From Plazaster borealis (taxonomy: Eukaryota > Echinodermata > Asteroidea > Forcipulatida > Labidiasteridae): a stretch of DNA of 64,000 nt. The position numbers and the translations under genes were made by a program. The notes beneath the pieces were generated by a model that did no database searches, was not told the DNA's origin, and was given only the letters and a program-made list of their open reading frames with translations. Each line of letters begins with the position of its first letter. The first letter of the stretch is position 1. The stretch spans positions 3,379,001-3,443,000 of the forward strand of contig CM037475.1 of assembly GCA_021014325.1 (NCBI GenBank), read 5' to 3'. This document shows, in pieces, positions 1 to 64,000 of this stretch.

Positions 1-668
1 GGTATCCGTGATAATTGAATAAACAAACAGTTTTCAAAGGCTGTGGCATAGATTCACACAAGCAAGAATGTTTATTCTTTGTTTCATTATGGAGTCTGAG
101 GCAAAGATAAAGGGTCAAATTTGTTTTGTTTTAGTGATTTCGTTCATGTTGATCTTTAAAAAACATATTTTTAAAAGAAATCGTTTGCCCAAACAAATAT
201 TTGTCACAATAACAAACGATAAACAAGTATGTTTGTGTCGTTGATGTTTTCTTATGACATTGTTTGTTATAAATCGTTATTTAAATCTTTAATGGAAAGT
301 CAGTATTGCTCCATTTGTAATATTAATCGATACCAATGTATCGTTCGGTTTCATGCAGACCTAATTGCACATTGTACACGGAGAAGCGAATTCTCCTATT
401 CAAAGTAACGAAATAACACCAAGGTTGAAAAGGTAAACAATGTATTGTCCCTTCTTTATAACGTGATGTTTAGTATTCGTAATTGCATGCGTAGACTTGC
501 TATGAGTTTAACCAACATGGCGACTGCAGCGTCAGTAAATAACAGTTTAAAAAGAAATCGATTTTACTCGACGAATGTGTGAGCTGAATTTGTGCTGTAT
601 TTTGTTGTTACGGTAAATCCAATTCTCTTTCTCTGAGGGGTCTACGTCAAGCTGTTGTCTTGGCAACG
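1..668. other. Non-coding AT-rich DNA with a decayed copy of lectin 5' flank
   Basis: No convincing coding region is visible. Bases 60-180 resemble 28,905-29,000, the stretch in front of the Tigger-like transposase, so they are probably the edge of another copy of that element. From about 505 the sequence resembles the 5' flanks of the two lectin copies (3,610 onward and 25,140 onward), sharing the block with the GACTGCA...GTCAG...AATAAC pattern and a following ATCGATTT.ACTCG block. Confidence 0.4.
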
Positions 669-960
669 CTGGCAAAACGGCATCGCAGTATTATACTTCA
701 ATTTATTTCTTGATCGTGAATTCAATTAGTAACAATCAATGGCGGCTATGCTTGGTTCAACCATAGAGCTACAATCGCACCTTCAACGTCGCATCAACAT
801 CCCTCTAAAGGGAAGAGCCAACGCTGGCAAAACGGCATCGCAATATTATACTTCAATTTAATTCTTGATCGTGAATTCAATTAGTAACAATCATTGGCGC
901 CTATGCTTGGTTCAACCTTCAACGTCGCAACAATATCCCTCTGGGAAGAGCCATAGCAGG
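669..960. repeat. Tandem duplication, about 150 bp, two copies
   Basis: The sequence starting AACGCTGGCAAAACGGCATC occurs at about 667 and again at about 820. In both copies it is followed by the same run through GATCGTGAATTCAATTAG and TATGCTTGGTTCAACC, with a few mismatches. This is a direct duplication of a non-coding block. It forms part of the region that resembles the lectin gene 5' flank. Confidence 0.7.
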
Positions 961-1408
961 CAGCCATTTTGTTTCTCATCTCGTGACGACGGTATGGTGT
1001 TCACCACATACACCGATTACGAAGTACACTCCACGTACAAACCGACCAATGAGAGTATTACATGCTAATTAAAGGGAAACATTGCCTTCTGATTGGGCGC
1101 TTTGGAATTATTACGCTAATTATTCACGGTTAAATATCCACGGACAACCTTTGTACGAAAAGAAAAAAATTGTATTTACAAAGTAGCACTTGGTGAGAAC
1201 AATTGAAAACAAAAAGTATTTACGAAGTAGCACTGTTGGTATGCAAATAAGATATCGCTTTGTAATCTACAGGAACAAAATGGAAGGAACATAGCTTGTC
1301 CAGCAAGCAACGACAAGGCACATTAAAAATGTCAATGAAAGATGCTAGGCATCTTCGATCTGATGTTAAATATAATTCCACAATCAGTTCAACCTCACAA
1401 TTTACCGG

Positions 1409-2066
1409 TATAGACTGTGCAAGTCTCGCGCGCGTATCGGAACGAGAAAACACGTCAAACGAAGGACATTTTTTCTCTGAAATCAAATCTTTGTTTTAAA
1501 TTATACTCAATGATAAAATCTGAACAAATACTCATTACATGTTTATAAAATCAGTTTTAGTTTATATGATAAATACACAAATAATGTGTTAATTATTATT
1601 AAAGCAAACATTAAAACTGTGGTACAAGGATGCTTATTTGATCTTAACTTTTCTGAAACCACTTACGTGGATTTGCGATGGTCACACTGTCGTAAAATTA
1701 ACGCTTGACGCAGATTAGAGGACGCTGACGCCTCAACAACCAAAAGGCTTCGCGTTATAATTACAACATCTGGCGATTATCATCGCGCATATCGGAGGTG
1801 AGCACAAAAGTATAAATTTTGTGCAGCAACCGGAAGCTGAGGTGAAGTTTAATTCTCGGGTTTTTCTTCGTTATATTGTTGAATTGATTTTACTTTCCTA
1901 TTTTTTATCACTAAATATAACATTCCCAACAACATATTGTTCATGGTCATAAACCACGTTAAACTAAAATAATTGACAAAACAAAATCTTGCACACGTAA
2001 ATCTCCATGGTTGGGACCAAAATGGTCCCAGAAGTTCAAGTATGCGCGAGACTTGCACAGTCTATA
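1409..2066. mobile_element. MITE with GTGCAAGTCTCGCGCG terminal inverted repeats
   Basis: The left end reads TATAGACTGTGCAAGTCTCG and the right end is its inverted counterpart (GCGAGACTTGCACAGTCTAT). An internal GGGACCAAAATGGTCCCA palindrome lies near the right end. The same ends and a GGGACC...GGTCCC motif recur at 48,220-48,365 and 48,800-49,016, so this is a repeat family. No transposase frame is visible, hence a non-autonomous element. Confidence 0.6.
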
Positions 2067-2150
2067 GACAGAATAAATTGTGCAGACTCTTGGTGTTAAT
2101 GAAACTTTTTATGACGGTTTGTCTGGTCGTGTCGTTGTAACTATCTTCAG

Positions 2151-2560
2151 TTAAAGTGAAGGTAATACGTTTGGTAATCTCTCTTAAAATTAATGGCAAT
2201 ACAAACCTACTTGGTTAGAAGTACAGCAGCTTTCGATAGTATAAAGCATTTTGAGAATCATTTCACTTCGAAGTAATGTGGTTATGGAAAAAGATATCAG
2301 TTTTTATCCCCCAAAATTTGAATCTGAGAAACAATATTGTCAGTAACGTTTCTCAGAATTGTGTATACCAATTACGAATTATTCTTCCTGCGTGGACATA
2401 ACCGCTCCGGAATTTCGGCGATATCTCAAAAACGCGAAATTTTCACAGGTTAGTTTTATTGTATATCTACAGTTATATATAGGATTAAAACAATCGAACG
2501 GTTCCAAAAAAGCAAAGGTATACTTACCCTTTAACAAGATATACCCGTTGCTTAATAATG
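2151..2560. mobile_element. Partial copy of a TTAA-type MITE
   Basis: The block starting TTAAAGTGAAGGTAATACG matches 40,670-41,069 over its length (TTTGGTAAT, TTAATGGCAATA, AGTACAG.AGCTTT, CTTCCTGCGTGGACAT). The far end is less clear here than in the later copy. Short open frames inside it are in non-coding repeat and should not be read as genes. Confidence 0.55.
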
Positions 2561-2759
2561 CAAACACATCCAATTCTTAGCAAAACTCTTAAATGTTTGT
2601 GTGAATGAAAGAATTAAACATGGATATTGGTGGCGCACTTTATTATAGAGAATCCCCGTATTGGCAGGACTGTGATCCGCCAGGTTTGTCATCAGTCAAT
2701 TTACGACACAAGCGAGTCAGTGTCAAAGACATTAGAAGTAGCCGACCAATGAGAGTATT

Positions 2760-3505
2760 ACATGCTAATTAAAAGGAAACATTGTCTTCAGATTGGACGC
2801 TCTGGGCTATAGATAAAACGTTTGTCATAAAATCAATTAAGGTTGGAAAGATGTTTTAAAGTAGAATATGGCCAAGTTCGCGCAAGGAACAATGGTTAAC
2901 TAGCGGTTGTTCAGTGACGTACGTAGGGCATGCGCACAGAAGTTGAAGTGCGAACGACTCTAGTCATGTCATGTCAATACGACCGGCGACTCAACATACT
3001 TAATCAGTTTCTTATAACTGGTTCACTCTGCACTGTGCTATGAAAACGGCTAGTGGTAACCAGCGATGTGACCATGCCCAGTAGGCTGGTTCCAAATAGT
3101 CGACTAGAGTGGTCTCTTTCCTTACTCTATGAGTGGTCCAACTGAACTATCATCGACTAGACAGAGTTCGGGCTAAGTTAATCGAACTATGGTCAACGAT
3201 AGACCTTGCGCGAACTTGGCCATATAATGATTCACACAACTATCCCTCGAAAATGTTTGGTTTTCCTTTGACTTCGTAAACTAACAGGGTCCGCCATTTT
3301 GTGGAACCAAATTGTTATACTACACAAAATGGCGGACCGTGTTAGTTCACGAAGTAAAAAGAAAAACCGCATAATCTCGTGGGATAGTTTTGTAAATCAT
3401 TATACTCTACTTTTAAAACATCTTTCCAACCATATTAATGTCATAACAGACGCTTTTTATAGCCCAAAGCGCCCAATCCGAAGGCAACGTATCCCTTTAA
3501 CACAT
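2760..3505. mobile_element. Fold-back element with long inverted arms
   Basis: The left arm (about 2,760-2,870 plus 3,222-3,310) is the inverted complement of about 3,317-3,505. The centre is a hairpin around two GTCCGCCATTTTGTG blocks at about 3,289 and 3,330. The arms are about 190 bp with roughly 10-15 percent mismatch. The left arm is interrupted by another transposon at 2,870-3,221. The 98-codon open frame at 3,299-3,595 lies within an arm and is not a gene. Confidence 0.65.
2870..3221. mobile_element. MITE, GGCCAAGTTCGCGCAAGGA family, copy 1
   Basis: The element starts GGCCAAGTTCGCGCAAGGA and ends in the inverted form CTTGCGCGAACTTGGCC. It is flanked by ATAT on both sides. Two further copies lie at 39,427-39,760 (opposite orientation) and 44,996-45,310. 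The uninterrupted arm of the surrounding fold-back shows the pre-insertion sequence, which supports ATAT as a 4-bp target duplication. No coding frame. Confidence 0.75.
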
Positions 3506-3961
3506 AAGGTCATTAACAAACAATTTATAAGCCCTGAATGGTACCGTAGTGTTACCTCTCTGAAACTAATTCTCGAATCTGATGTAGAATGCTAGTGAGC
3601 ATAAGCCAATAATGTTATGGCGACTGCAAAGTCAGAAAATAACGGTTTTTAAATGAGATCGATTTCACTCGGCGGTTGGGCAGGCTGGTATTGTGTTGAA
3701 TTTATTGTCAGGAAGTCGGATTCTTAAGACTCCGTGGTTTAAATTAAGCTGTTTCCATGGAAACACTGACGCACTACCATTGAAAATTACCATTTCAATA
3801 GAATACTTTCAACGTTGTAACTACAATCCTCTGGTAGCAACCAAAGCAGGCAGCCGTTTAGTCCATCATCATCTGTCAACGTTTATTGTTTGGAAATAGG
3901 TCAACTCTCAAACTCATTTCTCCGTTACGATCAATTTCAATTATTTTGAGTAAATAACAAG

Positions 3962-4615
3962 ATGCGTATAGTTAAAGTGTTAAGTCTTTTTCTTGGCGTT
4001 TACTGTGGCAATCTATTGGCTAAAATCTGCCCTCCTGATTGGCACCGATACGGCGAGTCATGTTACTTCATTATAAAGGACAAGATGGATTGGTAACAAG
4101 CAAATCGCACTTGTGCCGAGTCACGAGCAAACCTGGCCGTCCCAAACTCACAATCCGAACAGGAATACATATGGGAACTATTCCTGAAAGAACCTGGTTC
4201 GACATCAAACCGTCTGTGGATTGGTTGCAATGACATCGAGGAGGAGGGAACTTGGCAGCACTGTCCGTTGAAGGGTGAGACCAACGCCTATGAGAATTGG
4301 GTGGATGGAGAGCCAAATGACTCTGGAGATGGTGGAGATGGTGAAGACTGTGGATCCCAAGCCAATTGGAGTAATGGTCAATGGAATGATGTCAACTGCG
4401 ACATCCCTTTCTTTGCTATATGCGAGCTCCCTGTCAGCAGTGGTGGCCGCCTCACTCATCAGTGCCTGCTACACTACGCCATGGAGGAGTTACTGGGTGA
4501 ATGCGTCGGATCGTGCGGGAAGGCTTGCCGATCACATCCCCGATGTCACTCCTTCAATCTGCTGGAACAAGATGGAGGGAAGATGGTTTGTCCAGGAAGC
4601 AGCAAGGGTCGTTAG
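3962..4615 (+). pseudogene. C-type lectin with PAN/Apple-like tail, copy A (in-frame stop)
   Basis: The reading frame begins with a hydrophobic signal-like N-terminus (MRIVKVLSLFLG...). It continues into a C-type lectin domain with the usual CPPDW start, WIGCND, an EPN sugar-specificity triplet (mannose type in known lectins), the WND calcium motif and a closing CEL. After it come about 55 residues with a cysteine pattern and RSHPRCHSFNLL run that resemble the start of a PAN/Apple domain. Codon 45 is TAA at 4,094-4,096 where copy B (25.8 kb) has a tyrosine codon. A codon is also missing near residue 80 relative to copy B. No intron is needed to read it. The protein would be a secreted carbohydrate-binding protein. 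As written it is truncated in the lectin domain, so I call it a pseudogene. Confidence 0.8.
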
Positions 4616-5181
4616 AAAACGAAGGAGAAATGAAGGAGAAAATGGAGGACGCAGAAAACGATTGTTTAAAGTATTGATGACATACACAACTTTTAACTCT
4701 TGGTGTTTACTGAAGATATATTGGTGAATTGTTGTTTGTCAGCAACTCTGTTTTCTATTGGATGATCAATTTCATTATGACTACAGATCTTGATGTATGT
4801 TAGGCACTATATATCAAGTAATTCGAGTATCCTAGCTGTTGTGTTATGATGTATCTGAACCATTATTTTCTTAGCATAATTTTCAAGTATTTATTTTGAG
4901 GACGTTCTGCAAACCATGGACAGAGCATGATTTGACGTGCCTTTTGTCGTAAACAATCTCAGTCCAAATCTCAACAATGGCCTAGAATTGCTAACCCACA
5001 CTCAAATGGAGCAAATTTGAACTTCACTTCAGGCGTGCAGCATTAATAAAGGAACCAAGATGGTGTTTCTCGATACACGTTTGAGATTTGAAGTGCGTTA
5101 AACAGTCACATGATCTCATTTCCAACAACTTTTACACCAATTTACTGATAACACTAATTCTACAAGATAACTTTTAACATT
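4616..5181. other. 3' flank of lectin copy A, no gene seen
   Basis: This is AT-rich non-coding DNA shared with 26,430-26,945. It includes the start of a TCTATTGGATGATCAATTT block whose inverted partner is present in the related 3' flanks at 21.7 and 27.9 kb. It ends at the Polinton insertion point. Confidence 0.6.
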
Positions 5182-5451
5182 AGTAGTAGGAACAATGGGG
5201 GTTCTGGACCACCTTGCTTTGGGGTATATACAAATAGAGCACATGGGGTTTGCTCCCAGCTTTTTTGATAGGGCTCGCCCCGCTCTCTTGGTGGGCTGCT
5301 GGTTCTAGACCACTTTTGGGTTGGGGTATATATACAAATAGAGCACATGGGGTTCTACTAAATTTTCGTATACGAAAATTAGGTTTTAATAGGGCTCGCC
5401 CCGCTCTCTTGGCGGGCTCGACCCACAGCCAGCGACTTTCAACCTTAACGC
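5182..5451 (+). repeat. Polinton left terminal inverted repeat
   Basis: It is nearly identical to the inverted 20,520-20,789. Inside, a module of about 110 bp is repeated twice: a GGGGTATATACAAATAGAG stretch followed by AGGGCTCGCCCCGCTCTC. A TTTTCGTATACGAAAA palindrome separates the two in both ends. The TATATACA stretches could be promoter elements, but nothing else supports that. Confidence 0.9.
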
Positions 5452-5609
5452 TTCAACTTTCGTCTACGAAGGTTGAACACGATGGAGTGTAGCACGGTAT
5501 ACACAATGAGTGAACCCAACTGTAGACGTTTACGTTTGTGAATAACTGGGTGGAGGTTCGTTAAGTTTGCTACCACGGCTGAATTTAAAACTGGCAAAGC
5601 AACCGCACT

Positions 5610-6250
5610 TTATTTCAGTGTCGTTGCCGCAAGCTCTTTCATTATTGAAGCTCGGGCTTCGGCCATCAGCTCGTTTTTTGCTACTTCGTTGGTTTGAGCT
5701 GCGTATACTTTGCGGCTTTTTTTCTGAATATCAGCTTTTATTTGTCGATATTTATTTATTTCGTTTATTACGAGCTTGAACTCTTCAGGGAGATGTGCCC
5801 ATCTTGTAGCGCTTGTGAGATCACATCTGAAACGCTGTTGAGCTTAGATAGAGCGAGAACACGAATCTCATCGTGTTTTTTAGCTTTTACAAGGAGCCGC
5901 CGAGAGACGAACTTACCGGCAATACCGGCAAGACCACAAACACCTGCAGCTGCTTCAAGTGCAATGACAATAGGCGCAGCTATGATTGTGGAGAGCAATC
6001 CTACACCAGTAGCTCCCATTCCAAGGCATGATAGAATCAACACTGTGTCAATACCATCAACGATATTGATAGATCTACGGTACTTTTTGTACAGCTTACT
6101 TCTGTCTTCTATCTCTTTTTCAAGTTTGCGTTCGAGGTTGCGGATTTCAGTCAGGCGATAATTAGAGCCTGTGCTGTTGTCCTCAGGCTCAAGAACGGGA
6201 TACAATCGCTCAGTTGTTTCGATGGTAGGAGCTGTTGGTATCTTAGGCAT
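5610..6250 (-). pseudogene. Polinton-type membrane protein of unknown function, frameshifted
   Basis: I choose the start MPKIP at 6,250 because its ATG overlaps the stop of the upstream minor-capsid-like gene (ATGCCTAA), a tight Polinton-style junction. The N-terminal half is charged and probably coiled coil (about residues 30-65). A long glycine/alanine-rich hydrophobic stretch follows (about 70-130). The frame closes at 5,768, but an open frame continues in another register to a stop at 5,610, so a single frameshift near 5,790 is inferred. Similar proteins are recurrent in invertebrate Polintons; I know of no assigned function. Confidence 0.6.
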
Positions 6251-6916
6251 TTTCTCGAATTTCAAGCACAACAGTTATGGGTTTGCTATGGTTTTGTAGC
6301 AACAGGTTATGTTTATCTAACGCGCGAAGGTTCAATTGATGTATGTGCCCAACTTCAAGTGTTTTGTACATAGGACAAATAGGATTAATGTTTATAACAC
6401 CTTTGGGTGCGGCTGGGGTTATGGCTAGTAGTGTTGAAGGAGCGCCATCAACGATGTTGGAGGTTGTAGAAAGTTGATCGAGGTGTATGTATACCCACTT
6501 GTGAATATCGAAGTTAGAGGGTCTGTCTCCTCGTATTTCCCATTAATCCAACCTTTTTCGCTGATACCCAACAGGCGGCGTATATCAGAGGGTATTTTTA
6601 AGGCTCCGCCCGTTGGAATGCTGAACATGACTAGATTTGTTGCTTTATCTATCTCGACCGATACTTGGGGCAGCTCTTTTGTGAACAGATTTTGTAGGTA
6701 TTCAAAGGTATATAATCCAGCAGGGATCATAATCTTTCGAGGTTTATCATCCAAGTTAGAACGCCACAAAATTCCAGCTGAATGCCCAATATTTCGATGG
6801 CTAACCTCATAATGCAAACCTCTGAGGGCAGCATAGAGCTTGCCATCTGTATTATCGATTACAGTCTGGAGATGCGACGCTTCTTCATTTTGAATATCGG
6901 TTAGTGTCACAAACAT
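6243..6916 (-). pseudogene. Minor capsid (penton-like) protein candidate 1, frameshifted
   Basis: It starts at an ATG (MFVTLTD...) and reads 163 codons to 6,425. The expected C-terminal strands continue in another frame to a stop at 6,243. The inferred frameshift is near 6,480. Seen features are a GLYTFEYLQNLF segment, then an alternating-strand region and an LLGI segment, an arrangement that in penton/minor-capsid proteins of this virus group precedes the jelly-roll core. A terminal VVLEI-type strand closes it. Assignment rests on this pattern and on genome position, not on a database match. A second, more decayed relative lies directly upstream at 6,985-7,685. Confidence 0.55.
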
Positions 6917-6918
6917 AA

Positions 6919-7013
6919 CTAATCTTTTGTCTACGAAAGATTGTTAATGCGGTTATACCAAACAAAGCTTATAGCTTCAACACAGCTAATCTTTTGCTTG
7001 CAAAAGATTAATT
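6919..7013. repeat. Two ATCTTTTG-type palindromes
   Basis: A CTTTTGTCTACGAAAG palindrome sits just upstream of the minor-capsid-like start (about 6,920-6,942) and an ATCTTTTGCTTGCAAAAGAT palindrome lies at about 6,988-7,008. The second supplies the last codons and stop region of the next gene. Both belong to the palindrome family that recurs throughout this element. Confidence 0.8.
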
Positions 7014-7685
7014 TCAAGTACTGCAGTCATAGAGATAGGATTGTCACGCATATCCTCACCATATTCATCTAACACGAGAAAGTTTAGTTTATATATGTGT
7101 CCTGTTTTAAGTTTTTTGTACATAGGGTAAGCAAGGTTAACGTTTACACTGCTTTCAGATTTGAACGGGGTTATGGTTAGCAGCGACGAGGGGGCGCCAT
7201 CAATAGTATTAGAAGCCGCATTAAGTTGATTGAGGTGTATAGAAACCAGGTTAGGGGTATGGAACCTTGAGGGTCTAATTCCATCTACTCTTCCTTGGAA
7301 CCAATGACCGTCAAAAGATTAGAGAGAATGCCCAATAGTGAACACATTGCATCATCAAATTTAAAAACATAGAAAAACTCCTGACATTGATACTGACAAA
7401 CCCCGTTGTTTTGTTCATTTGGAGTACTATTTGGGGTATATTTGCTTTGAAAAACTGTTGTATATCTTCAAAGGTGTACATTCCTCGAACAACTTTAATC
7501 GAGGTATAACTAAGATTATTATTACTGTCAAACTTAAGATCAACAGTAGAGTCAACATCAAGAGTGTTAGTTTTTTTAAAATGCAACTCTCTTAGGGCAA
7601 CACAGAGTTTACCATTTACATTGTTAATTGCGGGTTGGAGGAGCGGCGCTTCTCTCTTTTGAATATTGGTTTGTGTAACAAACAT
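6985..7685 (-). pseudogene. Minor capsid (penton-like) candidate 2, decayed duplicate
   Basis: The N-terminus (MFVTQTNIQ...) and the layout (GKLCVALREL, then GMYTFEDIQQFF) parallel candidate 1, so the two are tandem duplicates. The open frame stops at 7,311. Similar downstream sequence continues in other frames to about 6,985, where a palindrome replaces the natural end. Divergence between the copies is high, so the duplication is old. More than one frameshift is present. Confidence 0.5.
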
Positions 7686-7710
7686 AGCGAACTTTGCAAA
7701 TAATCTTTTG

Positions 7711-7751
7711 AACTTATACGAGTATAACTTAAACTTTGCAAGCAAAGTTTG
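7711..7751. repeat. Two adjacent palindromes between divergent genes
   Basis: A near-palindrome of the ACTTATACGAGTATAA type lies at 7,711-7,730 and AAACTTTGCAAGCAAAGTTT follows at 7,732-7,751. They occupy the gap between the start of the minus-strand minor-capsid-like gene and the plus-strand gene at 7,759. They could serve as divergent promoter elements or simply be inserted repeats. Confidence 0.7.
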
Positions 7752-7758
7752 TGCAGTT

Positions 7759-8406
7759 ATGTCTAACCAAGCTTATAGCTTTAACACAGATGCATCTTAC
7801 CAAACAGGTGGGGTATACTCCGCAAAATCTCAACTCGTATTGCAAAATGTTACAATACAGGTTGATACGGGGGCGGCGAGCTTTGACACCGTCTTTCCGG
7901 ATATATTGTCGGCGGAGCGGTATAGGCTGCCACACGTACAAAGTGATGATGTAGTGGACACGTGGAGCTCAAACCCGATGAAATTTTGGCAAAATAAGAT
8001 TAACTTTGCAGTGTGGTGTGCTACCACAGGTTGCGGTGTCTCTGCAGAAGACCATCTTAGCTCTAAAGTCCCGATGGTGCGATCAGTCTACCGCTTTCAC
8101 GTATACTACCAGGTGCGAAGGATTCTTGAAGGGATGCAGGTGCCACTCCCACAGGATGACACTTGGGATGCCTTTGATACCCCATACAACCAGAGGGTAT
8201 ATGAGCAAATTTGCGCGGAGTTTGGTGTCTCACCGCACACCGACTGGCGGCAGAGCATCGACCAAAATAGTGGTCTTGGAACGCCGTATCATTGGTGGAA
8301 AGGTTCAGTGCTCTCTATTAAAGAAGTGAGCAACGATTTGGTTGCTAGTGGGGTCTTAACCCCAGCTTCGGTGTTTCGTCGAACGACTATAGAAAAGACC
8401 GCATGA
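7759..8406 (+). CDS. Conserved Polinton protein, N-terminal part (virion-protein candidate)
   Basis: The start is the first in-frame ATG after the palindromes (MSNQAYSF...). The protein is 215 residues with no signal peptide or membrane segment. It contains an aromatic-rich core (SSNPMKFWQNKINFAVW, YRFHVYYQVRRIL). Its TGA overlaps the ATG of the next gene (ATGA at 8,403-8,406). In relatives I associate with this family the two parts look like one protein, so either a frameshift or a translational coupling explains the split. The function is unknown to me; location beside capsid genes suggests a virion role. Confidence 0.7.
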   Translation: MSNQAYSFNTDASYQTGGVYSAKSQLVLQNVTIQVDTGAASFDTVFPDILSAERYRLPHVQSDDVVDTWSSNPMKFWQNKINFAVWCATTGCGVSAEDHLSSKVPMVRSVYRFHVYYQVRRILEGMQVPLPQDDTWDAFDTPYNQRVYEQICAEFGVSPHTDWRQSIDQNSGLGTPYHWWKGSVLSIKEVSNDLVASGVLTPASVFRRTTIEKTA

Positions 8407-9104
8407 GCTTTGGTGATAGACCAGCCACGTTCAGCGTCGACTACATCGGTCAGGGGCCAGAAGGAGACCAAGCATGGACAACATTTGTTCTCGACAAGTC
8501 GGAGGGCTTTACCCAACCTGGGGTTGAAAGAATCAACGACTCTATCCGAACATACGTGTGGGCTATCCTAGGCGCACAGGCGCAGATTCGCTCGAGTATT
8601 ATTGGCACCGGTGCCGCATTTGACACCCAGAAACAGTTCTTAGCGAATGTTGAGGATGCAGTCTCAAGCCCTGTAGATCTCCCGAGTGCGGTGGCACGCT
8701 ACCAAGACATGCTTCGATACGCCCGCTCTAAGGTTGACTATGTATTCGGAATTGGTTTGTATATGGCTCCCAGCAACATGGAGTTGCAGATTGGAACTAT
8801 TCAGGACTACAACAACGAGATTGTGATCGCGGAGCAGGGGCAAAATTTGGGCTTTAACAATGGTATAAATGCAGTTGTCGAGAATTTGTTACCTGTAAAG
8901 GATATGGAGGGGCCTCCTGCAAGGCCAGCACACCTAGCTCAAACTCCGGAAGTTAGTTTGATGGGACCGGTTTTGGCACAGCCTGATATCGACGTAGATG
9001 AAAGACAAACTTTCGTAGACGAAAGTTTAGCGCACTATGATGGGCGAACTGCACTTGTTGTTGGTGGCGTTGCTCTTGGTCTCGGTTGGCTCGCTCTACG
9101 CTAA
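8403..9104 (+). CDS. Conserved Polinton protein, C-terminal part with tail anchor
   Basis: This 233-residue frame overlaps the preceding stop by four bases (ATGA). It contains a segment GFTQPGVERINDSIRTYVW and ends with a hydrophobic helix (LVVGGVALGLGWLAL), consistent with a membrane tail. Residues TFVDESL near the C-terminus are encoded by an ACTTTCGTAGACGAAAGT palindrome at 9,008-9,029, so a repeat has been absorbed in frame. Stop is followed at once by three more palindromes. Confidence 0.7.
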   Translation: MSFGDRPATFSVDYIGQGPEGDQAWTTFVLDKSEGFTQPGVERINDSIRTYVWAILGAQAQIRSSIIGTGAAFDTQKQFLANVEDAVSSPVDLPSAVARYQDMLRYARSKVDYVFGIGLYMAPSNMELQIGTIQDYNNEIVIAEQGQNLGFNNGINAVVENLLPVKDMEGPPARPAHLAQTPEVSLMGPVLAQPDIDVDERQTFVDESLAHYDGRTALVVGGVALGLGWLALR

Positions 9105-9162
9105 AACTTTTGTCTACAAAAAACTTTTGTCTACAAAAAACTTTTGTCTACAAAAGTTTATC
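9104..9162. repeat. Triple AACTTTTGTCTACAAAA palindrome run
   Basis: Three head-to-tail copies of AACTTTTGTCTACAAAA fill the gap between the convergent genes ending at 9,104 and 9,161. The last copy is a complete palindrome ending AAAAGTTTA. Hairpins here would sit at the 3' ends of both transcripts, so a terminator or 3'-processing role is conceivable but unproven. Confidence 0.85.
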
Positions 9163-10087
9163 ATTTATAAAAGATTAAAGTTAACAGTACACCGCCAATG
9201 GCAACAATTATTGCCCATAGGTTTCCCGCGAGCCAGCCAGCAGTTTTACTCAAGAGGTTGAGGAGCCACGATATAATGCCTCCGATGATGCCCGGTAGTG
9301 CGGCTGCAGCCTTTCCAGCTAATTGGGCTAGAAGGCGCCCGAGAGCTTGCAAATGTTTTTTCGCCCACTCTTTTACCCCATCTTTACTTGCGGGGGGCGT
9401 GGGAGGTGTTGGCGGTGTAACCCCGCCAGCTGGCCCACCAGTCAAGGCAAGAACCAGAGTGCTGATGGCAAAGCCCAGTGCAGTGATAATGGTGGCTATG
9501 GTCACACCCTGCTCGCGGAACAGGGTCCGTAGCCGATCGGCCAGAGATTTGTTTTTATCTAGAACGCTAGATATGGTCTCACGAATTTGGCGGAACTGTG
9601 ACCGAAGTTGTTGGTTGAGGACATCAACGCTGTCTCGAGCCGCTGCGAGATCATCTTCGGCTTTTGTAATTTCACGTTCGATTTGGTCCTCTCGCTCAGT
9701 TGTCCCGGGTTGCTTAAGCTCTTCGCGATAGCCCTCGATTAGCTGCTGGAGAGAAACTACTTTGCTCTCTTGCACCGCTTTTGTGGCACGCAAAGTTTTC
9801 AGGGCTTTGTCAAGCCCTAGAATCTCTCTCATAGGCAAAAGATTTTCTTCCTCAGTAGGCGGCTTAGATGACATACTAATAACTAAATCATCTAAAACAT
9901 TAACTGTCTGATCTAGTACATCACCATCTGCTTGTGTTGCATTTTGTGCTTTATCAGCAACCTTTTCTAACTCGCGAAGGGTAGGTCGAGAATGACGATG
10001 CAGTGTACTGTCGTACCCAGGCAGGTTGAGAAAATCTCGAATAGCTCTGGAGCCCCCAGAGCCAAAACTTTGGGCAATAGTACCCAA
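9161..10087 (-). CDS. Polinton coiled-coil membrane protein
   Basis: The intact 308-residue frame starts MGTIAQSFGSGG. Residues about 95-195 are heptad-rich and charged, predicted coiled coil. Then come hydrophobic segments at about 198-217 (IATIITALGFAISTLVLAL), a proline-rich hinge (TPPTPPTPP) and a strongly hydrophobic C-terminal third with two or three membrane-spanning stretches. Proteins of this shape are recurrent in animal Polintons. A membrane or entry-related role would be a guess. It lies just downstream of, and in line with, the broken gene at 10,119-10,453. Confidence 0.75.
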   Translation of the reverse strand: MGTIAQSFGSGGSRAIRDFLNLPGYDSTLHRHSRPTLRELEKVADKAQNATQADGDVLDQTVNVLDDLVISMSSKPPTEEENLLPMREILGLDKALKTLRATKAVQESKVVSLQQLIEGYREELKQPGTTEREDQIEREITKAEDDLAAARDSVDVLNQQLRSQFRQIRETISSVLDKNKSLADRLRTLFREQGVTIATIITALGFAISTLVLALTGGPAGGVTPPTPPTPPASKDGVKEWAKKHLQALGRLLAQLAGKAAAALPGIIGGIISWLLNLLSKTAGWLAGNLWAIIVAIGGVLLTLIFYK

Positions 10088-10118
10088 TCCTAAAAACTTT
10101 TAGGGCCTTTAGTAGCGC

Positions 10119-10453
10119 TCATCCGAACCTTTTATCACCTTCTACCCAGTAAAGTGTTTTACCATCTTCGCCGACCTGAAACCGTTTGTATTCTATGATC
10201 GTAGGTTGAGGGCCATTGTTTAGACCTATCTCCTCATAGAAAGCATTTACTAAACGGTCTCGCTGTTCTCGCAACTCGTCTGTACGGATGTCGTCGCGCG
10301 CTTGGTTGATGCGGTCGCCGTATTCATTAGGCGATAGCCCATCTAAGGGTGCCCCGATAGGAGGTTCAGGGAAATAAAACTAGTTTCTTCTTCGACTTCT
10401 GGTTGTTTTTCGGGTGCATCAAAATCATTTATTTCAAAGCCACCTTCTGCCAT
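10119..10453 (-). pseudogene. Small acidic Polinton protein, frameshifted
   Basis: It starts at ATG 10,453 (MAEGGFEINDF...), acidic at the N-terminus. The starting frame runs into a stop near 10,345, while a well-formed frame continues in another register (SPNEYGDRINQARDD ... GKTLYWVEGDKRFG) to a TGA at 10,119. One frameshift near 10,370 is inferred. It would be about 110 residues. I do not recognise a function. It precedes the coiled-coil membrane protein by 31 bases on the same strand. Confidence 0.55.
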
Positions 10454-10530
10454 ATTGAATACAAAGGTTGGCTTTACTTATATTGAACACTCGCCAAGGT
10501 TTAATAGACAAAAGATAAAGTTTGGTTTGA

Positions 10531-11836
10531 ATGGCATCGTCAAAGTACGGACGCAAACTGAATCCTCTTAGAAGCCTGCGGGATCCACTCGGGATCAAAG
10601 GCATACGGCAGAGCGTGGTTGTAACCAACAACCCCTCCACTATCGACCAAAATCAGCAGCTCTTGGTCCGCTTTCCCAACCTTGGCGCCCAGGATGTGAT
10701 TGTTCCTGGAACAGCCCGCCTCGCATTTACCATCGCCCTCACCTCGACCGACGACAATCGAACAGTGGTTCAAAACCTTGGCCAAGCCGTTGTGAAGAAA
10801 AAGACAATCAGGATCAGTGGTAATGAGGTCATGTCTATAGATGACAGCGATGTTATCGGCTGCTACACCGACCTTTGGAAAACGTTGGGAGAGCGCCGGT
10901 CTCAGGTCTACCAGGGTATTGATGTGGCGGAAGACGCTAACATGCTTAAACTGAGGGTGGGCGCCGGAGATGGTGATAGTTCTACGGCGCAAGACAAGGC
11001 TGTTGCAGATGCATACAGCAACAGATTTAGCATTCCACTAGACTTTGAACTGTTGGAGAGCCACATGCCGTTCTTCCAGTCAGGCCTTGGTGACCGATTG
11101 AGTACGAGCTTACCTTTAATGACTACAGCCGCGTTATAATGGCAACAGGTGATACAGATGCTAGCTACGTCATCGACAACATCTCTCTCGAGTTTGAAAT
11201 TATGAGCGAGCCAAACTTAGCCCGAATGATTCGCAACCAGTATACTGCGCGAGTTGCCATCTTGTATGACCGCATTTTGCGCCACCGAAAGGTCACCCTC
11301 AACAAGAGTGATACGCTGTGGAACGTCAATCTTAATATTCCAGCCCGAAGCTTTAAGGGAATACTCATGCTCTTCGAGGATGCTGGAGCGGCGACCGCGT
11401 TTAACCGAAATACAGAATCGTTCTATAACCCCAAGATCGAAAAAGTTGAGGTCATAGTCGAGGGAAGCCAAACCAGTTGTATGCCCAGGGTATGCGCGGG
11501 TACCAACAGTGGGATGAAGTTCGAAAGTACTTCGCTAGCAGCCCTTCAACCAAGCGCCACCCCACGTCTGCAATGGTCACCAAAGACTTAGCATTAGCTG
11601 ATGTAACGGTAGGAGAGTATTTGACAACAAAGTACGGCCTATGGCTGGACTTGAGAAGCAACGATGATGACTCACTGCACGGCAGCGGCAGGCGCATAGA
11701 AAATGCAAGTGAGGGGGTCACAGTCCAGATCACCAAAAAGGCAGAAACGGCGGGCACATTGAACATGTATTTGTATGTTATCATGGATGCTCAGCTCAAC
11801 ATCGAAAATGGTCGATATATCAGTGCGCTCTACTAA
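10531..11836 (+). pseudogene. MCP: Major capsid protein (double jelly-roll type), two frameshifts
   Basis: Three consecutive open segments (10,531-11,139; 11,139-11,591; 11,477-11,836) lie in three different frames, yet together cover the length of a Polinton/adintovirus hexon-like capsid protein (about 435 residues). Breaks are near 11,098 and near 11,465. Recognisable segments include SFKGILMLFEDAG, GMRGYQQWDEVRKYF and a C-terminal DLRSNDDDSLHGSGRR block, the last characteristic of the group. It would form the trimeric shell subunit of a virion. Start ATG at 10,531 follows a spacer of about 75 bases from the divergent gene. As written it cannot make full-length capsid. Confidence 0.8.
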
Positions 11837-11841
11837 ACCAA

Positions 11842-12533
11842 ACTTATCTTTTGCAGGCAAAAGATTGTTTTCGTCAACGAAAGTTCAAAGTAAAACTTTC
11901 GTACACGAAAGTTTAGACAAAAGTAAAAACTTATACGAGGATAAGTTTTTACCCCACTCGGCCATCATCTGTGGCCAGACTGGCTGTGGGAAAACAGTCT
12001 TTATCTTAAACCTTCTCGAAGATCACTACTGCGGCGAATTTTCGCACATCGTTATACTCTGCCCCACAATTCGTTGGAACAAAACGTACCACGAGCGATC
12101 CTGGGTGTGGACAGACCCAGAGGTCTATATCGTCGACCCTGGCGATCAGCTTCAAAAGTGGTTGCGAGCTTTTACTCGATTTTTGCTGGCGAGCTGACAT
12201 TGTACATCATCGACGACTGCTCAGCTAGTAAAGCTCTGACCAAAAAGAAAGACATGCTGTCTGAGCTTGCGTTCTCGGGGCGCCACGCCTCTCAATCTGT
12301 GTGGGTTTTGACGCAAAAGTATAACTCGGTTCTTAAAGATCTCCGCGAGCAGACTAAGTGGATAGGGCTCTTCCACTGCAAGGACAGGGACTCTTTTGAA
12401 GATTGCCTGCGAGAAAACGACGTTGTCCCGACGAGAGGAGCGAGATGCGCTTAGACAGCAGCTATCTAAAGCTAAACACGCTAAGCTTATACTAAAGACT
12501 GCTCAGCCGGTTGCTTATCAGTTGTTAACATAG
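11842..12533 (+). pseudogene. ATP: DNA packaging ATPase (FtsK/HerA type), frameshifted
   Basis: A Walker A motif GQTGCGKT lies in one frame near 11,980, and a Walker B LYIIDDC in another near 12,205. This is followed by an SGRHASQSVWVLTQKY sensor region and LFHCKDRDSFEDCLREND. Breaks are near 12,172 and 12,430, and the tail ends at a TAG at 12,531. These are hallmarks of the A32-like genome packaging ATPase of Polintons. The N-terminus is unclear: no good ATG precedes the Walker A motif, and the upstream codons come from three palindromes (SSTKV, KTFVHESL, NLYEDKFL). The last 60 codons are duplicated as a tandem repeat downstream. Confidence 0.8.
11845..11951. repeat. Cluster of three different palindromes between MCP and ATPase
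   Basis: In order there are an ATCTTTTGCAGGCAAAAGAT palindrome (about 11,848-11,867), ACTTTCGTACACGAAAGT (about 11,895-11,912) and AACTTATACGAGGATAAGTT (about 11,928-11,949). Three sequence types with the same size and layout sit side by side, and all are read through in the ATPase frame. Confidence 0.85.
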
Positions 12534-12740
12534 CTTAATAGCTTGCTAAACTAAAGCTAAACACGCTAAGCTTATACTAAAGACTGCTCAGCCGGTTGCT
12601 TATCAGTTGTTAACATAGCTTAATAGCTTGCTAAACTAAAGCTAAACACGCTAAGCTTATACTAAAGACTGCTCAGCCGGTTGCTTATCAGTTGTTAACA
12701 TAATCTTTTGTAGACAAAAGATTAGCTTAATAGCTTGCTA
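12466..12740. repeat. 85-bp tandem repeat made of the ATPase gene tail, three copies
   Basis: Copies begin at about 12,466, 12,551 and 12,636 with CTAAAGCTAAACACGCTAAG. Each contains the last coding bases and stop of the ATPase plus the AGCTTAATAGCTTGCTAAA linker. The copies are virtually identical, so the expansion is recent. The third copy is interrupted by an ATCTTTTGTAGACAAAAGAT palindrome at about 12,704-12,723. Confidence 0.9.
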
Positions 12741-12752
12741 AACTAAAGTTCT

Positions 12753-12860
12753 ATGTGGGAGCAAACACAGCTAGCCATACAAACTATACATCTGGCAGTA
12801 GTTCTTGTGATGTTTGTCAAGTATGTTAGACTCATGCGCATAAACTTACACAGAGTATAA
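12753..12860 (+). CDS. Small membrane protein, 35 residues
   Basis: The short frame MWEQTQLAIQ... contains a single hydrophobic helix (IHLAVVLVMFV) and a basic C-terminus (KYVRLMRINLHR), the shape of a single-pass membrane peptide. It lies between the ATPase and the next gene in the same direction. Small hydrophobic frames occur at this place in other Polintons. Coding status is likely but not proven. Confidence 0.45.
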   Translation: MWEQTQLAIQTIHLAVVLVMFVKYVRLMRINLHRV

Positions 12861-12898
12861 GTTTGATCTCAAAAGTAATCTTTTGCTCACAGAAGATT

Positions 12899-13483
12899 AT
12901 GGATTGTGATGATTTGATCAACCAATTGTTGCAAGAGGTTCCCGATGAAAGCACCGATACCACCGTCTCGACGCTAAACAAAACTTTTGTAGACAAAAGT
13001 TTGAGCTGCACCTCGTCTACAAAAGATTTGCCAGCAAAAGATTACAAAAGTTTGGATCGTTTGCAAGAACAAAAACGGACCCGGCTGGCGGCAATTGTGG
13101 CTGGCGGCACTGCCCAAAAATACATAGGAACCCGACTAACCCTTGCACAACTTGATGTGATGAGTGATGACGAGATTTCTAAGCACTATAGCCGCTATGA
13201 GGCACGACTAGGGGCCTCAATGACAAAAACTCTCGGGGCGTCTGCGCTGCAGATGTATGCACTAGCGGCTAGCACATTTCTACCAATTCCACCCGAAAAT
13301 AAGCCTCAGCTCGTCATAGACCTCGAGGAGGACCCCTTTGTCGGACATGCGCTGACGACAGCCTGCTGCGAGCTGTATTATCGCTATGGTATGTACTTAG
13401 CCCCGCTTACAGCAGCGATGACAACTGCTAAGCACTGTCAATTTAAAGACAAAACTTATACGAGTATAAGTAAAACTTCGTAA
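12899..13483 (+). CDS. Conserved Polinton protein of unknown function
   Basis: The start MDCDDLINQLL at 12,899 is preferred to an earlier in-frame ATG-less extension; the ATG is the last part of an ATCTTTTG-type palindrome. Residues about 25-55 are largely encoded by palindromes (KTFVDKSL, SSTKDLPAKD). The conserved-looking part starts after residue 60 (RLAAIVAGGTAQKYIG) and runs through LTLAQLDVMSDDEI to EDPFVGHALTTACCEL and a short hydrophobic region. A palindrome encodes the C-terminus (KTYTSISKT). Recurrent in invertebrate Polintons; no known function. Confidence 0.65.
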   Translation: MDCDDLINQLLQEVPDESTDTTVSTLNKTFVDKSLSCTSSTKDLPAKDYKSLDRLQEQKRTRLAAIVAGGTAQKYIGTRLTLAQLDVMSDDEISKHYSRYEARLGASMTKTLGASALQMYALAASTFLPIPPENKPQLVIDLEEDPFVGHALTTACCELYYRYGMYLAPLTAAMTTAKHCQFKDKTYTSISKTS

Positions 13484-13516
13484 AAACTTCGTAAAACTTT
13501 CGTACACGAAAGTTTA
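13453..13516. repeat. Palindromes ACTTATACGAGTATAAGT and ACTTTCGTACACGAAAGT
   Basis: The first lies at the end of the preceding frame (about 13,456-13,473). The second fills the gap just before the next ATG at 13,518 (about 13,496-13,513). They belong to the element-wide family. Confidence 0.8.
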
Positions 13517-13517
13517 G

Positions 13518-13994
13518 ATGACAGAAAACTTGGAAACGACATCGACAGAAGCAGCACAAGCTCTGGAGATGACAGCAGCGCAAGACCTAGAGACGACATC
13601 GACGCAGTTAAAAGTCAAGAGAGTGACTAATAAAGATTCACAAAAAGTTGAGGCTGGCCGCAAAGGTGCAGCAGCTAGAAAAGCAAAACAAGAAGCGCTG
13701 AAAGAGCAGCTGCGAAAGGCCAAACAGAGTCTCAAACAAACTTTCGTAAACGAAAGTTTTTCTGAAGATAATCTTAATCCTTCATCTACAAAAGACCGCG
13801 AACATAAAAGTGAAATCTCATCGCAATCAGAAACTAATCTTTTGCCTGCAAAAGATAATCTTTTGCAGGCAAAAGATTGTTTGCTCCTTGCAGGGGCTGT
13901 TATAGCTGTTGGAGCTGTGGTATATGCTAAGTTTTCGTATACGCCTGCAAAACAATTACCAAATGTATCTCAAAATCAAAGACAAACATATTAG
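13518..13994 (+). CDS. Low-complexity charged protein with C-terminal membrane helix
   Basis: It has 158 residues. The N-terminus is Thr/Glu/Ala-rich, then comes a basic stretch (EAGRKGAAARKAKQEAL) that could bind nucleic acid, then a hydrophobic helix (LLLAGAVIAVGAVVYA) near the C-terminus. Two palindromes are absorbed in frame: QTFVNESF at about residue 74 and a doubled LLPAKDNLLQAKD at about 110. The tail-anchored basic layout may suit a core or scaffold protein, but no family is recognised. Confidence 0.55.
   Translation: MTENLETTSTEAAQALEMTAAQDLETTSTQLKVKRVTNKDSQKVEAGRKGAAARKAKQEALKEQLRKAKQSLKQTFVNESFSEDNLNPSSTKDREHKSEISSQSETNLLPAKDNLLQAKDCLLLAGAVIAVGAVVYAKFSYTPAKQLPNVSQNQRQTY
13834..13878. 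repeat. Double ATCTTTTGC...GCAAAAGAT palindrome inside a gene
   Basis: Two palindromes of the ATCTTTTGCCTGCAAAAGAT type lie back to back and are translated in frame as LLPAKDNLLQAKD. This is among the clearest examples of a repeat accepted inside coding sequence. Confidence 0.85.
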
Positions 13995-14050
13995 ACAAAC
14001 AAACTAATCCTCATTATATGCAATAATAATCTCCTACTTGCATAACAAAA

Positions 14051-14287
14051 ATGACTACCCCAGTACTGATGGTAAACAGCTTGCTAATTTGGTGTACCAC
14101 TCCGCCGTAGTAAGTGGACTTGCCGTGGGATACGCTACTCTTGGTAAAAAATCATAAAGGTGTTACGCCAAAGTTAGACTTTGCGCCGTATGATGTTGGC
14201 ATGGTCATACTAGATGTTGGCCTAGCTATGGCCACTAAAGACATGCTTGTCAAGCAGGGGATACTCCCTGCAGACATATTAAAGTAA
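14051..14287 (+). pseudogene. Small Polinton membrane protein, frameshifted
   Basis: An ATG at 14,051 is out of frame with the following conserved-looking segment GKQLANLVYHSAVVSGLAVG, which itself breaks after YATLGKK at about 14,148. The end DMLVKQGILPADILK reads in yet another frame to a TAA at 14,287. Small hydrophobic proteins of this kind are recurrent in Polintons. Two frameshifts make it non-functional as written. Confidence 0.55.
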
Positions 14288-14366
14288 ATATGTATAAGTT
14301 TTCTCTTTTGAATACAAAAGATTATACAAATATAAGTTAAACTAAACTTATATAAATATAAGTTTG

Positions 14367-14813
14367 ATGGCTTCTATTGTAATGCTTGTTGGCGGAGCGG
14401 TCGTGAACGCACTTGCGTTCTCTGGGTCAAATTTTCGGTTCTCGATGATGCGTGATCCAGGTGCCGATGAAGAGCGAAAACGACATGACAAGGCTGTAGA
14501 ACAACTTCAAGCTGCGCAGTCTGAATGGTCACGCAAGAGGGCCGAACGCCTAGACTGGATTAATGAAGAGCTTCGCCGCCAAGGACATGCCGTGCACACT
14601 TTCCGCAATGTTGATGAAGCTATTCGCCAGTACAATCTTATAAACTTTTCTACAGAAAAGTTTGGCAGTGATTCAATGGCCCCCACGCTAGAAGAACCAA
14701 AACCCAAACTCTCAGATTTCTACTTGCCGTCCCCAGAGCAACGTGATCGCGAAATTGCTTTCGTTATCATGGGGCTTGGAGTTACTTCCTTCGCAGCCTA
14801 TAAACTTTCGTAG
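14367..14813 (+). CDS. Polinton protein with terminal hydrophobic segments
   Basis: The start MASIVMLVGG at 14,367 follows an ACTTATATAAATATAAGT palindrome. A hydrophobic N-terminus (about 1-18) is followed by a charged helical region (EERKRHDKAVEQLQAAQSEW, about 30-75), then LSDFYLPSPEQRDREIAFV and a C-terminal hydrophobic helix. Residues NFSTEKF come from a palindrome at 14,641-14,662, and the last codons (YKLS) from another at 14,802-14,823. I associate this layout with a family common in animal Polintons but without assigned function. Confidence 0.65.
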   Translation: MASIVMLVGGAVVNALAFSGSNFRFSMMRDPGADEERKRHDKAVEQLQAAQSEWSRKRAERLDWINEELRRQGHAVHTFRNVDEAIRQYNLINFSTEKFGSDSMAPTLEEPKPKLSDFYLPSPEQRDREIAFVIMGLGVTSFAAYKLS

Positions 14814-15003
14814 ACGAAAGTTTGGATTGTTAAGTAAACTAATCTTTTGCCTGAAAAAGATTATCTTTTTCTTGCACAGAATAGAATGATTAGGTGTAGT
14901 TTAGTTATTTTTGCAATCACAAACTAATCTTTGCAGGCAAAAGATTTTTTTCTACAGATAATCTTTTGATTGTAAAAAAACTTTTCTTCAGAAAAGTTTA
15001 GTT
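14801..15003. repeat. Palindrome-rich spacer before the integrase gene
   Basis: It contains ACTTTCGTAGACGAAAGT (about 14,804-14,821), ATCTTTTGCCTGAAAAAGAT (about 14,841-14,860), a shortened AATCTTTGCAGGCAAAAGATT (about 14,923-14,944), a half ATCTTTTGATTGTAAAA and ACTTTTCTTCAGAAAAGT (about 14,979-14,998). Five family members within 200 bp make up nearly all of the spacer. Confidence 0.8.
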
Positions 15004-15026
15004 AGACTTTGCAGGCGTAAACTTAT

Positions 15027-16055
15027 ATGGATACTAAACTGTCTGCATTGTACTACAGCCCCCAAGGATACTGGAAGGGACTTGCGGCCATACAAAAACT
15101 AGCCGAGGCTGCAAAAGTCACTCAAGATGTGAGTAAAGATTGGCTCAAGAGACAAGCTATATGGCAGATATATCTCCCATCCCCTCGCCATGTGCCTCGC
15201 CCAAAATTTGATATTTCAGTGCCTAATGAAGTCCACCAAGCTGACCTATTGTTTCTTCCACACGATCGCCTGCCCAGGGGCCGAAAGATTTACAAATACG
15301 CCCTGACTGTGGTTGATGTTGCCAGCCGCTACAAAGAAGCTGAACCACTGACTTCAAAGGAATCCACCGAGGTGGCTACTGCTTTGTCCCGCATTTACAA
15401 GCGGGGACCTTTAAAGTGGCCGAAGGTGCTGCAGGTTGACCCTGGGCGTGAGTTTATGGGCTCCATATCCCAAACTCTGGAGAAACATGGTGTCAAAGTC
15501 CGACGGGGTGAAAAAGATTTGCATCGAGCGCAGGGCATCGTGGAAAGATTCAACCGAACTCTAGCAGAAAAGCTCTTTGGGCATCAGTATGCGGTAGAGC
15601 TGCGTCTCCCAGATGATGAGAGGTCAACTGAGTGGGTAGCACGACTTCCCGCCGTTGTCTTAGCTCTGAACACAGAGGTTACCAGATTGACGGAAAAAAG
15701 TACCTCAGAAGCAATCAATGCAAAATCGGTAAAACAAAAGCACTCTACCATTGAAGAACGACCTGTTTGTCTCAACGAGCAAAAGCTAACCTCGGGCGTG
15801 GGCGTTCGGTACCTCTACCAGCCAGGTGAGCTAGAAGGTGGGCGTCGTCGCGCAACTGACCCAGTATGGTCCCTCCGGGTGCACCGGCTTGGGCGTTCAG
15901 TCACTAAACCCGGAGAGCCTGTTCTTTATTATCTTATGAAAGATCGTGGGGTACCAGCTCGTGGGTTTGTACGAGAAGAGCTACTTGTGGTGCCTCCCAA
16001 CACCCAGGTGCCACCTGTTAAACTTTTGCTTAAACTTTCGTCTACGAAAGTTTAG
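15027..16055 (+). CDS. INT: Retrovirus-like integrase (Polinton INT)
   Basis: The 342-residue frame is uninterrupted. The N-terminal helix-rich part (GYWKGLAAIQKLAEAAKV) precedes the catalytic core with the D,D,E set: HQADLLF (about residue 73), VDPGREF (about 138) and QGIVERFNR (about 175). A C-terminal chromo/SH3-like region (about 265-330) ends in LVVPP. The enzyme would join element ends to target DNA and make the short target duplication. The C-terminal LLKLSSTKV and stop come from a palindrome at about 16,031-16,054, so the original end may have been a few codons earlier or later. Length and motifs fit a functional protein. Confidence 0.9.
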   Translation: MDTKLSALYYSPQGYWKGLAAIQKLAEAAKVTQDVSKDWLKRQAIWQIYLPSPRHVPRPKFDISVPNEVHQADLLFLPHDRLPRGRKIYKYALTVVDVASRYKEAEPLTSKESTEVATALSRIYKRGPLKWPKVLQVDPGREFMGSISQTLEKHGVKVRRGEKDLHRAQGIVERFNRTLAEKLFGHQYAVELRLPDDERSTEWVARLPAVVLALNTEVTRLTEKSTSEAINAKSVKQKHSTIEERPVCLNEQKLTSGVGVRYLYQPGELEGGRRRATDPVWSLRVHRLGRSVTKPGEPVLYYLMKDRGVPARGFVREELLVVPPNTQVPPVKLLLKLSSTKV

Positions 16056-16190
16056 GCGACAATCTCGTTGATAAACTAAACTAATCAAACTTTTCTACAG
16101 AAAAGTTTGCAAGCAAAAGATAATCTTTGCAGGCAAAAGATTAGTTTTTATGCAGGCAAAAGATAATCTTTTGCAGGCATAATATCTTTG
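16030..16190. repeat. Palindrome cluster between integrase and polymerase genes
   Basis: ACTTTCGTCTACGAAAGT, ACTTTTCTACAGAAAAGT and two or three overlapping ATCTTTTGCAGGC-type palindromes occupy this gap between convergent genes. Together with the groups at 9,104 and 14,801 this shows the repeats are concentrated at gene ends. Confidence 0.85.
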
Positions 16191-16294
16191 TGCCCATAGG
16201 CTAGTGTGGTGACACCGTCTTCAGCTATCCACCTCTTTGTGTCCAAGGGGAGAGTGATACCTTGTTCAGACGCTGACCGTAAATTCTATGTCTC

Positions 16295-19200
16295 TCAGAA
16301 CGCAGCACATCCATCCCGTGGCGGAAGGTCTTTTTGTGATAGAGCCTCTTTATACTGCTCATGTCGAATTTGTTTCTTCACAACAGACTTTTTCACACCT
16401 TTGGCTTTTTTGATGTTATTCCCGCCAGCCTCGAAGATAGAGTACATCTTAGGCCGCAGCCCCACATACTCGGCGATGGGGCGCCCGGCGCACTCGTCCT
16501 TCATCTTTCCCAATACCTTCTTGTTTACCGTGTTGTGGAGGTAGTGCTCTTTGGGGTAGTCAGATGTGTCGTAGAGGTTCTGGTCTTCGGCTATGTCTTT
16601 GTACACATCCTCGGTTTGGATATCAAGGAGGAGAGAGTCTGTGTCTGTGTAAAGGAGCTGACACCGATCACCATACCGAGCCTTTATCTGATTATAGTAG
16701 AAGTCGTACATAAGGTGCTTCGAAAGGTCGAGTATGCTCATACCCACGTAGGCGGGCCGGTTGAGTACCAGGCGGCTCTTATGAACCTGGATCGCCGCGA
16801 GGTTGTCATCAAAGATGTTTGCCCGAGCAAAGGCCGGGCTGGCAATAAGTCTCCTTAGCTTATCTTCTTCATCACTGCGCACCAGCTTAACGTCGACCCG
16901 CTTGCGTAGGTTCTCCATCGTTTTCCCAAATACACTATTGTTCATGAGTTTGTAGAGGTTCTTTTCGAAGTCGCTGGTTGCCTCCTTCCGGTGCTCCGTG
17001 TTCATCCGGATGTAGGGTTCCATCCAAGGGCTCTGCTCAAAGCGAAGAGCCCGGTGGATCTTCTTCAAGCGCATGCCGAGAGAGAGGTACAGCTGTAGGT
17101 TGCGATAGTGTAGCAAATATCGTTCTTTATCACGGAGATTGGGTACCAGCTTTTCAACCTCTGTTGAAACTAATCTTTTGCCTGAAAACTTTTCTGTAGA
17201 AATAATCTTTTGCTTGCAAAAGATTAGGTTGTGCTGATACTCGGACATCCACTCTCTCTGAACGACCATGCGCTCTGGCGCTAACGGATAGGCGTTGTGT
17301 GCGTCGTGGAGCTCTACAGGGTACTCTAAGTCTACCTCCAAGATGTAGCCCTCTGGGCTGTCTGCCGGATGCTCCGTTAAAACTTTTGTAGACAACAGCT
17401 CCTCCACCCACTCAAAGCCGCCTGTAGGCAGCGACTGGCTCATTGCCCACCCATATAGGTTATTAGCATCCAGGTAAGAAATGTACCTGTTCGGCTCGGA
17501 GGGGTTAAAGCCCTTAACCAAAGGGTTGTTAGCTCTCGCAAAGCGCTTAGATACCATGGAGATACCACCTCGCATCCCCTTCTCGATGAAAAGGTGCTGG
17601 TCATAGTCTGTGAGCAGTTTGAGTTCTACACCCGTCTTTTTGAGCAACGCGTCCCAAGAGAGGCCAGGACTGGTGTAGTAATGTGCGGGGTCCAAGCCGT
17701 ACTGCCGCATGCAGGTCTTCCGGAAAGTCTCGAAGACATCTGCCAAAAGGAGCACATCTGTGCGGTTGTAGAGGTCGTGGTAGTCTCCCATAGTGTGGCA
17801 TCTAAAGGTCTCCCACACCTTTTGTGCATGAACGTAGTCGGCCTCGCTAATGTACTCGTCTTTCAGCTTGCTGTAGAAGGCTTCCTTCGGAGGGAGACCT
17901 GGCTCTGCAAACCTTTCCCAAGAGTCCATGTACTCGTACGGGTAGACGCCCTTGCGCAACAAAAGATTGCGCCTTTCTTTACATGGCTCGTACTGGCCCG
18001 TTATTTGGAAAGCCTCGGGCAGGTTGGCTGCTACTAACTCGTCAAGAGAGGACGGCAAGAACTGGACGCTGTCGATAAATCGGAGCTGACCGATGGAGAA
18101 GCTAATGTATTTCTCGGTGTTGTTCGGGATGCAAGAAATCTTACCCTCTACCTTGGAAATAGCCTGCATCAGGAGGTGAGAATCGTAGCCCCGCAAATTG
18201 TGGAAGACCACAGGTATGGTTGTGGTTTTAGGGCTCAGGCGCAGCTTCAAGTTGCAAGCGTTGTGTGCAGCACCTCTGAATTTTCCAGTGATATGACAGT
18301 GGTCGCGGACAGTATCTCCCTCAAGTGGCTTCTCACACACGTGGCAGGTGGTGGCTGCCTTAAAGGCTCGCCGGTCATTAGCGGTCATCTTCATTGCTTT
18401 AGGGTTGGCTAGCACCTCCTTGATCTTTCGCTCCTCATACTGGATCGCTTTTAAGAAGTGCTCCGCCGCGTCGTGTCCACGGTATTCTACAGGTGTTTTT
18501 GTCCGTCCATCGCAGCGAACGACTACATAGCAATAGCCACAAGCCTCGTGGTGCTGCGTCTTCCGAGTGTTGCTCTTCGTGGGGTCCAGCTCGGGCCCCT
18601 CTACCTTTGTAGTTAGAGCCTCAAGGTCGGCGTAGATGATGAAAGGGGCGGGAAACTGCTTGTGGTGGTTTTGAAAGGTCAGCTTATTTTTTCCCTCTTC
18701 TGGCATCTCTACCCTCACCGCCGTCTGACCGATCCCACAACATTCAGGCTTGTGAGCTTCTAGGAGGTCTTCTCTCGAGTACCCATGGAGACATCTCTCA
18801 CAAAAGTGCGTACGCTCCCGGTGCTTGTTTTCTTGGTAGAGAAGACGGTTTAGGTTTTTGACCCAGGTGTAGTGAAACTTGCCTGCCTTCTCGATCAGCA
18901 AGAGGTTAATCCTGGGCATGTCCATGGGCTTTTTGCTTAGCCCGTGAACGATAACACCCTTATCCCAGCCAAATATGTTGATAGCTAGGTTGTTTTGTTT
19001 TTCAACCTTCAGGATCTGAGAGTAGGGAGTAGGAGCCTCGATCCCCGTGAAGTCTAGGCCATCATCAGTGGGATATTGGGAAGGCCTATCCGTGTGGGCT
19101 CTGGCGGGGAAGAGAGCAGACCGTAAGGACCATCTCAGGCAGTGATCATCATTGTTCTTCACGTTGATGACCGCCTTCTTGCTTTTCACCGCTGCGGGTA

Positions 19201-19723
19201 GTGGAATGTATGAGCCGCCTCTCAAGGGCTGGTACCGAGCAATGTCAAGCCACAGCATCTCTACGTGGTCAACCGTCCACCCCGAGCCTCTTTGAGTAAA
19301 TTTTTCAAGCGTCTCCTGGATGCGGGGAAAGGCCCTGTCTAGTGCATCATTAATATCGTTAGCCTGCAAAACAGACTCTTGTTTGTGGCGGAGCACGGGA
19401 TCTGTGTATTCTTCACTCTCATCAGGGTTGTCTTTCCGAAGTTGAAGCTTGAGAGCCAGCTGAAACTTAATACCGTTAAAAGCTTTAAGCTCTTCCTCAA
19501 GTTTTTGGTAAATCTGAGAGCGCACGTCGTCCAGAAAGGCTCTGGGGTCTGCGCTAAGGAGATGCCCTTTGGGCACAACCATCTGCCAACCCCGCAGATA
19601 TTTCCCGATCACCCGTGGGGTCTGCCTAAAGACTAGCTCATCCGTCTCTTTATATTCAAACTGCTCTAGAATCTCATTTTGGTAGTCTTGTACCGTTCTA
19701 AACGTTTTTGAAGTACTCGTCAT
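16295..19723 (-). CDS. PolB: Protein-primed family B DNA polymerase (Polinton PolB)
   Basis: The 1,142-residue frame starts MTSTSKTF. Exonuclease motifs are ExoI FIIYADLEAL (about residue 362), ExoII HNLRGYDSHL (about 508) and ExoIII YNRTDVLLLADV (about 655). Polymerase motifs are A at YLDANNLYGWAMS (about 752), B at NLYKLMNNSVFGKT (about 927) and C at LLYTDTDSLL (about 1,028). A CERC...H...C zinc cluster lies near 305-330, and a CHVC...VRDHCHITGKFRG endonuclease-VII-like cluster near 460-495. About 20 residues at 832-853 are encoded by palindromes and look inserted. The C-terminus ends abruptly at GCAAF; plausible continuation exists in another frame to about 16,200, so a terminal frameshift near 16,330 is inferred. 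Confidence 0.92.
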   Translation of the reverse strand: MTSTSKTFRTVQDYQNEILEQFEYKETDELVFRQTPRVIGKYLRGWQMVVPKGHLLSADPRAFLDDVRSQIYQKLEEELKAFNGIKFQLALKLQLRKDNPDESEEYTDPVLRHKQESVLQANDINDALDRAFPRIQETLEKFTQRGSGWTVDHVEMLWLDIARYQPLRGGSYIPLPAAVKSKKAVINVKNNDDHCLRWSLRSALFPARAHTDRPSQYPTDDGLDFTGIEAPTPYSQILKVEKQNNLAINIFGWDKGVIVHGLSKKPMDMPRINLLLIEKAGKFHYTWVKNLNRLLYQENKHRERTHFCERCLHGYSREDLLEAHKPECCGIGQTAVRVEMPEEGKNKLTFQNHHKQFPAPFIIYADLEALTTKVEGPELDPTKSNTRKTQHHEACGYCYVVVRCDGRTKTPVEYRGHDAAEHFLKAIQYEERKIKEVLANPKAMKMTANDRRAFKAATTCHVCEKPLEGDTVRDHCHITGKFRGAAHNACNLKLRLSPKTTTIPVVFHNLRGYDSHLLMQAISKVEGKISCIPNNTEKYISFSIGQLRFIDSVQFLPSSLDELVAANLPEAFQITGQYEPCKERRNLLLRKGVYPYEYMDSWERFAEPGLPPKEAFYSKLKDEYISEADYVHAQKVWETFRCHTMGDYHDLYNRTDVLLLADVFETFRKTCMRQYGLDPAHYYTSPGLSWDALLKKTGVELKLLTDYDQHLFIEKGMRGGISMVSKRFARANNPLVKGFNPSEPNRYISYLDANNLYGWAMSQSLPTGGFEWVEELLSTKVLTEHPADSPEGYILEVDLEYPVELHDAHNAYPLAPERMVVQREWMSEYQHNLIFCKQKIISTEKFSGKRLVSTEVEKLVPNLRDKERYLLHYRNLQLYLSLGMRLKKIHRALRFEQSPWMEPYIRMNTEHRKEATSDFEKNLYKLMNNSVFGKTMENLRKRVDVKLVRSDEEDKLRRLIASPAFARANIFDDNLAAIQVHKSRLVLNRPAYVGMSILDLSKHLMYDFYYNQIKARYGDRCQLLYTDTDSLLLDIQTEDVYKDIAEDQNLYDTSDYPKEHYLHNTVNKKVLGKMKDECAGRPIAEYVGLRPKMYSIFEAGGNNIKKAKGVKKSVVKKQIRHEQYKEALSQKDLPPRDGCAAF
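17165..17226. repeat. Palindromes inside the polymerase gene
   Basis: An ATCTTTTGCCTG half, an ACTTTTCTGTAGAAA near-palindrome and a complete ATCTTTTGCTTGCAAAAGAT follow one another within the polymerase frame without breaking it. The encoded segment separates two stretches that look contiguous in other Polinton polymerases as I know them. Confidence 0.75.
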
Positions 19724-19973
19724 TTATATTGGTTACAGTATAAGCTACGACGTATTTCTCTAATAGAGAGTCATTAACACACAAAACCCAACAGTAGAGG
19801 GCATGAGGTTTGCTGGTGATAGCATAACTTACAACACACATATCTCTAATTGAAGTGTTCATTTTACAAAACTTAGGGAATTTCCCATGCACATTGCGCA
19901 ATAAATTGGGGATTCCCCTGATGATAAAAACTATTTAGACATAAATGTATACCTAAGATATTCAATCTGCGAA
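19724..19973. other. Intergenic spacer between PolB and the zinc-ribbon gene
   Basis: About 250 bases with no convincing frame and, unusually for this element, no palindrome. It holds the divergent 5' ends of PolB (-) and the Cys-rich gene (+), so it is the probable site of both promoters. Confidence 0.4.
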
Positions 19974-20261
19974 ATGAAAGGACACAATGTTTGTGCTTGG
20001 GTTAAAGTTGGTGAAGTTGATCTTTGTAATAGGAGCTGCTGCGGTAAATATTGTAAGTACCACTTAGTAAAGATCCGTAAAGGCAGAAAGATTTCAATAC
20101 CCTGTAAATCTTGTGGTACTGGGGTTCAGAGTGAAATACAGCTATGTCGAAACTGTGGCCGAGATAAAATAAGACATAGGTACTTATCTCAAGAAAAATT
20201 ATCTAAACAACAGTTTTCGTTGGTGTTGTCACAGCTCTTAGCTCGTGTTCAACTTTTGTAG
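19974..20261 (+). CDS. Cysteine-rich zinc-ribbon-like Polinton protein
   Basis: The 95-residue frame starts MKGHNVCAWVKVG. It has a first Cys/His group (C...C..KYCKYH) and a second CKSCGTGV...LCRNCG group, two likely zinc sites, then a basic tail. The C-terminus and stop run into an ACTTTTGTAGACGAAAGT palindrome at about 20,251-20,268. Small zinc-binding proteins are common near Polinton ends; a DNA-binding or regulatory role is inferred only. Confidence 0.6.
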   Translation: MKGHNVCAWVKVGEVDLCNRSCCGKYCKYHLVKIRKGRKISIPCKSCGTGVQSEIQLCRNCGRDKIRHRYLSQEKLSKQQFSLVLSQLLARVQLL

Positions 20262-20268
20262 ACGAAAG

Positions 20269-20469
20269 TTATATCACAGCCTTTGTTCTGCGCTGTGCCG
20301 GGCAAATCTTTTTGTGCCTCCACAAGGAGAAGCTGCAGCTCAGCTCCCCACCACAATCCACACATATGTATTGCCGGGGTTCTTGTAAGCAAGGTGTCTT
20401 ACGGTTCTCCAGGTGTCTCTTCAGGTTGTAGTACCTCTTAAAAAATCGGTGGCACTTATCACACTCCAT
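20269..20469 (-). CDS. C2H2 zinc-finger protein beside the right TIR
   Basis: The 66-residue frame starts MECDKCHRFFKRYY. The first finger is C..C...(12)...H...., completed by the HLENRKTPC stretch. A second CVDCGGELSCSFSLWRH pattern follows. Its start lies just inside the right terminal repeat. The left terminal region carries the same ATGGAGTGT start at about 5,481 but then diverges and closes. A DNA-binding regulator is likely by family; target unknown. Confidence 0.6.
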   Translation of the reverse strand: MECDKCHRFFKRYYNLKRHLENRKTPCLQEPRQYICVDCGGELSCSFSLWRHKKICPAQRRTKAVI

Positions 20470-20519
20470 CGTGTATACAGGTGCGGTATATATGTCTAAT
20501 TGTATATACCAAATGAGGC

Positions 20520-20789
20520 GTTAAGGTTGGGAGTTGCTGGCTGTGGGTCGTGCCCGCCAAGAGAGCGGGGCGAGCCCTATTAAAACCTAATTTTCGTATA
20601 CGAAAATTTAGTAGAACCCCATGTGCTCTATTTGTATATATACCCCAACCCAAAAGTGGTCTAGAACCAGCAGCCCACCAAGAGAGCGGGGCGAGCCCTA
20701 TCAAAAAAGCTGGGAGCAAACCCCATGTGCTCTATTTGTATATACCCCAAAGCAAGGTGGTCCAGAACCCCCATTGTTCCTACTACTAC
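20520..20789 (-). repeat. Polinton right terminal inverted repeat
   Basis: It is the inverted counterpart of 5,182-5,451, with the same duplicated internal module and TTTTCGTATACGAAAA palindrome. It ends CCTACTACT next to ACATTCGACG, the resumed host sequence of duplication unit A. Confidence 0.9.
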
Positions 20790-21308
20790 ATTCGACGTAT
20801 ATAAAGGCGAGGCTACTGCCGAGTAATAATCTACTAAATCGTATCTTACACATGAAAAAAGGCATTGGACTATATTGCCCTTCTGCCTCGGTTTCTGCTA
20901 CATTGATTCGAATCTGATGAAAACAAAATGGCCGATTCAAGATAAAGGTTGATATGTACAAACACTTGGGCGTGTGTTATAGAGGGATCGAGGGTGGCAG
21001 ACAGTAGCCACATGTGACGTTGATGTAAGAGGTCAATACAATGTAATGTTACCAATCTGTGACACCCTTAGCAACTGCCACAGCCTGTATTCGCCAATAC
21101 AGACACGGCCCGATGCTTCATTGGAAAATAGTCTCGCACCATTTATGTATAATTTATTTGTTAGTTATATCCGCTGGAGCAAGATGGAAGGAAGATGGTT
21201 TGTCCAGGAAGCAGCAAGGATCATTAAACAATGTAGGAAAAAAAATGGATGACACAGAAACCGATTGTCAAAAAATATTGATGAAATTTACACTTTTAAT
21301 TCTTGGTG

Positions 21309-21653
21309 TTTAAAGGCTCTGTACACTATTGGTAAGATCGAGAAACACAATGTTCACAGATTCACACATAACTTACATGATTTAAAGTAAGTAATGATAG
21401 AAAGGGTTCCTTAAAATATTTCTGCCTAAAATGCTATCGTTTCTGAGAAATGAGTAAAACAATAGTTTTTATCACGCGCGACAATTTGAAAAAACAGAAA
21501 ACACATAAGGTCTCTTTTCACTATTTTCTCGTGACCTCGATGACCAATTAAGCTCAAACTTTCACAGGTTTGTTTGTTCATGCATATGTTGAATCACAAA
21601 AAATGTGGACACTGATTTTGAGCTGTTACCAAAAGTGTACAATACCTTTAATA
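21309..21653. mobile_element. TTAA-type MITE, copy in unit A
   Basis: It starts TTAAAGGCTCTGTACACTAT and ends AGTGTACAATACCTTTAA. Its relatives lie at 27,466-27,806 (unit B), 60,258-60,625 and 62,153-62,525. Non-autonomous; no coding frame. Confidence 0.65.
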
Positions 21654-21704
21654 AAGATATAATTATTGGTGAATTGTTGTTTTGTCAGATACTCAATAAC
21701 TCTG

Positions 21705-21782
21705 TTTTCTATTGGATGGCCAATTTAATTATGACTAAAAGATCTGTAGTCATAATTAAATTGACTATCCAATAGAAAACAA
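21705..21782. repeat. Hairpin, about 35-bp arms
   Basis: TTTTCTATTGGATGGCCAAT...ATTATGACT is followed after a short loop by the inverted AGTCATAATTAAATTGAC...CCAATAGAAAA. The same hairpin is at about 27,858-27,935 in unit B, and one arm alone is near 4,753. Confidence 0.7.
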
Positions 21783-22230
21783 AGTTAACAGCAATTATAC
21801 CAGGTAGTTAGAGTTTAGCTGTTGCGTTATGATGTATTTGAAAAAAATTCTCAGCACAATTAACTATTTATTTGTAAAAATATTAAACATGTTCTGCATA
21901 ATATTAGTTGCACACGTACTTGTCTTGTAGTATGGACGTTGATTTTAGTGCGAAGTGTCAAGTTCCAAACAGACTCCACTATTCTAGTAAATCATTTAAA
22001 GTAATGGTCACCGTTTGGTTTCACCGTTTGGTTATGTTAACATAATGCTGATTTAAAGGCAAAATTATCAAGAAACGTTAAAAGTCCCCTGTGAATGTTT
22101 GAATACAGTGTGTACTTGTTGAGAAAACAGCAAACAACCGTGGTCACAGTATTTTCATTAGATCGTCGAATCATCTCCGTATAGCAAGGTGACAGCGGGT
22201 ACCAAAAGCTCAACACGAAAATTTGATTCT

Positions 22231-22536
22231 CCAAAACTCGTCATGAGATGAGTTTTGAAGATTTCAGACGAAATTGATTCACAGGATGCTTACTACCATT
22301 ACTATCTTTATATAACATGCAGGCTTTCTGATAAAAATTACACAATTTGTTCGGGGTCATTACCTCCCCAACCACCCACCAACCCACCCTCCTCCCCCTA
22401 CCCACCCCCTCCCCCTACCCACCCTCCCTCCCCAACCACACACCAACCCACCCTCTTTCCCAACCACGCACCAACCCGGTTGGTGTGAATGGCAAATGAT
22501 ACGATCAACACTGCATCCAAAATATCCGTTACGTAG
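22231..22536. other. Non-coding, with CCCACC-rich low-complexity stretch
   Basis: Bases 22,367-22,480 are a pyrimidine-rich ACCCACC-type microsatellite. The open frames on both strands here (Pro/Thr-rich or Gly/Val-rich) are by-products of that composition. Confidence 0.6.
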
Positions 22537-22682
22537 TCTGCGAACTGCCCTTCTACAACCGCCGCCTCACTCCTTAGTGTCTGCTCCATCACGCCATGGA
22601 TGAGCTACTGTGAAAGCTCCAGATCGTGCAGAAATGATTGCCGATCACACCCCAGATGTCAATCCTTCCTGCTAGACAACTG
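22537..22682 (+). pseudogene. Lectin gene 3' fragment (PAN-like part)
   Basis: It resembles the part of the lectin genes from the end of the lectin domain through the PAN-like tail (GCCGCCTCACTC, ACGCCATGGA, GATTGCCGATCACACCCC), with indels. It is a decayed third member of the family. Confidence 0.6.
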
Positions 22683-23099
22683 CTTTCATCAGCAAATTGC
22701 GGTTAAGAATTTATGACAATGGAAACTTTTGAGCCTTGCATGCAGAAACTGATTTCCAGCATCCACCATTACTCGATTTAAAATTGTGGTGTGTTTTCAG
22801 ACACTCATCTGTAGAATGGTCGAAAACGAGATAGAAATAAGATTGAAGGGAGATGGTTTGTCAGCTGATCAAACGCAACAAGCAGTGAAGCAGATTCAAA
22901 CGAAACAAGCAAATTTAAATGATTTTAATACCAAAGATAAATTTCCTCGTAGATAATTAATGACCAGGATTCGTCTTATTAAATAAAAGCTCAGTTTTTT
23001 TTCAACAGTAGGGGTGATGTGGTCTGCTACTGCTGGCTGATGATCAACAACTACTGTCACAACTACGCAGTTTGAGAGCTCTTTGTCAGCCCTCTGACT
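22683..23099. other. No gene seen
   Basis: AT-rich spacer between two lectin fragments; only short chance frames. Confidence 0.4.
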
Positions 23100-23272
23100 G
23101 ACAATAAAGCCAACCTTACTCCACAGTGCCAGCTATACACCACGCCACGAAAAAGTCACTGGTTAAGGGAAGGGCGTTGGAGGATGCAGAAAGTCCTGCC
23201 GATCACACCCCTATGTCACTCCTCCAATCTCTTCAATCTGCTGGAACAAGATGGAGGGAAGATGGTTTGTCC
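23100..23272 (+). pseudogene. Second lectin gene 3' fragment
   Basis: It ends with CTGCTGGAACAAGATGGAGG and GATGGTTTGTCC, as in the intact lectin copies, and is preceded by a degraded match to their PAN-like region. It indicates that the lectin family once had more tandem members here. Confidence 0.6.
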
Positions 23273-25130
23273 ATTAGAAAACGGCAATGAAAGACGCCTC
23301 TTCGATATGAAATGTATTTTTCCACATTTAATTTGCCCGTTCACTCTTGAAATCAGAGCAATTCCGTCAATGGCTACCATTAACCAGAGGGGATTAACGC
23401 AACCGGGTTCTGAGGAACGCAAATAAACTTACAACCCCTAAATGGCTCACAAAGAGGTACCTCACAGCCCTATCCTTATTTATGTACAAATACTGAGAAA
23501 TGCCGAAGCATAATTTTGTTCCTCTCAGTAGCTTTTAAAAAAGTAAATTATTAATAATTGATGTTTGATGTGTATATAGGATGGGTTACCCTATTACCGT
23601 GGGGGTTAGGACGTTTTTCGATTAGAATATAAAAAAAATCAACAACCTATAAAAAGTGTCCAGTTATTATTATTGTTGAAGTATTACATTCCACTTTGAC
23701 ATTAAAAAAATACATCGTTTGTCTGATTAAATTCGTCCACGAAGTCTCTGAAAGTGTGCATGCGCGCCCAGAGTGATTCTGGAGGTGAGCCTCCTATTAT
23801 CGTGGTAATCAGAAATAATTTTTTTAAATGAAGTATCTCTACATTAAAGGAGCTTAATCCAAAGATAATATTCAAATATTTACCTAATATTGGGATTACG
23901 ATGTTTAACTTCCCAGCAGATGGATACATTTTGAACTTTTAGGCATTTTAATTACCGAGTACCGACAATTTCCTTAGTCACTCCTGCGCTCAATGTTGGA
24001 CCAATCCGATGACGTAGATTTCAAGCGCAAAGTAGTAATCCGCGCAAGTTAAAACATAACTGCGCAAGTTCGGAAATTGCGTGCATTTGCCTGCTACATG
24101 TACAAGTATTGTACTTGTGCAAGCATGTCTGTAATTTGAGCGAGTTTTTTACTTTGTGTGTTAAACTTACATATTGAGGGCGCCCTTTGCAAAGATGCTG
24201 AATATTTTAGCCTTTTTAGTTTCCTGTCCTTATTTGGACGCCAGACATTGGTTTACGTTTTTGAGGTGAAAATACGTACTTTCGATGTCAAAAGGCTTTT
24301 TTTTACCGTGGAACAGGATCTGGGCACTGATATTTCAATGCACAGAACAACATTTAAGGTAAAATTTGTAATGATATAATGGCACTTTTGACAGACATGG
24401 TCAGCGAAAATTCGTCCAGTCGGGAAAATAGCGTTTTTTTCAAAATTATTTAAATTCAAAACATTTCCGCAACAGTTCATTTTTTGTTTTTACCAGATCG
24501 GTAAAGGGTTCTTGGCTATCGATTCATTATATGAAAGTCGTCTATAGATGACGTTTTGACAACGAAAATGTGAATTTTCTGCTACCACGGTATTAGGAGA
24601 CCCACGGTAATATGAGGCTTGACTATAATGTTTGTGTGCAATTCTCTTTTAGTGTTGAACGTAATTTGTTGAACGCAACTTTTTAATAATTTATGGTTTG
24701 TATGTTCCTTTTTCATCACTCATTTCATCGATTTGGTTGCAATGTTATTTATTAATTAAACGAAGTTATGTGTTCTTGAGAGTCTCTGCGTTAATGATTT
24801 TAGCCTTAAACAGGACTAAGCAACAATTTTACCCCCTTTGTACTCTCTGGGTCATACTTTCATTATTATTTTTGTTCACTTTTATTTTTTATTTTTTATT
24901 TTATTTTTATTTAAATTTAAATTTAAGTTTTTATTTTTACTTTCACTTTTATTTGATTTTTTTAATTGCAATTTTATCATTCCCCACTTTGTTGTCTTTT
25001 TTGTATTTGTTTTTAGTTTGTTTTACTTGGTTAGTCTGAAATTGCCGTCTGAGCCCTTCTTGTTTATTCAATTTGAGTAACGCATAGGTTTAAATACTAG
25101 TGTAGACTGTCTGCCTGGAACGCGACTGCT
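23273..25130. other. Non-coding spacer with T-rich tract
   Basis: No gene is supported. Bases 24,860-25,000 are a long T-rich run whose open frames (Phe/Leu/Tyr-rich) reflect composition only. Confidence 0.5.
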
Positions 25131-25785
25131 TCGAATTATAATAATTATATCGATTTTACTCGGCGGTTGTGCGGCATGGTTGTGCTTTGTGGTTCTGCAG
25201 TGAATTCGACCGATAATCAGTTTATCTCGCCTTGTTTACTTGTTGCCCTGGAAATACTGCCACTGTGCAGTGGCAATATTAACTAATTGTGCGGCGTGGT
25301 TCTGCGTTGAATTTGACGTTTAATCAATTGTCTTCGTATTGGTTGTTTATGTTTAGTTGTTGCCCTGGAAACACGGCCAGCCGTGAAGTTGTAATAATAA
25401 CCATTTCAATTGAACGCCTCTCCGCGAAATCAATAGTAGTTTGCACTTGGTTCGACTAACAACATCACAGCTATAAACCACTGAAAATAGCCAAGTCAGT
25501 TAGCCGTTTAAACACTCGCCGTCTGCCAACAGTAACAGTTTTTGGAATTAGTTCAAATCCCGAAATATATTCTCTGTATTACGAAGTGTTTCACACATTT
25601 AAGACAATTAAGAGATAAGTAGCAGTTAAGTTTTGTTTCTTGTTCTCGATTTTGGTTGAGACTGTCCGCCATTTAGTTCATCATCGTCTGGCGACGGTTA
25701 CGGTCTGGATAAAATTAAAATATTAAACTAATTTCGTCTTTACAATCTATTTCAAGCATTTCAAGCATCTTGAGGAATGTACAAA

Positions 25786-26428
25786 ATGCGTATAAGTCAA
25801 GTGTTAAGTCTTGTTCTTGGCGCTTGGTCGTCTATTGGCTGAAATCTGCCCTCCTGATTGGCACCGATACGGCGAGTCATGTTACTTCGTTATAACGGAC
25901 AAGATGGATTGGTACCAAGCAAATCGCACTTGTTCCGAGTCACGAGCAAACCTGGCCGTCCCAAACTCACAATCCGAACAGGATTACATATGGGAACTAT
26001 TCCAGAAAGAACCTGGTCTGACATCAAGAGACCGTCTGTGGATTGGTTGCAATGACATCGAGGAGGAGGGAAATTGGCAGCACTGTCCGTTGAAGGGTGA
26101 AACCAACGCCTATGAGAATTGGTTGGATGGAGAACCAAATGACTCTGGAGATGGTGAAGACTGTGGATCCCAAGCCAATTGGAGTAATGGTCAATGGAAT
26201 GATGTCAACTGCGACATCCCTTTCTTTGCTATATGCGAGCTCCCTGTCAGCAGTGGTGGCCGCCTCACTCATCAGTGCCTGCTACACTACGCCATGGAGG
26301 AGTTACTGGGTGAATGCGTCGGATCGTGCGGGAAGGCTTGCCGATCACATCCCCGATGTCACTCCTTCAATCTGCTGGAACAAGATGGAGGGAAGATGGT
26401 TTGTCCAGGAAGCAGCAAGGGTCATTAG
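25786..26428 (+). pseudogene. C-type lectin with PAN/Apple-like tail, copy B (signal peptide frameshifted)
   Basis: From about 25,838 the frame is open and encodes the complete lectin domain: CPPDWHRYGESCYF, WIGCND, the EPN triplet, WND and CEL. The PAN-like tail follows, ending PGSSKGH at 26,428. The ATG that matches copy A is at 25,786, but five bases are missing in the signal-peptide region (about 25,818-25,828), which puts that ATG out of frame. No other in-frame ATG precedes the domain. It is therefore probably not secreted as written, unless an upstream exon supplies the start. Copy A has the opposite state: good signal peptide, stop in the domain. Mannose-type specificity is inferred from EPN only. 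Confidence 0.75.
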
Positions 26429-27465
26429 AAAACGAAGGAGAAATGAAGGAGAAAATAGAGGACGCAGAAAACGATTGTTAAAAGTATTGATGACATACAA
26501 CTTTTAATTCTTGGTGTTTAATGAAGATTATATGGGTGAATTGTTGTTTGTCAGCAACTCTGTTTTCTATTGGATGATCGATTTAATTATGATTAAAGAG
26601 ATTGATGCATGATAGGAACTATATCAAGTAGTTCGAGTATGTATAGCTGTTGCGTTATGATGTATCTGAACCATTATTTTCTTAGCATAATTTTCAAGTA
26701 GTTATTTTGAGGACGTTCTGCAGCCCATGGACTGAGCATGATTTGACGTGCCTTTTGTCGCAAACAATCTCAGTCCAAATCTCAACAATGGCCTAGAATT
26801 GCTAACCCACCACCCACACTCAAATGGAGCAAAATTGAACTTCACTTCAGGCGTGCAGCATTATATGGAAATAAAGGAATCAAGATGGTACTTGTACACC
26901 AATTTACTGATAACACTAATTCTATAAGATAACTTTTAACATTCGACGTATATAAAGGCGAGGCTACTGCCGTGTAATAATAATTATATAATCGTGTTTT
27001 ACACATGAAAAAACCCCGCATTGGATTATAGTGCCCCTCCTACCTCGGTTTCGGCTACATTGATTCGAATCTGATGAAAACAAAATGGCCGATTCAAGAT
27101 AAAGGTTGATAGATGTACAAACACTTGGGCGTGTGTTATAGAGGGATCGAGGGAGGCAGACAGTAGCCGCATGTGACGTTGATGTAAGGGGTCAATACAA
27201 TGTAATGTTACCAATCTGAGACACCTTTAGCAACTGCCGCAGCCTGTATTCGCCAATACAGACACGGCCCGATGCTTCATTGGAAAATAGTCTGGCACCA
27301 TTTATGTAAAATTTATTTGTTAGTTATATCTGCTGGAGCAAGATGGAGGGAAGATGGTTTGTCCAGGAAGCAGCAAGGGTCATTAAACAATGTAGGAAAA
27401 AAATGGACGACACAGAAACCGATTGTCAAAAAATATTGATGAAATTTACACTTTTAATGCTTGGT

Positions 27466-27806
27466 GTTGTACACTATTGGTAAGATCAAAAAACACAATG
27501 TTCACAGATTCACACATAACTTACATGATTTAAAGTAAGTAACGATAGAAAGGGTTCCTTGAAATATTTCTGCCTAAAATGCTATCGTTTCTGAGAAATG
27601 AGTAAAACAATAGTTTTTATTACGCGCGACAATTTGAAAACCCCCCAGAAAACACATAAGGTCTCTGTTCACTATTTTCTCGTGACCTCGATGACCAATT
27701 ATTAAGCTCAAACTTTCACAGGTTTGTTTGTTCATGCATATGTTGAATCACAAAAAATGTGGACACTGATTTTGAGCTGTTACCAAAAGTGTACAATACC
27801 TTTAAA
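27466..27806. mobile_element. TTAA-type MITE, copy in unit B
   Basis: It matches 21,321-21,653 nearly base for base and ends AAAAGTGTACAATACCTTTAA. The left tip is missing. A fragment of the lectin 3' end (27,335-27,390) lies just upstream. Confidence 0.6.
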
Positions 27807-28539
27807 AAAGATATAATTATTGGTGAATTGTTGTTTTGTCAGATACTCAATAACTCTGTTTTCTATTGGATGTCAATTTAATTATGACTACAAGATCCGT
27901 AGTCATAATTAAATTGACCATCCAATAGAAAACAAAGTTAACAGCAATTATACCAGGTAGTTAGAGTTTAGCTGTTGCGTTATGATGTATTTGAAAAAAA
28001 TTCTCAGCACAATTAACTATTTATTTGTAAAAATATTAAACATGTTCTGCATATTAGTTGTACACATACTTGTCTTGTAGTATGGACATTGATTTTAGTG
28101 CGAAGTGTTAAGTTCCAAACTCCACTATTCTAGTGAATCATTTAAAGTAAGGGTTATCGTTTGGTTTTTGTTAACAAAGTGCTGATTTAAAGGCAAAATT
28201 ATCAAGAAAGATAATGATAAAGTCCCCTGTGAAAGTTTGAATACTATAGTGTTTACTTGTTGAGAAAACCGCAAAAACCGTCACTGTTTTTTCATTAGAT
28301 CGTCGAACCATCCCCGTTTAGCAAGGTGACAGCGGGTACCAAACGCTCAACACGGAAATTTGATTCGGAATTTTGCTATTATTTCTGGAATCCACCGACA
28401 GCACTTTTATTCGGCATGATACAAACTTACACACATTATTGAAAGACAAACTTGAAGAAATAGGAAATGATCCAAAGAAACCAATATTAGTAAATGCACA
28501 GAGACGAAGATAAAACAATCTTCGCCAAACCACAGTGTG

Positions 28540-28780
28540 GCGTATTAGTTCCGAACAGAGCCTTATATTGAGAGAGTTGCGACAACTTGCGATTAGAAGC
28601 CATTTTGTCTCCAAAAAATGCATTGGCGAATACAGGGTGCCAGACTAGTCTGCCCATTGGGTTGTACTGCATTTTGGAACAAAATGGCGTCCAGCAACCA
28701 CGTGACCGGAGAAAGCTGGTCCCTCCATGTCGCAACTCTCTCAATACACAGCTCTGGTTCCGAACATGCGAGGGCGCCGC
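28540..28780. repeat. Imperfect inverted repeat around AAAATGGCGTCC blocks
   Basis: TTCCGAACAGAGCC..ATATTG with AGAGAGTTGCGAC on the left matches, inverted, GTCGCAACTCTCTCAATACA and GCTCTGGTTCCGAAC on the right. The centre has two CATTTTG/CAAAATGG blocks. It is likely a small fold-back element; overlapping frames are not genes. Confidence 0.55.
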
Positions 28781-29815
28781 CAACGGCGAAAACAAACACT
28801 AGTTCAAAAATTGAAAAAAGGGGGCTTGTTTTTCCGATCAAATTTCAGCGAAATTGCTGCGCAGAAAACTTCAAGACCAAATAATAGTTAAGCACCTAAC
28901 AAACAAAGATAGATGGTCAAATTTGTTTTAGCGATTTCGTTCAAGTTGATCTTTAAAAATTTGTTTTATAAGAAAAAATATCAATCTTTTGTTAAATAAA
29001 GTTTGTTTGTTATACCTTCCAAATTTTTAAGATGCCATTCAAATATGTTCGGAAAACAGGGCGTGGTTTGTGGTCACCTGAAGATATGTCCAAGGCTGTC
29101 ATCGCATGTAAGCGTGGTGAGATGAGTATCCAAGTCAACGCTGTCAGATCGGGTGAAATTGAATGCTGGTGATGCCAATGATTTCACTGCAAAACCGCCT
29201 AGTCTTGGTAGGAAACCAACACTTATGGGAACTGAAAATGAAGCAGAGTTGGAGCGCTTAATCCTTGAAATGGAATCACGTGGTTTCGGCTCGTGCTATA
29301 TACGGGCATGAACAAAGAAGTAGTGCAGCTATACTTTGATCGGCTCGGTGCTGTGCTGGATAGAAAAGGTTCTCACCAGTCATCCGAGAAAATCTACAAT
29401 GTGGATGAGTCTGGTATGCCTATGATTAATCGGCCAGGAACAGTTATTGCTCAAAAAGGAAAACGCTCGGTTGTGACTGTCACAATTTCCGAAAGGGGTG
29501 AAAATGTTACTGCGGTAGCAATTGTTGTAATGCTGTAGGACACTGATACCACCGATGATAAAATGAAAGGCAAGAGAAAGAATAATGAATTCGCTGACGG
29601 GCTGCCTCAAGGTTCCGAACTTGGGATGTCTGAATCCTCATACATCAAGAAGGAATTAATTGTTCCATGCAGATGGCTTCCTCAGATGTTTCGTAAGCAT
29701 ACTGTACCGGGAGTTCTGCTGATAATCGACGGTCACACATCGCATGTGAAGACTGTTGCGGTACTGGAGTGCTGTATTGCAAACGATGTTATCCTGGTAA
29801 GTCTGGCTGGCTGGG

Positions 29816-29968
29816 CGCGAGATTTTTTTTCCTACGAACTGTTTGTCCCCCCATACTGTGTACAAACTTCTTTTGATAGCGCCCTCTTTTGAATCATCAT
29901 CCTCTAGCCCATGTTAATTTCCCGTATGGGGACAAAAAGTTCGTAAGAAAAAAATCTTGCTGCCTGGG
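29816..29968. mobile_element. MITE inside the transposase pseudogene
   Basis: The left end CGAGATTTTTTTTCCTACGA and right end TCGTAAGAAAAAAATCTTGC are inverted repeats of about 38 bp that include GTCCCC.CATAC. It is flanked by GGCTGGGC and GCCTGGGC, a possible 8-bp target duplication as in hAT elements. It lies exactly between the second and third acidic motif of the transposase. Confidence 0.7.
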
Positions 29969-30825
29969 CACACATTAAACCAAGTATCTTCAGCCTTTAG
30001 ACCGATCGGTCTTCAAGTCCTTGAAATCCAACAAGCATATTGCAACGAACTTATACATGAGACATAATCCTGGTGGAAACATCACCAAGTACCAGTTCGG
30101 GCCACTGTTTGCTGCAGTTCAAGGCAAGTCAGCTTCTGTTTCAAATGACACCTCAGGATTTCGCGCATAGCACATCCATGTAATCCAGATGCAATACCAA
30201 ATGATGCATTTGCCCCATCCGAGACCACAGAGAGGGAATTGGCAGCACTGATCCCTCCAATCCAACGAACAGACCACCAATGTTCCGAGTGATGCCTTGA
30301 GCACATGGACATTGACGAGGGTTCAGAAGATGGCTTTGTTGACGCTGGTGCACTGGATTCAGAAACAGGCGCACTACCACAATCAAGCACACAAGAAACC
30401 CATAGCGTTCTCACACAAGTTGCACCCATCGGCAGTCCTGCAAGTGACCAACCTTCAAGTAGAACCGGCACTAGTAGCAGGAAAATTATTCGTTAACATA
30501 CAACAACTACCGAAAGTACATGTAGATCGTCCACCAGACTGCTAGTAAACGGCGCAAACAACAGTGAGAGAGCTATCAACAAGCGAACTATTTGAAAGAG
30601 GTGCAAGATGTAGAAGAGTGAGGAAGTGTGGGAGCAAAGAAAGCCAAAAGCAAGGCAAAAAAACCCACCAGAGAGGAAAATCTGCCCAAAGTAATGAGAA
30701 AAGAACGACAAAGGAAAACCAAAACAAACAAAGAAAAGCAGTCACTGATGAAGAGAAAGACCATTATTGTGCCTTTTCGCCGTATTTTTGACCGCGTGAG
30801 GGCATTATATGTGGACCAATATCAA

Positions 30826-30860
30826 GTAAACAAGTAAACAAGTAAACAAGTAAACAAATG
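30826..30860. repeat. AAGTAAAC short tandem repeat
   Basis: Four to five consecutive copies of the 8-mer AAGTAAAC. Confidence 0.8.
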
Positions 30861-31170
30861 GGGTTTTGTTTTTGTTATGTTATTATTATGTTATTGTATT
30901 TCGTCATTGATGCAAAAAACTACGTATAATATACAGGCAATTGAAATAGGAAACTGCAATGTGATGCAAAACATTCCCTAATGAAAGCGCCCTCATGCGG
31001 TAAACAATATGGTCAATTGAGATGGTTACTTTTTTTAAAGACAGCGACGACGAGGCATGGATCAGTGCCAAGTTTGTAAATCGTGGTTCCACGAAGACTG
31101 CTCTGGGGCCTTCGGTAAAACTGTGTTCACTTGTGATGAGTGTAGTATATCAAAGAAGTTTGGATTATAA

Positions 31171-31464
31171 AACAAACTGTTTCAAATGAAACAAAGTGTG
31201 CTTTAATGTGCTTTTACAAGTGTGCTAAGCATGATGAGTGGCACAATTTAATCTGAACGTGTTGCGAAACATTTGATTTTATTTTTATTTTGAATGTGAA
31301 AAAAAAAATGTTTTTTTTTGCAAAAAAATCCATAATTTCATAAATTTATCCCAGAAAATTAATTTGAACTTAATAATGATATACAGACTAAATAGAAACA
31401 TTATTTGATACCGGTAGTTTACCTTCATACTAGTGCTTCCATTTTGACCTTTATACAAAAAGAA
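31171..31464. other. AT-rich spacer before the satellite
   Basis: No gene is seen; poly-A and poly-T tracts occur at 31,300-31,330. Directly followed by the first 19-bp satellite unit. Confidence 0.5.
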
Positions 31465-34400
31465 TGTCCGGTATTCCCTACACTGTCCGGTATTCCCTAT
31501 CTGTCCGGTATTCCCTACACTGTCCGGTATTCCCTACACTGTCCGTGTGTCCGGTATTCCCTACACTGTCCGATATTCCCTACACTGTCCGGTATTCCCT
31601 ACACTGTCCGGTATTCCCTACACTGTCCGGTATTCCCTACACTGTCCGGTATTCCCTACACTGTCCGGTATTCCCTACACTGTCCGGTATTCCCTACACT
31701 GTCCGGTATTCCTTGCACTGTCCGGTATTCCTTACACTGTCCGATATTCCCTACACTGTCCGGTATTCCCTATCTGTCCGGTATTCCCTACACTGTCCGG
31801 TATTCCCTACACTGTCCGGTATTCCCTACACTGTCCGGTATTCCCTACACTGTCCGGTATTCCCTACACTGTCCGGTATTCCCTACACTGTCCGGTATTC
31901 CCTACACTGTCCGGTATTCCCTACACTGTCCGGTATTCCTTGCACTGTCCGGTATTCCCTACACTGTCTGGTATTCCTTACACTGTCCGGTATTCCCTAC
32001 ACTGTCCGGTATTCCCTACACTGTCCGGTATTCCCTACACTGTCCGATATTCCCTACACTGTCCGGTATTCCCTACACTGTCCGGTATTCCCTACACTGT
32101 CCGGTATTCCCTACACTGTCTGGTATTCCTTACACTGTCCGGTATTCCCTACACTGTCCGGTATTCCCTACACTGTCCGGTATTCCTTGCACTGTCTGGT
32201 ATTCCTTACACTGTCCGGTATTCCCTACACTGTCCGGTATTCCCTACACTGTCTGGTATTCCCTATCTGTCCGGTATTCCCTACACTGTCCGGTATTCCC
32301 TACACTGTCCGGTATTCCCTACACTGTCCGGTATTCCCTACACTGTCCGGTATTCCTTACACTGTCCGGTATTCCCTACACTGTCCGATATTCCTTACAC
32401 TGTCCGGTATTCCCTACACTGTCCGGTATTCCTTACACTGTCCGGTATTCCCTACACTGTCCGGTATTCCTTACACTGTCCGGTATTCCCTACACTGTCT
32501 GGTATTCCTTACACTGTCCGGTATTCCCTACACTGTCCGGTATTCCCTACACTGTCCGGTATTCCCTACACTGTCCGGTATTCCCTACACTGTCCGGTAT
32601 TCCCTACACTGTCCGGTATTCCTTACACTGTCCGGTATTCCCTACACTGTCCGGTATTCCCTACACTGTCCGGTATTCCCTACACTGTCCGATATTCCCT
32701 ACACTGTCCGGTATTCCCTACACTGTCCGGTATTCCCTACACTGTCCGGTATTCCCTACACTGTCTGGTATTCCTTACACTGTCCGGTATTCCCTACACT
32801 GTCCGGTATTCCCTACACTGTCCGGTATTCCCTACACTGTCCGATATTCCCTACACTGTCCGGTATTCCCTACACTGTCCGGTATTCCCTATCTGTCCGG
32901 TATTCCCTACACTGTCCGGTATTCCCTACACTGTCCGGTATTCCCTACACTGTCCGGTATTCCCTACACTGTCCGGTATTCCCTACACTGTCCGGTATCC
33001 TTACACTGTCCGGTATCCTTACACTGTCCGGTATTCCCTACACTGTCCGGTATTCCCTACACTGTCCGGTATTCCCTACACTGTCTGGTATTCCTTACAC
33101 TGTCCGATATTCCCTACACTGTCCGGTATTCCCTACACTGTCCGGTATTCCCTACACTGTCCGGTATTCCCTACACTGTCCGGTATTCCCTACACTGTCC
33201 GGTATTCCCTACACTGTCCGGTATTCCTTACACTGTCCGGTATTCCCTACACTGTCCGGTATTCCCTACACTGTCTGGTATTCCCTACACTGTCCGGTAT
33301 TCCCTACACTGTCCGGTATTCCCTACACTGTCCGGTATTCCCTACACTGTCCGGTATTCCCTACACTGTCCGGTATTCCCTACACTGTCCGATATTCCCT
33401 ACACTGTCCGGTATTCCCTACACTGTCCGGTATTCCCTACACTGTCCGGTATTCCCTACACTGTCCGGTATTCCCTACACTGTCTGGTATTCCTTACACT
33501 GTCCGGTATTCCCTACACTGTCCGGTATTCCCTACACTGTCCGGTATTCCCTACACTGTCCGATATTCCCTACACTGTCCGGTATTCCCTACACTGTCCG
33601 GTATTCCTTACACTGTCCGGTATTCCCTACACTGTCCGGTATTCCTTACACTGTCCGGTATTCTCTACACTGTCTGGTATTCCTTACACTGTCCGGTATT
33701 CCCTACACTGTCCGGTATTCCCTACACTGTCCGGTATTCCCTACACTGTCCGGTATTCCCTACACTGTCCGGTATTCCCTACACTGTCCGGTATTCCCTA
33801 CACTGTCCGGTATTCCCTACACTGTCCGATATTCCCTACACTGTCCGGTATTCCCTACACTGTCCGGTATTCCCTACACTGTCCGGTATTCCCTACACTG
33901 TCCGGTATTCCCTACACTGTCTGGTATTCCTTACACTGTCCGGTATTCCCTACACTGTCCGGTATTCCCTACACTGTCCGGTATTCCCTACACTGTCCGA
34001 TATTCCCTACACTGTCCGGTATTCCCTACACTGTCCGGTATTCCCTATCTGTCCGGTATTCCCTACACTGTCCGGTATTCCCTACACTGTCCGGTATTCC
34101 CTACACTGTCCGGTATTCCCTACACTGTCCGATATTCCCTACACTGTCCGGTATTCCCTACACTGTCCGGTATTCCCTACACTGTCCGGTATTCCCTACA
34201 CTGTCTGGTATTCCCTACACTGTCCGATATTCCCTAAACTGTCCGGTATTCCCTACACTGTCCGGTATTCCCTATCTGTCCGGTATTCCCTACACTGTCC
34301 GGTATTCCCTACACTGTCCGGTATTCCCTACACTGTCCGGTATTCCCTACACTGTCCGGTATTCCCTACACTGTCCGGTATTCCCTACACTGCCCGGTAT

Positions 34401-36656
34401 TCCTTACACTGTCCGGTATTCCCTACACTGTCCGGTATTCCCTACACTGTCCGGTAGTCCCTACACTGTCCGGTATTCCTTACACTGTCCGGTATTCCCT
34501 ACACTGTCCGGTATTCCCTACACTGTCCGGTATTCCCTATCTGTCCGGTGTTCCCTACACTGTCCGGTATTCCCTACACTGTCCGGTATTCCTTACACTG
34601 TCCGGTATTCCCTACACTGTCCGGTATTCCCTACACTGTCCGGTATTCCTTACACTGTCCGGTATTCCCTACACTGTCCGGTATTCCCTACACTGTCCGT
34701 GTGTCCGGTATTCCCTACACTGTCCGATATTCCCTACACTGTCCGGTATTCCCTACACTGTCCGGTATTCCCTACACTGTCCGGTATCCCCTACACTGTC
34801 CGGTATTCCCTACACTGTCCGGTATTCCCTACACTGTCCGGTATTCCCTACACTGTCCGGTATTCCTTGCACTGTCCGGTATTCCTTACACTGTCCGATA
34901 TTCCCTACACTGTCCGGTATTCCCTACACTGTCCGGTATTCCCTACACTGTCCGGTATTCCCTATCTGTCCGGTATTCCCTACACTGTCCGGTATTCCCT
35001 ACACTGTCCGTGTGTCCGGTATTCCCTACACTGTCCGATATTCCCTACACTGTCCGGTATTCCCTACACTGTCCGGTATTCCCTACACTGTCCGGTATTC
35101 CCTACACTGTCCGGTATTCCCTACACTGTCCGGTATTCCCTACACTGTCCGGTATTCCCTACACTGTCCGGTATTCCTTGCACTGTCCGGTATTCCTTAC
35201 ACTGTCCGATATTCCCTACACTGTCCGGTATTCCCTACACTGTCTGGTATTCCCTACACTGTCCGGTATTCCCTACACTGTCCGGTATTCCCTACACTGT
35301 CCGGTATTCCCTACACTGTCCGGTATTCCCTACACTGTCCGGTATTCCCTACACTGTCCGGTATTCCCTACACTGTCCGGTATTCCTTACACTGTCTGGT
35401 ATTCCCTACACTGTCCGGTATTCCTTACACTGTCCGGTATTCCCTACACTGTCTGGTATTCCCTACACTGTCCGGTATTCCCTACACTGTCCGGTATTCC
35501 CTACACTGTCCGGTATTCCCTACACTGTCCGGTATTCCCTACACTGTCCGGTATTCCTTGCACTGTCCGGTATTCCTTACACTGTCCGATATTCCCTACA
35601 CTGTCCGGTATTCCCTACACTGTCCGGTATTCCCTACACTGTCCGGTATTCCCTACACTGTCCGGTATTCCCTACACTGTCCGGTATTCCCTACACTGTC
35701 CGGTATTCCCTACACTGTCCGGTAGTCCCTACACTGTCCGGTATTCCCTACACTGTCCGGTATTCCCTACACTGTCCGGTATTCCCTACACTGTCCGGTA
35801 TTCCCTACACTGTCCGGTATTCCCTACACTGTCCGGTATTCCCTATCTGTCCGATATTCCCTACACTGTCCGGTATTCCCTACACTGTCCGGTATTCCTT
35901 ACACTGTCCGATATTCCTTACACTGTCCGGTATTCCCTACACTGTCCGGTATTCCCTACACTGTCCGGTATTCCCTACACTGTCCGGTATTCCCTACACT
36001 GTCCGGTATTCCTTACACTGTCCGGTATTCCCTACACTGTCCGGTATTCCCTACACTGTCCGGTATTCCCTACACTGTCTGGTATTCCTTACACTGTCCG
36101 GTATTCCCTACACTGTCCGGTATTCCCTACACTGTCCGGTATTCCCTACACTGTCCGGTATTCCATACACTGTCCGGTATTCCCTACACTGTCCGGTATT
36201 CCCTATCTGTCCGGTATTCCCTACACTGTCCGGTATTCCCTACACTGTCCGGTATTCCCTACACTGTCCGGTATTCCCTACACTGTCCGGTATTCCTTAC
36301 ACTGTCCGGTATTCCCTACACTGTCCGGTATTCCCTACACTGTCCGGTATTCCCTACACTGTCTGGTATTCCTTACACTGTCCGGTATTCCCTATCTGTC
36401 CGGTATTCCCTATCTGTCCGGTATTCCCTACACTGTCCGGTATTCCCTACACTGTCCGGTATTCCCTACACTGTCCGGTATTCCATACACTGTCCGGTAT
36501 TCCTTGCACTGTCCGGTATTCCCTACACTGTCCGGTATTCCCTACACTGTCCGGTATTCCCTACACTGTCCGGTATTCCTTACACTGTCCGGTATTCCCT
36601 ACACTGTCCGGTATTCCCTACACTGTCCGGTATTCCCTACACTGTCCGGTATTCCC
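31465..36656 (+). repeat. Satellite of 19-bp unit TGTCCGGTATTCCCTACAC, about 270 copies
   Basis: The consensus TGTCCGGTATTCCCTACAC repeats without interruption for 5.2 kb. Variants recur: GATATT for GGTATT, TCTGGTATTCCTT, an 18-bp form with CCCTATCTG, CCTTGCAC, and a spacer CCGTGTGTCCGG. A group of variants (GTGTG spacer, then CTTGCAC about 165 bp later, then GATATT) recurs at about 31,545, 34,699 and 35,009, indicating higher-order blocks of about 312 bp. Because 19 is not a multiple of 3 and the unit has no forward stop, all three forward frames stay open. The resulting 19-residue periodic 'proteins' are artefacts. Confidence 0.97.
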
Positions 36657-37008
36657 CCTTCAGTCAAAGACCAGTGTTCTCATTTGGTGTATCCCAACAT
36701 ATGCATAAAATAACGAGCCTGTGAAAATTTGGGCTCATTTGGTCATCGAAGTTGCAAGAAAATGATGAAAGAAAATACACCCTTGTTGTACAAATTTGTG
36801 TGCTTTCAGTTAGGAATAAAAACTTCTTGCAAGAAGTTGTTATTATTCTAGTGAGAAATTACCTCTTTCTCAAAAACTACGTTACTTCAGAGGGAGTCGT
36901 TTCTCACAATGTTTTATACTATCACCAGCTCTCCGTTGCTAGTTACCAAGTCAGTTTTTATGCTAATATATATTTGGAGTAATTACCAAACGTGTACGAT
37001 GCCTTTAA
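36657..37008. mobile_element. TTAA-type MITE at the satellite edge
   Basis: It matches 62,175-62,525 across its length and ends ACGTGTACGATGCCTTTAA. The left tip is missing, and the satellite abuts it. Directly after its right end comes one more diverged satellite unit (TGTCCGGTACTCCCTACA at 37,010-37,027), so the MITE sits inside the end of the array. Confidence 0.75.
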
Positions 37009-37039
37009 GTGTCCGGTACTCCCTACATCCATACCTACC

Positions 37040-38900
37040 TAACTTTCAATTGAAAACTTGTCATCGTAAAATCATGAAATCTTTAGTTTTTCTTCATACA
37101 TGTATTCCTTATATCTCAAACCATACATCCTGGCGCTCCCAATTAATTGGTCCGTTAATAAGCTCAGCACAACTTATTAAACAATTGCATAGTTAAAGCC
37201 CGTATGCGAATTAACTATACAAGTTCCAGATTAAACACGCAACTACCAAATTTTCATTTGAAAAAATTGTCATCGTAATTCATGAAATCTTCAACATTTT
37301 TCTTCATAAAATGTCTTTATTAGATCTCAAATCACCATGCTATAGAGGCGCCCCCAATTAATTAGTCCACTAAGTCCCCCAGCCCAACTAATTGAACAAT
37401 TGCATATTAATTCTAGTCCGTATTCAAACTATACAACTTCCCTAATTTTTCTTTTGAAAAGTTGTCATCGTGAAGTCATGAAATCTTCAGTTTTTTCTTC
37501 ATAATCATAAATGTCTTCCTTAATATCCCAAACCATCATTCCTACGCGCCCCCAATTAATTAGTCCACCAATTAGCTCAGCCCAACTAATTAACCAATTG
37601 CATAAATTTAGCCCGTATGCGAATTAACTATACAAGTTCTAGAATAACACGCAACTGCTTATTTTCATTCGAAAAGTTGTCCTCGTAAAATCATGAAATC
37701 AGTGCCTTGGTACGGTGCAGCAACGCCTTGGTGTGTGCCGGGGGCACGCCGCGCACCCAAGTTTTCAAAATGTTAGAACTTTAAAATTTTAAACTTATAA
37801 AATTTTACAGTTTTAAAGTTTTTAGTTTGATGATTAATGTGGTTATGTCAATTTGCATCCTGTATTTTTTATATTTTTTATAGAAGATTATACGTGGTTT
37901 TATAAATTTGAGGGAAAAGCAAGTAGGCCAATCTAGATAGTCCTACTTAAATTCAACAGATTAATTATCTGGGGAATCACTTTGGGTAAGGGTATATAAT
38001 TCAATGAAGTAATATTTTACGAATTTTTACCAATGACTAAAATAATTTAAATGTCATATTTACATCAATTATTACGGGGTGTCTGTGTGCGTGAGGATTT
38101 ATATCAAACTCATCAAAGAGGCCAACACCTGTTTGTTTTGTTAATATAAATCTGCACATAAAGTAGATGTATAGTAAATTCGCATAGGGGCTATATTATG
38201 CAAATATATAATTATTTGGGCTAAGTTAATAAATGATTGCACCTAGGCACGATGGTTTGGGATGTAGGGAAGACATTGTATGAAGACAAAACTGAAGATT
38301 TCATGATTTTACGATGAAAACTTTTCAAATGAAAAATATATACATAGTTGTATATGAATTCGCATACGGGCTATAATTATGCAAATATTTAACAAATTGG
38401 GCTGAGCTAATTAGTGTACCAATTAATTAGGGGTGCCTAGGATTTATGGTTTGAGATATAAGGAAGACATCTATGAAGAAAAAACTAACGATTTCATGAT
38501 TTTACGATCATGACAATTTTGATGAAAAATAGGTAGTTGTATATAGTACATTCGCATACGGGCTATAATTATGCAATTGCTTAATTAGTTGGGCTGAGTT
38601 AATTGATGGATTAATTAATCAGGGGGCGCCTAGGAATGATGGTTTGAGATATAAGGAAGACATTTATGAAGAAAACAACTCAAAATTTTATGAATTTACG
38701 ATGACAACTTTTCAATTGAAAATTAGGTAGTTGTAGTAAATTCGCCCACGGGCTATATTATGCAATTAATGTTTAATTAGTTGGGCTGAGTTAATTAGTT
38801 GACTAATTAATTTGTGGCGCCTATGCTTAGTGGTTTGGGATATAAGAATTACATTTGTGAAGAATTTTTTTTAAGTTTTCACGTTTTTACTAAGAAAACA
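37040..38900. mobile_element. Fold-back element with arms of about 200-bp subrepeats
   Basis: Four direct copies carrying TTGTCATCGTAAAATCATGA occur at about 37,057, 37,264, 37,460 and 37,674. Four inverted copies (TCATGATTTTACGATGA) occur at about 38,300, 38,490, 38,683 and 38,875. Each unit also has a GGCGCC..CAATTAATTAG.CC and an AATTGCAT...GCCCGTATGCGAATT segment. The centre (37,700-38,150) is unique and has a GC-rich CCGGGGGCACGCCGCGC stretch. No coding frame of note. Long inverted arms made of tandem subrepeats are the mark of Foldback-type elements. Confidence 0.7.
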
Positions 38901-38997
38901 TTGCAATTGAAAACGAGTTACGACACGAGAAATTTGGATTTTATTAACGCTGTCTTTGACGGTCGTTGACAAAGGTTTTTGAAATTTGGTGCTAGCA

Positions 38998-39050
38998 CCA
39001 AATTTCTTGACAGCACCAAATTTGGTGCTGGCACTAAATTTAGTGCTGAC
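38998..39050. repeat. Palindromic AGCACCAAATTTGGTGCT cluster
   Basis: TTTGGTGCTAGCACCAAA is followed by AGCACCAAATTTGGTGCT and a partial third copy. These perfect palindromes lie about 60 bases upstream of the MRPL27 start. Confidence 0.8.
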
Positions 39051-39110
39051 TTCAGTTTAATCCAGGGGCCGGGGGACGAGGACAAGTAAATAGCAGGTCA
39101 AGGGTCAACC

Positions 39111-39171
39111 ATGTTAGTAAATGGCTGCTTGCGGCTGTTGAAAACTCCGCTTCATATACTTGAAAACACTG
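39111..39171 (+). CDS. MRPL27: MRPL27 exon 1 (targeting peptide)
   Basis: ATG at 39,111, 20 codons plus one base, donor G|GTAAGA. The first ATG after the palindrome cluster is used. A second ATG at 39,121 is out of frame. Confidence 0.8.
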
Positions 39172-42100
39172 GTAAGAAAAGGATTTTCACACAGTTTTAT
39201 ATTTTAAATTGGAATTTACACATTTTGAGTTTTTATAATGGGTGTTGAATAGTTACAGCATTAACGTTGGGCCGCTAAAAAGCCTAAAAACCAGATAGGC
39301 CTATGAAATGATGATTGAATAATGAATTATGAATAAGGTTACCACACCAGCCAAAATAACATTCCACATGTACTATTTGTGGCTGGTATCCTGCTCATTT
39401 ATGCTTAGCAGAAGTTTGTTAAGCATTGGCAAAGTTTGCGCAAGGACTATCGTTGACCATAGTTCGACTAACTTAGCCCGAACTCTGTCTAGTCCATGAT
39501 AGTTCAGTTGGACCACTCTAGTCGACTATTTGGAACCAGCCTACTGGGCATGGTCGCATCGCTGGTTACCAATAGCCGTTTTCATAGCACAGTGCAGAGT
39601 GAACCAGTTATAATAAACTGAGTGATAACGTATGTTGAGTCGCCGGTCGTGTTGACATGACATGACTAGAGTCGTTCGCACTTCAACTTCTGTGCGCATG
39701 CCCTACGTACGTCACTGAACAAGCACTAGTTAACCATTGTTCCTTGCGCGAACTTGGCCCATATTTGCTGCATAAGCAGCTCTATGAAATTGGGCCCTGG
39801 TCACTGCACAGTACCCAGGTATGAATGATGCGATAATCGTAACCCTCCAGCTAGCTCCATCCTGAGCCTCCCGACGGTCGCCTCCGGTCCGGTCTGTGAC
39901 GACCGTCGGGAAGATGGAGGGTTACGATTATCGCAACTGTAGACCTTTCTATTATTAACGTCACAGCCTGAGTTTGTGCCAACCAAGGTTGGAAAACTAC
40001 GGGAAGCCATAAATGCAAAGCAAAAACAGGATAGCCACGGTTTGTAACCTTGGTAACAATGTTACACAAATATTTTAATGTTGAAGTTGTTGGAAACAAA
40101 GCAACCAATCATGTGATGTATTTTTTTTTAATCAAATGTTTACAGAAATGTTGATTTTGGTCACAACGTCTGTTAACACAATTGAATTTTTTGCTAACAT
40201 TCGGACGTCCATTCCAACCAGTGCCGTTTGTTTATCAACAATAGAAAGGTTTATGCCAGGAATCAAGATTGATTGCGCCGCCGGGGCCTTGTCCTTGAAC
40301 AATACACTTCTTAATTAATTATAATTATTTGCTTCATAGTGAACTTACAGACATTTCCAAGTCAATGGGATCTTTGAATTGGAATTCTCTACCTATCTCC
40401 ATCCAGAATACCTATTCTCTTTCGAACAGTTTCTAGGAACTCTTAAAAAAAACCATTTGTTTTGCTTTCTGTTGTTTTGCTCACAGCGCTTTGAATCCTT
40501 TGGCAAAGGCGCTCTATAAATTATTGTTATTCTTTAATTTATTTTGTATTAATTTTAAAAATGTACATGGTTGCAGGTTTTTATATCAACTGCAAGGAGT
40601 CTTAAAGGGGCACATTGCCGTAAAATCTCTTAAAATTTTGCTATTTGGAATTACTCCTTATCCTTTTTAAAGGGAAGGTATACGTTTGGTAATGACTCTG
40701 AAAATTAATGGCAATAAAATACTTACTTGGTAAGAAGTACAGTAGCTTTGGATCTAGTATAATGCATTTTGAGAAACTTTTCACTTGGAAGTACCTGCGG
40801 TCATGGAAAAGTATATCACTTTTAATCCCCCCAAATTTGAATCTGGGAAGCGTTGCTGACAGTAACGTTTCTCAGATAGTGTATTCCAATTGCGATTAAT
40901 CTTCCTGCGTGGACATGACTGCCCCAGATTTTCGACACAATCTCAAAAACGCTACCACCTTTTGAAATGAAATTTGCACAGGTTAGTTTTATGGTATATA
41001 TCTACAACTATATAGGATTGAGACAAACCGTAGGTTCCAATTACCAAACATATACAATCCCTTTAAGCCCAACGTTCCTCAAGTTCATAATTTGCTAATT
41101 CCTCTCTCTTTGAAGGTTCGTGGACGTCCTCTCTGCAGCATGTAGGACCAGCACTGAGCCTCTTTGGGGTGCGATGGGCATCCAAGAAGGCAAGCGGAGG
41201 CAAGAGAAACACTGGAGGCAACAGTCCTGGACAGAGACTCGGAGTCAAGAAAATGAATGGTAAGCTCTACCAGGCCTGATACTTCATGGAGGCAACAGAG
41301 GCAATAATTACCTCCGTTGCCCCTGGTCATTGCCTTGATAATAAATAATAATAATAGTGGCTTCTTATATAGCGCTCAAATCCATCACTCAGTGACGTTC
41401 ATGGCGGTCGAACATTATTACCCCTAATCACTGGGCCATTTATTTTATTCCTGAAACCATCTCCAAACCATACTGCCTGTGCTGCCAAATATGTAACACA
41501 CCAAGCTAAATCAATCGCATGAACCATCTTTGCCCTCACAGGTACCCATTTACCCTTGGGTGAAGAGAAGCAATTATAGTTAAGTGTCTTGCTCAAGGAC
41601 ACAAGTGTCATGAACGGGGTTCGAACCCACACCCTGATGACTCAGCCAGCAGAACTTGAGTCCGATGCTCTAAACTACTCAGCCACGTTGCCCCTTGAAA
41701 TGTTCTAGTAGAAAGTTACAATTTTCTCAAAGAGGTGCCCTTTACCAAGGAGAACATGCCTTGGTGCACCGACCCTTTCAAAAGCAAAGCATCATGCCTA
41801 CTCTACCATTAAGCTTAACTAAACTGACCCGTGCACAAACCAAACTCTCCCAAAATTCATCCCCGAATTCATCCATTGTATTACCTATGGTTTTAACTGG
41901 TTACCTTTGTAGGTGAATATGTAAAGCCAGGGATGATTCTAGTGAGGCAGAAGATGGCATTCAGGTGGTACCCTGGAAGCTACGTAAGTAATCATCATTT
42001 TGACCGTTGATATTTTTGACGTTTGTTTGGAGCAGTGCGGTTAAGTGTTGAGCATCATTAAATCCAAATCCCTTGAGCGATTTATTAGAATCCTTCCCCC

Positions 42101-43688
42101 ACTCTAACAGAATCCAACACCATTCAGTAACTCAACACCCAAACTGTTGGACTCTGATTATGGTGGTATGCCTGATCCCATGTAAAGCATAATCAGTTTA
42201 CTAGTGCAGTCCTCAGTCCAACACCATACAGTGACTCAACACCCAGACTGTTTGACTGTGATTATGGTGGTATGCCTGATCCCATGTAAAGCATAATCAG
42301 TTTACTAGTGCAGTCCTCAGTCCAACACCATACAGTGACTCAACACCCAGACTGTTTGACTGTGATTATGGTGGTATGCCTGATCCCATGTAAAGCATAA
42401 TCAGTTTACTAGTGCAGTCCTCAGTCCAACACCATACAGTAACTCAACACCCAAACTGTTTGACTGTGATTATGGTGGTATGCCTGATCTTATGTAAAGC
42501 ATTATCAGTTTGGTGTACTGGGCCCAATTTCATAGAGCTGCTAAGCAAAACTTTGCAGGATACCAGTCACAGACATTGTATTTGAGCGTGTACTCTTATT
42601 CTGGTTAGCATAATTTTGTGTTGCTTAGCTATCTTTTGTGCTTAAGCTTCTCTATGAAATAAGGTCCAACAGAATCAGACAAAACCTGCAGTGCAATTTT
42701 TTAATTATCAAGTAATAAACCACAAGGGAAACTGACTGGGTAAATTTAAAATAATTGATGTTGAACAAAGGAACAATTGACTAGAGCGGGATTTAACCAA
42801 AGACCTCCAGATTACTGTGCCAGCGCTCTACCAACTGAGCTATCTAGCCCTATGTTGGCGGTCTCCCTTTTTTATTTAACAAACTTATGAATGAATTCTC
42901 TTTCGGGAGAAGTGTTAGTTCTGAGAAGAACCCAGAGTTGAGACACAGTATAGTCTTGACATTTCAAGGAATTTGTTCTGCTCGTCTTCAGGCGAAGACG
43001 AGCAGAACAGATGAGTTTGTAGTAAAACTTGCGGACCTTAAGCACCCGACGTCATCATGTTGGTATCTTGAGGTAAAACGACAATATAACAATGTAAAAT
43101 GCACATCTTGCGCGCATGGTGCAGAGGATGAGTCAATGAGCAACCAGACTTTTTTTTTTAACCTCTATACGAGGGCACCCTACTCAAAATGACGTCAAGG
43201 GCTATTCGCAAAATTTTTCAGGGGCCATTTTTACACTGCTGATAGTATGCTTCACTCTGAAAAGTTTTCCTTATTAGCAGGAGGAAAAGGTTACCAGTTG
43301 GAAATGCTATGTGATGTCAATTCCTTTTGATTGGTTCCCTGCGATTATTAAGAAAAAATATAATTTGTTAAGCAGGTTTTTTTTTTATTAGCATCTCTAA
43401 TGAAATTGATCTCAGGTCATGCAGTGTTTTAGAGTAAATCACAAGAAAAAATACTTAATTTTTTATTTTTGTTTTTTCATGCAGGTAAAAAAAGGAAGAG
43501 ATCGCACGCTCTCCGCTCAGCTCGCTGGTAGGGTTTACTTCACCCACGAGCGTTGGAATCCCAAACCATCGACGGCCTTTGGAAAGTCAATAGCCCCGAC
43601 CTTATCCGACGAGGAAATGACAAGAACATTTGTAAACATCATGCCAGAGCCGGAACTTGGTTTATTCAAGTTGAAGGAGCAGGTGTAG
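39111..43688 (+). CDS. MRPL27: Mitochondrial ribosomal protein bL27m, four coding exons
   Basis: Coding exons are 39,111-39,171, 41,116-41,259, 41,913-41,983 and 43,485-43,688. All introns are GT-AG and phases match (1, 1, 0), giving 480 bases and 159 residues; human bL27m is 148. The N-terminus (MLVNGCLRLLKTPLHIL) has the basic, hydrophobic look of a mitochondrial targeting peptide. VRWASKKASGGKRN and GQRLGVKKM match the start of the mature family protein, then EYVKPGMILVRQ...FRWYPG and VKKGRDRTL...GRVYFT follow. bL27m is a large-subunit protein near the peptidyl transferase centre of the mitoribosome. Introns hold MITEs, a SINE and a 104-bp tandem repeat. I did not run a search; the assignment is by recognised residues and exon logic. 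Confidence 0.88.
39427..39760. mobile_element. MITE, GGCCAAGTTCGCGCAAGGA family, copy 2 (intron 1)
   Basis: This is the inverted orientation of the copy at 2,870-3,221. It ends CCTTGCGCGAACTTGGCC and starts GGCAAAGTTTGCGCAAGGA. Confidence 0.75.
39768..39796. mobile_element. End of a GGGCCCAATTTCATAGAGC-type MITE
   Basis: Bases read GCAGCTCTATGAAATTGGGCCC, the terminal repeat of the family seen complete at 42,530-42,665, 46,672-47,041, 53,193-53,360 and 54,989-55,170. Here the middle is probably displaced by the adjacent MITE. Confidence 0.5.
40670..41069. mobile_element. TTAA-type MITE in MRPL27 intron 1
   Basis: It starts TTAAAGGGAAGGTATACGTT and ends ACCAAACATATACAATCCCTTTAA. Inverted ends and a TTAA flank fit a non-autonomous TTAA-target element. 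A related partial copy is at 2,151-2,560. Confidence 0.75.
41116..41259 (+). CDS. MRPL27: MRPL27 exon 2
   Basis: Acceptor TTTGAAG|GTTCG, donor AATG|GTAAGC. It encodes the end of the targeting region and the GVRWASKKASGGKRN...LGVKKMN segment. Confidence 0.88.
41340..41695 (-). mobile_element. tRNA-derived SINE (Leu/Ser-like head)
   Basis: On the minus strand it starts GGGGCAACGTGGCTGAGTAG with an A-box-like region and has a B-box GGGTTCGAACCC near 41,615. The other end is an ATT trinucleotide run with TATATAGCGCTC. The same structure recurs at 54,215-54,600 and in part at 52,340-52,550. Confidence 0.7.
41913..41983 (+). CDS. MRPL27: MRPL27 exon 3
   Basis: Acceptor TTTGTAG|GTGAAT, donor AGCTAC|GTAAGT. 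It encodes GEYVKPGMILVRQ and FRWYPGSY, the best conserved block of the family. Confidence 0.9.
42113..42528 (+). repeat. 104-bp tandem repeat, four copies
   Basis: Copies start with TCCAACACCAT at 42,113, 42,217, 42,321 and 42,425. The second and third are nearly identical; the first and fourth are more diverged. It lies in the last intron of MRPL27. Confidence 0.92.
42530..42665. mobile_element. GGGCCCAATTTCATAGAGC-type MITE
   Basis: Ends GGGCCCAATTTCATAGAGCT and TCTCTATGAAATAAGG are inverted. The interior has GCTTAGC and ACCAGTCAC motifs shared with the other copies. Confidence 0.65.
42776..42853 (-). mobile_element. tRNA-like SINE head
   Basis: On the minus strand it begins TAGGGCTAGATAGCTCAGTT, an A-box with tRNA D-arm shape. 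A B-box-like GGTTAAATCCCGCTC follows near 42,790. A + strand relative is at 55,249-55,330. It is tRNA-derived rather than a functional tRNA, because the acceptor ends do not pair well and copies recur. Confidence 0.6.
42974..43012. repeat. Perfect hairpin TCTGCTCGTCTTC...GAAGACGAGCAGA
   Basis: A 13-bp stem with a 4-base loop (AGGC), in the last MRPL27 intron. Confidence 0.85.
43485..43688 (+). CDS. MRPL27: MRPL27 exon 4 with stop
   Basis: Acceptor TTCATGCAG|GTAAAA; 67 codons and TAG. VKKGRDRTL, GRVYFTHERW, TFVNIMPEPE and GLFKLKEQV parallel the C-terminal half of bL27m. Confidence 0.88.
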   Translation, partial: VKKGRDRTLSAQLAGRVYFTHERWNPKPSTAFGKSIAPTLSDEEMTRTFVNIMPEPELGLFKLKEQV

Positions 43689-44470
43689 GATGTTATGGAT
43701 GGAGCCGTGACCTGTTTTAGAGTCATTGATTTGTATTTATGTTGGGGATCGCTCTGGGGGAGATGTTGTTAAATAGTAAAAAGTTTCTGGAATAGAAATA
43801 ATTCCTCTACTTTTCTTTGATATTGTACCTGTCAACATGCATCCTGCATGTTTTGCTTTCAACCAAGGAAATCATTTAAAGTGTCTTGTCAAGATTTTTG
43901 ATACACTTTGGGTCTGTATTACAAAAAAGAGAAAAAATCTGTGCCCATGCGCGGTGTTATTTTGAGGAACTGTTTGGAACAATTATTTTCCTGAAAAAAA
44001 TGAAAATGCCGTTGTCACAATGAAACCATGACTTGACAAAGGAAAGACAATTAACTTTTCAAAATTAGCACCAAGATTTGTTGTTCTCTTTCAAGAAAAT
44101 AGTAGGCACACTTCCCTTGAATCACAGAACCTCGGCCGTAAGCCACGAGAGCGACTAATAATCTGCCATGGTACGCTAGGATCTGGGTACGCTAAGATCT
44201 GGGAATGCTCGGACTTACCTCCAATTGAGCCAAATACAACGATTAACAATGGTGGCAGCCACATTTGTACAAGTGTACAAGTATAAGCGAGGCTTGAAAA
44301 ACCAAATAACATGTAGGCACAAAATATGCATGCCCATGACATCATGCAAATAGTGAACGTTATGAATGGTATGCATTGGTGGGAACATTTTCATGAAAGT
44401 TGAGTGGAACATTCTATCTTTCAACAAATTTACAAAAAAAACTTCTCCATTGCAGGATAAAACTGTAAGC
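43689..44470. other. MRPL27 3' flank, no gene seen
   Basis: The 3' UTR of MRPL27 presumably lies in the first few hundred bases. Otherwise non-coding. Confidence 0.4.
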
Positions 44471-44472
44471 CT

Positions 44473-44705
44473 AGAGATGGATCAGGTTGGCTCAGTGGTT
44501 TCTTTCCCTGCCTTTCACCTCTGTGGACCCTAGTTCAAATCCCACCTCAGACCGGAGCCTTGCATATGGATTGGGTTTTTCAGTCCCTACCTGATTGCAT
44601 GGGTTTTCCTCCCACATCTAAAACTGAGCATTTCTTCTTGTTTCCTATTCATCCTGTTATTGGCGCTAATAGTTCTGTTGGATGTGTAATAAAATAAATA
44701 AATAA
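44473..44705 (+). mobile_element. tRNA-derived SINE, GGCTCAGTGG family, copy 1
   Basis: An A-box-like TTGGCTCAGTGG near 44,487, a B-box-like AGTTCAAATCCC near 44,532, a family-specific body (TTTCCTCCCACATCTAAAAC) and a 3' tail of AATAAATAAATAA. A second copy at 51,875-52,125 is highly similar. Confidence 0.8.
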
Positions 44706-44995
44706 GATTAAACAACTTGTACAAGATTGTCTCCTAGTTTCCACTACTTTTGTATTGGTGTTTGGTACTGCTGTGTATATAATGCATTATGTGGTCTAGT
44801 GTGCAATAGAAAAAATAGGTTGGACTAAACATGCACGGTGAATAGAACCGAAATACACAGTTTATAATGTAGGCACAAAGTGCACTTGTCAAACAAGATC
44901 ATTGGCATGCTATGCAATAAATGCATACACACACAAGCAATATAGGGCAGCAATTTAAACCGTTGAAATTTTATACCAGTGCCAGGGCCAAGTTG

Positions 44996-45310
44996 GCGCA
45001 AGGAACAATGGTTAACTAGTGGTTGTTCAGTGACATACGTAGTGCATGCGCACTGAAGTTGAAGTGCGAACGACTCTAGCCATGTCATGTCAACACGACC
45101 GGCAGCTCAACATACGTTGTCAGTTTCTTATAACTGCGGTCCACTCTGCACTGTGCTATGAAAAGGGCTATTGGTAACCAGCGATGCGACCATGCCCAGT
45201 AGGCTGGTTCCAAATACTCGAGTAGAGTAGTCCAACTATCGTCGACTAGACAGAGTTCGGGATAAGTTAGTCGAACTATGGTCAACGATAGTCCTTGCGC
45301 GAACTTGGCC
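44996..45310. mobile_element. MITE, GGCCAAGTTCGCGCAAGGA family, copy 3
   Basis: It begins GGCCAAGTTGGCGCAAGGA and ends TCCTTGCGCGAACTTGGCC, with CCAGG/CCTGG extending the inverted ends. Confidence 0.75.
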
Positions 45311-46670
45311 CTGGCTGTAATCCAGGGGGCCAGTCTAAATGAAATGCTGCTTGGTTTACATTTGGTGCTGGATATGGGGCATTGTGTACCCCTCCCCCCA
45401 TTGTGTCTTCACTGTGTGCTTGGAATCTCAGGAATTATGTAGAGGATTTTAGAGGGGTACTTCTGTACAAGAGGAAAAAAAAAGTGTGTTAAAGTATGGG
45501 AGTATGGGAACATTGGGGAGGATACCCTCTGCCCCCATATCGGGCATGGTATATTGGTTTAATAATCACCTGTCAAGAGAGGGCGCTATTCAGTCATTAT
45601 GCCAGCTTCTCTTTCCAATGACCCCCCTCAAATAAAAAGATAACATCCAGACAAAATGTCAAACTTTGTATATATTTTATTTACACACGAATCATGAATC
45701 CTTCAACTCGATCAATAAAATTGAAGTAAAAATAATTGTTGATGATCTCTATGCGTTAAAAGAATAACAGATTTGGTTTACGGAAGAAGGCACAATGGGA
45801 AAAATCCTGGCAAAAAAAAAATCCATGGAATACCGATGATGTAATTACAACAGACAGTCAGAATGGGTGCAACAAATCGTACTGCACACTAAATGCTTGC
45901 GCAAACAAAAAAAGAATGTAAATGTTTCGATGCTTCATGCCATATCTTTAAACATTAGTAACTATAAGTGATGTTTGAAGGTTTGCAAGATGTTTATCAT
46001 AAGAAAAACTAAACTAGTAAATTTTCGGGTACAACCATGTACACAACTCTTTTGGGAGAAGTGTTTGTTCTGAGCGAACATGTGTGGTCTCGTTATTTCA
46101 ATTGGTAAGACGATACATGGTTGTACCCGCAAGTTTACTACTATAGTTTTTCTTATTAATAACTATGGGGAAATTTTTATTTTAAGTAGAAACCTTATTT
46201 TAGTTTCTAGCTGGTTTTGTAATATTTTACAATATTCTCACATCATAAATTTGGAATCCATAAGGAAATTCAACAAAAAATCTCACATATTTAAAAATTT
46301 CTGTGCATGCTGTTGCCGTTAAACATATGTTGTGAAGAATTATTTACATTTCTATATTAATAATACAACGGAAGTGTTTACAACATTGATACTGTCAGGC
46401 TCAGTGCTATAAGGTCGTTATATGTCATTTCATGTTTGTAACAATCAAAAGAGTATTGCACCTAAAATGGCTATGAATCAGAAGAAAAAAAATAACCAAA
46501 CAAATCAGAAATCCTTTTTCTTACAAAACTCATGTTAACCTTTGCCAAATAAATACCTTGAGGAAGATCACAAAGAAACTCAACTTGCCAAGGGCTTCAA
46601 CAAAATATTATAACTCAATTTTATGAAATTTAACTCCTACAATTAAGGACCTTGTAGTACTGAACTGACC
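45311..46670. other. Spacer with a hairpin at 46,015-46,140; no gene seen
   Basis: CGGGTACAACCATGTA at about 46,028 pairs with TACATGGTTGTACCCG at about 46,112. The two are separated by about 70 bases. Otherwise only short chance frames. Confidence 0.5.
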
Positions 46671-46671
46671 A

Positions 46672-47041
46672 AGGCCCAATGTCATAAAGCTGTTTAGCAG
46701 AAAATTCTGCTTAGCAAATTTCTTCACTAAGCAAGAAACAAGTGGGGTACCGGTCACATCAATGGTAACTCTATGGTATTTTGGCTGGTAACCTTTTTTT
46801 CCTAAGCAAGAGTTTTCTGTGCTTACAGGCTTTAAGAAAATGGGCCCATGGCCCATTGTCATTTAGCTCATAAGCAGAAAATGGTGCTTAGTAAGTTTTT
46901 CTGCTAAGCAAAAATTAGCAGGTAACCAGTCAAAAACACTGCACATTGCATAGTGTTTTGGCTGGTAACCTGTTTGTGCTAGGCAGGGTTTTTCTATGCT
47001 AAGCAATAGTTTGTGCTAAACAGCTTTATGAAATTGGGCCT
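46672..47041. mobile_element. Two adjacent GGGCCCAATTTCATAGAGC-type MITEs
   Basis: The first copy runs from GGCCCAATGTCATAAAGCTG to AAAATGGGCCC (about 46,672-46,847). The second runs from GGCCCATTGTCATTTAGCTC to GCTTTATGAAATTGGGCC (about 46,850-47,040). Both share GGCTGGTAACC and GCTTAGC interior motifs. Confidence 0.7.
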
Positions 47042-48215
47042 GTACGCACCGTATCCATTCTGTGCACACTCTTACGAGGGCGCCTTTAAATTTACTCAGC
47101 GCAAAACAACATCAGACAGATAAAACACAAAAATACTTAATTTCAAAAAAATGAACATTTTTTTTCAAATTATAGAATCACACAAATTTGTCTCTTTCTT
47201 TAAATAGGCACCTTTTTACTGAGGCACTTCTTCATTACAAAAATTGTACAATTCAAATTGATTGCTCATCTTCGTTTTCCCAACAAAATATTATATATTG
47301 GGAGAATCATTACATTTAAAAAATGGCAGTCTTTTTTTTCAAATCTTATAATTTACGCAAAAAGTTTCTTTTCTGCACGTCAAAACTTATGGTACTCTGG
47401 AAAAGTGAAAAGATATGTACACCAACTTCATTGCAAAAATAGAGAAAAATATAAAGGTGAAAATAAAAACTTGTAAAAATATAAAAATAACGGAATAACT
47501 GGTGTTTAAAGAATAAATGGAAAACATGTTTCAAAACATTGAATTATTTTAAGAATACATCTATTTAAAAACACTAATAGAACCTGCTGAAATGTAGATC
47601 ATTTTAAAGATGTTGATGATAAAATAAATAAATCAATGAAGAATACAGAGAAAATTGGACCTTAATTTAAGATATTTCGGACAAAATACCAACAGTTATA
47701 CAAACAAACACAGAGGAAGGGACGTCCATCCTTTGGGTAAATCCAAACCAATCCAAAAATATCTCATTAATTTTTATACAACAACCAGCAAAGAAGAAAA
47801 CAAATCTCATGTAATTTGCTGACATATCAATTCATATTTGCATTAATATTCATTTAAAGCAACGTCGAATGAGGGGGAAAATACAGCCAGGAAAAGTTTG
47901 TTTTTATTCTTTGAGTGACGGGGCTCAAACTTTACAACGGACAGCAGGCCCTACTCAAGACTGGACAAGCTTGATGGTCTATTTGTTCAAATGTTGACTT
48001 TCAGTCTGATAAAAATGAAGAGGTGGGTAGCTGCGTTAGTCAGGTAATTACAGAAAGGAAAATAAATTGCATCTGATGAAGTAGCTGTTGCTATGAAAGC
48101 TTCTAGAGATATTTCTCACTACCGGTAGTTAGTCATTGAAGTGCTACAATTTATTTTCCAGTCTGATAAATATCTTTCAATTCAATTCTGTGGAGTATTG
48201 AAGAATTATTATTCA
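47042..48215. other. AT-rich spacer, no gene seen
   Basis: It is long and A/T-rich with short Lys/Phe-rich chance frames. It may include 3' UTR of the TMC gene on the minus strand, but no boundary can be set. Confidence 0.4.
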
Positions 48216-48219
48216 TAAT

Positions 48220-48365
48220 AGACTGTGCAAGTCTCGTGCGTATTCGAACATTGGGACCCGTTAAAGCATGTGAGTTTGTTTCCTTCACGCGTTAAAGCAT
48301 CGTATGTGGGACCAAAGTGGTCCCAAAAATGTTTGAATACGCGCGAGACTTGCACGGTCTATACA
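48220..48365. mobile_element. GTGCAAGTCTCGCGCG-type MITE, short copy
   Basis: Ends TAGACTGTGCAAGTCTCGTG and GCGAGACTTGCACGGTCTAT are inverted, with an internal GGGACCAAAGTGGTCCC. Complete at about 146 bp. Confidence 0.8.
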
Positions 48366-48799
48366 AAAATGAGATTCTCTAATAGAATGTTCAAATAAAA
48401 ACAGTTCAAATGTTAAACTGTGTATGTGTTTTGGGGTATTTTTTTCTCATTTCAATTCTGGTCTTGTAAAACAAATTCTGGTTCAGTAAATATTAGGTGC
48501 TACAAGTCTTGCGGACTTTCCCCCCAAATTCGAGCCCCGAGTCAATGGGACACCAATGCAAATTTCTCTGCACCAACAATGGAGAGAAAAATTTGACCCT
48601 TTGACCCCTTGTACTGCCGTCACACGCGGTTACTGTTTGCCCATGGTCTGCCGCCATTTTGGGAGTCGATAAAATGCCCGCCTCACTGCGTGTGCATCGC
48701 CTGAAATACCCAAATGCACAGCAACATTCGAGAAAACTTACTTTAAAAAAAATTGTCCAAGCAAGATTTATCATATTATGATGTCAGGTGAATTGGGTC

Positions 48800-49016
48800 T
48801 ATAGATTGTACAAGTCTCATGCATATTCAAATGTTGGGCGCTATCTTGTTTCCTTTGTAATACCTGTTAGAGACGGTGCAAGTCTCGCGCGTATTCACAT
48901 GTTTTTGAGACCACTTTGGTCCCACGTACATTGCTTTCGCGCGTGAAGGAAACAAACTCGCGCACTTTATTGGTTGCAATATTCGAACACAGGAAAGACT
49001 TGCACAGACTTTACCC
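48800..49016. mobile_element. GTGCAAGTCTCGCGCG-type MITEs, overlapping copies
   Basis: A left end TAGATTGTACAAGTCTCATG is followed by another GACGGTGCAAGTCTCGCGCG end at about 48,874 and a single right end GACTTGCACAGACTTTA. It probably represents one copy inserted beside another. Confidence 0.6.
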
Positions 49017-49187
49017 ACATAAAACCTGCTATTAAAACTTTAATTTAAAATGTTAACTTTAAACCGACTGCGAAGAACAATTTTTCAAACCATACACAAA
49101 AATCTTCAAACTTACACTTAAAAATGGACACATGGAGAGAGTTAAAATAAACTGTCTATTGTATACAACTGATATTATCTGTGGTAA

Positions 49188-49738
49188 GACTAGGAGCTAG
49201 TCTAAGGTGAACTAGTGAATGGATGGCTGTCCATGGGACCGCCATATGACCAGGCTTGTGACAGCTGCTTTGGGGGCTGGTTGACTAGGAGCTAGTCTAA
49301 GGCGTACTAGCGAATGGATGGCTGTCCATGGGACCGCCATCTGACCAGGCTTGTGACGGCATCTTTGGGGGCTGGTTGACTAGGAGCTAGTCTAAGGCGT
49401 ACTAGCGAATGGATGGCTGTCCATGGGACCGCCATCTGACCAGGCTTGTGACGGCATCTTTGGGGGCTGGTTGACTAGGAGCTAGTCTAAGGTGAACTAG
49501 CGAATGGATGGCTGTCCATGGGACCACCAGCTGACCAGGCTTGTGACGGCATCTTTGGGGGCTGGTTGACTAGGAGCTAGTCTAAGGCGAACTAGCGAAT
49601 GGCATCTGACCAGGCTTGTGACGGCTGCTTTGGGGGCTGGTTGACTAGGAGCTAGTCTAAGGCGAACTAGCGAATGGATGGCTGTCCATGGGACCGCCAC
49701 CTGACCAGGCTTGTGACGGCATCTTTGGGGGCTGGTTG
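49188..49738. repeat. 95-bp minisatellite, six copies, overlapping the TMC last exon
   Basis: Units begin GACTAGGAGCTAGTCTAAGG at 49,188, 49,283, 49,378, 49,473, 49,568 and 49,643; the fifth unit has a 20-bp deletion. Copies are nearly identical. The TMC stop codon lies in the sixth unit (49,657-49,659), so the remaining five units are 3' UTR or beyond. Confidence 0.93.
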
Positions 49739-49836
49739 ATGGATTTCTGGGGAAGAACATTTCGTTTCTTGTGTCCCTTGACGTTGGGTTCCAGCTCATG
49801 AAGACGCGTCAGTAGGAAGTGTTTATCACGACCCTC
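49657..49836 (-). CDS. TMC last exon
   Basis: Acceptor ATCTAG|GAGGGT; 59 codons and TAG. EGRDKHFLLTRLHELEPN is typical of the segment after the last TMC helix. From about residue 33 of the exon the sequence (NQPPKMPSQAWS...) is minisatellite unit. Confidence 0.82.
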   Translation of the reverse strand, partial: EGRDKHFLLTRLHELEPNVKGHKKRNVLPQKSINQPPKMPSQAWSGGGPMDSHPFASSP

Positions 49837-52800
49837 CTAGATTGAAAACAAAACCCAAACAAAATAAAACGTGAAAAAAAATTATATTGTTACTAGTATA
49901 ATCAAAAACAGCAACCAAAAACTAAGATCTTGAAAGTGTATTTAGAACTTCTTGCAGCATCTACTCTTTAAATAAGAAAGACAAAAAAAAGAAGACCTTT
50001 TGTTCATGACGCCATTTGAGCAGGGCATCCTCGGCTAGAGGTCAAAAGGTTGTCCACTGGCCCTTCAGGCGCACCGCACGTACGTAATGTGCGGTTTCCA
50101 TTGTTTCATCATTATTTTACCTCTAAGATGGCGGCATTGCTTGTTATTAATATTATAAATGTTATGCCACATATATTTTCTCAAAAGACAAATCTGCGAT
50201 GGCCCTACAGCCAAATATCTTTCTCATGACATACTCCGACTGTGTGCGAAATTCAATGCTTGTATCATCAAAGGAAAAATCCCATCACCTACCTGCCGTA
50301 CTATTGACGAAACACAGAACAACCCCACAATACACGCGATTCACAATATAGTGCGCCCTCTATAGTTTACCCCGGAGAGGCCATTTTCCCCAAAAGCGGT
50401 CCACTAGAAACATTCGCACTTACACCTGGGTCACGCACGGGCAGTTTGGGACCTTTAAATTGTTGACATGAATGTGAAAAACTTTCACCAGCCTCACAAA
50501 AACTACCACCTTATGCCGTAAACACAGACAAATACGCCCTTGCTGCTTTGCAAACCACGAACCAACAAACAATCATAGTCACGGGGGGGCACTGCGAGAT
50601 GACTAAGTAAAACCATGTCAACCTTTTATAATGATGCACTGTGAAATTGAACTCTCCTTGGCAACCTGTAGAGGGCGCATTGTATTGTGAATCACCCATA
50701 TCCTACTGAGTGGCAAAGGAAACGATAAACTCACCAATACGAGCTGTTCTTTTAACCTGCTGACAAGCTCCATGTGGGCAGACGCAATGGCGTGATAGTA
50801 GTACAGTGTCAATCTGTATAATTAACAAATAATGGTTAATAAACTGCTCAAAAAAAGTTAGGAAACTTTTTTTAATCATGTATATTTTTATTATTTATTA
50901 CCCTCTTGTATTATGTTGCATATCAATAGAAAGCTGAAGTGTTCTTCTTTAAAATGATACCAAATGTGCAATGATAACACGTTGCTGGACTTGGCCACAT
51001 TAATGAGAATGAGACAAAGTCACAAATCAAATGTGCCAAAATTAGCAATTTTGTGTTACTGTGTGAACAAACAAATTGACACTGTAATTCAAACATGCGG
51101 TAATTTTGGCACATTTGATTTGTGACTTTGCCTCATTGTCATTCATGTAGCCAAATTCAGCAACATGTAGTCATTACAAATGTGGTATCATTTTAAAGAG
51201 GAACACTTCAGCTTTGCATTGATATATAACATATACAAAGAGAGTAATAAATAATAAAAATATACTTGATTCAAAAAAGTTTCCTAACTTTTTGTGAGCA
51301 GTTTAGTTTGAGTCTAACGAAGAGTAAATTCATTAATTAAATTTTGGGTTGAACTTCCGACCTCCACATTAACATGCCGACACTCTACCAACTGCACTAT
51401 CTAGCCCTAATGTTGAAATAGAATTAGCTGTTGCAAACTGCTTACCAACCAAAATGACCTATGGTATAAATGCAAAAAATAGTCAATGGCCTGACGTTTC
51501 GACCCTAATGCCCTAATGTTGGCGGTCTTCCTATGTTGTCAATATCTTTGTTCGGGGGTGCCAGTCAGAAGCCATACAACCTGGTACTACCGTATAGCCA
51601 GGAATCACACCCAAATTTACGATACAACCTGGGAAGCGGCAGCAGAGGGATCACCTTATGGGGATGCGACTTTTTCATTAATTTAACACAAACTTCTTAC
51701 GTGAAGCACTTGATCTCTGCACCAGACGTGCATCTCAACAAGCTCATTATTTTAAGACAGGTATGTAGAGCTACATGTGTTTTTGAAATATGAGACCCAT
51801 TTATACAGCACTTTGTAAGGATCCTATGTAAGGACATAGCACTTTGTAAGGATCCTATGTAAGGACATACCACTTTTGGGATCAGGCTTGCTCAGTGGTT
51901 TCTTTCCCTGCCTTTCACCTCTGTGGACCCCGGTTCAAATCCCACCTCAGACCTGGAGCCTTGCATGTGGATTGGGTTTTCAGTCCCTACCTGATTATGT
52001 AGGTTTTCCCCGTTTTGGGGTTTTCCTCCCACATCTAAAACTGAACATTGCTTCATGTTTCCTAATCCCAATCCTATTATTGGCAGTTGTGTTGTTGGAT
52101 GTGCAATGAAATAAATAAATAAACAATAGATTTACACGGTGAAGCTGTGCGGTCTACAGCCTACCATGCCAGAAACACCGGGGCAAACCTTATTTTGACA
52201 ATTAGTGTACTGGGCCCAATTTCACAAACAGTTAACATTGATCTTAACTGGGTATCGATTTTAATTGGTAGGCAAAGTGTGATGTCACAATACAAACCAC
52301 TACGGTAACATTAGTAACTCATCTTAAAATGAATCTTAGTGCTTTGTGAAATCAAGCCCAGGCCTCTTTTATGTGCATTACAAAACAGACAGGCCCAACG
52401 GCTTTACATCTCATCCGAAGGACAAAGCAATAATGTTTAAGGGTCTTGATCAAGGACACAAGTGTCCAGACCGGACCCGAACGAACACTCCGACAACACC
52501 AGAACTTGCGTCCGGTGTGATTAGATCGCTTGGCCACGACACTCCAGGGCTGAGGTGAAAATACATTGCGTTTAAGGAATATTTCCTTTGCTTTGCTTGA
52601 ACCTCCCTGTACAGGAACCAAAGATCAATAACAAATGCAGATGTTTAAACTGGTAAGCTAAACTCCCCCCACCCCTGCCCACCATCCCGCCCACCCTCAA
52701 CTCTATGTCCAACAATTAACTTACAGGAGAATGATGACAAATGGCACCACGAAGGCCGCCGAGCCAATAAACTTGAAGACTTCCTCAAAGAAGTTATTGA

Positions 52801-55800
52801 ATTGTTCTACTGTTGTAGTGACTGATGACCACATGGTTGCCTGTCCACGGAACGGCCCACAGCCGCGGGAAGGTTCAATCCTGAGACAAAAACAGGAGTG
52901 AAATTTAAGGACTAGATTTGATGGATCCAAGTGGTGAGTTTTGAGGGAAAAAGACAAAAGGAAAAAGACTAGAATACTACAGAATACTGAACTAAGAATG
53001 TAAAACGAGTCCTAATAATGGCAGCAGAATAATGCAGAATACTGCAGTCAAATTCTGCAATTTTCAATGTAAGAACTTCTATTAAACAGTATATCTGTGA
53101 CCAAAACTAAAGTACTTGAACATTTGCTCATTTAATTGTCTCTGTACTCAAACTCAGACTCATACTCATAACAGAACAATCAATTTGAACAGCTGGGCCC
53201 ACTTTCATAGAGCTGCTTAAGCACAAAAAGTAGCTAAGCACAACATTATTATGCTTACCAGAATAAGGTTACCAGCTAAAATACCACGTCACAGGTACAA
53301 TATGTGACTGGTATCCTGCTTGTTTTCGCTTAGCAGAATATTGTTATGAAATTGGGCCCAGTTAAGAGAGCAAAATAATGCAACCTTACAACTAATTTGA
53401 CTCCTGCTCTGACGGAATAAACACCAACACACATCAACCCTTTCTTTCCCTCACTGATATCCCCCAACCCACAATCAAATGGAACAGTCCAAAAGTCACA
53501 AAAGAAGAAACTTAACAGAGAACACTTTACTGAGTATTTATTTACAGTTTCTGCAGAATTAATATATATATCAACGCCTCGTTAATCTACCATTTCAACT
53601 GCAAATGTTTATCTCTGCAAACTTGACTTATTTTAGTACTCGGACCATTGACTCTTTGCCCCAACGTCCAACGCAGCTGTTGTCTGCCACGCTCGCCATT
53701 GTGCGAGTCAACTCGTAAGGGTGTAAATGCTGTGTCGCCTCAAATGAGCACTAAACTGTATAACACACACGGATGTTAACTCCAAAAGTTGCGCAACCAA
53801 GGTTATTGTGATGATGCTGCCAGGTAAACTGGATTAACAGTCCAGCTCTATCTTACTCTACATTGTAATAATATTGGATTTGAGGCATTGCATGGTGAGG
53901 TATCAATGTATATTAGGCTTGCGGTAACACCATGTGTGTATCTACATTGCTGTGTAGATTTCGTTCTTTGAGAGCTTGTCTTGCTATTTTTTCTACTGCC
54001 GCGGAGTAGATTTCGGAATTCGGGAGACTATTCTACTGCCGCGGAGTAGATTTCCGAATTCGGGAGACTACCAAGTTCTGAAAAGAACTGTCCCGCTTAT
54101 TAACTACTAGCTGGGCGGACAGTAGGAAATCGGCCAGGACTACTACTTTCGCTTAGTGGATCGCGGGGACTTCTCGTTATTAACTTCACCGCCGCGGATC
54201 GAGTTCTTAATTGGTAATAATAATAATACTGAGTTCTTATATAGCACTTGATCACACCCCTAGAGGCGAATCAAAGTGCTCATTATTTGTTTGTAAACAG
54301 GATAAGCAGTTTTTACTTATGAGACCCATTTATGTAGTACCTTCAAATAATTTACAAGGTGCAGCCACTGCCAGAAACATCGGGACAAATCGCCTTCTCT
54401 TTGGGATAAATGTAACTGGGTTCTATTACATGCATTACACAACACATTCGGCTTTACGTCCCATCCCAAAGGATGAAGCAATATTGGTCAAGTATCTTAA
54501 CAAGTGTCAAGACCGGGACTCGAACCCACACTCTGCTGATCAGAAACACCAGAACTTAAGTCCGGTGCGCTTGACCGCTTGGCCATGACACGCCACACAA
54601 TCCAAGCTGAATCTTGAAGCTACTATAAAAAACATAATAATAATCCCCCCTTTAACTCTAATGGTCTATTCCTTGCTACTTACGCCCCAATGGTGTATCC
54701 CACAGGTACGATACACAGCATGAAGGTGATGAGCAAGATGACCATGAAGAAGATACCCGATCTGGAGGCGCGGAACGGACGAGAGGACGGCACCATGTTG
54801 TAAAGCAGGCTCCACTTCTTCAGATAGAAGAAGACGAAACACTTCAAGAGGCTGATGGCGGGGAGGAAGGGGCAGTAGAAGGAACCAATCCTGCAGAGAC
54901 AAGGGAACAAAATGGTTAATCTTTCTGAAATCAGAATGACACTTATGTGCGTACTATTTATATGAAGTAATAAACCACAAGGGAAACCGGGCCCAATTTC
55001 ACAGAGCTGCTTCAGTAGAAAATATTGCTGAACAATTTTCTGCTCAGCAGAAATGAACAGGATACCAGTCGCAAATTGTACATGTGACATGGTAGATTGG
55101 CTGGTAACCTTATTCTGGTAAGCATAATTTTTTGTGCTCCGCTCCTTTTTGTGCTTAGGCAGCTCTAAGAAATTACGCCAGGTTACAGGTTGAATGGTTT
55201 CTGACCAACACCCACGAACAAAGATATTGACAAAATAGGGAGACCACCAACATAGGGCTAGACAGCTCAGTTTGTAAAGCGGCGGCACGTTAATCCAGAG
55301 GTCGCAGGTTCAAGTCCCGCTCTAGTCAATTTTTCTGTGTTTAACCCTAAGCTATTTATATAAAATTACATCTTTATATAGATGGGCTGATGTAGCTCTG
55401 CTGGTTGCGTGCATGGGCGAGAGCAGTTCTAATATCATGCACTCGAAACCCGACAAAACAGGCGAGCATGTCTTTGTTTTTGTTTGTTTTCAGAATTAAG
55501 TTTCACTCAACAAAATAATCAATAATGGTTCATAAAACAAACAAATATTTATTTCTTTTTCGAGAGCATGACTTGCAATGAAAAGTGAAAATTAAAAAAA
55601 GTATGCTTCAATTCTTTAGTTGACTTCGTCCAAATTTTGCAATCCATATCCAAGCAAATTTTTTCAATTGGCCAGCCAGACAATTTGAAATGATCAGTGA
55701 TGACAGTCATTGCTGACAAAAAAATCCTTAAACCGGGATCCAGATCTTAGGAGGTACATTGAAATGATGGCGTGTCCACCTTTTGATAACCCCCTGGAGA

Positions 55801-58800
55801 TTCCAAGGAGCTTTTGAGACAGTATCATCAGTGCTAGAGAAGTAGATAAAAGAGCAGGACTTATTTTGTTTGGAGAAAAGTAGAGCACTTTTTTTGTTTA
55901 CCAGCCAGACTTTAAAAAGTCTGAATTCAGATAAAAGTCTGAAATTTCCCATCCCTGAATGATATTTCAGCTTGTCTGCCACCTTTTCAACTGGCATTTG
56001 GCCAGCGGACCACCCTTAAAGGGTTTGGGTACTTTTTGTACGACACAAATCACAATGTCGACAGATTTACATTAAACTAACACAATTTGAAGATAAAGAT
56101 GGTAAAAAGCTTCCCTTAAAAAAATTACTTGCTGAGGTGCTGTAGTTTTTGCGAAATGAGTAAAACAATGTCACGAAAATAATTTTTGTCTCGGAGACGA
56201 AATTTTTTTTAGCATGTACAACGTATTTACCAGTACTGGTATTTTCGCGACTCACCTGAAAACATCGCTCTGTGATTTTCACTTTTTTTCTCAAAAACTT
56301 GACGACTAATGAAGCTGAAACTTCTACAGGTAAATTATTTTACATACATCTTCATTCACAGTGAGTAGGGATTCAGGTCATGGCCAAAAAATTGATCTAC
56401 AAAAGGTACCCTTTAAGGTCGAACCGCAGTCGTTTTTCTTTTAACTTTTGCTTTAAAAAAGCTTTAAAATCTTGAGGAAACTTACAAGAAAAAAGACAAA
56501 CAGATTTTCTTTACATACCAACAGAGAGCTTGTGAGTACACAATAGCCAGGACATTCTTTGGAATCTCAAACTCCATATGGCCAAGAGTTTGCACAATGC
56601 CAAAGTGAAGATGCCTGGCAGCAAGCCTACAACATAAACAAAAATACAATGATATTGTTTAATTATTTGTTCGTTGTTTTATTAATTCAGGCTCAAATAT
56701 TTAACAATGACACATTGACAAGGACTTGTTCGTATGGTGGTAGAGCATTCAGCATTGTAGATCCTTCACTTTGGAACAGCCTGCCACCGATCATCAGGGA
56801 GTCCTCGACCACCGAGTTGTTCAAGTCTCGCCTTAAGACTGATCTTTTCAAACAGTATTTTTGTAACATTGCAACTTATTGAAAGGTTTGTATCTAGTAT
56901 TTATTTTCTAAAACTATTTTTAACTACTTCATCTTTTTAGCTTACTGTGTATTTTTGGCTGGTCAAGACGTAAATTTTTGTAAAATTGTTTAATTATCAT
57001 TGTTTTTAATTTAATTTATGTCGTTTAATCCATTTTTGCTTGTATTTCAGCGCCTTGAAGCGGAACCGATCTGCAACTGTTTGCGCTTTATAAATCTCTC
57101 TTTATTATTATTATTACATTAATAACGGACAATAACAGGCATGATATTTGGTCTTTGGAAGTAGGAACATGATATCGAGTACAAGGGCTGACCTACATGT
57201 ACACAGTGTAGGCTTTAATAGACTTTTCAGGCCTTATTAATAACAATTTTTCAGATTTTTCCAAGGGCAAAAGAAAAAATCGGAAAATCAGACTAAAGTA
57301 GGAAGAATATCATGCCTGCAATAAACAAACAATGACCCAGATTGCCAAAAAGGCAACCAAATTACTACCTAGGACCTATTTTTCATTTTTTTAATTTGTA
57401 TTTTTTATATGTACTGCTTTATTTTTATAAATATTTTTTCTGGGGGGGGGGGGAAGAGTATTTCGTCTTTTTTTGGATTTTGTATTTTGTGTATTTTCAT
57501 GTAGTATATTTTTATTGCTGTATATTGTATTCTTGTCTTTCTTAAATATTTTATTAGGTGTTCGTGCAATATGAGCACGAACACCTCTTTGTTTTTGTTC
57601 TGTTTTTTTCTTCTTCTTCTCCATCTTCTTCTTAGGTGTTCGGCTAACGGCCGAAAACCTATTGTTATTGTACTGTTTTTTTTTTTTCCGTGTCTTCTTC
57701 TTCCCACCGTACCTTCTCGGCAGGATTTCGGAAAAAGTATAACTCGTAGAGACTTGAAACTTGTCATGTACTTAGACCTTAGTGTATAGACGAAACAGGA
57801 ACATTTTCGGGATGATGACGTCATCGATGACGTCATAACATCAAAAATGAAAAATAACGAGAAGTATTGTAAATCGTTACATCTAGAGAACCACAAATGA
57901 TAAAGACAAGATCTTTGCTTCATATGAAAGTTCAGCATTCCTTTTACAACTCTTACACAGAATGTGCCCCCATGTGACCTTTCCTTCCGGTCGAAACCGG
58001 ACGTTGAAGGTTTTTTTTGAGGAAACGTTATATCTTATAAACTAAAGATGCTACACATTTAATCATTAAATCATCTGAAGGCCCTTGAACAGTTCTACAA
58101 ATCTTTCATTAGGTGTGACCCCGTATGACCTTTACTTCCGGTCAAAACCGGAAGTTGAATTTTCTTTCATAACGAAAACTTGTCATATCTCATGAACTAT
58201 AAATGTTTGAGACTTAAAACTTACTATGTATTTAGATCTTTGTGTTTAAATATAAATGTGTGAATTTCGGTTTGATGATGTCATCGATGACGTCATAACA
58301 ATAAATCAACGTTTAATATTTAAAAAAAACATATTTAAAGAACTGTAATTGCTTCATGTATGATATTTGCACCATATAAAAGCCCTTGCCGTTCTCTACA
58401 ATTCACGTACAAAGTGTGACCCTATATGACCTTAACTTCCGGTCGAAAACGGAAGTTCAAATTTCATAATTCAAAAGTTCATATCTCATTAACTAAGAAG
58501 GTTGCAGTCTTGAAATTTACCACGTACTTAGATCTTAGTGTGTAGATGACACCCACATTTTTTCGGGATGATGACGTCATCGATGACATCACAACATTTA
58601 ATCAACGTTTAATATTTAAAAAAAACCATATCTGAAGAATTATTATTGCTTCATACTTTTCATTTCACCAGCTATGCTAATTTCGACAGGTCTACCGAAC
58701 ACCCTGTTTTTGTGATGTCACAAAAACTGAATTTCTAGTTCTTCTTCTTCTTCCCTGGAACTCTTCTCTAGAACATAACTCATGATTGAAACTGAATTGA

Positions 58801-61027
58801 ACCTTGAAACTCATCAGACAATTGAACCTCGATATGAAGACGGCACAGAGTTGATGACGTCACGATGACATCATCAGGTGTCGAATTACAAGGGTTTTAA
58901 GGTTGAAAAATGACCATTTGCTATTGGCTGTATCTCCTTGAATTTGAAAGCTGTGATGTTCATAATTGAGCATCGGATAGATCAAGACTTGGGCAACATT
59001 TCAAAAGTTAACGCAAAAATCGTATGACCTTTGCTTCCGGTCGTACCGGAAGGTCAAAGTTTGCCTTTGTTTGTTTTTCTTTAAAAAATGAATTTCGGGG
59101 CATAACTCAAGATTAAAATTGAATTGAACATTGAAACTCACCAGATAATTGGACCTCAATATCAAGACACAAACTTGATGATGTCATGATGACGTAATCA
59201 GGTATTGAATTACAATGAGTCAAAGTTTAATATTTGTAAACAAATCATAACTCTTGAACCACATATTGGATTTTTACAATCTATACATCATCGGATAGGT
59301 CGTTAAACGTTCAACAAACGCTACACAAAGTATGACCCCATTTGACCTTGACTTCTGGTTCAAACCGGAATTTGAAATATTCACAAAATTCGTATCTCAA
59401 AACCTACTTATCACTTCAGCATAATTTTTGCATCAGGTTGTAGAACGTTGAGCCTGCTCAAACTTTTGCACAGAAATAACACCATTTTGACATTTACATC
59501 TTGTCTTAAAACCACAGGCATTAAAGCGCACGTTTGTGTTGACCCACTTTGATAACGCGGGATAGTGTAATAGCACGTGTACAGATACGTATACATTGAA
59601 CGTGTAGTTCAGTTAACATCAACTACATGTAGGAATACATTTAGCATCGCTGCATGTTACCTTGTATAATTATTGCGCACCCCGGCATAAAGATAATCCA
59701 TGTAATACTTGAAAAATTCGTAACTCTTGAGCCACACATTGGATTTTTACAATCTATACATCATCTGAAAGGTCTTTTTAAAACCTAACATATGATACAC
59801 TTATTGTGACCCCGTTTGACCCTGACTTCCAGTTCAAAGCGGAAGATGAAATTTAATGTTTCAAAATTCATAATTCCTGAACCACACAATGGATTTTTAC
59901 AATCTATACATCATTGGACAAGTATGTAACAACTTAACAAACGATATACAGAATTTGACCCCAATTGACCTTTACTTCCTGTTCAAACCGGAAGATGAAA
60001 TTTAATATTTGAAAAAAATCAGAACTCCTGAACCACATATTGGATTTTTATCATCTATACATCATCAGAAAGGGCTCCAAAGATTTAAGAAACGCTACAC
60101 ACTGTGACCTCATTTGACCTTGACTTCCGGTTCACAAAAGTGAAAAAAAGTTTTCAGTTTTCAACAAATTGTTGGAGGTTTAATACAATCATCTAAAAAA
60201 ACTTCATAAAAAAAAAAAGCTACACAAAAAAATGACCCTATTTGACCTTGACTTCCGGCACTGTACACGTTTGGTAATTACTCAAAATATATATTAGCAT
60301 AAAAACTTACTTGGTAATAAGCAACAGAGAGCTGTTGATAGTATAAAACATTGTAGGAAACGACTCCCTCTGAAGTAACATAGTTTTTGAGAAAGAGGTA
60401 ATTTCTCACTAAAATAATAAAAATTTCTTGCAAGAAGTTTTTATTCCTATCTGAAAGCACACAAATTTGTACAACTTGGGTGTTTTTTCTTTCATCATTT
60501 TCTTGCAACTTCAATGACCAATTGAGCCCAAATTTTCACAGGCTTGTTATTTTATGCATATGTTGGGATACACCAAGTGAGAACACTGGTCTTTGACAAT
60601 TTCCAAACGTGTTCAGTGCCTTTAAAGGCTTTCGAGTCACAGTTATTTAGTTCACTTTTTTAATTCCAGGCATGTGCCATTGGCTTACTGTCCTTGTTGT
60701 ATTGGTTTTTTTTGCAAATGGCGACCCCCCCAAAACAGGTCACACTAGCACTCTCAAGAGTCCTCTTTCCCATTCTGAAAACTGTGTGGCCGTGCGATCT
60801 TTATTTTTCGTTTTACAACTATTTTTCTGGAGGGATTTAAACCAGTCGCTAGTGACGGGTCGACGCGTGAAAGAATTAACCATCTGCAAACTCGATCAAA
60901 TAAAACAATTTCCGTTTTATACGACTTACTTTCGGGGGAACTCCACAATCAGCACGACGAGTACGACAGCAGCAAAATCCGTAATGGTCAATTTGTAGAA
61001 TTCTTGGCCGACATACGTCTCCCAGCA
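49657..61027 (-). CDS. Transmembrane channel-like (TMC) protein, 3' six exons
   Basis: Exons in transcript order are 61,027-60,930, 56,626-56,519, 54,890-54,684, 52,880-52,725, 50,813-50,735 and 49,836-49,657 (stop TAG). All sites are GT-AG and all phases join, giving 275 residues. Family marks are CWETYVGQEFYKL, EIPKNVLAIVYSQALCW, FVFFYLKKWSL, PSRGCGPFRG and TLYYYHAIASAH, with several membrane helices. TMC proteins are multi-pass membrane proteins; some vertebrate members are pore subunits of the hair-cell mechanotransduction complex. The subtype cannot be fixed from this part. The 5' exons lie upstream of 61,027, probably outside the window. The exons lack frameshifts, so the gene looks functional. 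The C-terminal 20 or so residues come from a minisatellite. Confidence 0.9.
50371..50734. other. TMC intron, no other gene seen
   Basis: Unique non-coding sequence between the last two TMC exons; short frames only. Confidence 0.4.
50735..50813 (-). CDS. TMC exon (LTLYYYHAIASAHMELV)
   Basis: 79 bases with acceptor TTATACAG|ATTG and donor GTATTG|GTGAGT. The first base completes a Leu codon from the previous exon. Confidence 0.85.
50845..51303. mobile_element. Snap-back MITE with arms of about 190 bp
   Basis: CTGCTCAAAAAAAGTTAGGA at the left pairs with TCCTAACTTTTTGTGAGCAG at the right. Matching continues inward through AATGATACCA, GACAAAGTCACAAATCAAAT and TGCCAAAATTA. The centre is about 70 bases. 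Confidence 0.85.
51350..51415 (-). mobile_element. Partial tRNA-like SINE
   Basis: Inverted TAGGGCTAGATAG...GTTGGTAGAG head as at 42,776-42,853, more diverged. Confidence 0.5.
51778..51868 (+). repeat. 32-bp tandem duplication
   Basis: GCACTTTGTAAGGATCCTAT and GTAAGGACATA occur twice in a row (about 51,810 and 51,838). Confidence 0.75.
51875..52125 (+). mobile_element. tRNA-derived SINE, GGCTCAGTGG family, copy 2
   Basis: It matches 44,473-44,705 throughout, with a 20-base expansion around TTTTCCCCGTTTTGGGG and a similar AATAAATAAATAAA tail. Confidence 0.8.
52340..52550 (-). mobile_element. Partial tRNA-derived SINE (Leu/Ser-like)
   Basis: On the minus strand GTGTCGTGGCCAAGCGATCT with ACACCGGACGCAAGTTCTGG, as in 54,215-54,600, followed by the GTGTCCTTGATCAAGACCCT body. 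It lies inside another GGGCCCAATTTCAC repeat. Confidence 0.6.
52725..52880 (-). CDS. TMC exon (PSRGCGPFRG)
   Basis: 156 bases with acceptor TGTCTCAG|GATT and donor CTCCT|GTAAGT. It includes the diagnostic CGPFRG motif, the TMWSSV segment and a membrane helix (AAFVVPFVIIL). Confidence 0.92.
53193..53360. mobile_element. GGGCCCAATTTCATAGAGC-type MITE
   Basis: Ends GGGCCCACTTTCATAGAGCT and TATGAAATTGGGCCC, with interior GGTTACCAGCTAAAATACCA as in the other copies. Confidence 0.75.
53980..54070 (+). repeat. 43-bp tandem duplication
   Basis: TTCTACTGCCGCGGAGTAGA with TTTC.GAATTCGGGAGACTA occurs twice in succession (about 53,990 and 54,033). Confidence 0.85.
54215..54600 (-). mobile_element. tRNA-derived SINE (Leu-like head)
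   Basis: On the minus strand GTGTCATGGCCAAGCGGTCA (A-box), a long variable-arm-like region and GGGTTCGAGTCCCGGTC (B-box, near 54,515) form a tRNA-Leu-like head. The body ends at a run of ATT repeats near 54,220. The 125-codon frame on + is a shadow. Confidence 0.75.
54684..54890 (-). CDS. TMC exon (FVFFYLKKWSL)
   Basis: 207 bases with acceptor CTCTGCAG|GATTGG and donor GGGGC|GTAAGT. It carries two membrane helices separated by PSSRPFRASRSG. Confidence 0.92.
54989..55170. mobile_element. GGGCCCAATTTCATAGAGC-type MITE
   Basis: Ends GGGCCCAATTTCACAGAGCT and GGCAGCTCTAAGAAATTACG, interior TGGCTGGTAACCTTATTCTG. Confidence 0.65.
55249..55400 (+). mobile_element. tRNA-like SINE head with tail
   Basis: TAGGGCTAGACAGCTCAGTT (A-box), then GGTTCAAGTCCCGCTCTAG (B-box) near 55,307. 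It is the + strand relative of 42,776-42,853. Confidence 0.6.
56015..56420. mobile_element. TTAA-type MITE, diverged
   Basis: Left CCTTAAAGGGTTTGGGTACT and right AAAGGTACCCTTTAAGG are inverted ends with TTAA. The interior shares GCTGTAGTTTTTGCGAAATG-like motifs with the family. Confidence 0.65.
56519..56626 (-). CDS. TMC exon (EIPKNVLAIVYSQALCW)
   Basis: 108 bases with acceptor GTTGTAG|GCTTGC and donor TGTTG|GTATGT. The donor one base earlier than the apparent TAT codon is required to keep frame with the next exon. Confidence 0.88.
56640..57120 (+). mobile_element. LINE 3' end (jockey/CR1-like), truncated
   Basis: The open frame to 56,882 carries YGGRAFSIVDPSLWNSLPP, the typical last segment of reverse transcriptases of this superfamily, and a LKTDLFKQYF tail. 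A 3' UTR follows, ending GCGCTTTATAAATC and an ATT microsatellite. It is a 5'-truncated insertion in a TMC intron. Confidence 0.75.
57136..57319. mobile_element. Small MITE with CAGGCATGATATT ends
   Basis: CAGGCATGATATTTGG at the left and AATATCATGCCTG at the right, about 184 bp. Confidence 0.65.
57554..60257. repeat. Modular repeat with CCGGAAG and TGACGTCA palindromes
   Basis: About seven to eight degenerate modules of 180-300 bp carry: GTGTGACCCC.TATGACCTT followed by ACTTCCGGTC.AAACCGGAAG; a CATAACTC..GAAC.A line; and in the first half GATGACGTCATCGATGACGT palindromes (57,811-57,839; 58,273-58,299; 58,567-58,594; relatives at 58,850 and 59,175). The second half instead has GGATTTTTACAATCTATACA and CATCATC. 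The left edge has the hairpin AGGTGTTCGTGC...GCACGAACACCT. No coding frame is supported. It lies in a TMC intron. Confidence 0.7.
60258..60625. mobile_element. TTAA-type MITE (inverted relative to 62,153)
   Basis: It starts GCACTGTACACGTTTGGTAA and ends AACGTGTTCAGTGCCTTTAA. It matches 62,153-62,525 in reverse orientation, including ACTTCTTGCAAGAAG. Confidence 0.85.
60930..61027 (-). CDS. TMC exon (CWETYVGQEFYKL)
   Basis: 98 bases with acceptor TTCATCAG|TGCTGG and donor CGAAA|GTAAGT. It encodes the CWET signature of the family and a membrane helix (FAAVVLVVLIVEF). It is the most 5' exon I can find. Confidence 0.92.
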
Positions 61028-61145
61028 CTGATGAATAAATCACAAAATTACATTAGAGAACACACAAGAATAAATTACTTTGTGAAGGACAGTGACAAAA
61101 GGTCAGCTGAAATTGACAAGACAATAAAAAATGTTTTAAAGAAGC

Positions 61146-61500
61146 GGCCAACATTGGTAACTGTCAAAGACCAGTATCTGCACCCTGTATGACCCAACAT
61201 ATGCATGAAATAACAGACCAGTGAAAGTGTAAGCTCATTCGGTCATCAAAGTCACAAGAAAATAGTGAAAAAACAAATCACCGACTGTTGTCACTGTTTT
61301 TGAACATCTGATTTCGAACTCGCAAGATAAATAAAAACCAATTGTTTTACTCATTTCTCAAAACTAAAGCATTTCAAGCAAAAATATTTCAAGAGAAACT
61401 TTCCACCATAACCATCTTTATATCACGTATAAAGTTATGTGTAAATCTGTGAACATTTAATATTTCCACTCTTACCAATGTTATGCACACCCTTTAATTA
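61146..61500. mobile_element. Partial TTAA-type MITE
   Basis: It shares TGTCAAAGACCAGT, CCCAACATATGCAT and GCTCATT.GGTCATC with the complete copies, then diverges. It ends near CACACCCTTTAATTAA. Confidence 0.55.
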
Positions 61501-62152
61501 ACAAATAAAAAATGAACAAGAATGGTGTGTTGACAAACACACATGCATGGCTAAAATTATAACCTCGTGCCTGTTTCAGAGCAAAATTAGAAACATGCAG
61601 TATTGGATTTCAACAACTTAAAGGTCTTTACAATCTGGAAGAATTTGTTCATCAGTCCAGAGTTCAAATTCAATGCTGTTTTGATTGAATATCATCGAAA
61701 GTCAGGAATGAACCAAAACATCCCCGTACAAAAATGTACAGACCCATTTTTCTCCTGAATGATGTCATAGGATGTTTTGAATGTTGACAAATTTTGCACC
61801 AGAAGTGCATCGCATTGAATGGCAATTACACCACTTTAACATAAGGTTAGAGACTTGTAATTTTTTCCCGACTTACATGAGGACTCTATCTATTGGAAAA
61901 TGAGTACATCACAAAATTGATCTTGACATTAAAGCGCCTCTTTAAGTTATCGCTTAGACAACATTTCTTTTAGCCATAATGACCTTCACATTAACTTAGG
62001 GGGTCCAAAAACAATAGGCTTCGGGGGGATCCTGAGACCAATCCACACACCAAGTTTAGAGTTGATATGCCAAGTCCTTCTTGAGTTCAACGCTCGGACA
62101 AAATTTCTTTGCCGGCGGGGGGCATACAAATATTGCATAATACACAAACACC
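61501..62152. other. Non-coding spacer, no gene seen
   Basis: No TMC exon or other gene is recognisable on either strand. Confidence 0.4.
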
Positions 62153-62525
62153 TTAAAGGCACTGTACACGTTTGGTAATTGTCAAAGACCAGTGTTCTCA
62201 CTTGGTGTATCCCAACATATGCATAAAATAACAAGCCTGTGAAAATTTGGGCTCAATTTGTCATCGAAGTTGCAAGAAAATGATGAAAGAAAAAACACCC
62301 TTTTGGACAAATTTGTGTGCTTTCAGATAGGAATAAAAACTTCTTGCAAGAAGTTTTTATTATTTTAGTGAGAAATTACCTCTTTCTCAAAAACTACGTT
62401 ACTTCAGAGGGAGTCGTTTCTCACAATGTTTTACACTATCAACAGCTCTCCGTTGCTTGTTACCAAGTAAGTTTTTATGCTAATATTTGCTTTGAGTCAT
62501 TACCAAACGTGTACGATACCTTTAA
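62153..62525. mobile_element. TTAA-type MITE, complete reference copy
   Basis: It is bounded by TTAA on both sides, starts TTAAAGGCACTGTACACGTT and ends AACGTGTACGATACCTTTAA. An internal ACTTCTTGCAAGAAGTTTTT hairpin is present. It is 373 bp and non-autonomous. Confidence 0.88.
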
Positions 62526-63065
62526 CACTTCAAAAACAACTTTCTACAAATAAGGGCAAAATCGCTTGCAGGTGACTACCGTGTAAATTGTGAAAAGTCT
62601 TGGTTCTGAGACGAACCGAAACAGGTAAATTTTTTTGACTTATCTCAATTCCGGTTCTTCTCAGATTCAACACTTCTCACAAGAGGGAGATCACTTACAT
62701 GGTTTGTCACCTGCAAACTAATTCTTCCTGTCAGCACTTACACCATGCAGAGCTTCAAATCTTACTTCAACTTGCATAGTTTACCGTAATCTCTGGCTTA
62801 TAAGCTGCCCGATGTACAAGCCGCAATGCACAGAAATTGTCAAAACAAGATTTATGTGTCGGTGTATAAGCCGCCTGGTGTATAAGCCGCAGGCATGGCC
62901 GCACACACAGTTTGTGTCTTGTTTTTTTATCAAGAAATATTTTACAAACGATCTTTCTTTAAAAAAATGTGCGCTGGTTTCTGTTCTTCATATTTATACG
63001 TCGGCGTATAAGCCGCCCGATGTACAAGCCAAATTATTATTTTGGGGATCAAAATTACCGTATAA

Positions 63066-63422
63066 GGCCAAATAAAGTAAAAAAACATGTTTAGCGTCCT
63101 GCCTTTTTGAAAAAAGGAAGGAGGAGGGCCTTTTTTTTTCTTTTCTTTTTTTTCAAAATGGCCGCCCGACAAGTTTTTTGAGACAACCGGCCGGGCTATT
63201 TTTCAAGATGGTTGCCAGCTTTTTTCGGTGTGCTTTTTTCGCTCTGCTTAAGTCGAAAATATGATCTTATTTATTTAAAAAAAAAAAAAAAAATCGTCAG
63301 GGAAAATAAAAATGTATAATTTTTTTCTTTCCAAAAAAAAAAAAAAAAAAAAAAAAAAGGAGGCGGCCTCTAAAAAGGAAGCGGGCGGGGACGCTAAACA
63401 TGTATTTTTTTTTTATTTGGCC
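63066..63422. mobile_element. Inner inverted-repeat element, GGCCAAATAAA ends
   Basis: GGCCAAATAAAGTAAAAAAA with CATGTTTAGCGTCC on the left is inverted as GGACGCTAAACATG and TTTATTTGGCC on the right. TAA on both flanks may be a target duplication. Poly-A and poly-T tracts fill the interior. Confidence 0.7.
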
Positions 63423-63423
63423 T

Positions 63424-63957
63424 AACAGAGCTGCCAACATTGGTTTTTGAAAATCCGGACGAATTTTATTTTTAAGTCAGAAAGACTCAATCTCAGCGCG
63501 CGTCACGACTATTTTTGCTGGGCGACGCCATTTTGCTTTACATTCCCAACCACGTTCCTAGTGGTGTACGATGTTGCAGCGTCATTTGCTCGATCGTGGG
63601 CAGTGTGTCGTTACGATACCACACGAGTATTAAGCCACTGTAAGTGTAATCACCTATTCCAGGGGTCAGTGACGAGAGGTATCGATATAGCGTGCTACCC
63701 ATGGTAGCGAGGCTGATCAGCTAGTGCCAGACATAGCATGCACATGTATGGATGCGCATCTATGCAATTAAATATGCACGCGAGCAAACGTTATAAACAC
63801 TTACGGACGGCAGAGGGCTAGGAAATTCGTCAATTTTATTACTTTTTTCATTAGCAGGTTGGGGATCCGGGAGATTTTGACTGCTTGCGGGATGTCGGAA
63901 GATTGCCGTCAAAAACGGGAGTCTTCCGCAAAATCCGGAAGAGTTGGCAGCTCTGGT
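63424..63957. mobile_element. Inner inverted-repeat element, CAGAGCTGCCAAC ends
   Basis: CAGAGCTGCCAAC on the left and GTTGGCAGCTCTG on the right, 534 bp, with AAATCCGG and CCGGA blocks just inside. End sequence of CAG...CTG type is reminiscent of hAT elements. No 8-bp flanking duplication is seen, probably because neighbours were inserted directly beside it. Confidence 0.7.
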
Positions 63958-64000
63958 ATAAGCCGCAGCTTATAAGCCAGAGATTACGGTACTACAAATG

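Follow-up and report, generated by a model that had tools for sequence, protein, structure and literature searches.

A Polinton in the genome of Plazaster borealis (Asteroidea) carries one family of palindromes, each 22 bp long with two 10-bp arms around a two-base centre. The arms vary in sequence while remaining matched, copies are placed at gene ends as well as inside genes, the fetched relatives lack the family, and at one site an exact filled/empty pair is present. We give about an even chance to the reading that these palindromes are hairpin-capable insertion cassettes of 22 bp that spread within the Polinton lineage and whose arms are matched at the DNA level.

Rickettsia is already known to have palindromic insertions that code for protein, and organelles to have selfish palindromes. 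Among the literature matches listed, none describes such a palindrome family in a Polinton or another virus-like transposon. If the reading is true, the spread of a bare 22-bp palindrome and the matching of its arms would become directly testable in a small system, whose 15 kb hold about two dozen copies with symmetric variants and half-copies as well as one filled/empty site. Palindromes would then also be a source of stop codons, of spacers between genes and of protein tails in a virus-like genome of compact size. The window analyzed here is the whole stretch of 64,000 nucleotides at positions 3,379,001 to 3,443,000 of contig CM037475.1 (assembly GCA_021014325.1).

Classification and features of the carrier element

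The element spans positions 5182-20787 of the window (15.6 kb). It is a Polinton, as an earlier note on this DNA had claimed, with a DNA polymerase B gene, an integrase gene (Pfam matches in Table 1) and terminal inverted repeats. The repeat arms of about 275 bp (approximately 5181-5455 and 20514-20788) are 98% identical. The ends read AGTAGT...ACTACT, i.e. (AGT)2 and (ACT)2, and are flanked on both sides by ACATT, a target duplication of five bases; for vertebrate Mavericks six bases are given in the passage cited (PMC8097293).

A piece of the packaging ATPase matches Pox_A32 (1.2e-05), beginning at residue 53, just past the palindrome-coded extension, and the sole match of the capsid gene is Capsid_N at 0.08. 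Because frame breaks interrupt both genes, some gene edges in this region are approximate. The g15 protein has a C2H2 match (1.3e-05) just under the Pfam cut-off and the g14 protein a weak zinc-ribbon match. In the Pfam scan of the 19 ORFs of the element no enzyme able to move hairpins was recognized apart from the integrase, and no RAYT transposase, RNase III or poly(A) polymerase was matched.

Table 1. Palindrome sites and associated features of the Polinton (positions in the window)
Position	Strand	Feature	Evidence
5182..5455	+	Left terminal inverted repeat, starts AGTAGT; holds palindrome 5360-5381	Inverted-repeat arms, sequence read
5454..5475		Near-perfect palindrome CAACTTTCGT CT ACGAAGGTTG, inner edge of left terminal repeat	
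6921..6942		Palindrome AATCTTTTGT CT ACGAAAGATT, single T-G mismatch; g2 starts 4 bp further downstream	
6988..7009		Perfect palindrome AATCTTTTGC TT GCAAAAGATT, intergenic	
7710..7751		Two palindromes, imperfect or short, in divergent gap g3/g4; g4 start 7 bp away	
9007..9028		Perfect palindrome, in frame in g5 (TFVDESL)	
9103..9159		Partial copies in tandem (17 bp), then perfect palindrome; 55 of 56 bp of convergent gap g5/g6	
11845..11948		Palindrome row, in frame as N-terminal extension of packaging ATPase (SFAGKR...TFVHESL...NLYEDKF)	
12466..12742	+	85-bp tandem repeat, three copies; palindrome in third	
12702..12723		Filled site AATCTTTTGT AG ACAAAAGATT; copies 1 and 2 empty there	Joined-flank search
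12877..12898		Imperfect palindrome adjoining g9 ATG on upstream side	
12981..13053		Perfect palindrome (TFVDKSL), then half-sites, in frame in g9	
13452..13515		Palindrome pair with partial copies in tandem (11 bp), g9/g10 junction	
13738..13759		Perfect palindrome, in frame in g10 (TFVNESF)	
13836..13878		Two palindromes, 21-bp period, in frame in g10 (NLLPAKDNLLQAKD)	
14344..14365		Perfect palindrome AAACTTATAT AA ATATAAGTTT; g11 ATG follows after 1 bp	
14642..14663		Perfect palindrome, in frame in g11 (NFSTEKF)	
14802..14823		Perfect palindrome with g11 stop codon inside	
14841..14999		Palindromes in interval between g11 and integrase gene	
15027..16055	+	Integrase gene (rve); final codons are palindrome 16032-16053	Pfam rve 1.5e-10
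16087..16186		Palindrome array in convergent gap integrase/PolB, 100 of 239 bp	
16295..19723	-	DNA polymerase B gene; palindromic block 17166-17226 in frame	Pfam DNA_pol_B_2 5.6e-15
17204..17225		Perfect palindrome, in frame in PolB (NLIFCKQKII)	
20250..20271		Palindrome, 8 of 10 pairs, in which convergent g14 and g15 each have their stop codon	
20514..20787	-	Right terminal inverted repeat, ends ACTACT; holds palindrome 20588-20609; ACATT flank as at left end	

Palindrome family

Perfect palindromes (stems of at least 8 bp, loops of 0-4) number 25 in the Polinton, where 20 shuffles gave 1.45 on average and 5 at most, and inverted repeats with a two-base centre number 22 as against 0.3. With shuffle counts so far below those observed, a chance origin was rejected. 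Inverted repeats with a two-base centre also exceed shuffles in the right flank (11 versus 0.8); they are A/T runs, pieces of other repeats or single unclassified cases, none of them of the 22-bp family. The half-site RCRAAAGWTT occurs 44 times in the 15.6 kb element, 0 times in the 5.2 kb left flank and twice in the 43.2 kb right flank, and the flanks hold no family member, in agreement with the earlier proposal that the palindromes are confined to the element within the window. The extent then given, 6919..20269, lies within the element; members are also found outside it, at 5360, 5454 and 20588.

When sites are picked solely by their outer six pairs, 24 are found in the element, and in 18 of them all four inner pairs are complementary, compared with 0 of 14 flank sites picked alike. 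Pair by pair, complementarity in the element is 22, 22, 21 and 23 of 24, versus 3, 5, 7 and 7 of 13 in the right flank. Pairs of outer hexamers peak at a single spacing, with 24 at gap 10 and 0-11 at each remaining gap in the range 0-30. Site 20195, picked by this rule, is probably a chance occurrence. The alignment of sites with at least 8 of 10 pairs holds 26, one of which is a terminal-repeat copy, so that the earlier count of at least 25 fits roughly under either rule. Five inner-arm types occur among the 18 fully complementary sites; all five sequence types named previously are present, and the shared size, the two-base centre and the retention of structure under changing sequence are likewise borne out.

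Paired changes in the stems, named in the earlier note as a check, are seen: both sides are changed at 7 of 10 pairs, with 30 such cells versus 9.0 in shuffles. Among the five measures taken, one does not rise above shuffles, namely how many additional pair types occur (11 versus 10.0; 136 of 500). The pair beside the centre shows both-side changes in 7 of 22 rows. In imperfect stems a wobble bias was sought by eye; the cases are few and mixed. The centre itself is asymmetric and, by eye, A-first on the sense strand, a strand bias left out of the argument because part of the region has an A-rich coding strand.

The 22-bp unit is free of stop codons in at least one frame and hence translatable. 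Four of the ten tandem arrays in the element are made of palindrome pieces, and separate sites share longer blocks of composite make-up (41 nt at 13831 and 14836, 88%; 30 nt at 16092 and, inverted, 17173, 93%).

Placement relative to genes

Both the clustering at gene ends and the reading in frame that had been described earlier are confirmed. Among 35 listed sites, a selection that takes in partial copies with 6-7 of 10 pairs, 12 lie within reading frames, in seven genes and all three frames, and 10 of these 12 are more than 10 codons from either gene end. Of 15 start codons, 5 have a palindrome 0-7 bp upstream (null 0.68); of 15 stop codons, 8 have one no more than 10 bp away (null 1.76). 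The null model keeps the split between intergenic and coding sites. All three convergent gaps hold palindromes. The starts of g4 and g11 have a palindrome in front and no upstream stop nearby. No palindrome lies in the g6/MCP gap, which spans 656 bp and may be coding in part, nor in PolB/g14 (250 bp) or g1/g2 (174 bp).

Filled and empty site at 12702

The third copy of the 85-bp tandem repeat differs from copies 1 and 2 solely by an exact 22-bp palindrome. The empty copies match the joined flanks of the filled site with 0 mismatches over 24 bp, and at this one site the pair shows no target duplication (0-1 bp). We infer a gain of the palindrome in the third copy. The difference may also be a precise loss from one copy followed by further duplication, with about the same number of events, or the third copy may be an assembly artefact. 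The joined-flank search within the window gave a clean empty partner for 1 of the 29 sites tested. A second match, for site 13836 with 3 mismatches, falls in another palindrome and was set aside.

Relatives and database comparison

The relative L005 (5.1 kb) has an integrase 68% identical to that of the Polinton and a polymerase 42% identical in the first third and 58-65% beyond. It covers no more than the polymerase, g14 and the greater part of the integrase, and has no stem of at least 8 bp and no half-site. Integrase homology stops at residue 334, ahead of the palindrome-coded tail, and the integrase and PolB stop codons are 13 bp apart in L005 versus 239 bp in the Polinton. In the alignment the polymerase stretch from YQ to TE measures 69 nt in the Polinton versus 32 nt in L005. 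The insert would be a tolerated loop, a claim taken from the alignment because the predicted polymerase structure, with a mean pLDDT of 42.5, was useless.

Eight Polinton-like loci (L005 included) on seven other contigs, all fragments of 3.1-15.5 kb and two of them (L001 and L007) on one contig, contain no family palindrome and two half-sites altogether; other palindromes are in modest excess in L007 (10 versus 2.0, maximum 6). These fragmentary loci lend no support to palindromes as a general Polinton feature. In IMG/VR the AAACTTTYGT-type pattern had 0 matches, and six stretches with the ATCTTTTG-type pattern, with one match each and 0-3 half-sites, were taken as chance. Single-protein searches gave no relatives in IMG/VR or among phage records. 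The earlier note would have given up the family if related Polintons lacked it and shuffled sequence yielded similar counts: the relatives do lack it, but shuffle counts are far lower than that of the element.

Comparison with known systems

Rickettsia palindromic elements (RPE) are about 100-150 bp long and have counterparts in Wolbachia. According to the passages cited from the respective sources, here and below, RPE are palindromic insertions in protein-coding genes that the proteins tolerate (work of Ogata and Claverie), and their arm identity decays with time (PMC6649704), whereas the arms of the Polinton palindromes stay matched. The two are likened by description: both lie inside protein-coding genes, and the occurrence of a unit in frame in many unrelated genes, which characterizes RPE, is found in the seven genes described above. 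The resemblance proposed in the earlier note is apt, because the 22-bp unit is precisely present or absent and the fetched relatives lack the family. Unlike the bacterial RPE, the palindromes of 22 bp reside in a eukaryotic virus-like transposon, come in several symmetric sequence types and also occur at start and stop codons.

Among organelles, short palindromic repeats include yeast GC clusters and fungal double-hairpin elements. Further ones, those of Volvox and the hairpin elements of a sponge, were judged selfish and lineage-specific, with the copying route left open (PMC2670323, PMC2800124). Organelle palindromes are mostly non-coding and outside virus-like elements, unlike the present family. 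Bacterial REP, palindromic repeats of 20-40 bp in high copy number, are moved by RAYT transposases (PMC3733652); they are set apart by description, being extragenic by name and tagged, and no RAYT gene was recognized among the 19 ORFs of the Polinton.

In Mimivirus and Marseillevirus, large DNA viruses, a 'hairpin rule' concentrates palindromes between genes and at stop codons (PMC5413956, PMC4402537). Under such a rule a palindrome stands at the 3' end of most genes, with transcripts cleaved and polyadenylated inside the hairpin. In the Polinton 8 of 15 stops have one, but starts and gene interiors are occupied as well. Mimivirus hairpins are unconserved in sequence, whereas those of the Polinton form one fixed-length family, often in genes. 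MITEs carry terminal repeats and target duplications, whereas the Polinton unit is a single palindrome, and its one filled/empty pair, at 12702, shows the 0-1 bp given above. In pithoviruses and Pandoravirus, small repeats including MITEs invade the viral genomes (PMC10664404, PMC4495683). Nematomorph mitochondrial genes contain perfect inverted repeats in coding sequence, with identical arms for which template switching was proposed; they reach 284 bp and, in the passage cited, are not described as one dispersed sequence family (PMC6649704), in contrast to the 22-bp palindromes.

Origin of the palindromes

Insertion is favored because of the 22-bp filled/empty difference at 12702 and the relatives without the family. 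Cassette copies would insert as a unit, without target duplication, and would persist where harm is slight, i.e. in intergenic DNA, at the codons where genes start or stop, and in protein loops or terminal extensions. Most likely one arm would template the other by template switching on single-stranded DNA during protein-primed strand-displacement replication; the same foldback together with slippage would account for the partial copies in tandem and might give rise to copies at new places. This copying route and the selfish nature of the spread are our inference. Several points speak against cassettes. A clean empty partner is known for only 1 of the 29 sites tested, the relatives are fragments, and the 19 ORFs gave no hairpin-moving enzyme besides the integrase. 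Copies adjoin start and stop codons beyond what free intergenic insertion predicts, while three gaps have none. Exactly 22 bp breaks the reading frame, so that in-frame copies need other lengths or extra changes, such as the 21-bp period at 13835. A bolder version, which we put forward tentatively, is that a 22-bp hairpin micro-element parasitizes the Polinton, copying itself in protein-primed replication with arms matched by intrastrand templating, drifting symmetrically and being turned into gene junctions and translated protein segments; it would probably be among the smallest mobile DNA units.

The leading alternative, in our view rather unlikely, takes the palindromes as functional gene-junction sites. 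A dimeric element-coded protein, for which g15 (C2H2) and g14 (zinc-ribbon-like) are candidates, would bind them to control transcription or to package DNA, and in-gene copies would be tolerated extras. The excess at starts and stops, the conserved outer core with one-turn arms that fit a dimer, and the matches of g15 and g14 are consistent with it. A simple sequence-specific binding site is disfavored, however, because the inner arm varies symmetrically, which a protein reading the outer bases alone would not require; most in-frame sites are remote from gene ends, and L005 has a g14 homologue but lacks the sites.

Next, and likewise unlikely, are signals for transcript 3' ends. In this reading the palindromes form RNA hairpins at which mRNAs end or are processed, as happens in Mimiviridae and Marseilleviridae, with some spilling into genes. 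The occupied convergent gaps and stop codons agree with such signals, as do the RNA folds predicted at 8 of 8 sites folded (9-bp stems, 4-nt loops, -4.7 to -7.7 kcal/mol) and the similar intergenic bias of Noumeavirus palindromes (151 of 226 in the passage cited, PMC5413956). Yet the pair beside the centre sits in the 4-nt loop in 8 of 8 folds while being complementary in 23 of 24 sites (right flank 7 of 13) and changing on both sides, so a purely RNA-level role is disfavored and the RNA hairpin as sole constraint is weakened. The sites within reading frames, those before the g4 and g11 starts, the missing RNase III and poly(A) polymerase matches in the 19 ORFs, and the lack of sequence conservation in Mimivirus hairpins (as cited, PMC4402537) also count against it.

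Selection of a DNA-level structure (cruciform or hairpin) for replication or packaging of the element, itself immobile, is improbable: complementarity up to the centre pair, the fixed length of 22 bp and the copies in both terminal repeats would suit it, but the fetched relatives, which may or may not replicate, lack the palindromes and one copy is missing from identical 85-bp neighbors. Purely local growth, in which slippage and the duplication of neighboring DNA multiplied a small ancestral set with no distant insertion, could account for the palindrome-based arrays and shared composite blocks but is very improbable, as many copies have little in common outside the 22 bp and the copy at 12702 stands isolated in unrelated sequence.

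Carrier element

The interval examined is a Polinton. Read directly, it begins with AGTAGT at 5182 and finishes with ACTACT at 20787, in agreement with the (AGT)2//(ACT)2 ends reported for vertebrate Mavericks (PMC8097293). ACATT lies outside both ends, and the visible target duplication is five bases only. The element encodes an rve integrase, a family B DNA polymerase (PolB), small zinc-finger-like proteins and part of a packaging ATPase that is A32-like; for the capsid there is a weak match, to Capsid_N at 0.08. Despite terminal repeats that are 98% alike, frame breaks interrupt the capsid and ATPase genes, and given these breaks this copy may be defective or may contain small assembly errors.

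Coordinates of features in the window
Feature	Position	Remarks
Polinton	5182-20787	
Terminal inverted arms	5181-5455 / 20514-20788	275 bp, 98% complementary
Near-duplication within terminal repeat	5216-5420	palindrome in inner copy, absent from outer copy (by eye)
Frame breaks, capsid and ATPase genes	10531-12531	
85-bp unit	12466-12742	three copies
Composite block	13831 and 14836	41 nt, 88%
Composite block	16092 and, inverted, 17173	30 nt, 93%
Palindrome with two stop codons	20250	stops of two convergent genes
Satellite	31465-36656	19-bp unit TGTCCGGTATTCCCTACAC, 273 copies; holds an open frame of 1767 codons; coincides with strong local GC and AT skew
Longer host repeat	36819, 60420, 62336	three copies, AAAACTTCTTGCAAGAAGTTTT or a close variant central; unrelated to the Polinton palindrome family, save for a loose likeness

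Palindrome family

The palindromes of the element (22 bp, two 10-bp arms around a two-base centre) are real and form one family. With stems of at least 8 bp and loops of 0-4, the element holds 25 perfect inverted repeats, whereas 20 dinucleotide shuffles averaged 1.45 and never exceeded 5; 22 have a two-base centre (0.3 in shuffles). The element-wide layout described in the earlier note is thus borne out, as is the family's confinement to the element within the window: the element has 44 copies of the half-site RCRAAAGWTT, the right flank two and the left flank none. An excess of inverted repeats over shuffles is not exclusive to the element, as the right flank contains 11 inverted repeats with a two-base centre (0.8 in its own shuffles), none of which belongs to the family.

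For the study of the arms, sites were chosen by the outer six bases of each side only (one mismatch per side, fixed spacing), because selection on inner-arm palindromy was to be avoided. Of the sites so obtained, 24 belong to the element, 13 to the right flank and one to the left. At gaps from 0 to 30, the outer hexamers paired 24 times at gap 10 and 0 to 11 times at the remaining gaps. The four inner pairs are complementary in 22, 22, 21 and 23 of the 24 element sites versus 3, 5, 7 and 7 of the 13 right-flank sites; a full set of four is seen at 18 of the 24 element sites versus none of the 14 in both flanks. The inner types of these 18 are TCGT (6), TTGC (5), TTGT (3), TTCT (3) and ATAT (1), and no centre is self-complementary, in line with the proposal that structure is kept while sequence varies. 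Paired stem changes were found in most respects: in an alignment of 26 rows (22 distinct, admitted at 8 or more of 10 pairs), both sides change at seven of ten pairs and in 30 cells (9.0 in shuffles), and on four of five measures every one of the 500 shuffles is surpassed, but not on the fifth, the number of further pair types (11 versus 10.0).

Placement relative to genes

Clusters of near-perfect sites lie at a median of 63 bp from a gene boundary, versus 176 bp for random points (p 0.003), and 10 of 17 are intergenic, versus an intergenic share of 21% of the DNA. Under a null that preserves the intergenic/coding split (32 sites, array members not being independent), 5 of 15 start codons have a site ending at most 8 bp upstream (null 0.68, p 0.0004), and a site lies no more than 10 bp from 8 of 15 stop codons (null 1.76, p 0.0002). 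Among the numbered genes, three short junctions are nearly all palindrome (g5/g6, 55 of 56 bp; g9/g10, 32 of 34; g14/g15, 7 of 7), and the stop codon of g11 lies inside a palindrome. No palindromes occur in the gaps between g6 and the major capsid protein gene (656 bp, perhaps partly coding), PolB and g14 (250 bp), and g1 and g2 (174 bp). Both the clustering at gene ends and the in-frame reading described in the earlier note were recovered: 12 of 35 listed sites, an author's selection with partial copies included, fall inside coding sequence of seven genes, and each of the three reading frames is used (6, 3 and 3). In the ATPase gene they form an N-terminal extension that ends just ahead of the A32-like domain. 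The proximity to starts and stops could indicate a function at gene junctions or junctions created by insertions.

Constraint on DNA and proposed origin of the palindromes

The tenth pair, which adjoins the centre, is complementary in 23 of 24 element sites versus 7 of 13 right-flank sites, with both-side changes in 7 of 22 rows. All eight sites folded as RNA gave a stem of 9 bp and a loop of 4 nt, which leaves this pair unformed. Because it is complementary all the same, the constraint works on DNA, not on RNA alone. Such matching fits DNA arms that template each other, or else a hairpin or cruciform formed by the DNA.

We read the palindromes, at roughly even confidence, as small insertion cassettes that spread within the element and whose symmetry is kept at the DNA level. 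The cassettes would insert and spread inside the Polinton, and their arms would stay symmetric through a DNA-level process. Protein-binding sites at the junctions, which the placement near starts and stops might suggest, are less likely, as a reader of the conserved outer bases would need no symmetry of the inner ones. Slightly less probable again are transcript-end hairpins, for which the RNA stems speak and the matched tenth pair does not.

The insertion reading is addressed by the 85-bp unit, whose copies are identical except for a palindrome in the third, where AATCTTTTGTAGACAAAAGATT sits between AACAT and AGCTT. Once joined, its flanks match copies 1 and 2 without a mismatch across 24 bp. 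The third copy thus differs by 22 bp, the palindrome alone, with at most one ambiguous base, so there is no target duplication at this site. The simplest reading is that one copy gained the palindrome, but a precise loss in one of two copies, followed by further duplication, takes about as many steps. Joining the flanks of each palindrome and searching this window for the empty site gave this one clean pair among 29 sites tested. As signs of copying, four of ten tandem arrays in the element are built from palindrome pieces (17 bp x3.1, 11 bp x3, 21 bp x2 and 20 bp x3.5), and both composite blocks, each longer than one palindrome, occur twice.

Palindromic elements of Rickettsia (PMC6649704) and selfish organellar palindromes (PMC2670323, PMC2800124) behave similarly. 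The likeness to Rickettsia drawn earlier is one of behavior; because size and carrier differ, the present family is kept apart from both. Among the literature matches listed, none is on such a palindrome family in Polintons.

Related loci

A degenerate polymerase motif search delivered six contigs (one from IMG/VR, five from bacterial or archaeal MAGs), and a profile scan recovered another contig from IMG/VR as well as more of the first one's length. The five MAG contigs (L002-L006, GTDB) have DNA polymerase genes of Polinton type, with an integrase as well in L005, and are probably mis-binned eukaryotic elements. In the eight loci (L001-L008, fragments on seven contigs), the motif search proposed for related Polintons found two half-sites altogether and no palindrome of the family.

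The closest relative among these contigs is L005 (5.1 kb), with 68% identity in the integrase, 61% in the g14 homologue, and 42% in the first third of the polymerase and 58-65% beyond; it contains no stem of at least 8 bp and no half-site. Relative to L005 the palindromes are extra sequence. The integrase alignment stops at residue 334, followed by eight residues in the element and two in L005, and the element's tail is palindrome-coded from residue 336 on. The stop codons of integrase and PolB are 239 bp apart in the element versus 13 bp in L005, and this short gap suits junctions made by insertion. The polymerase stretch that separates the conserved YQ from TE measures 69 nt in the element and 32 nt in L005, which has a frame break there; its length varies among other relatives too.

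The Polinton-like locus L007, on the same contig as L001, carries CTGCACAACGTTGTGCAG twice at 6610-6795, with a third, different palindrome nearby. It has 10 stems, versus 2.0 in shuffles, and may have its own small family of palindromes.
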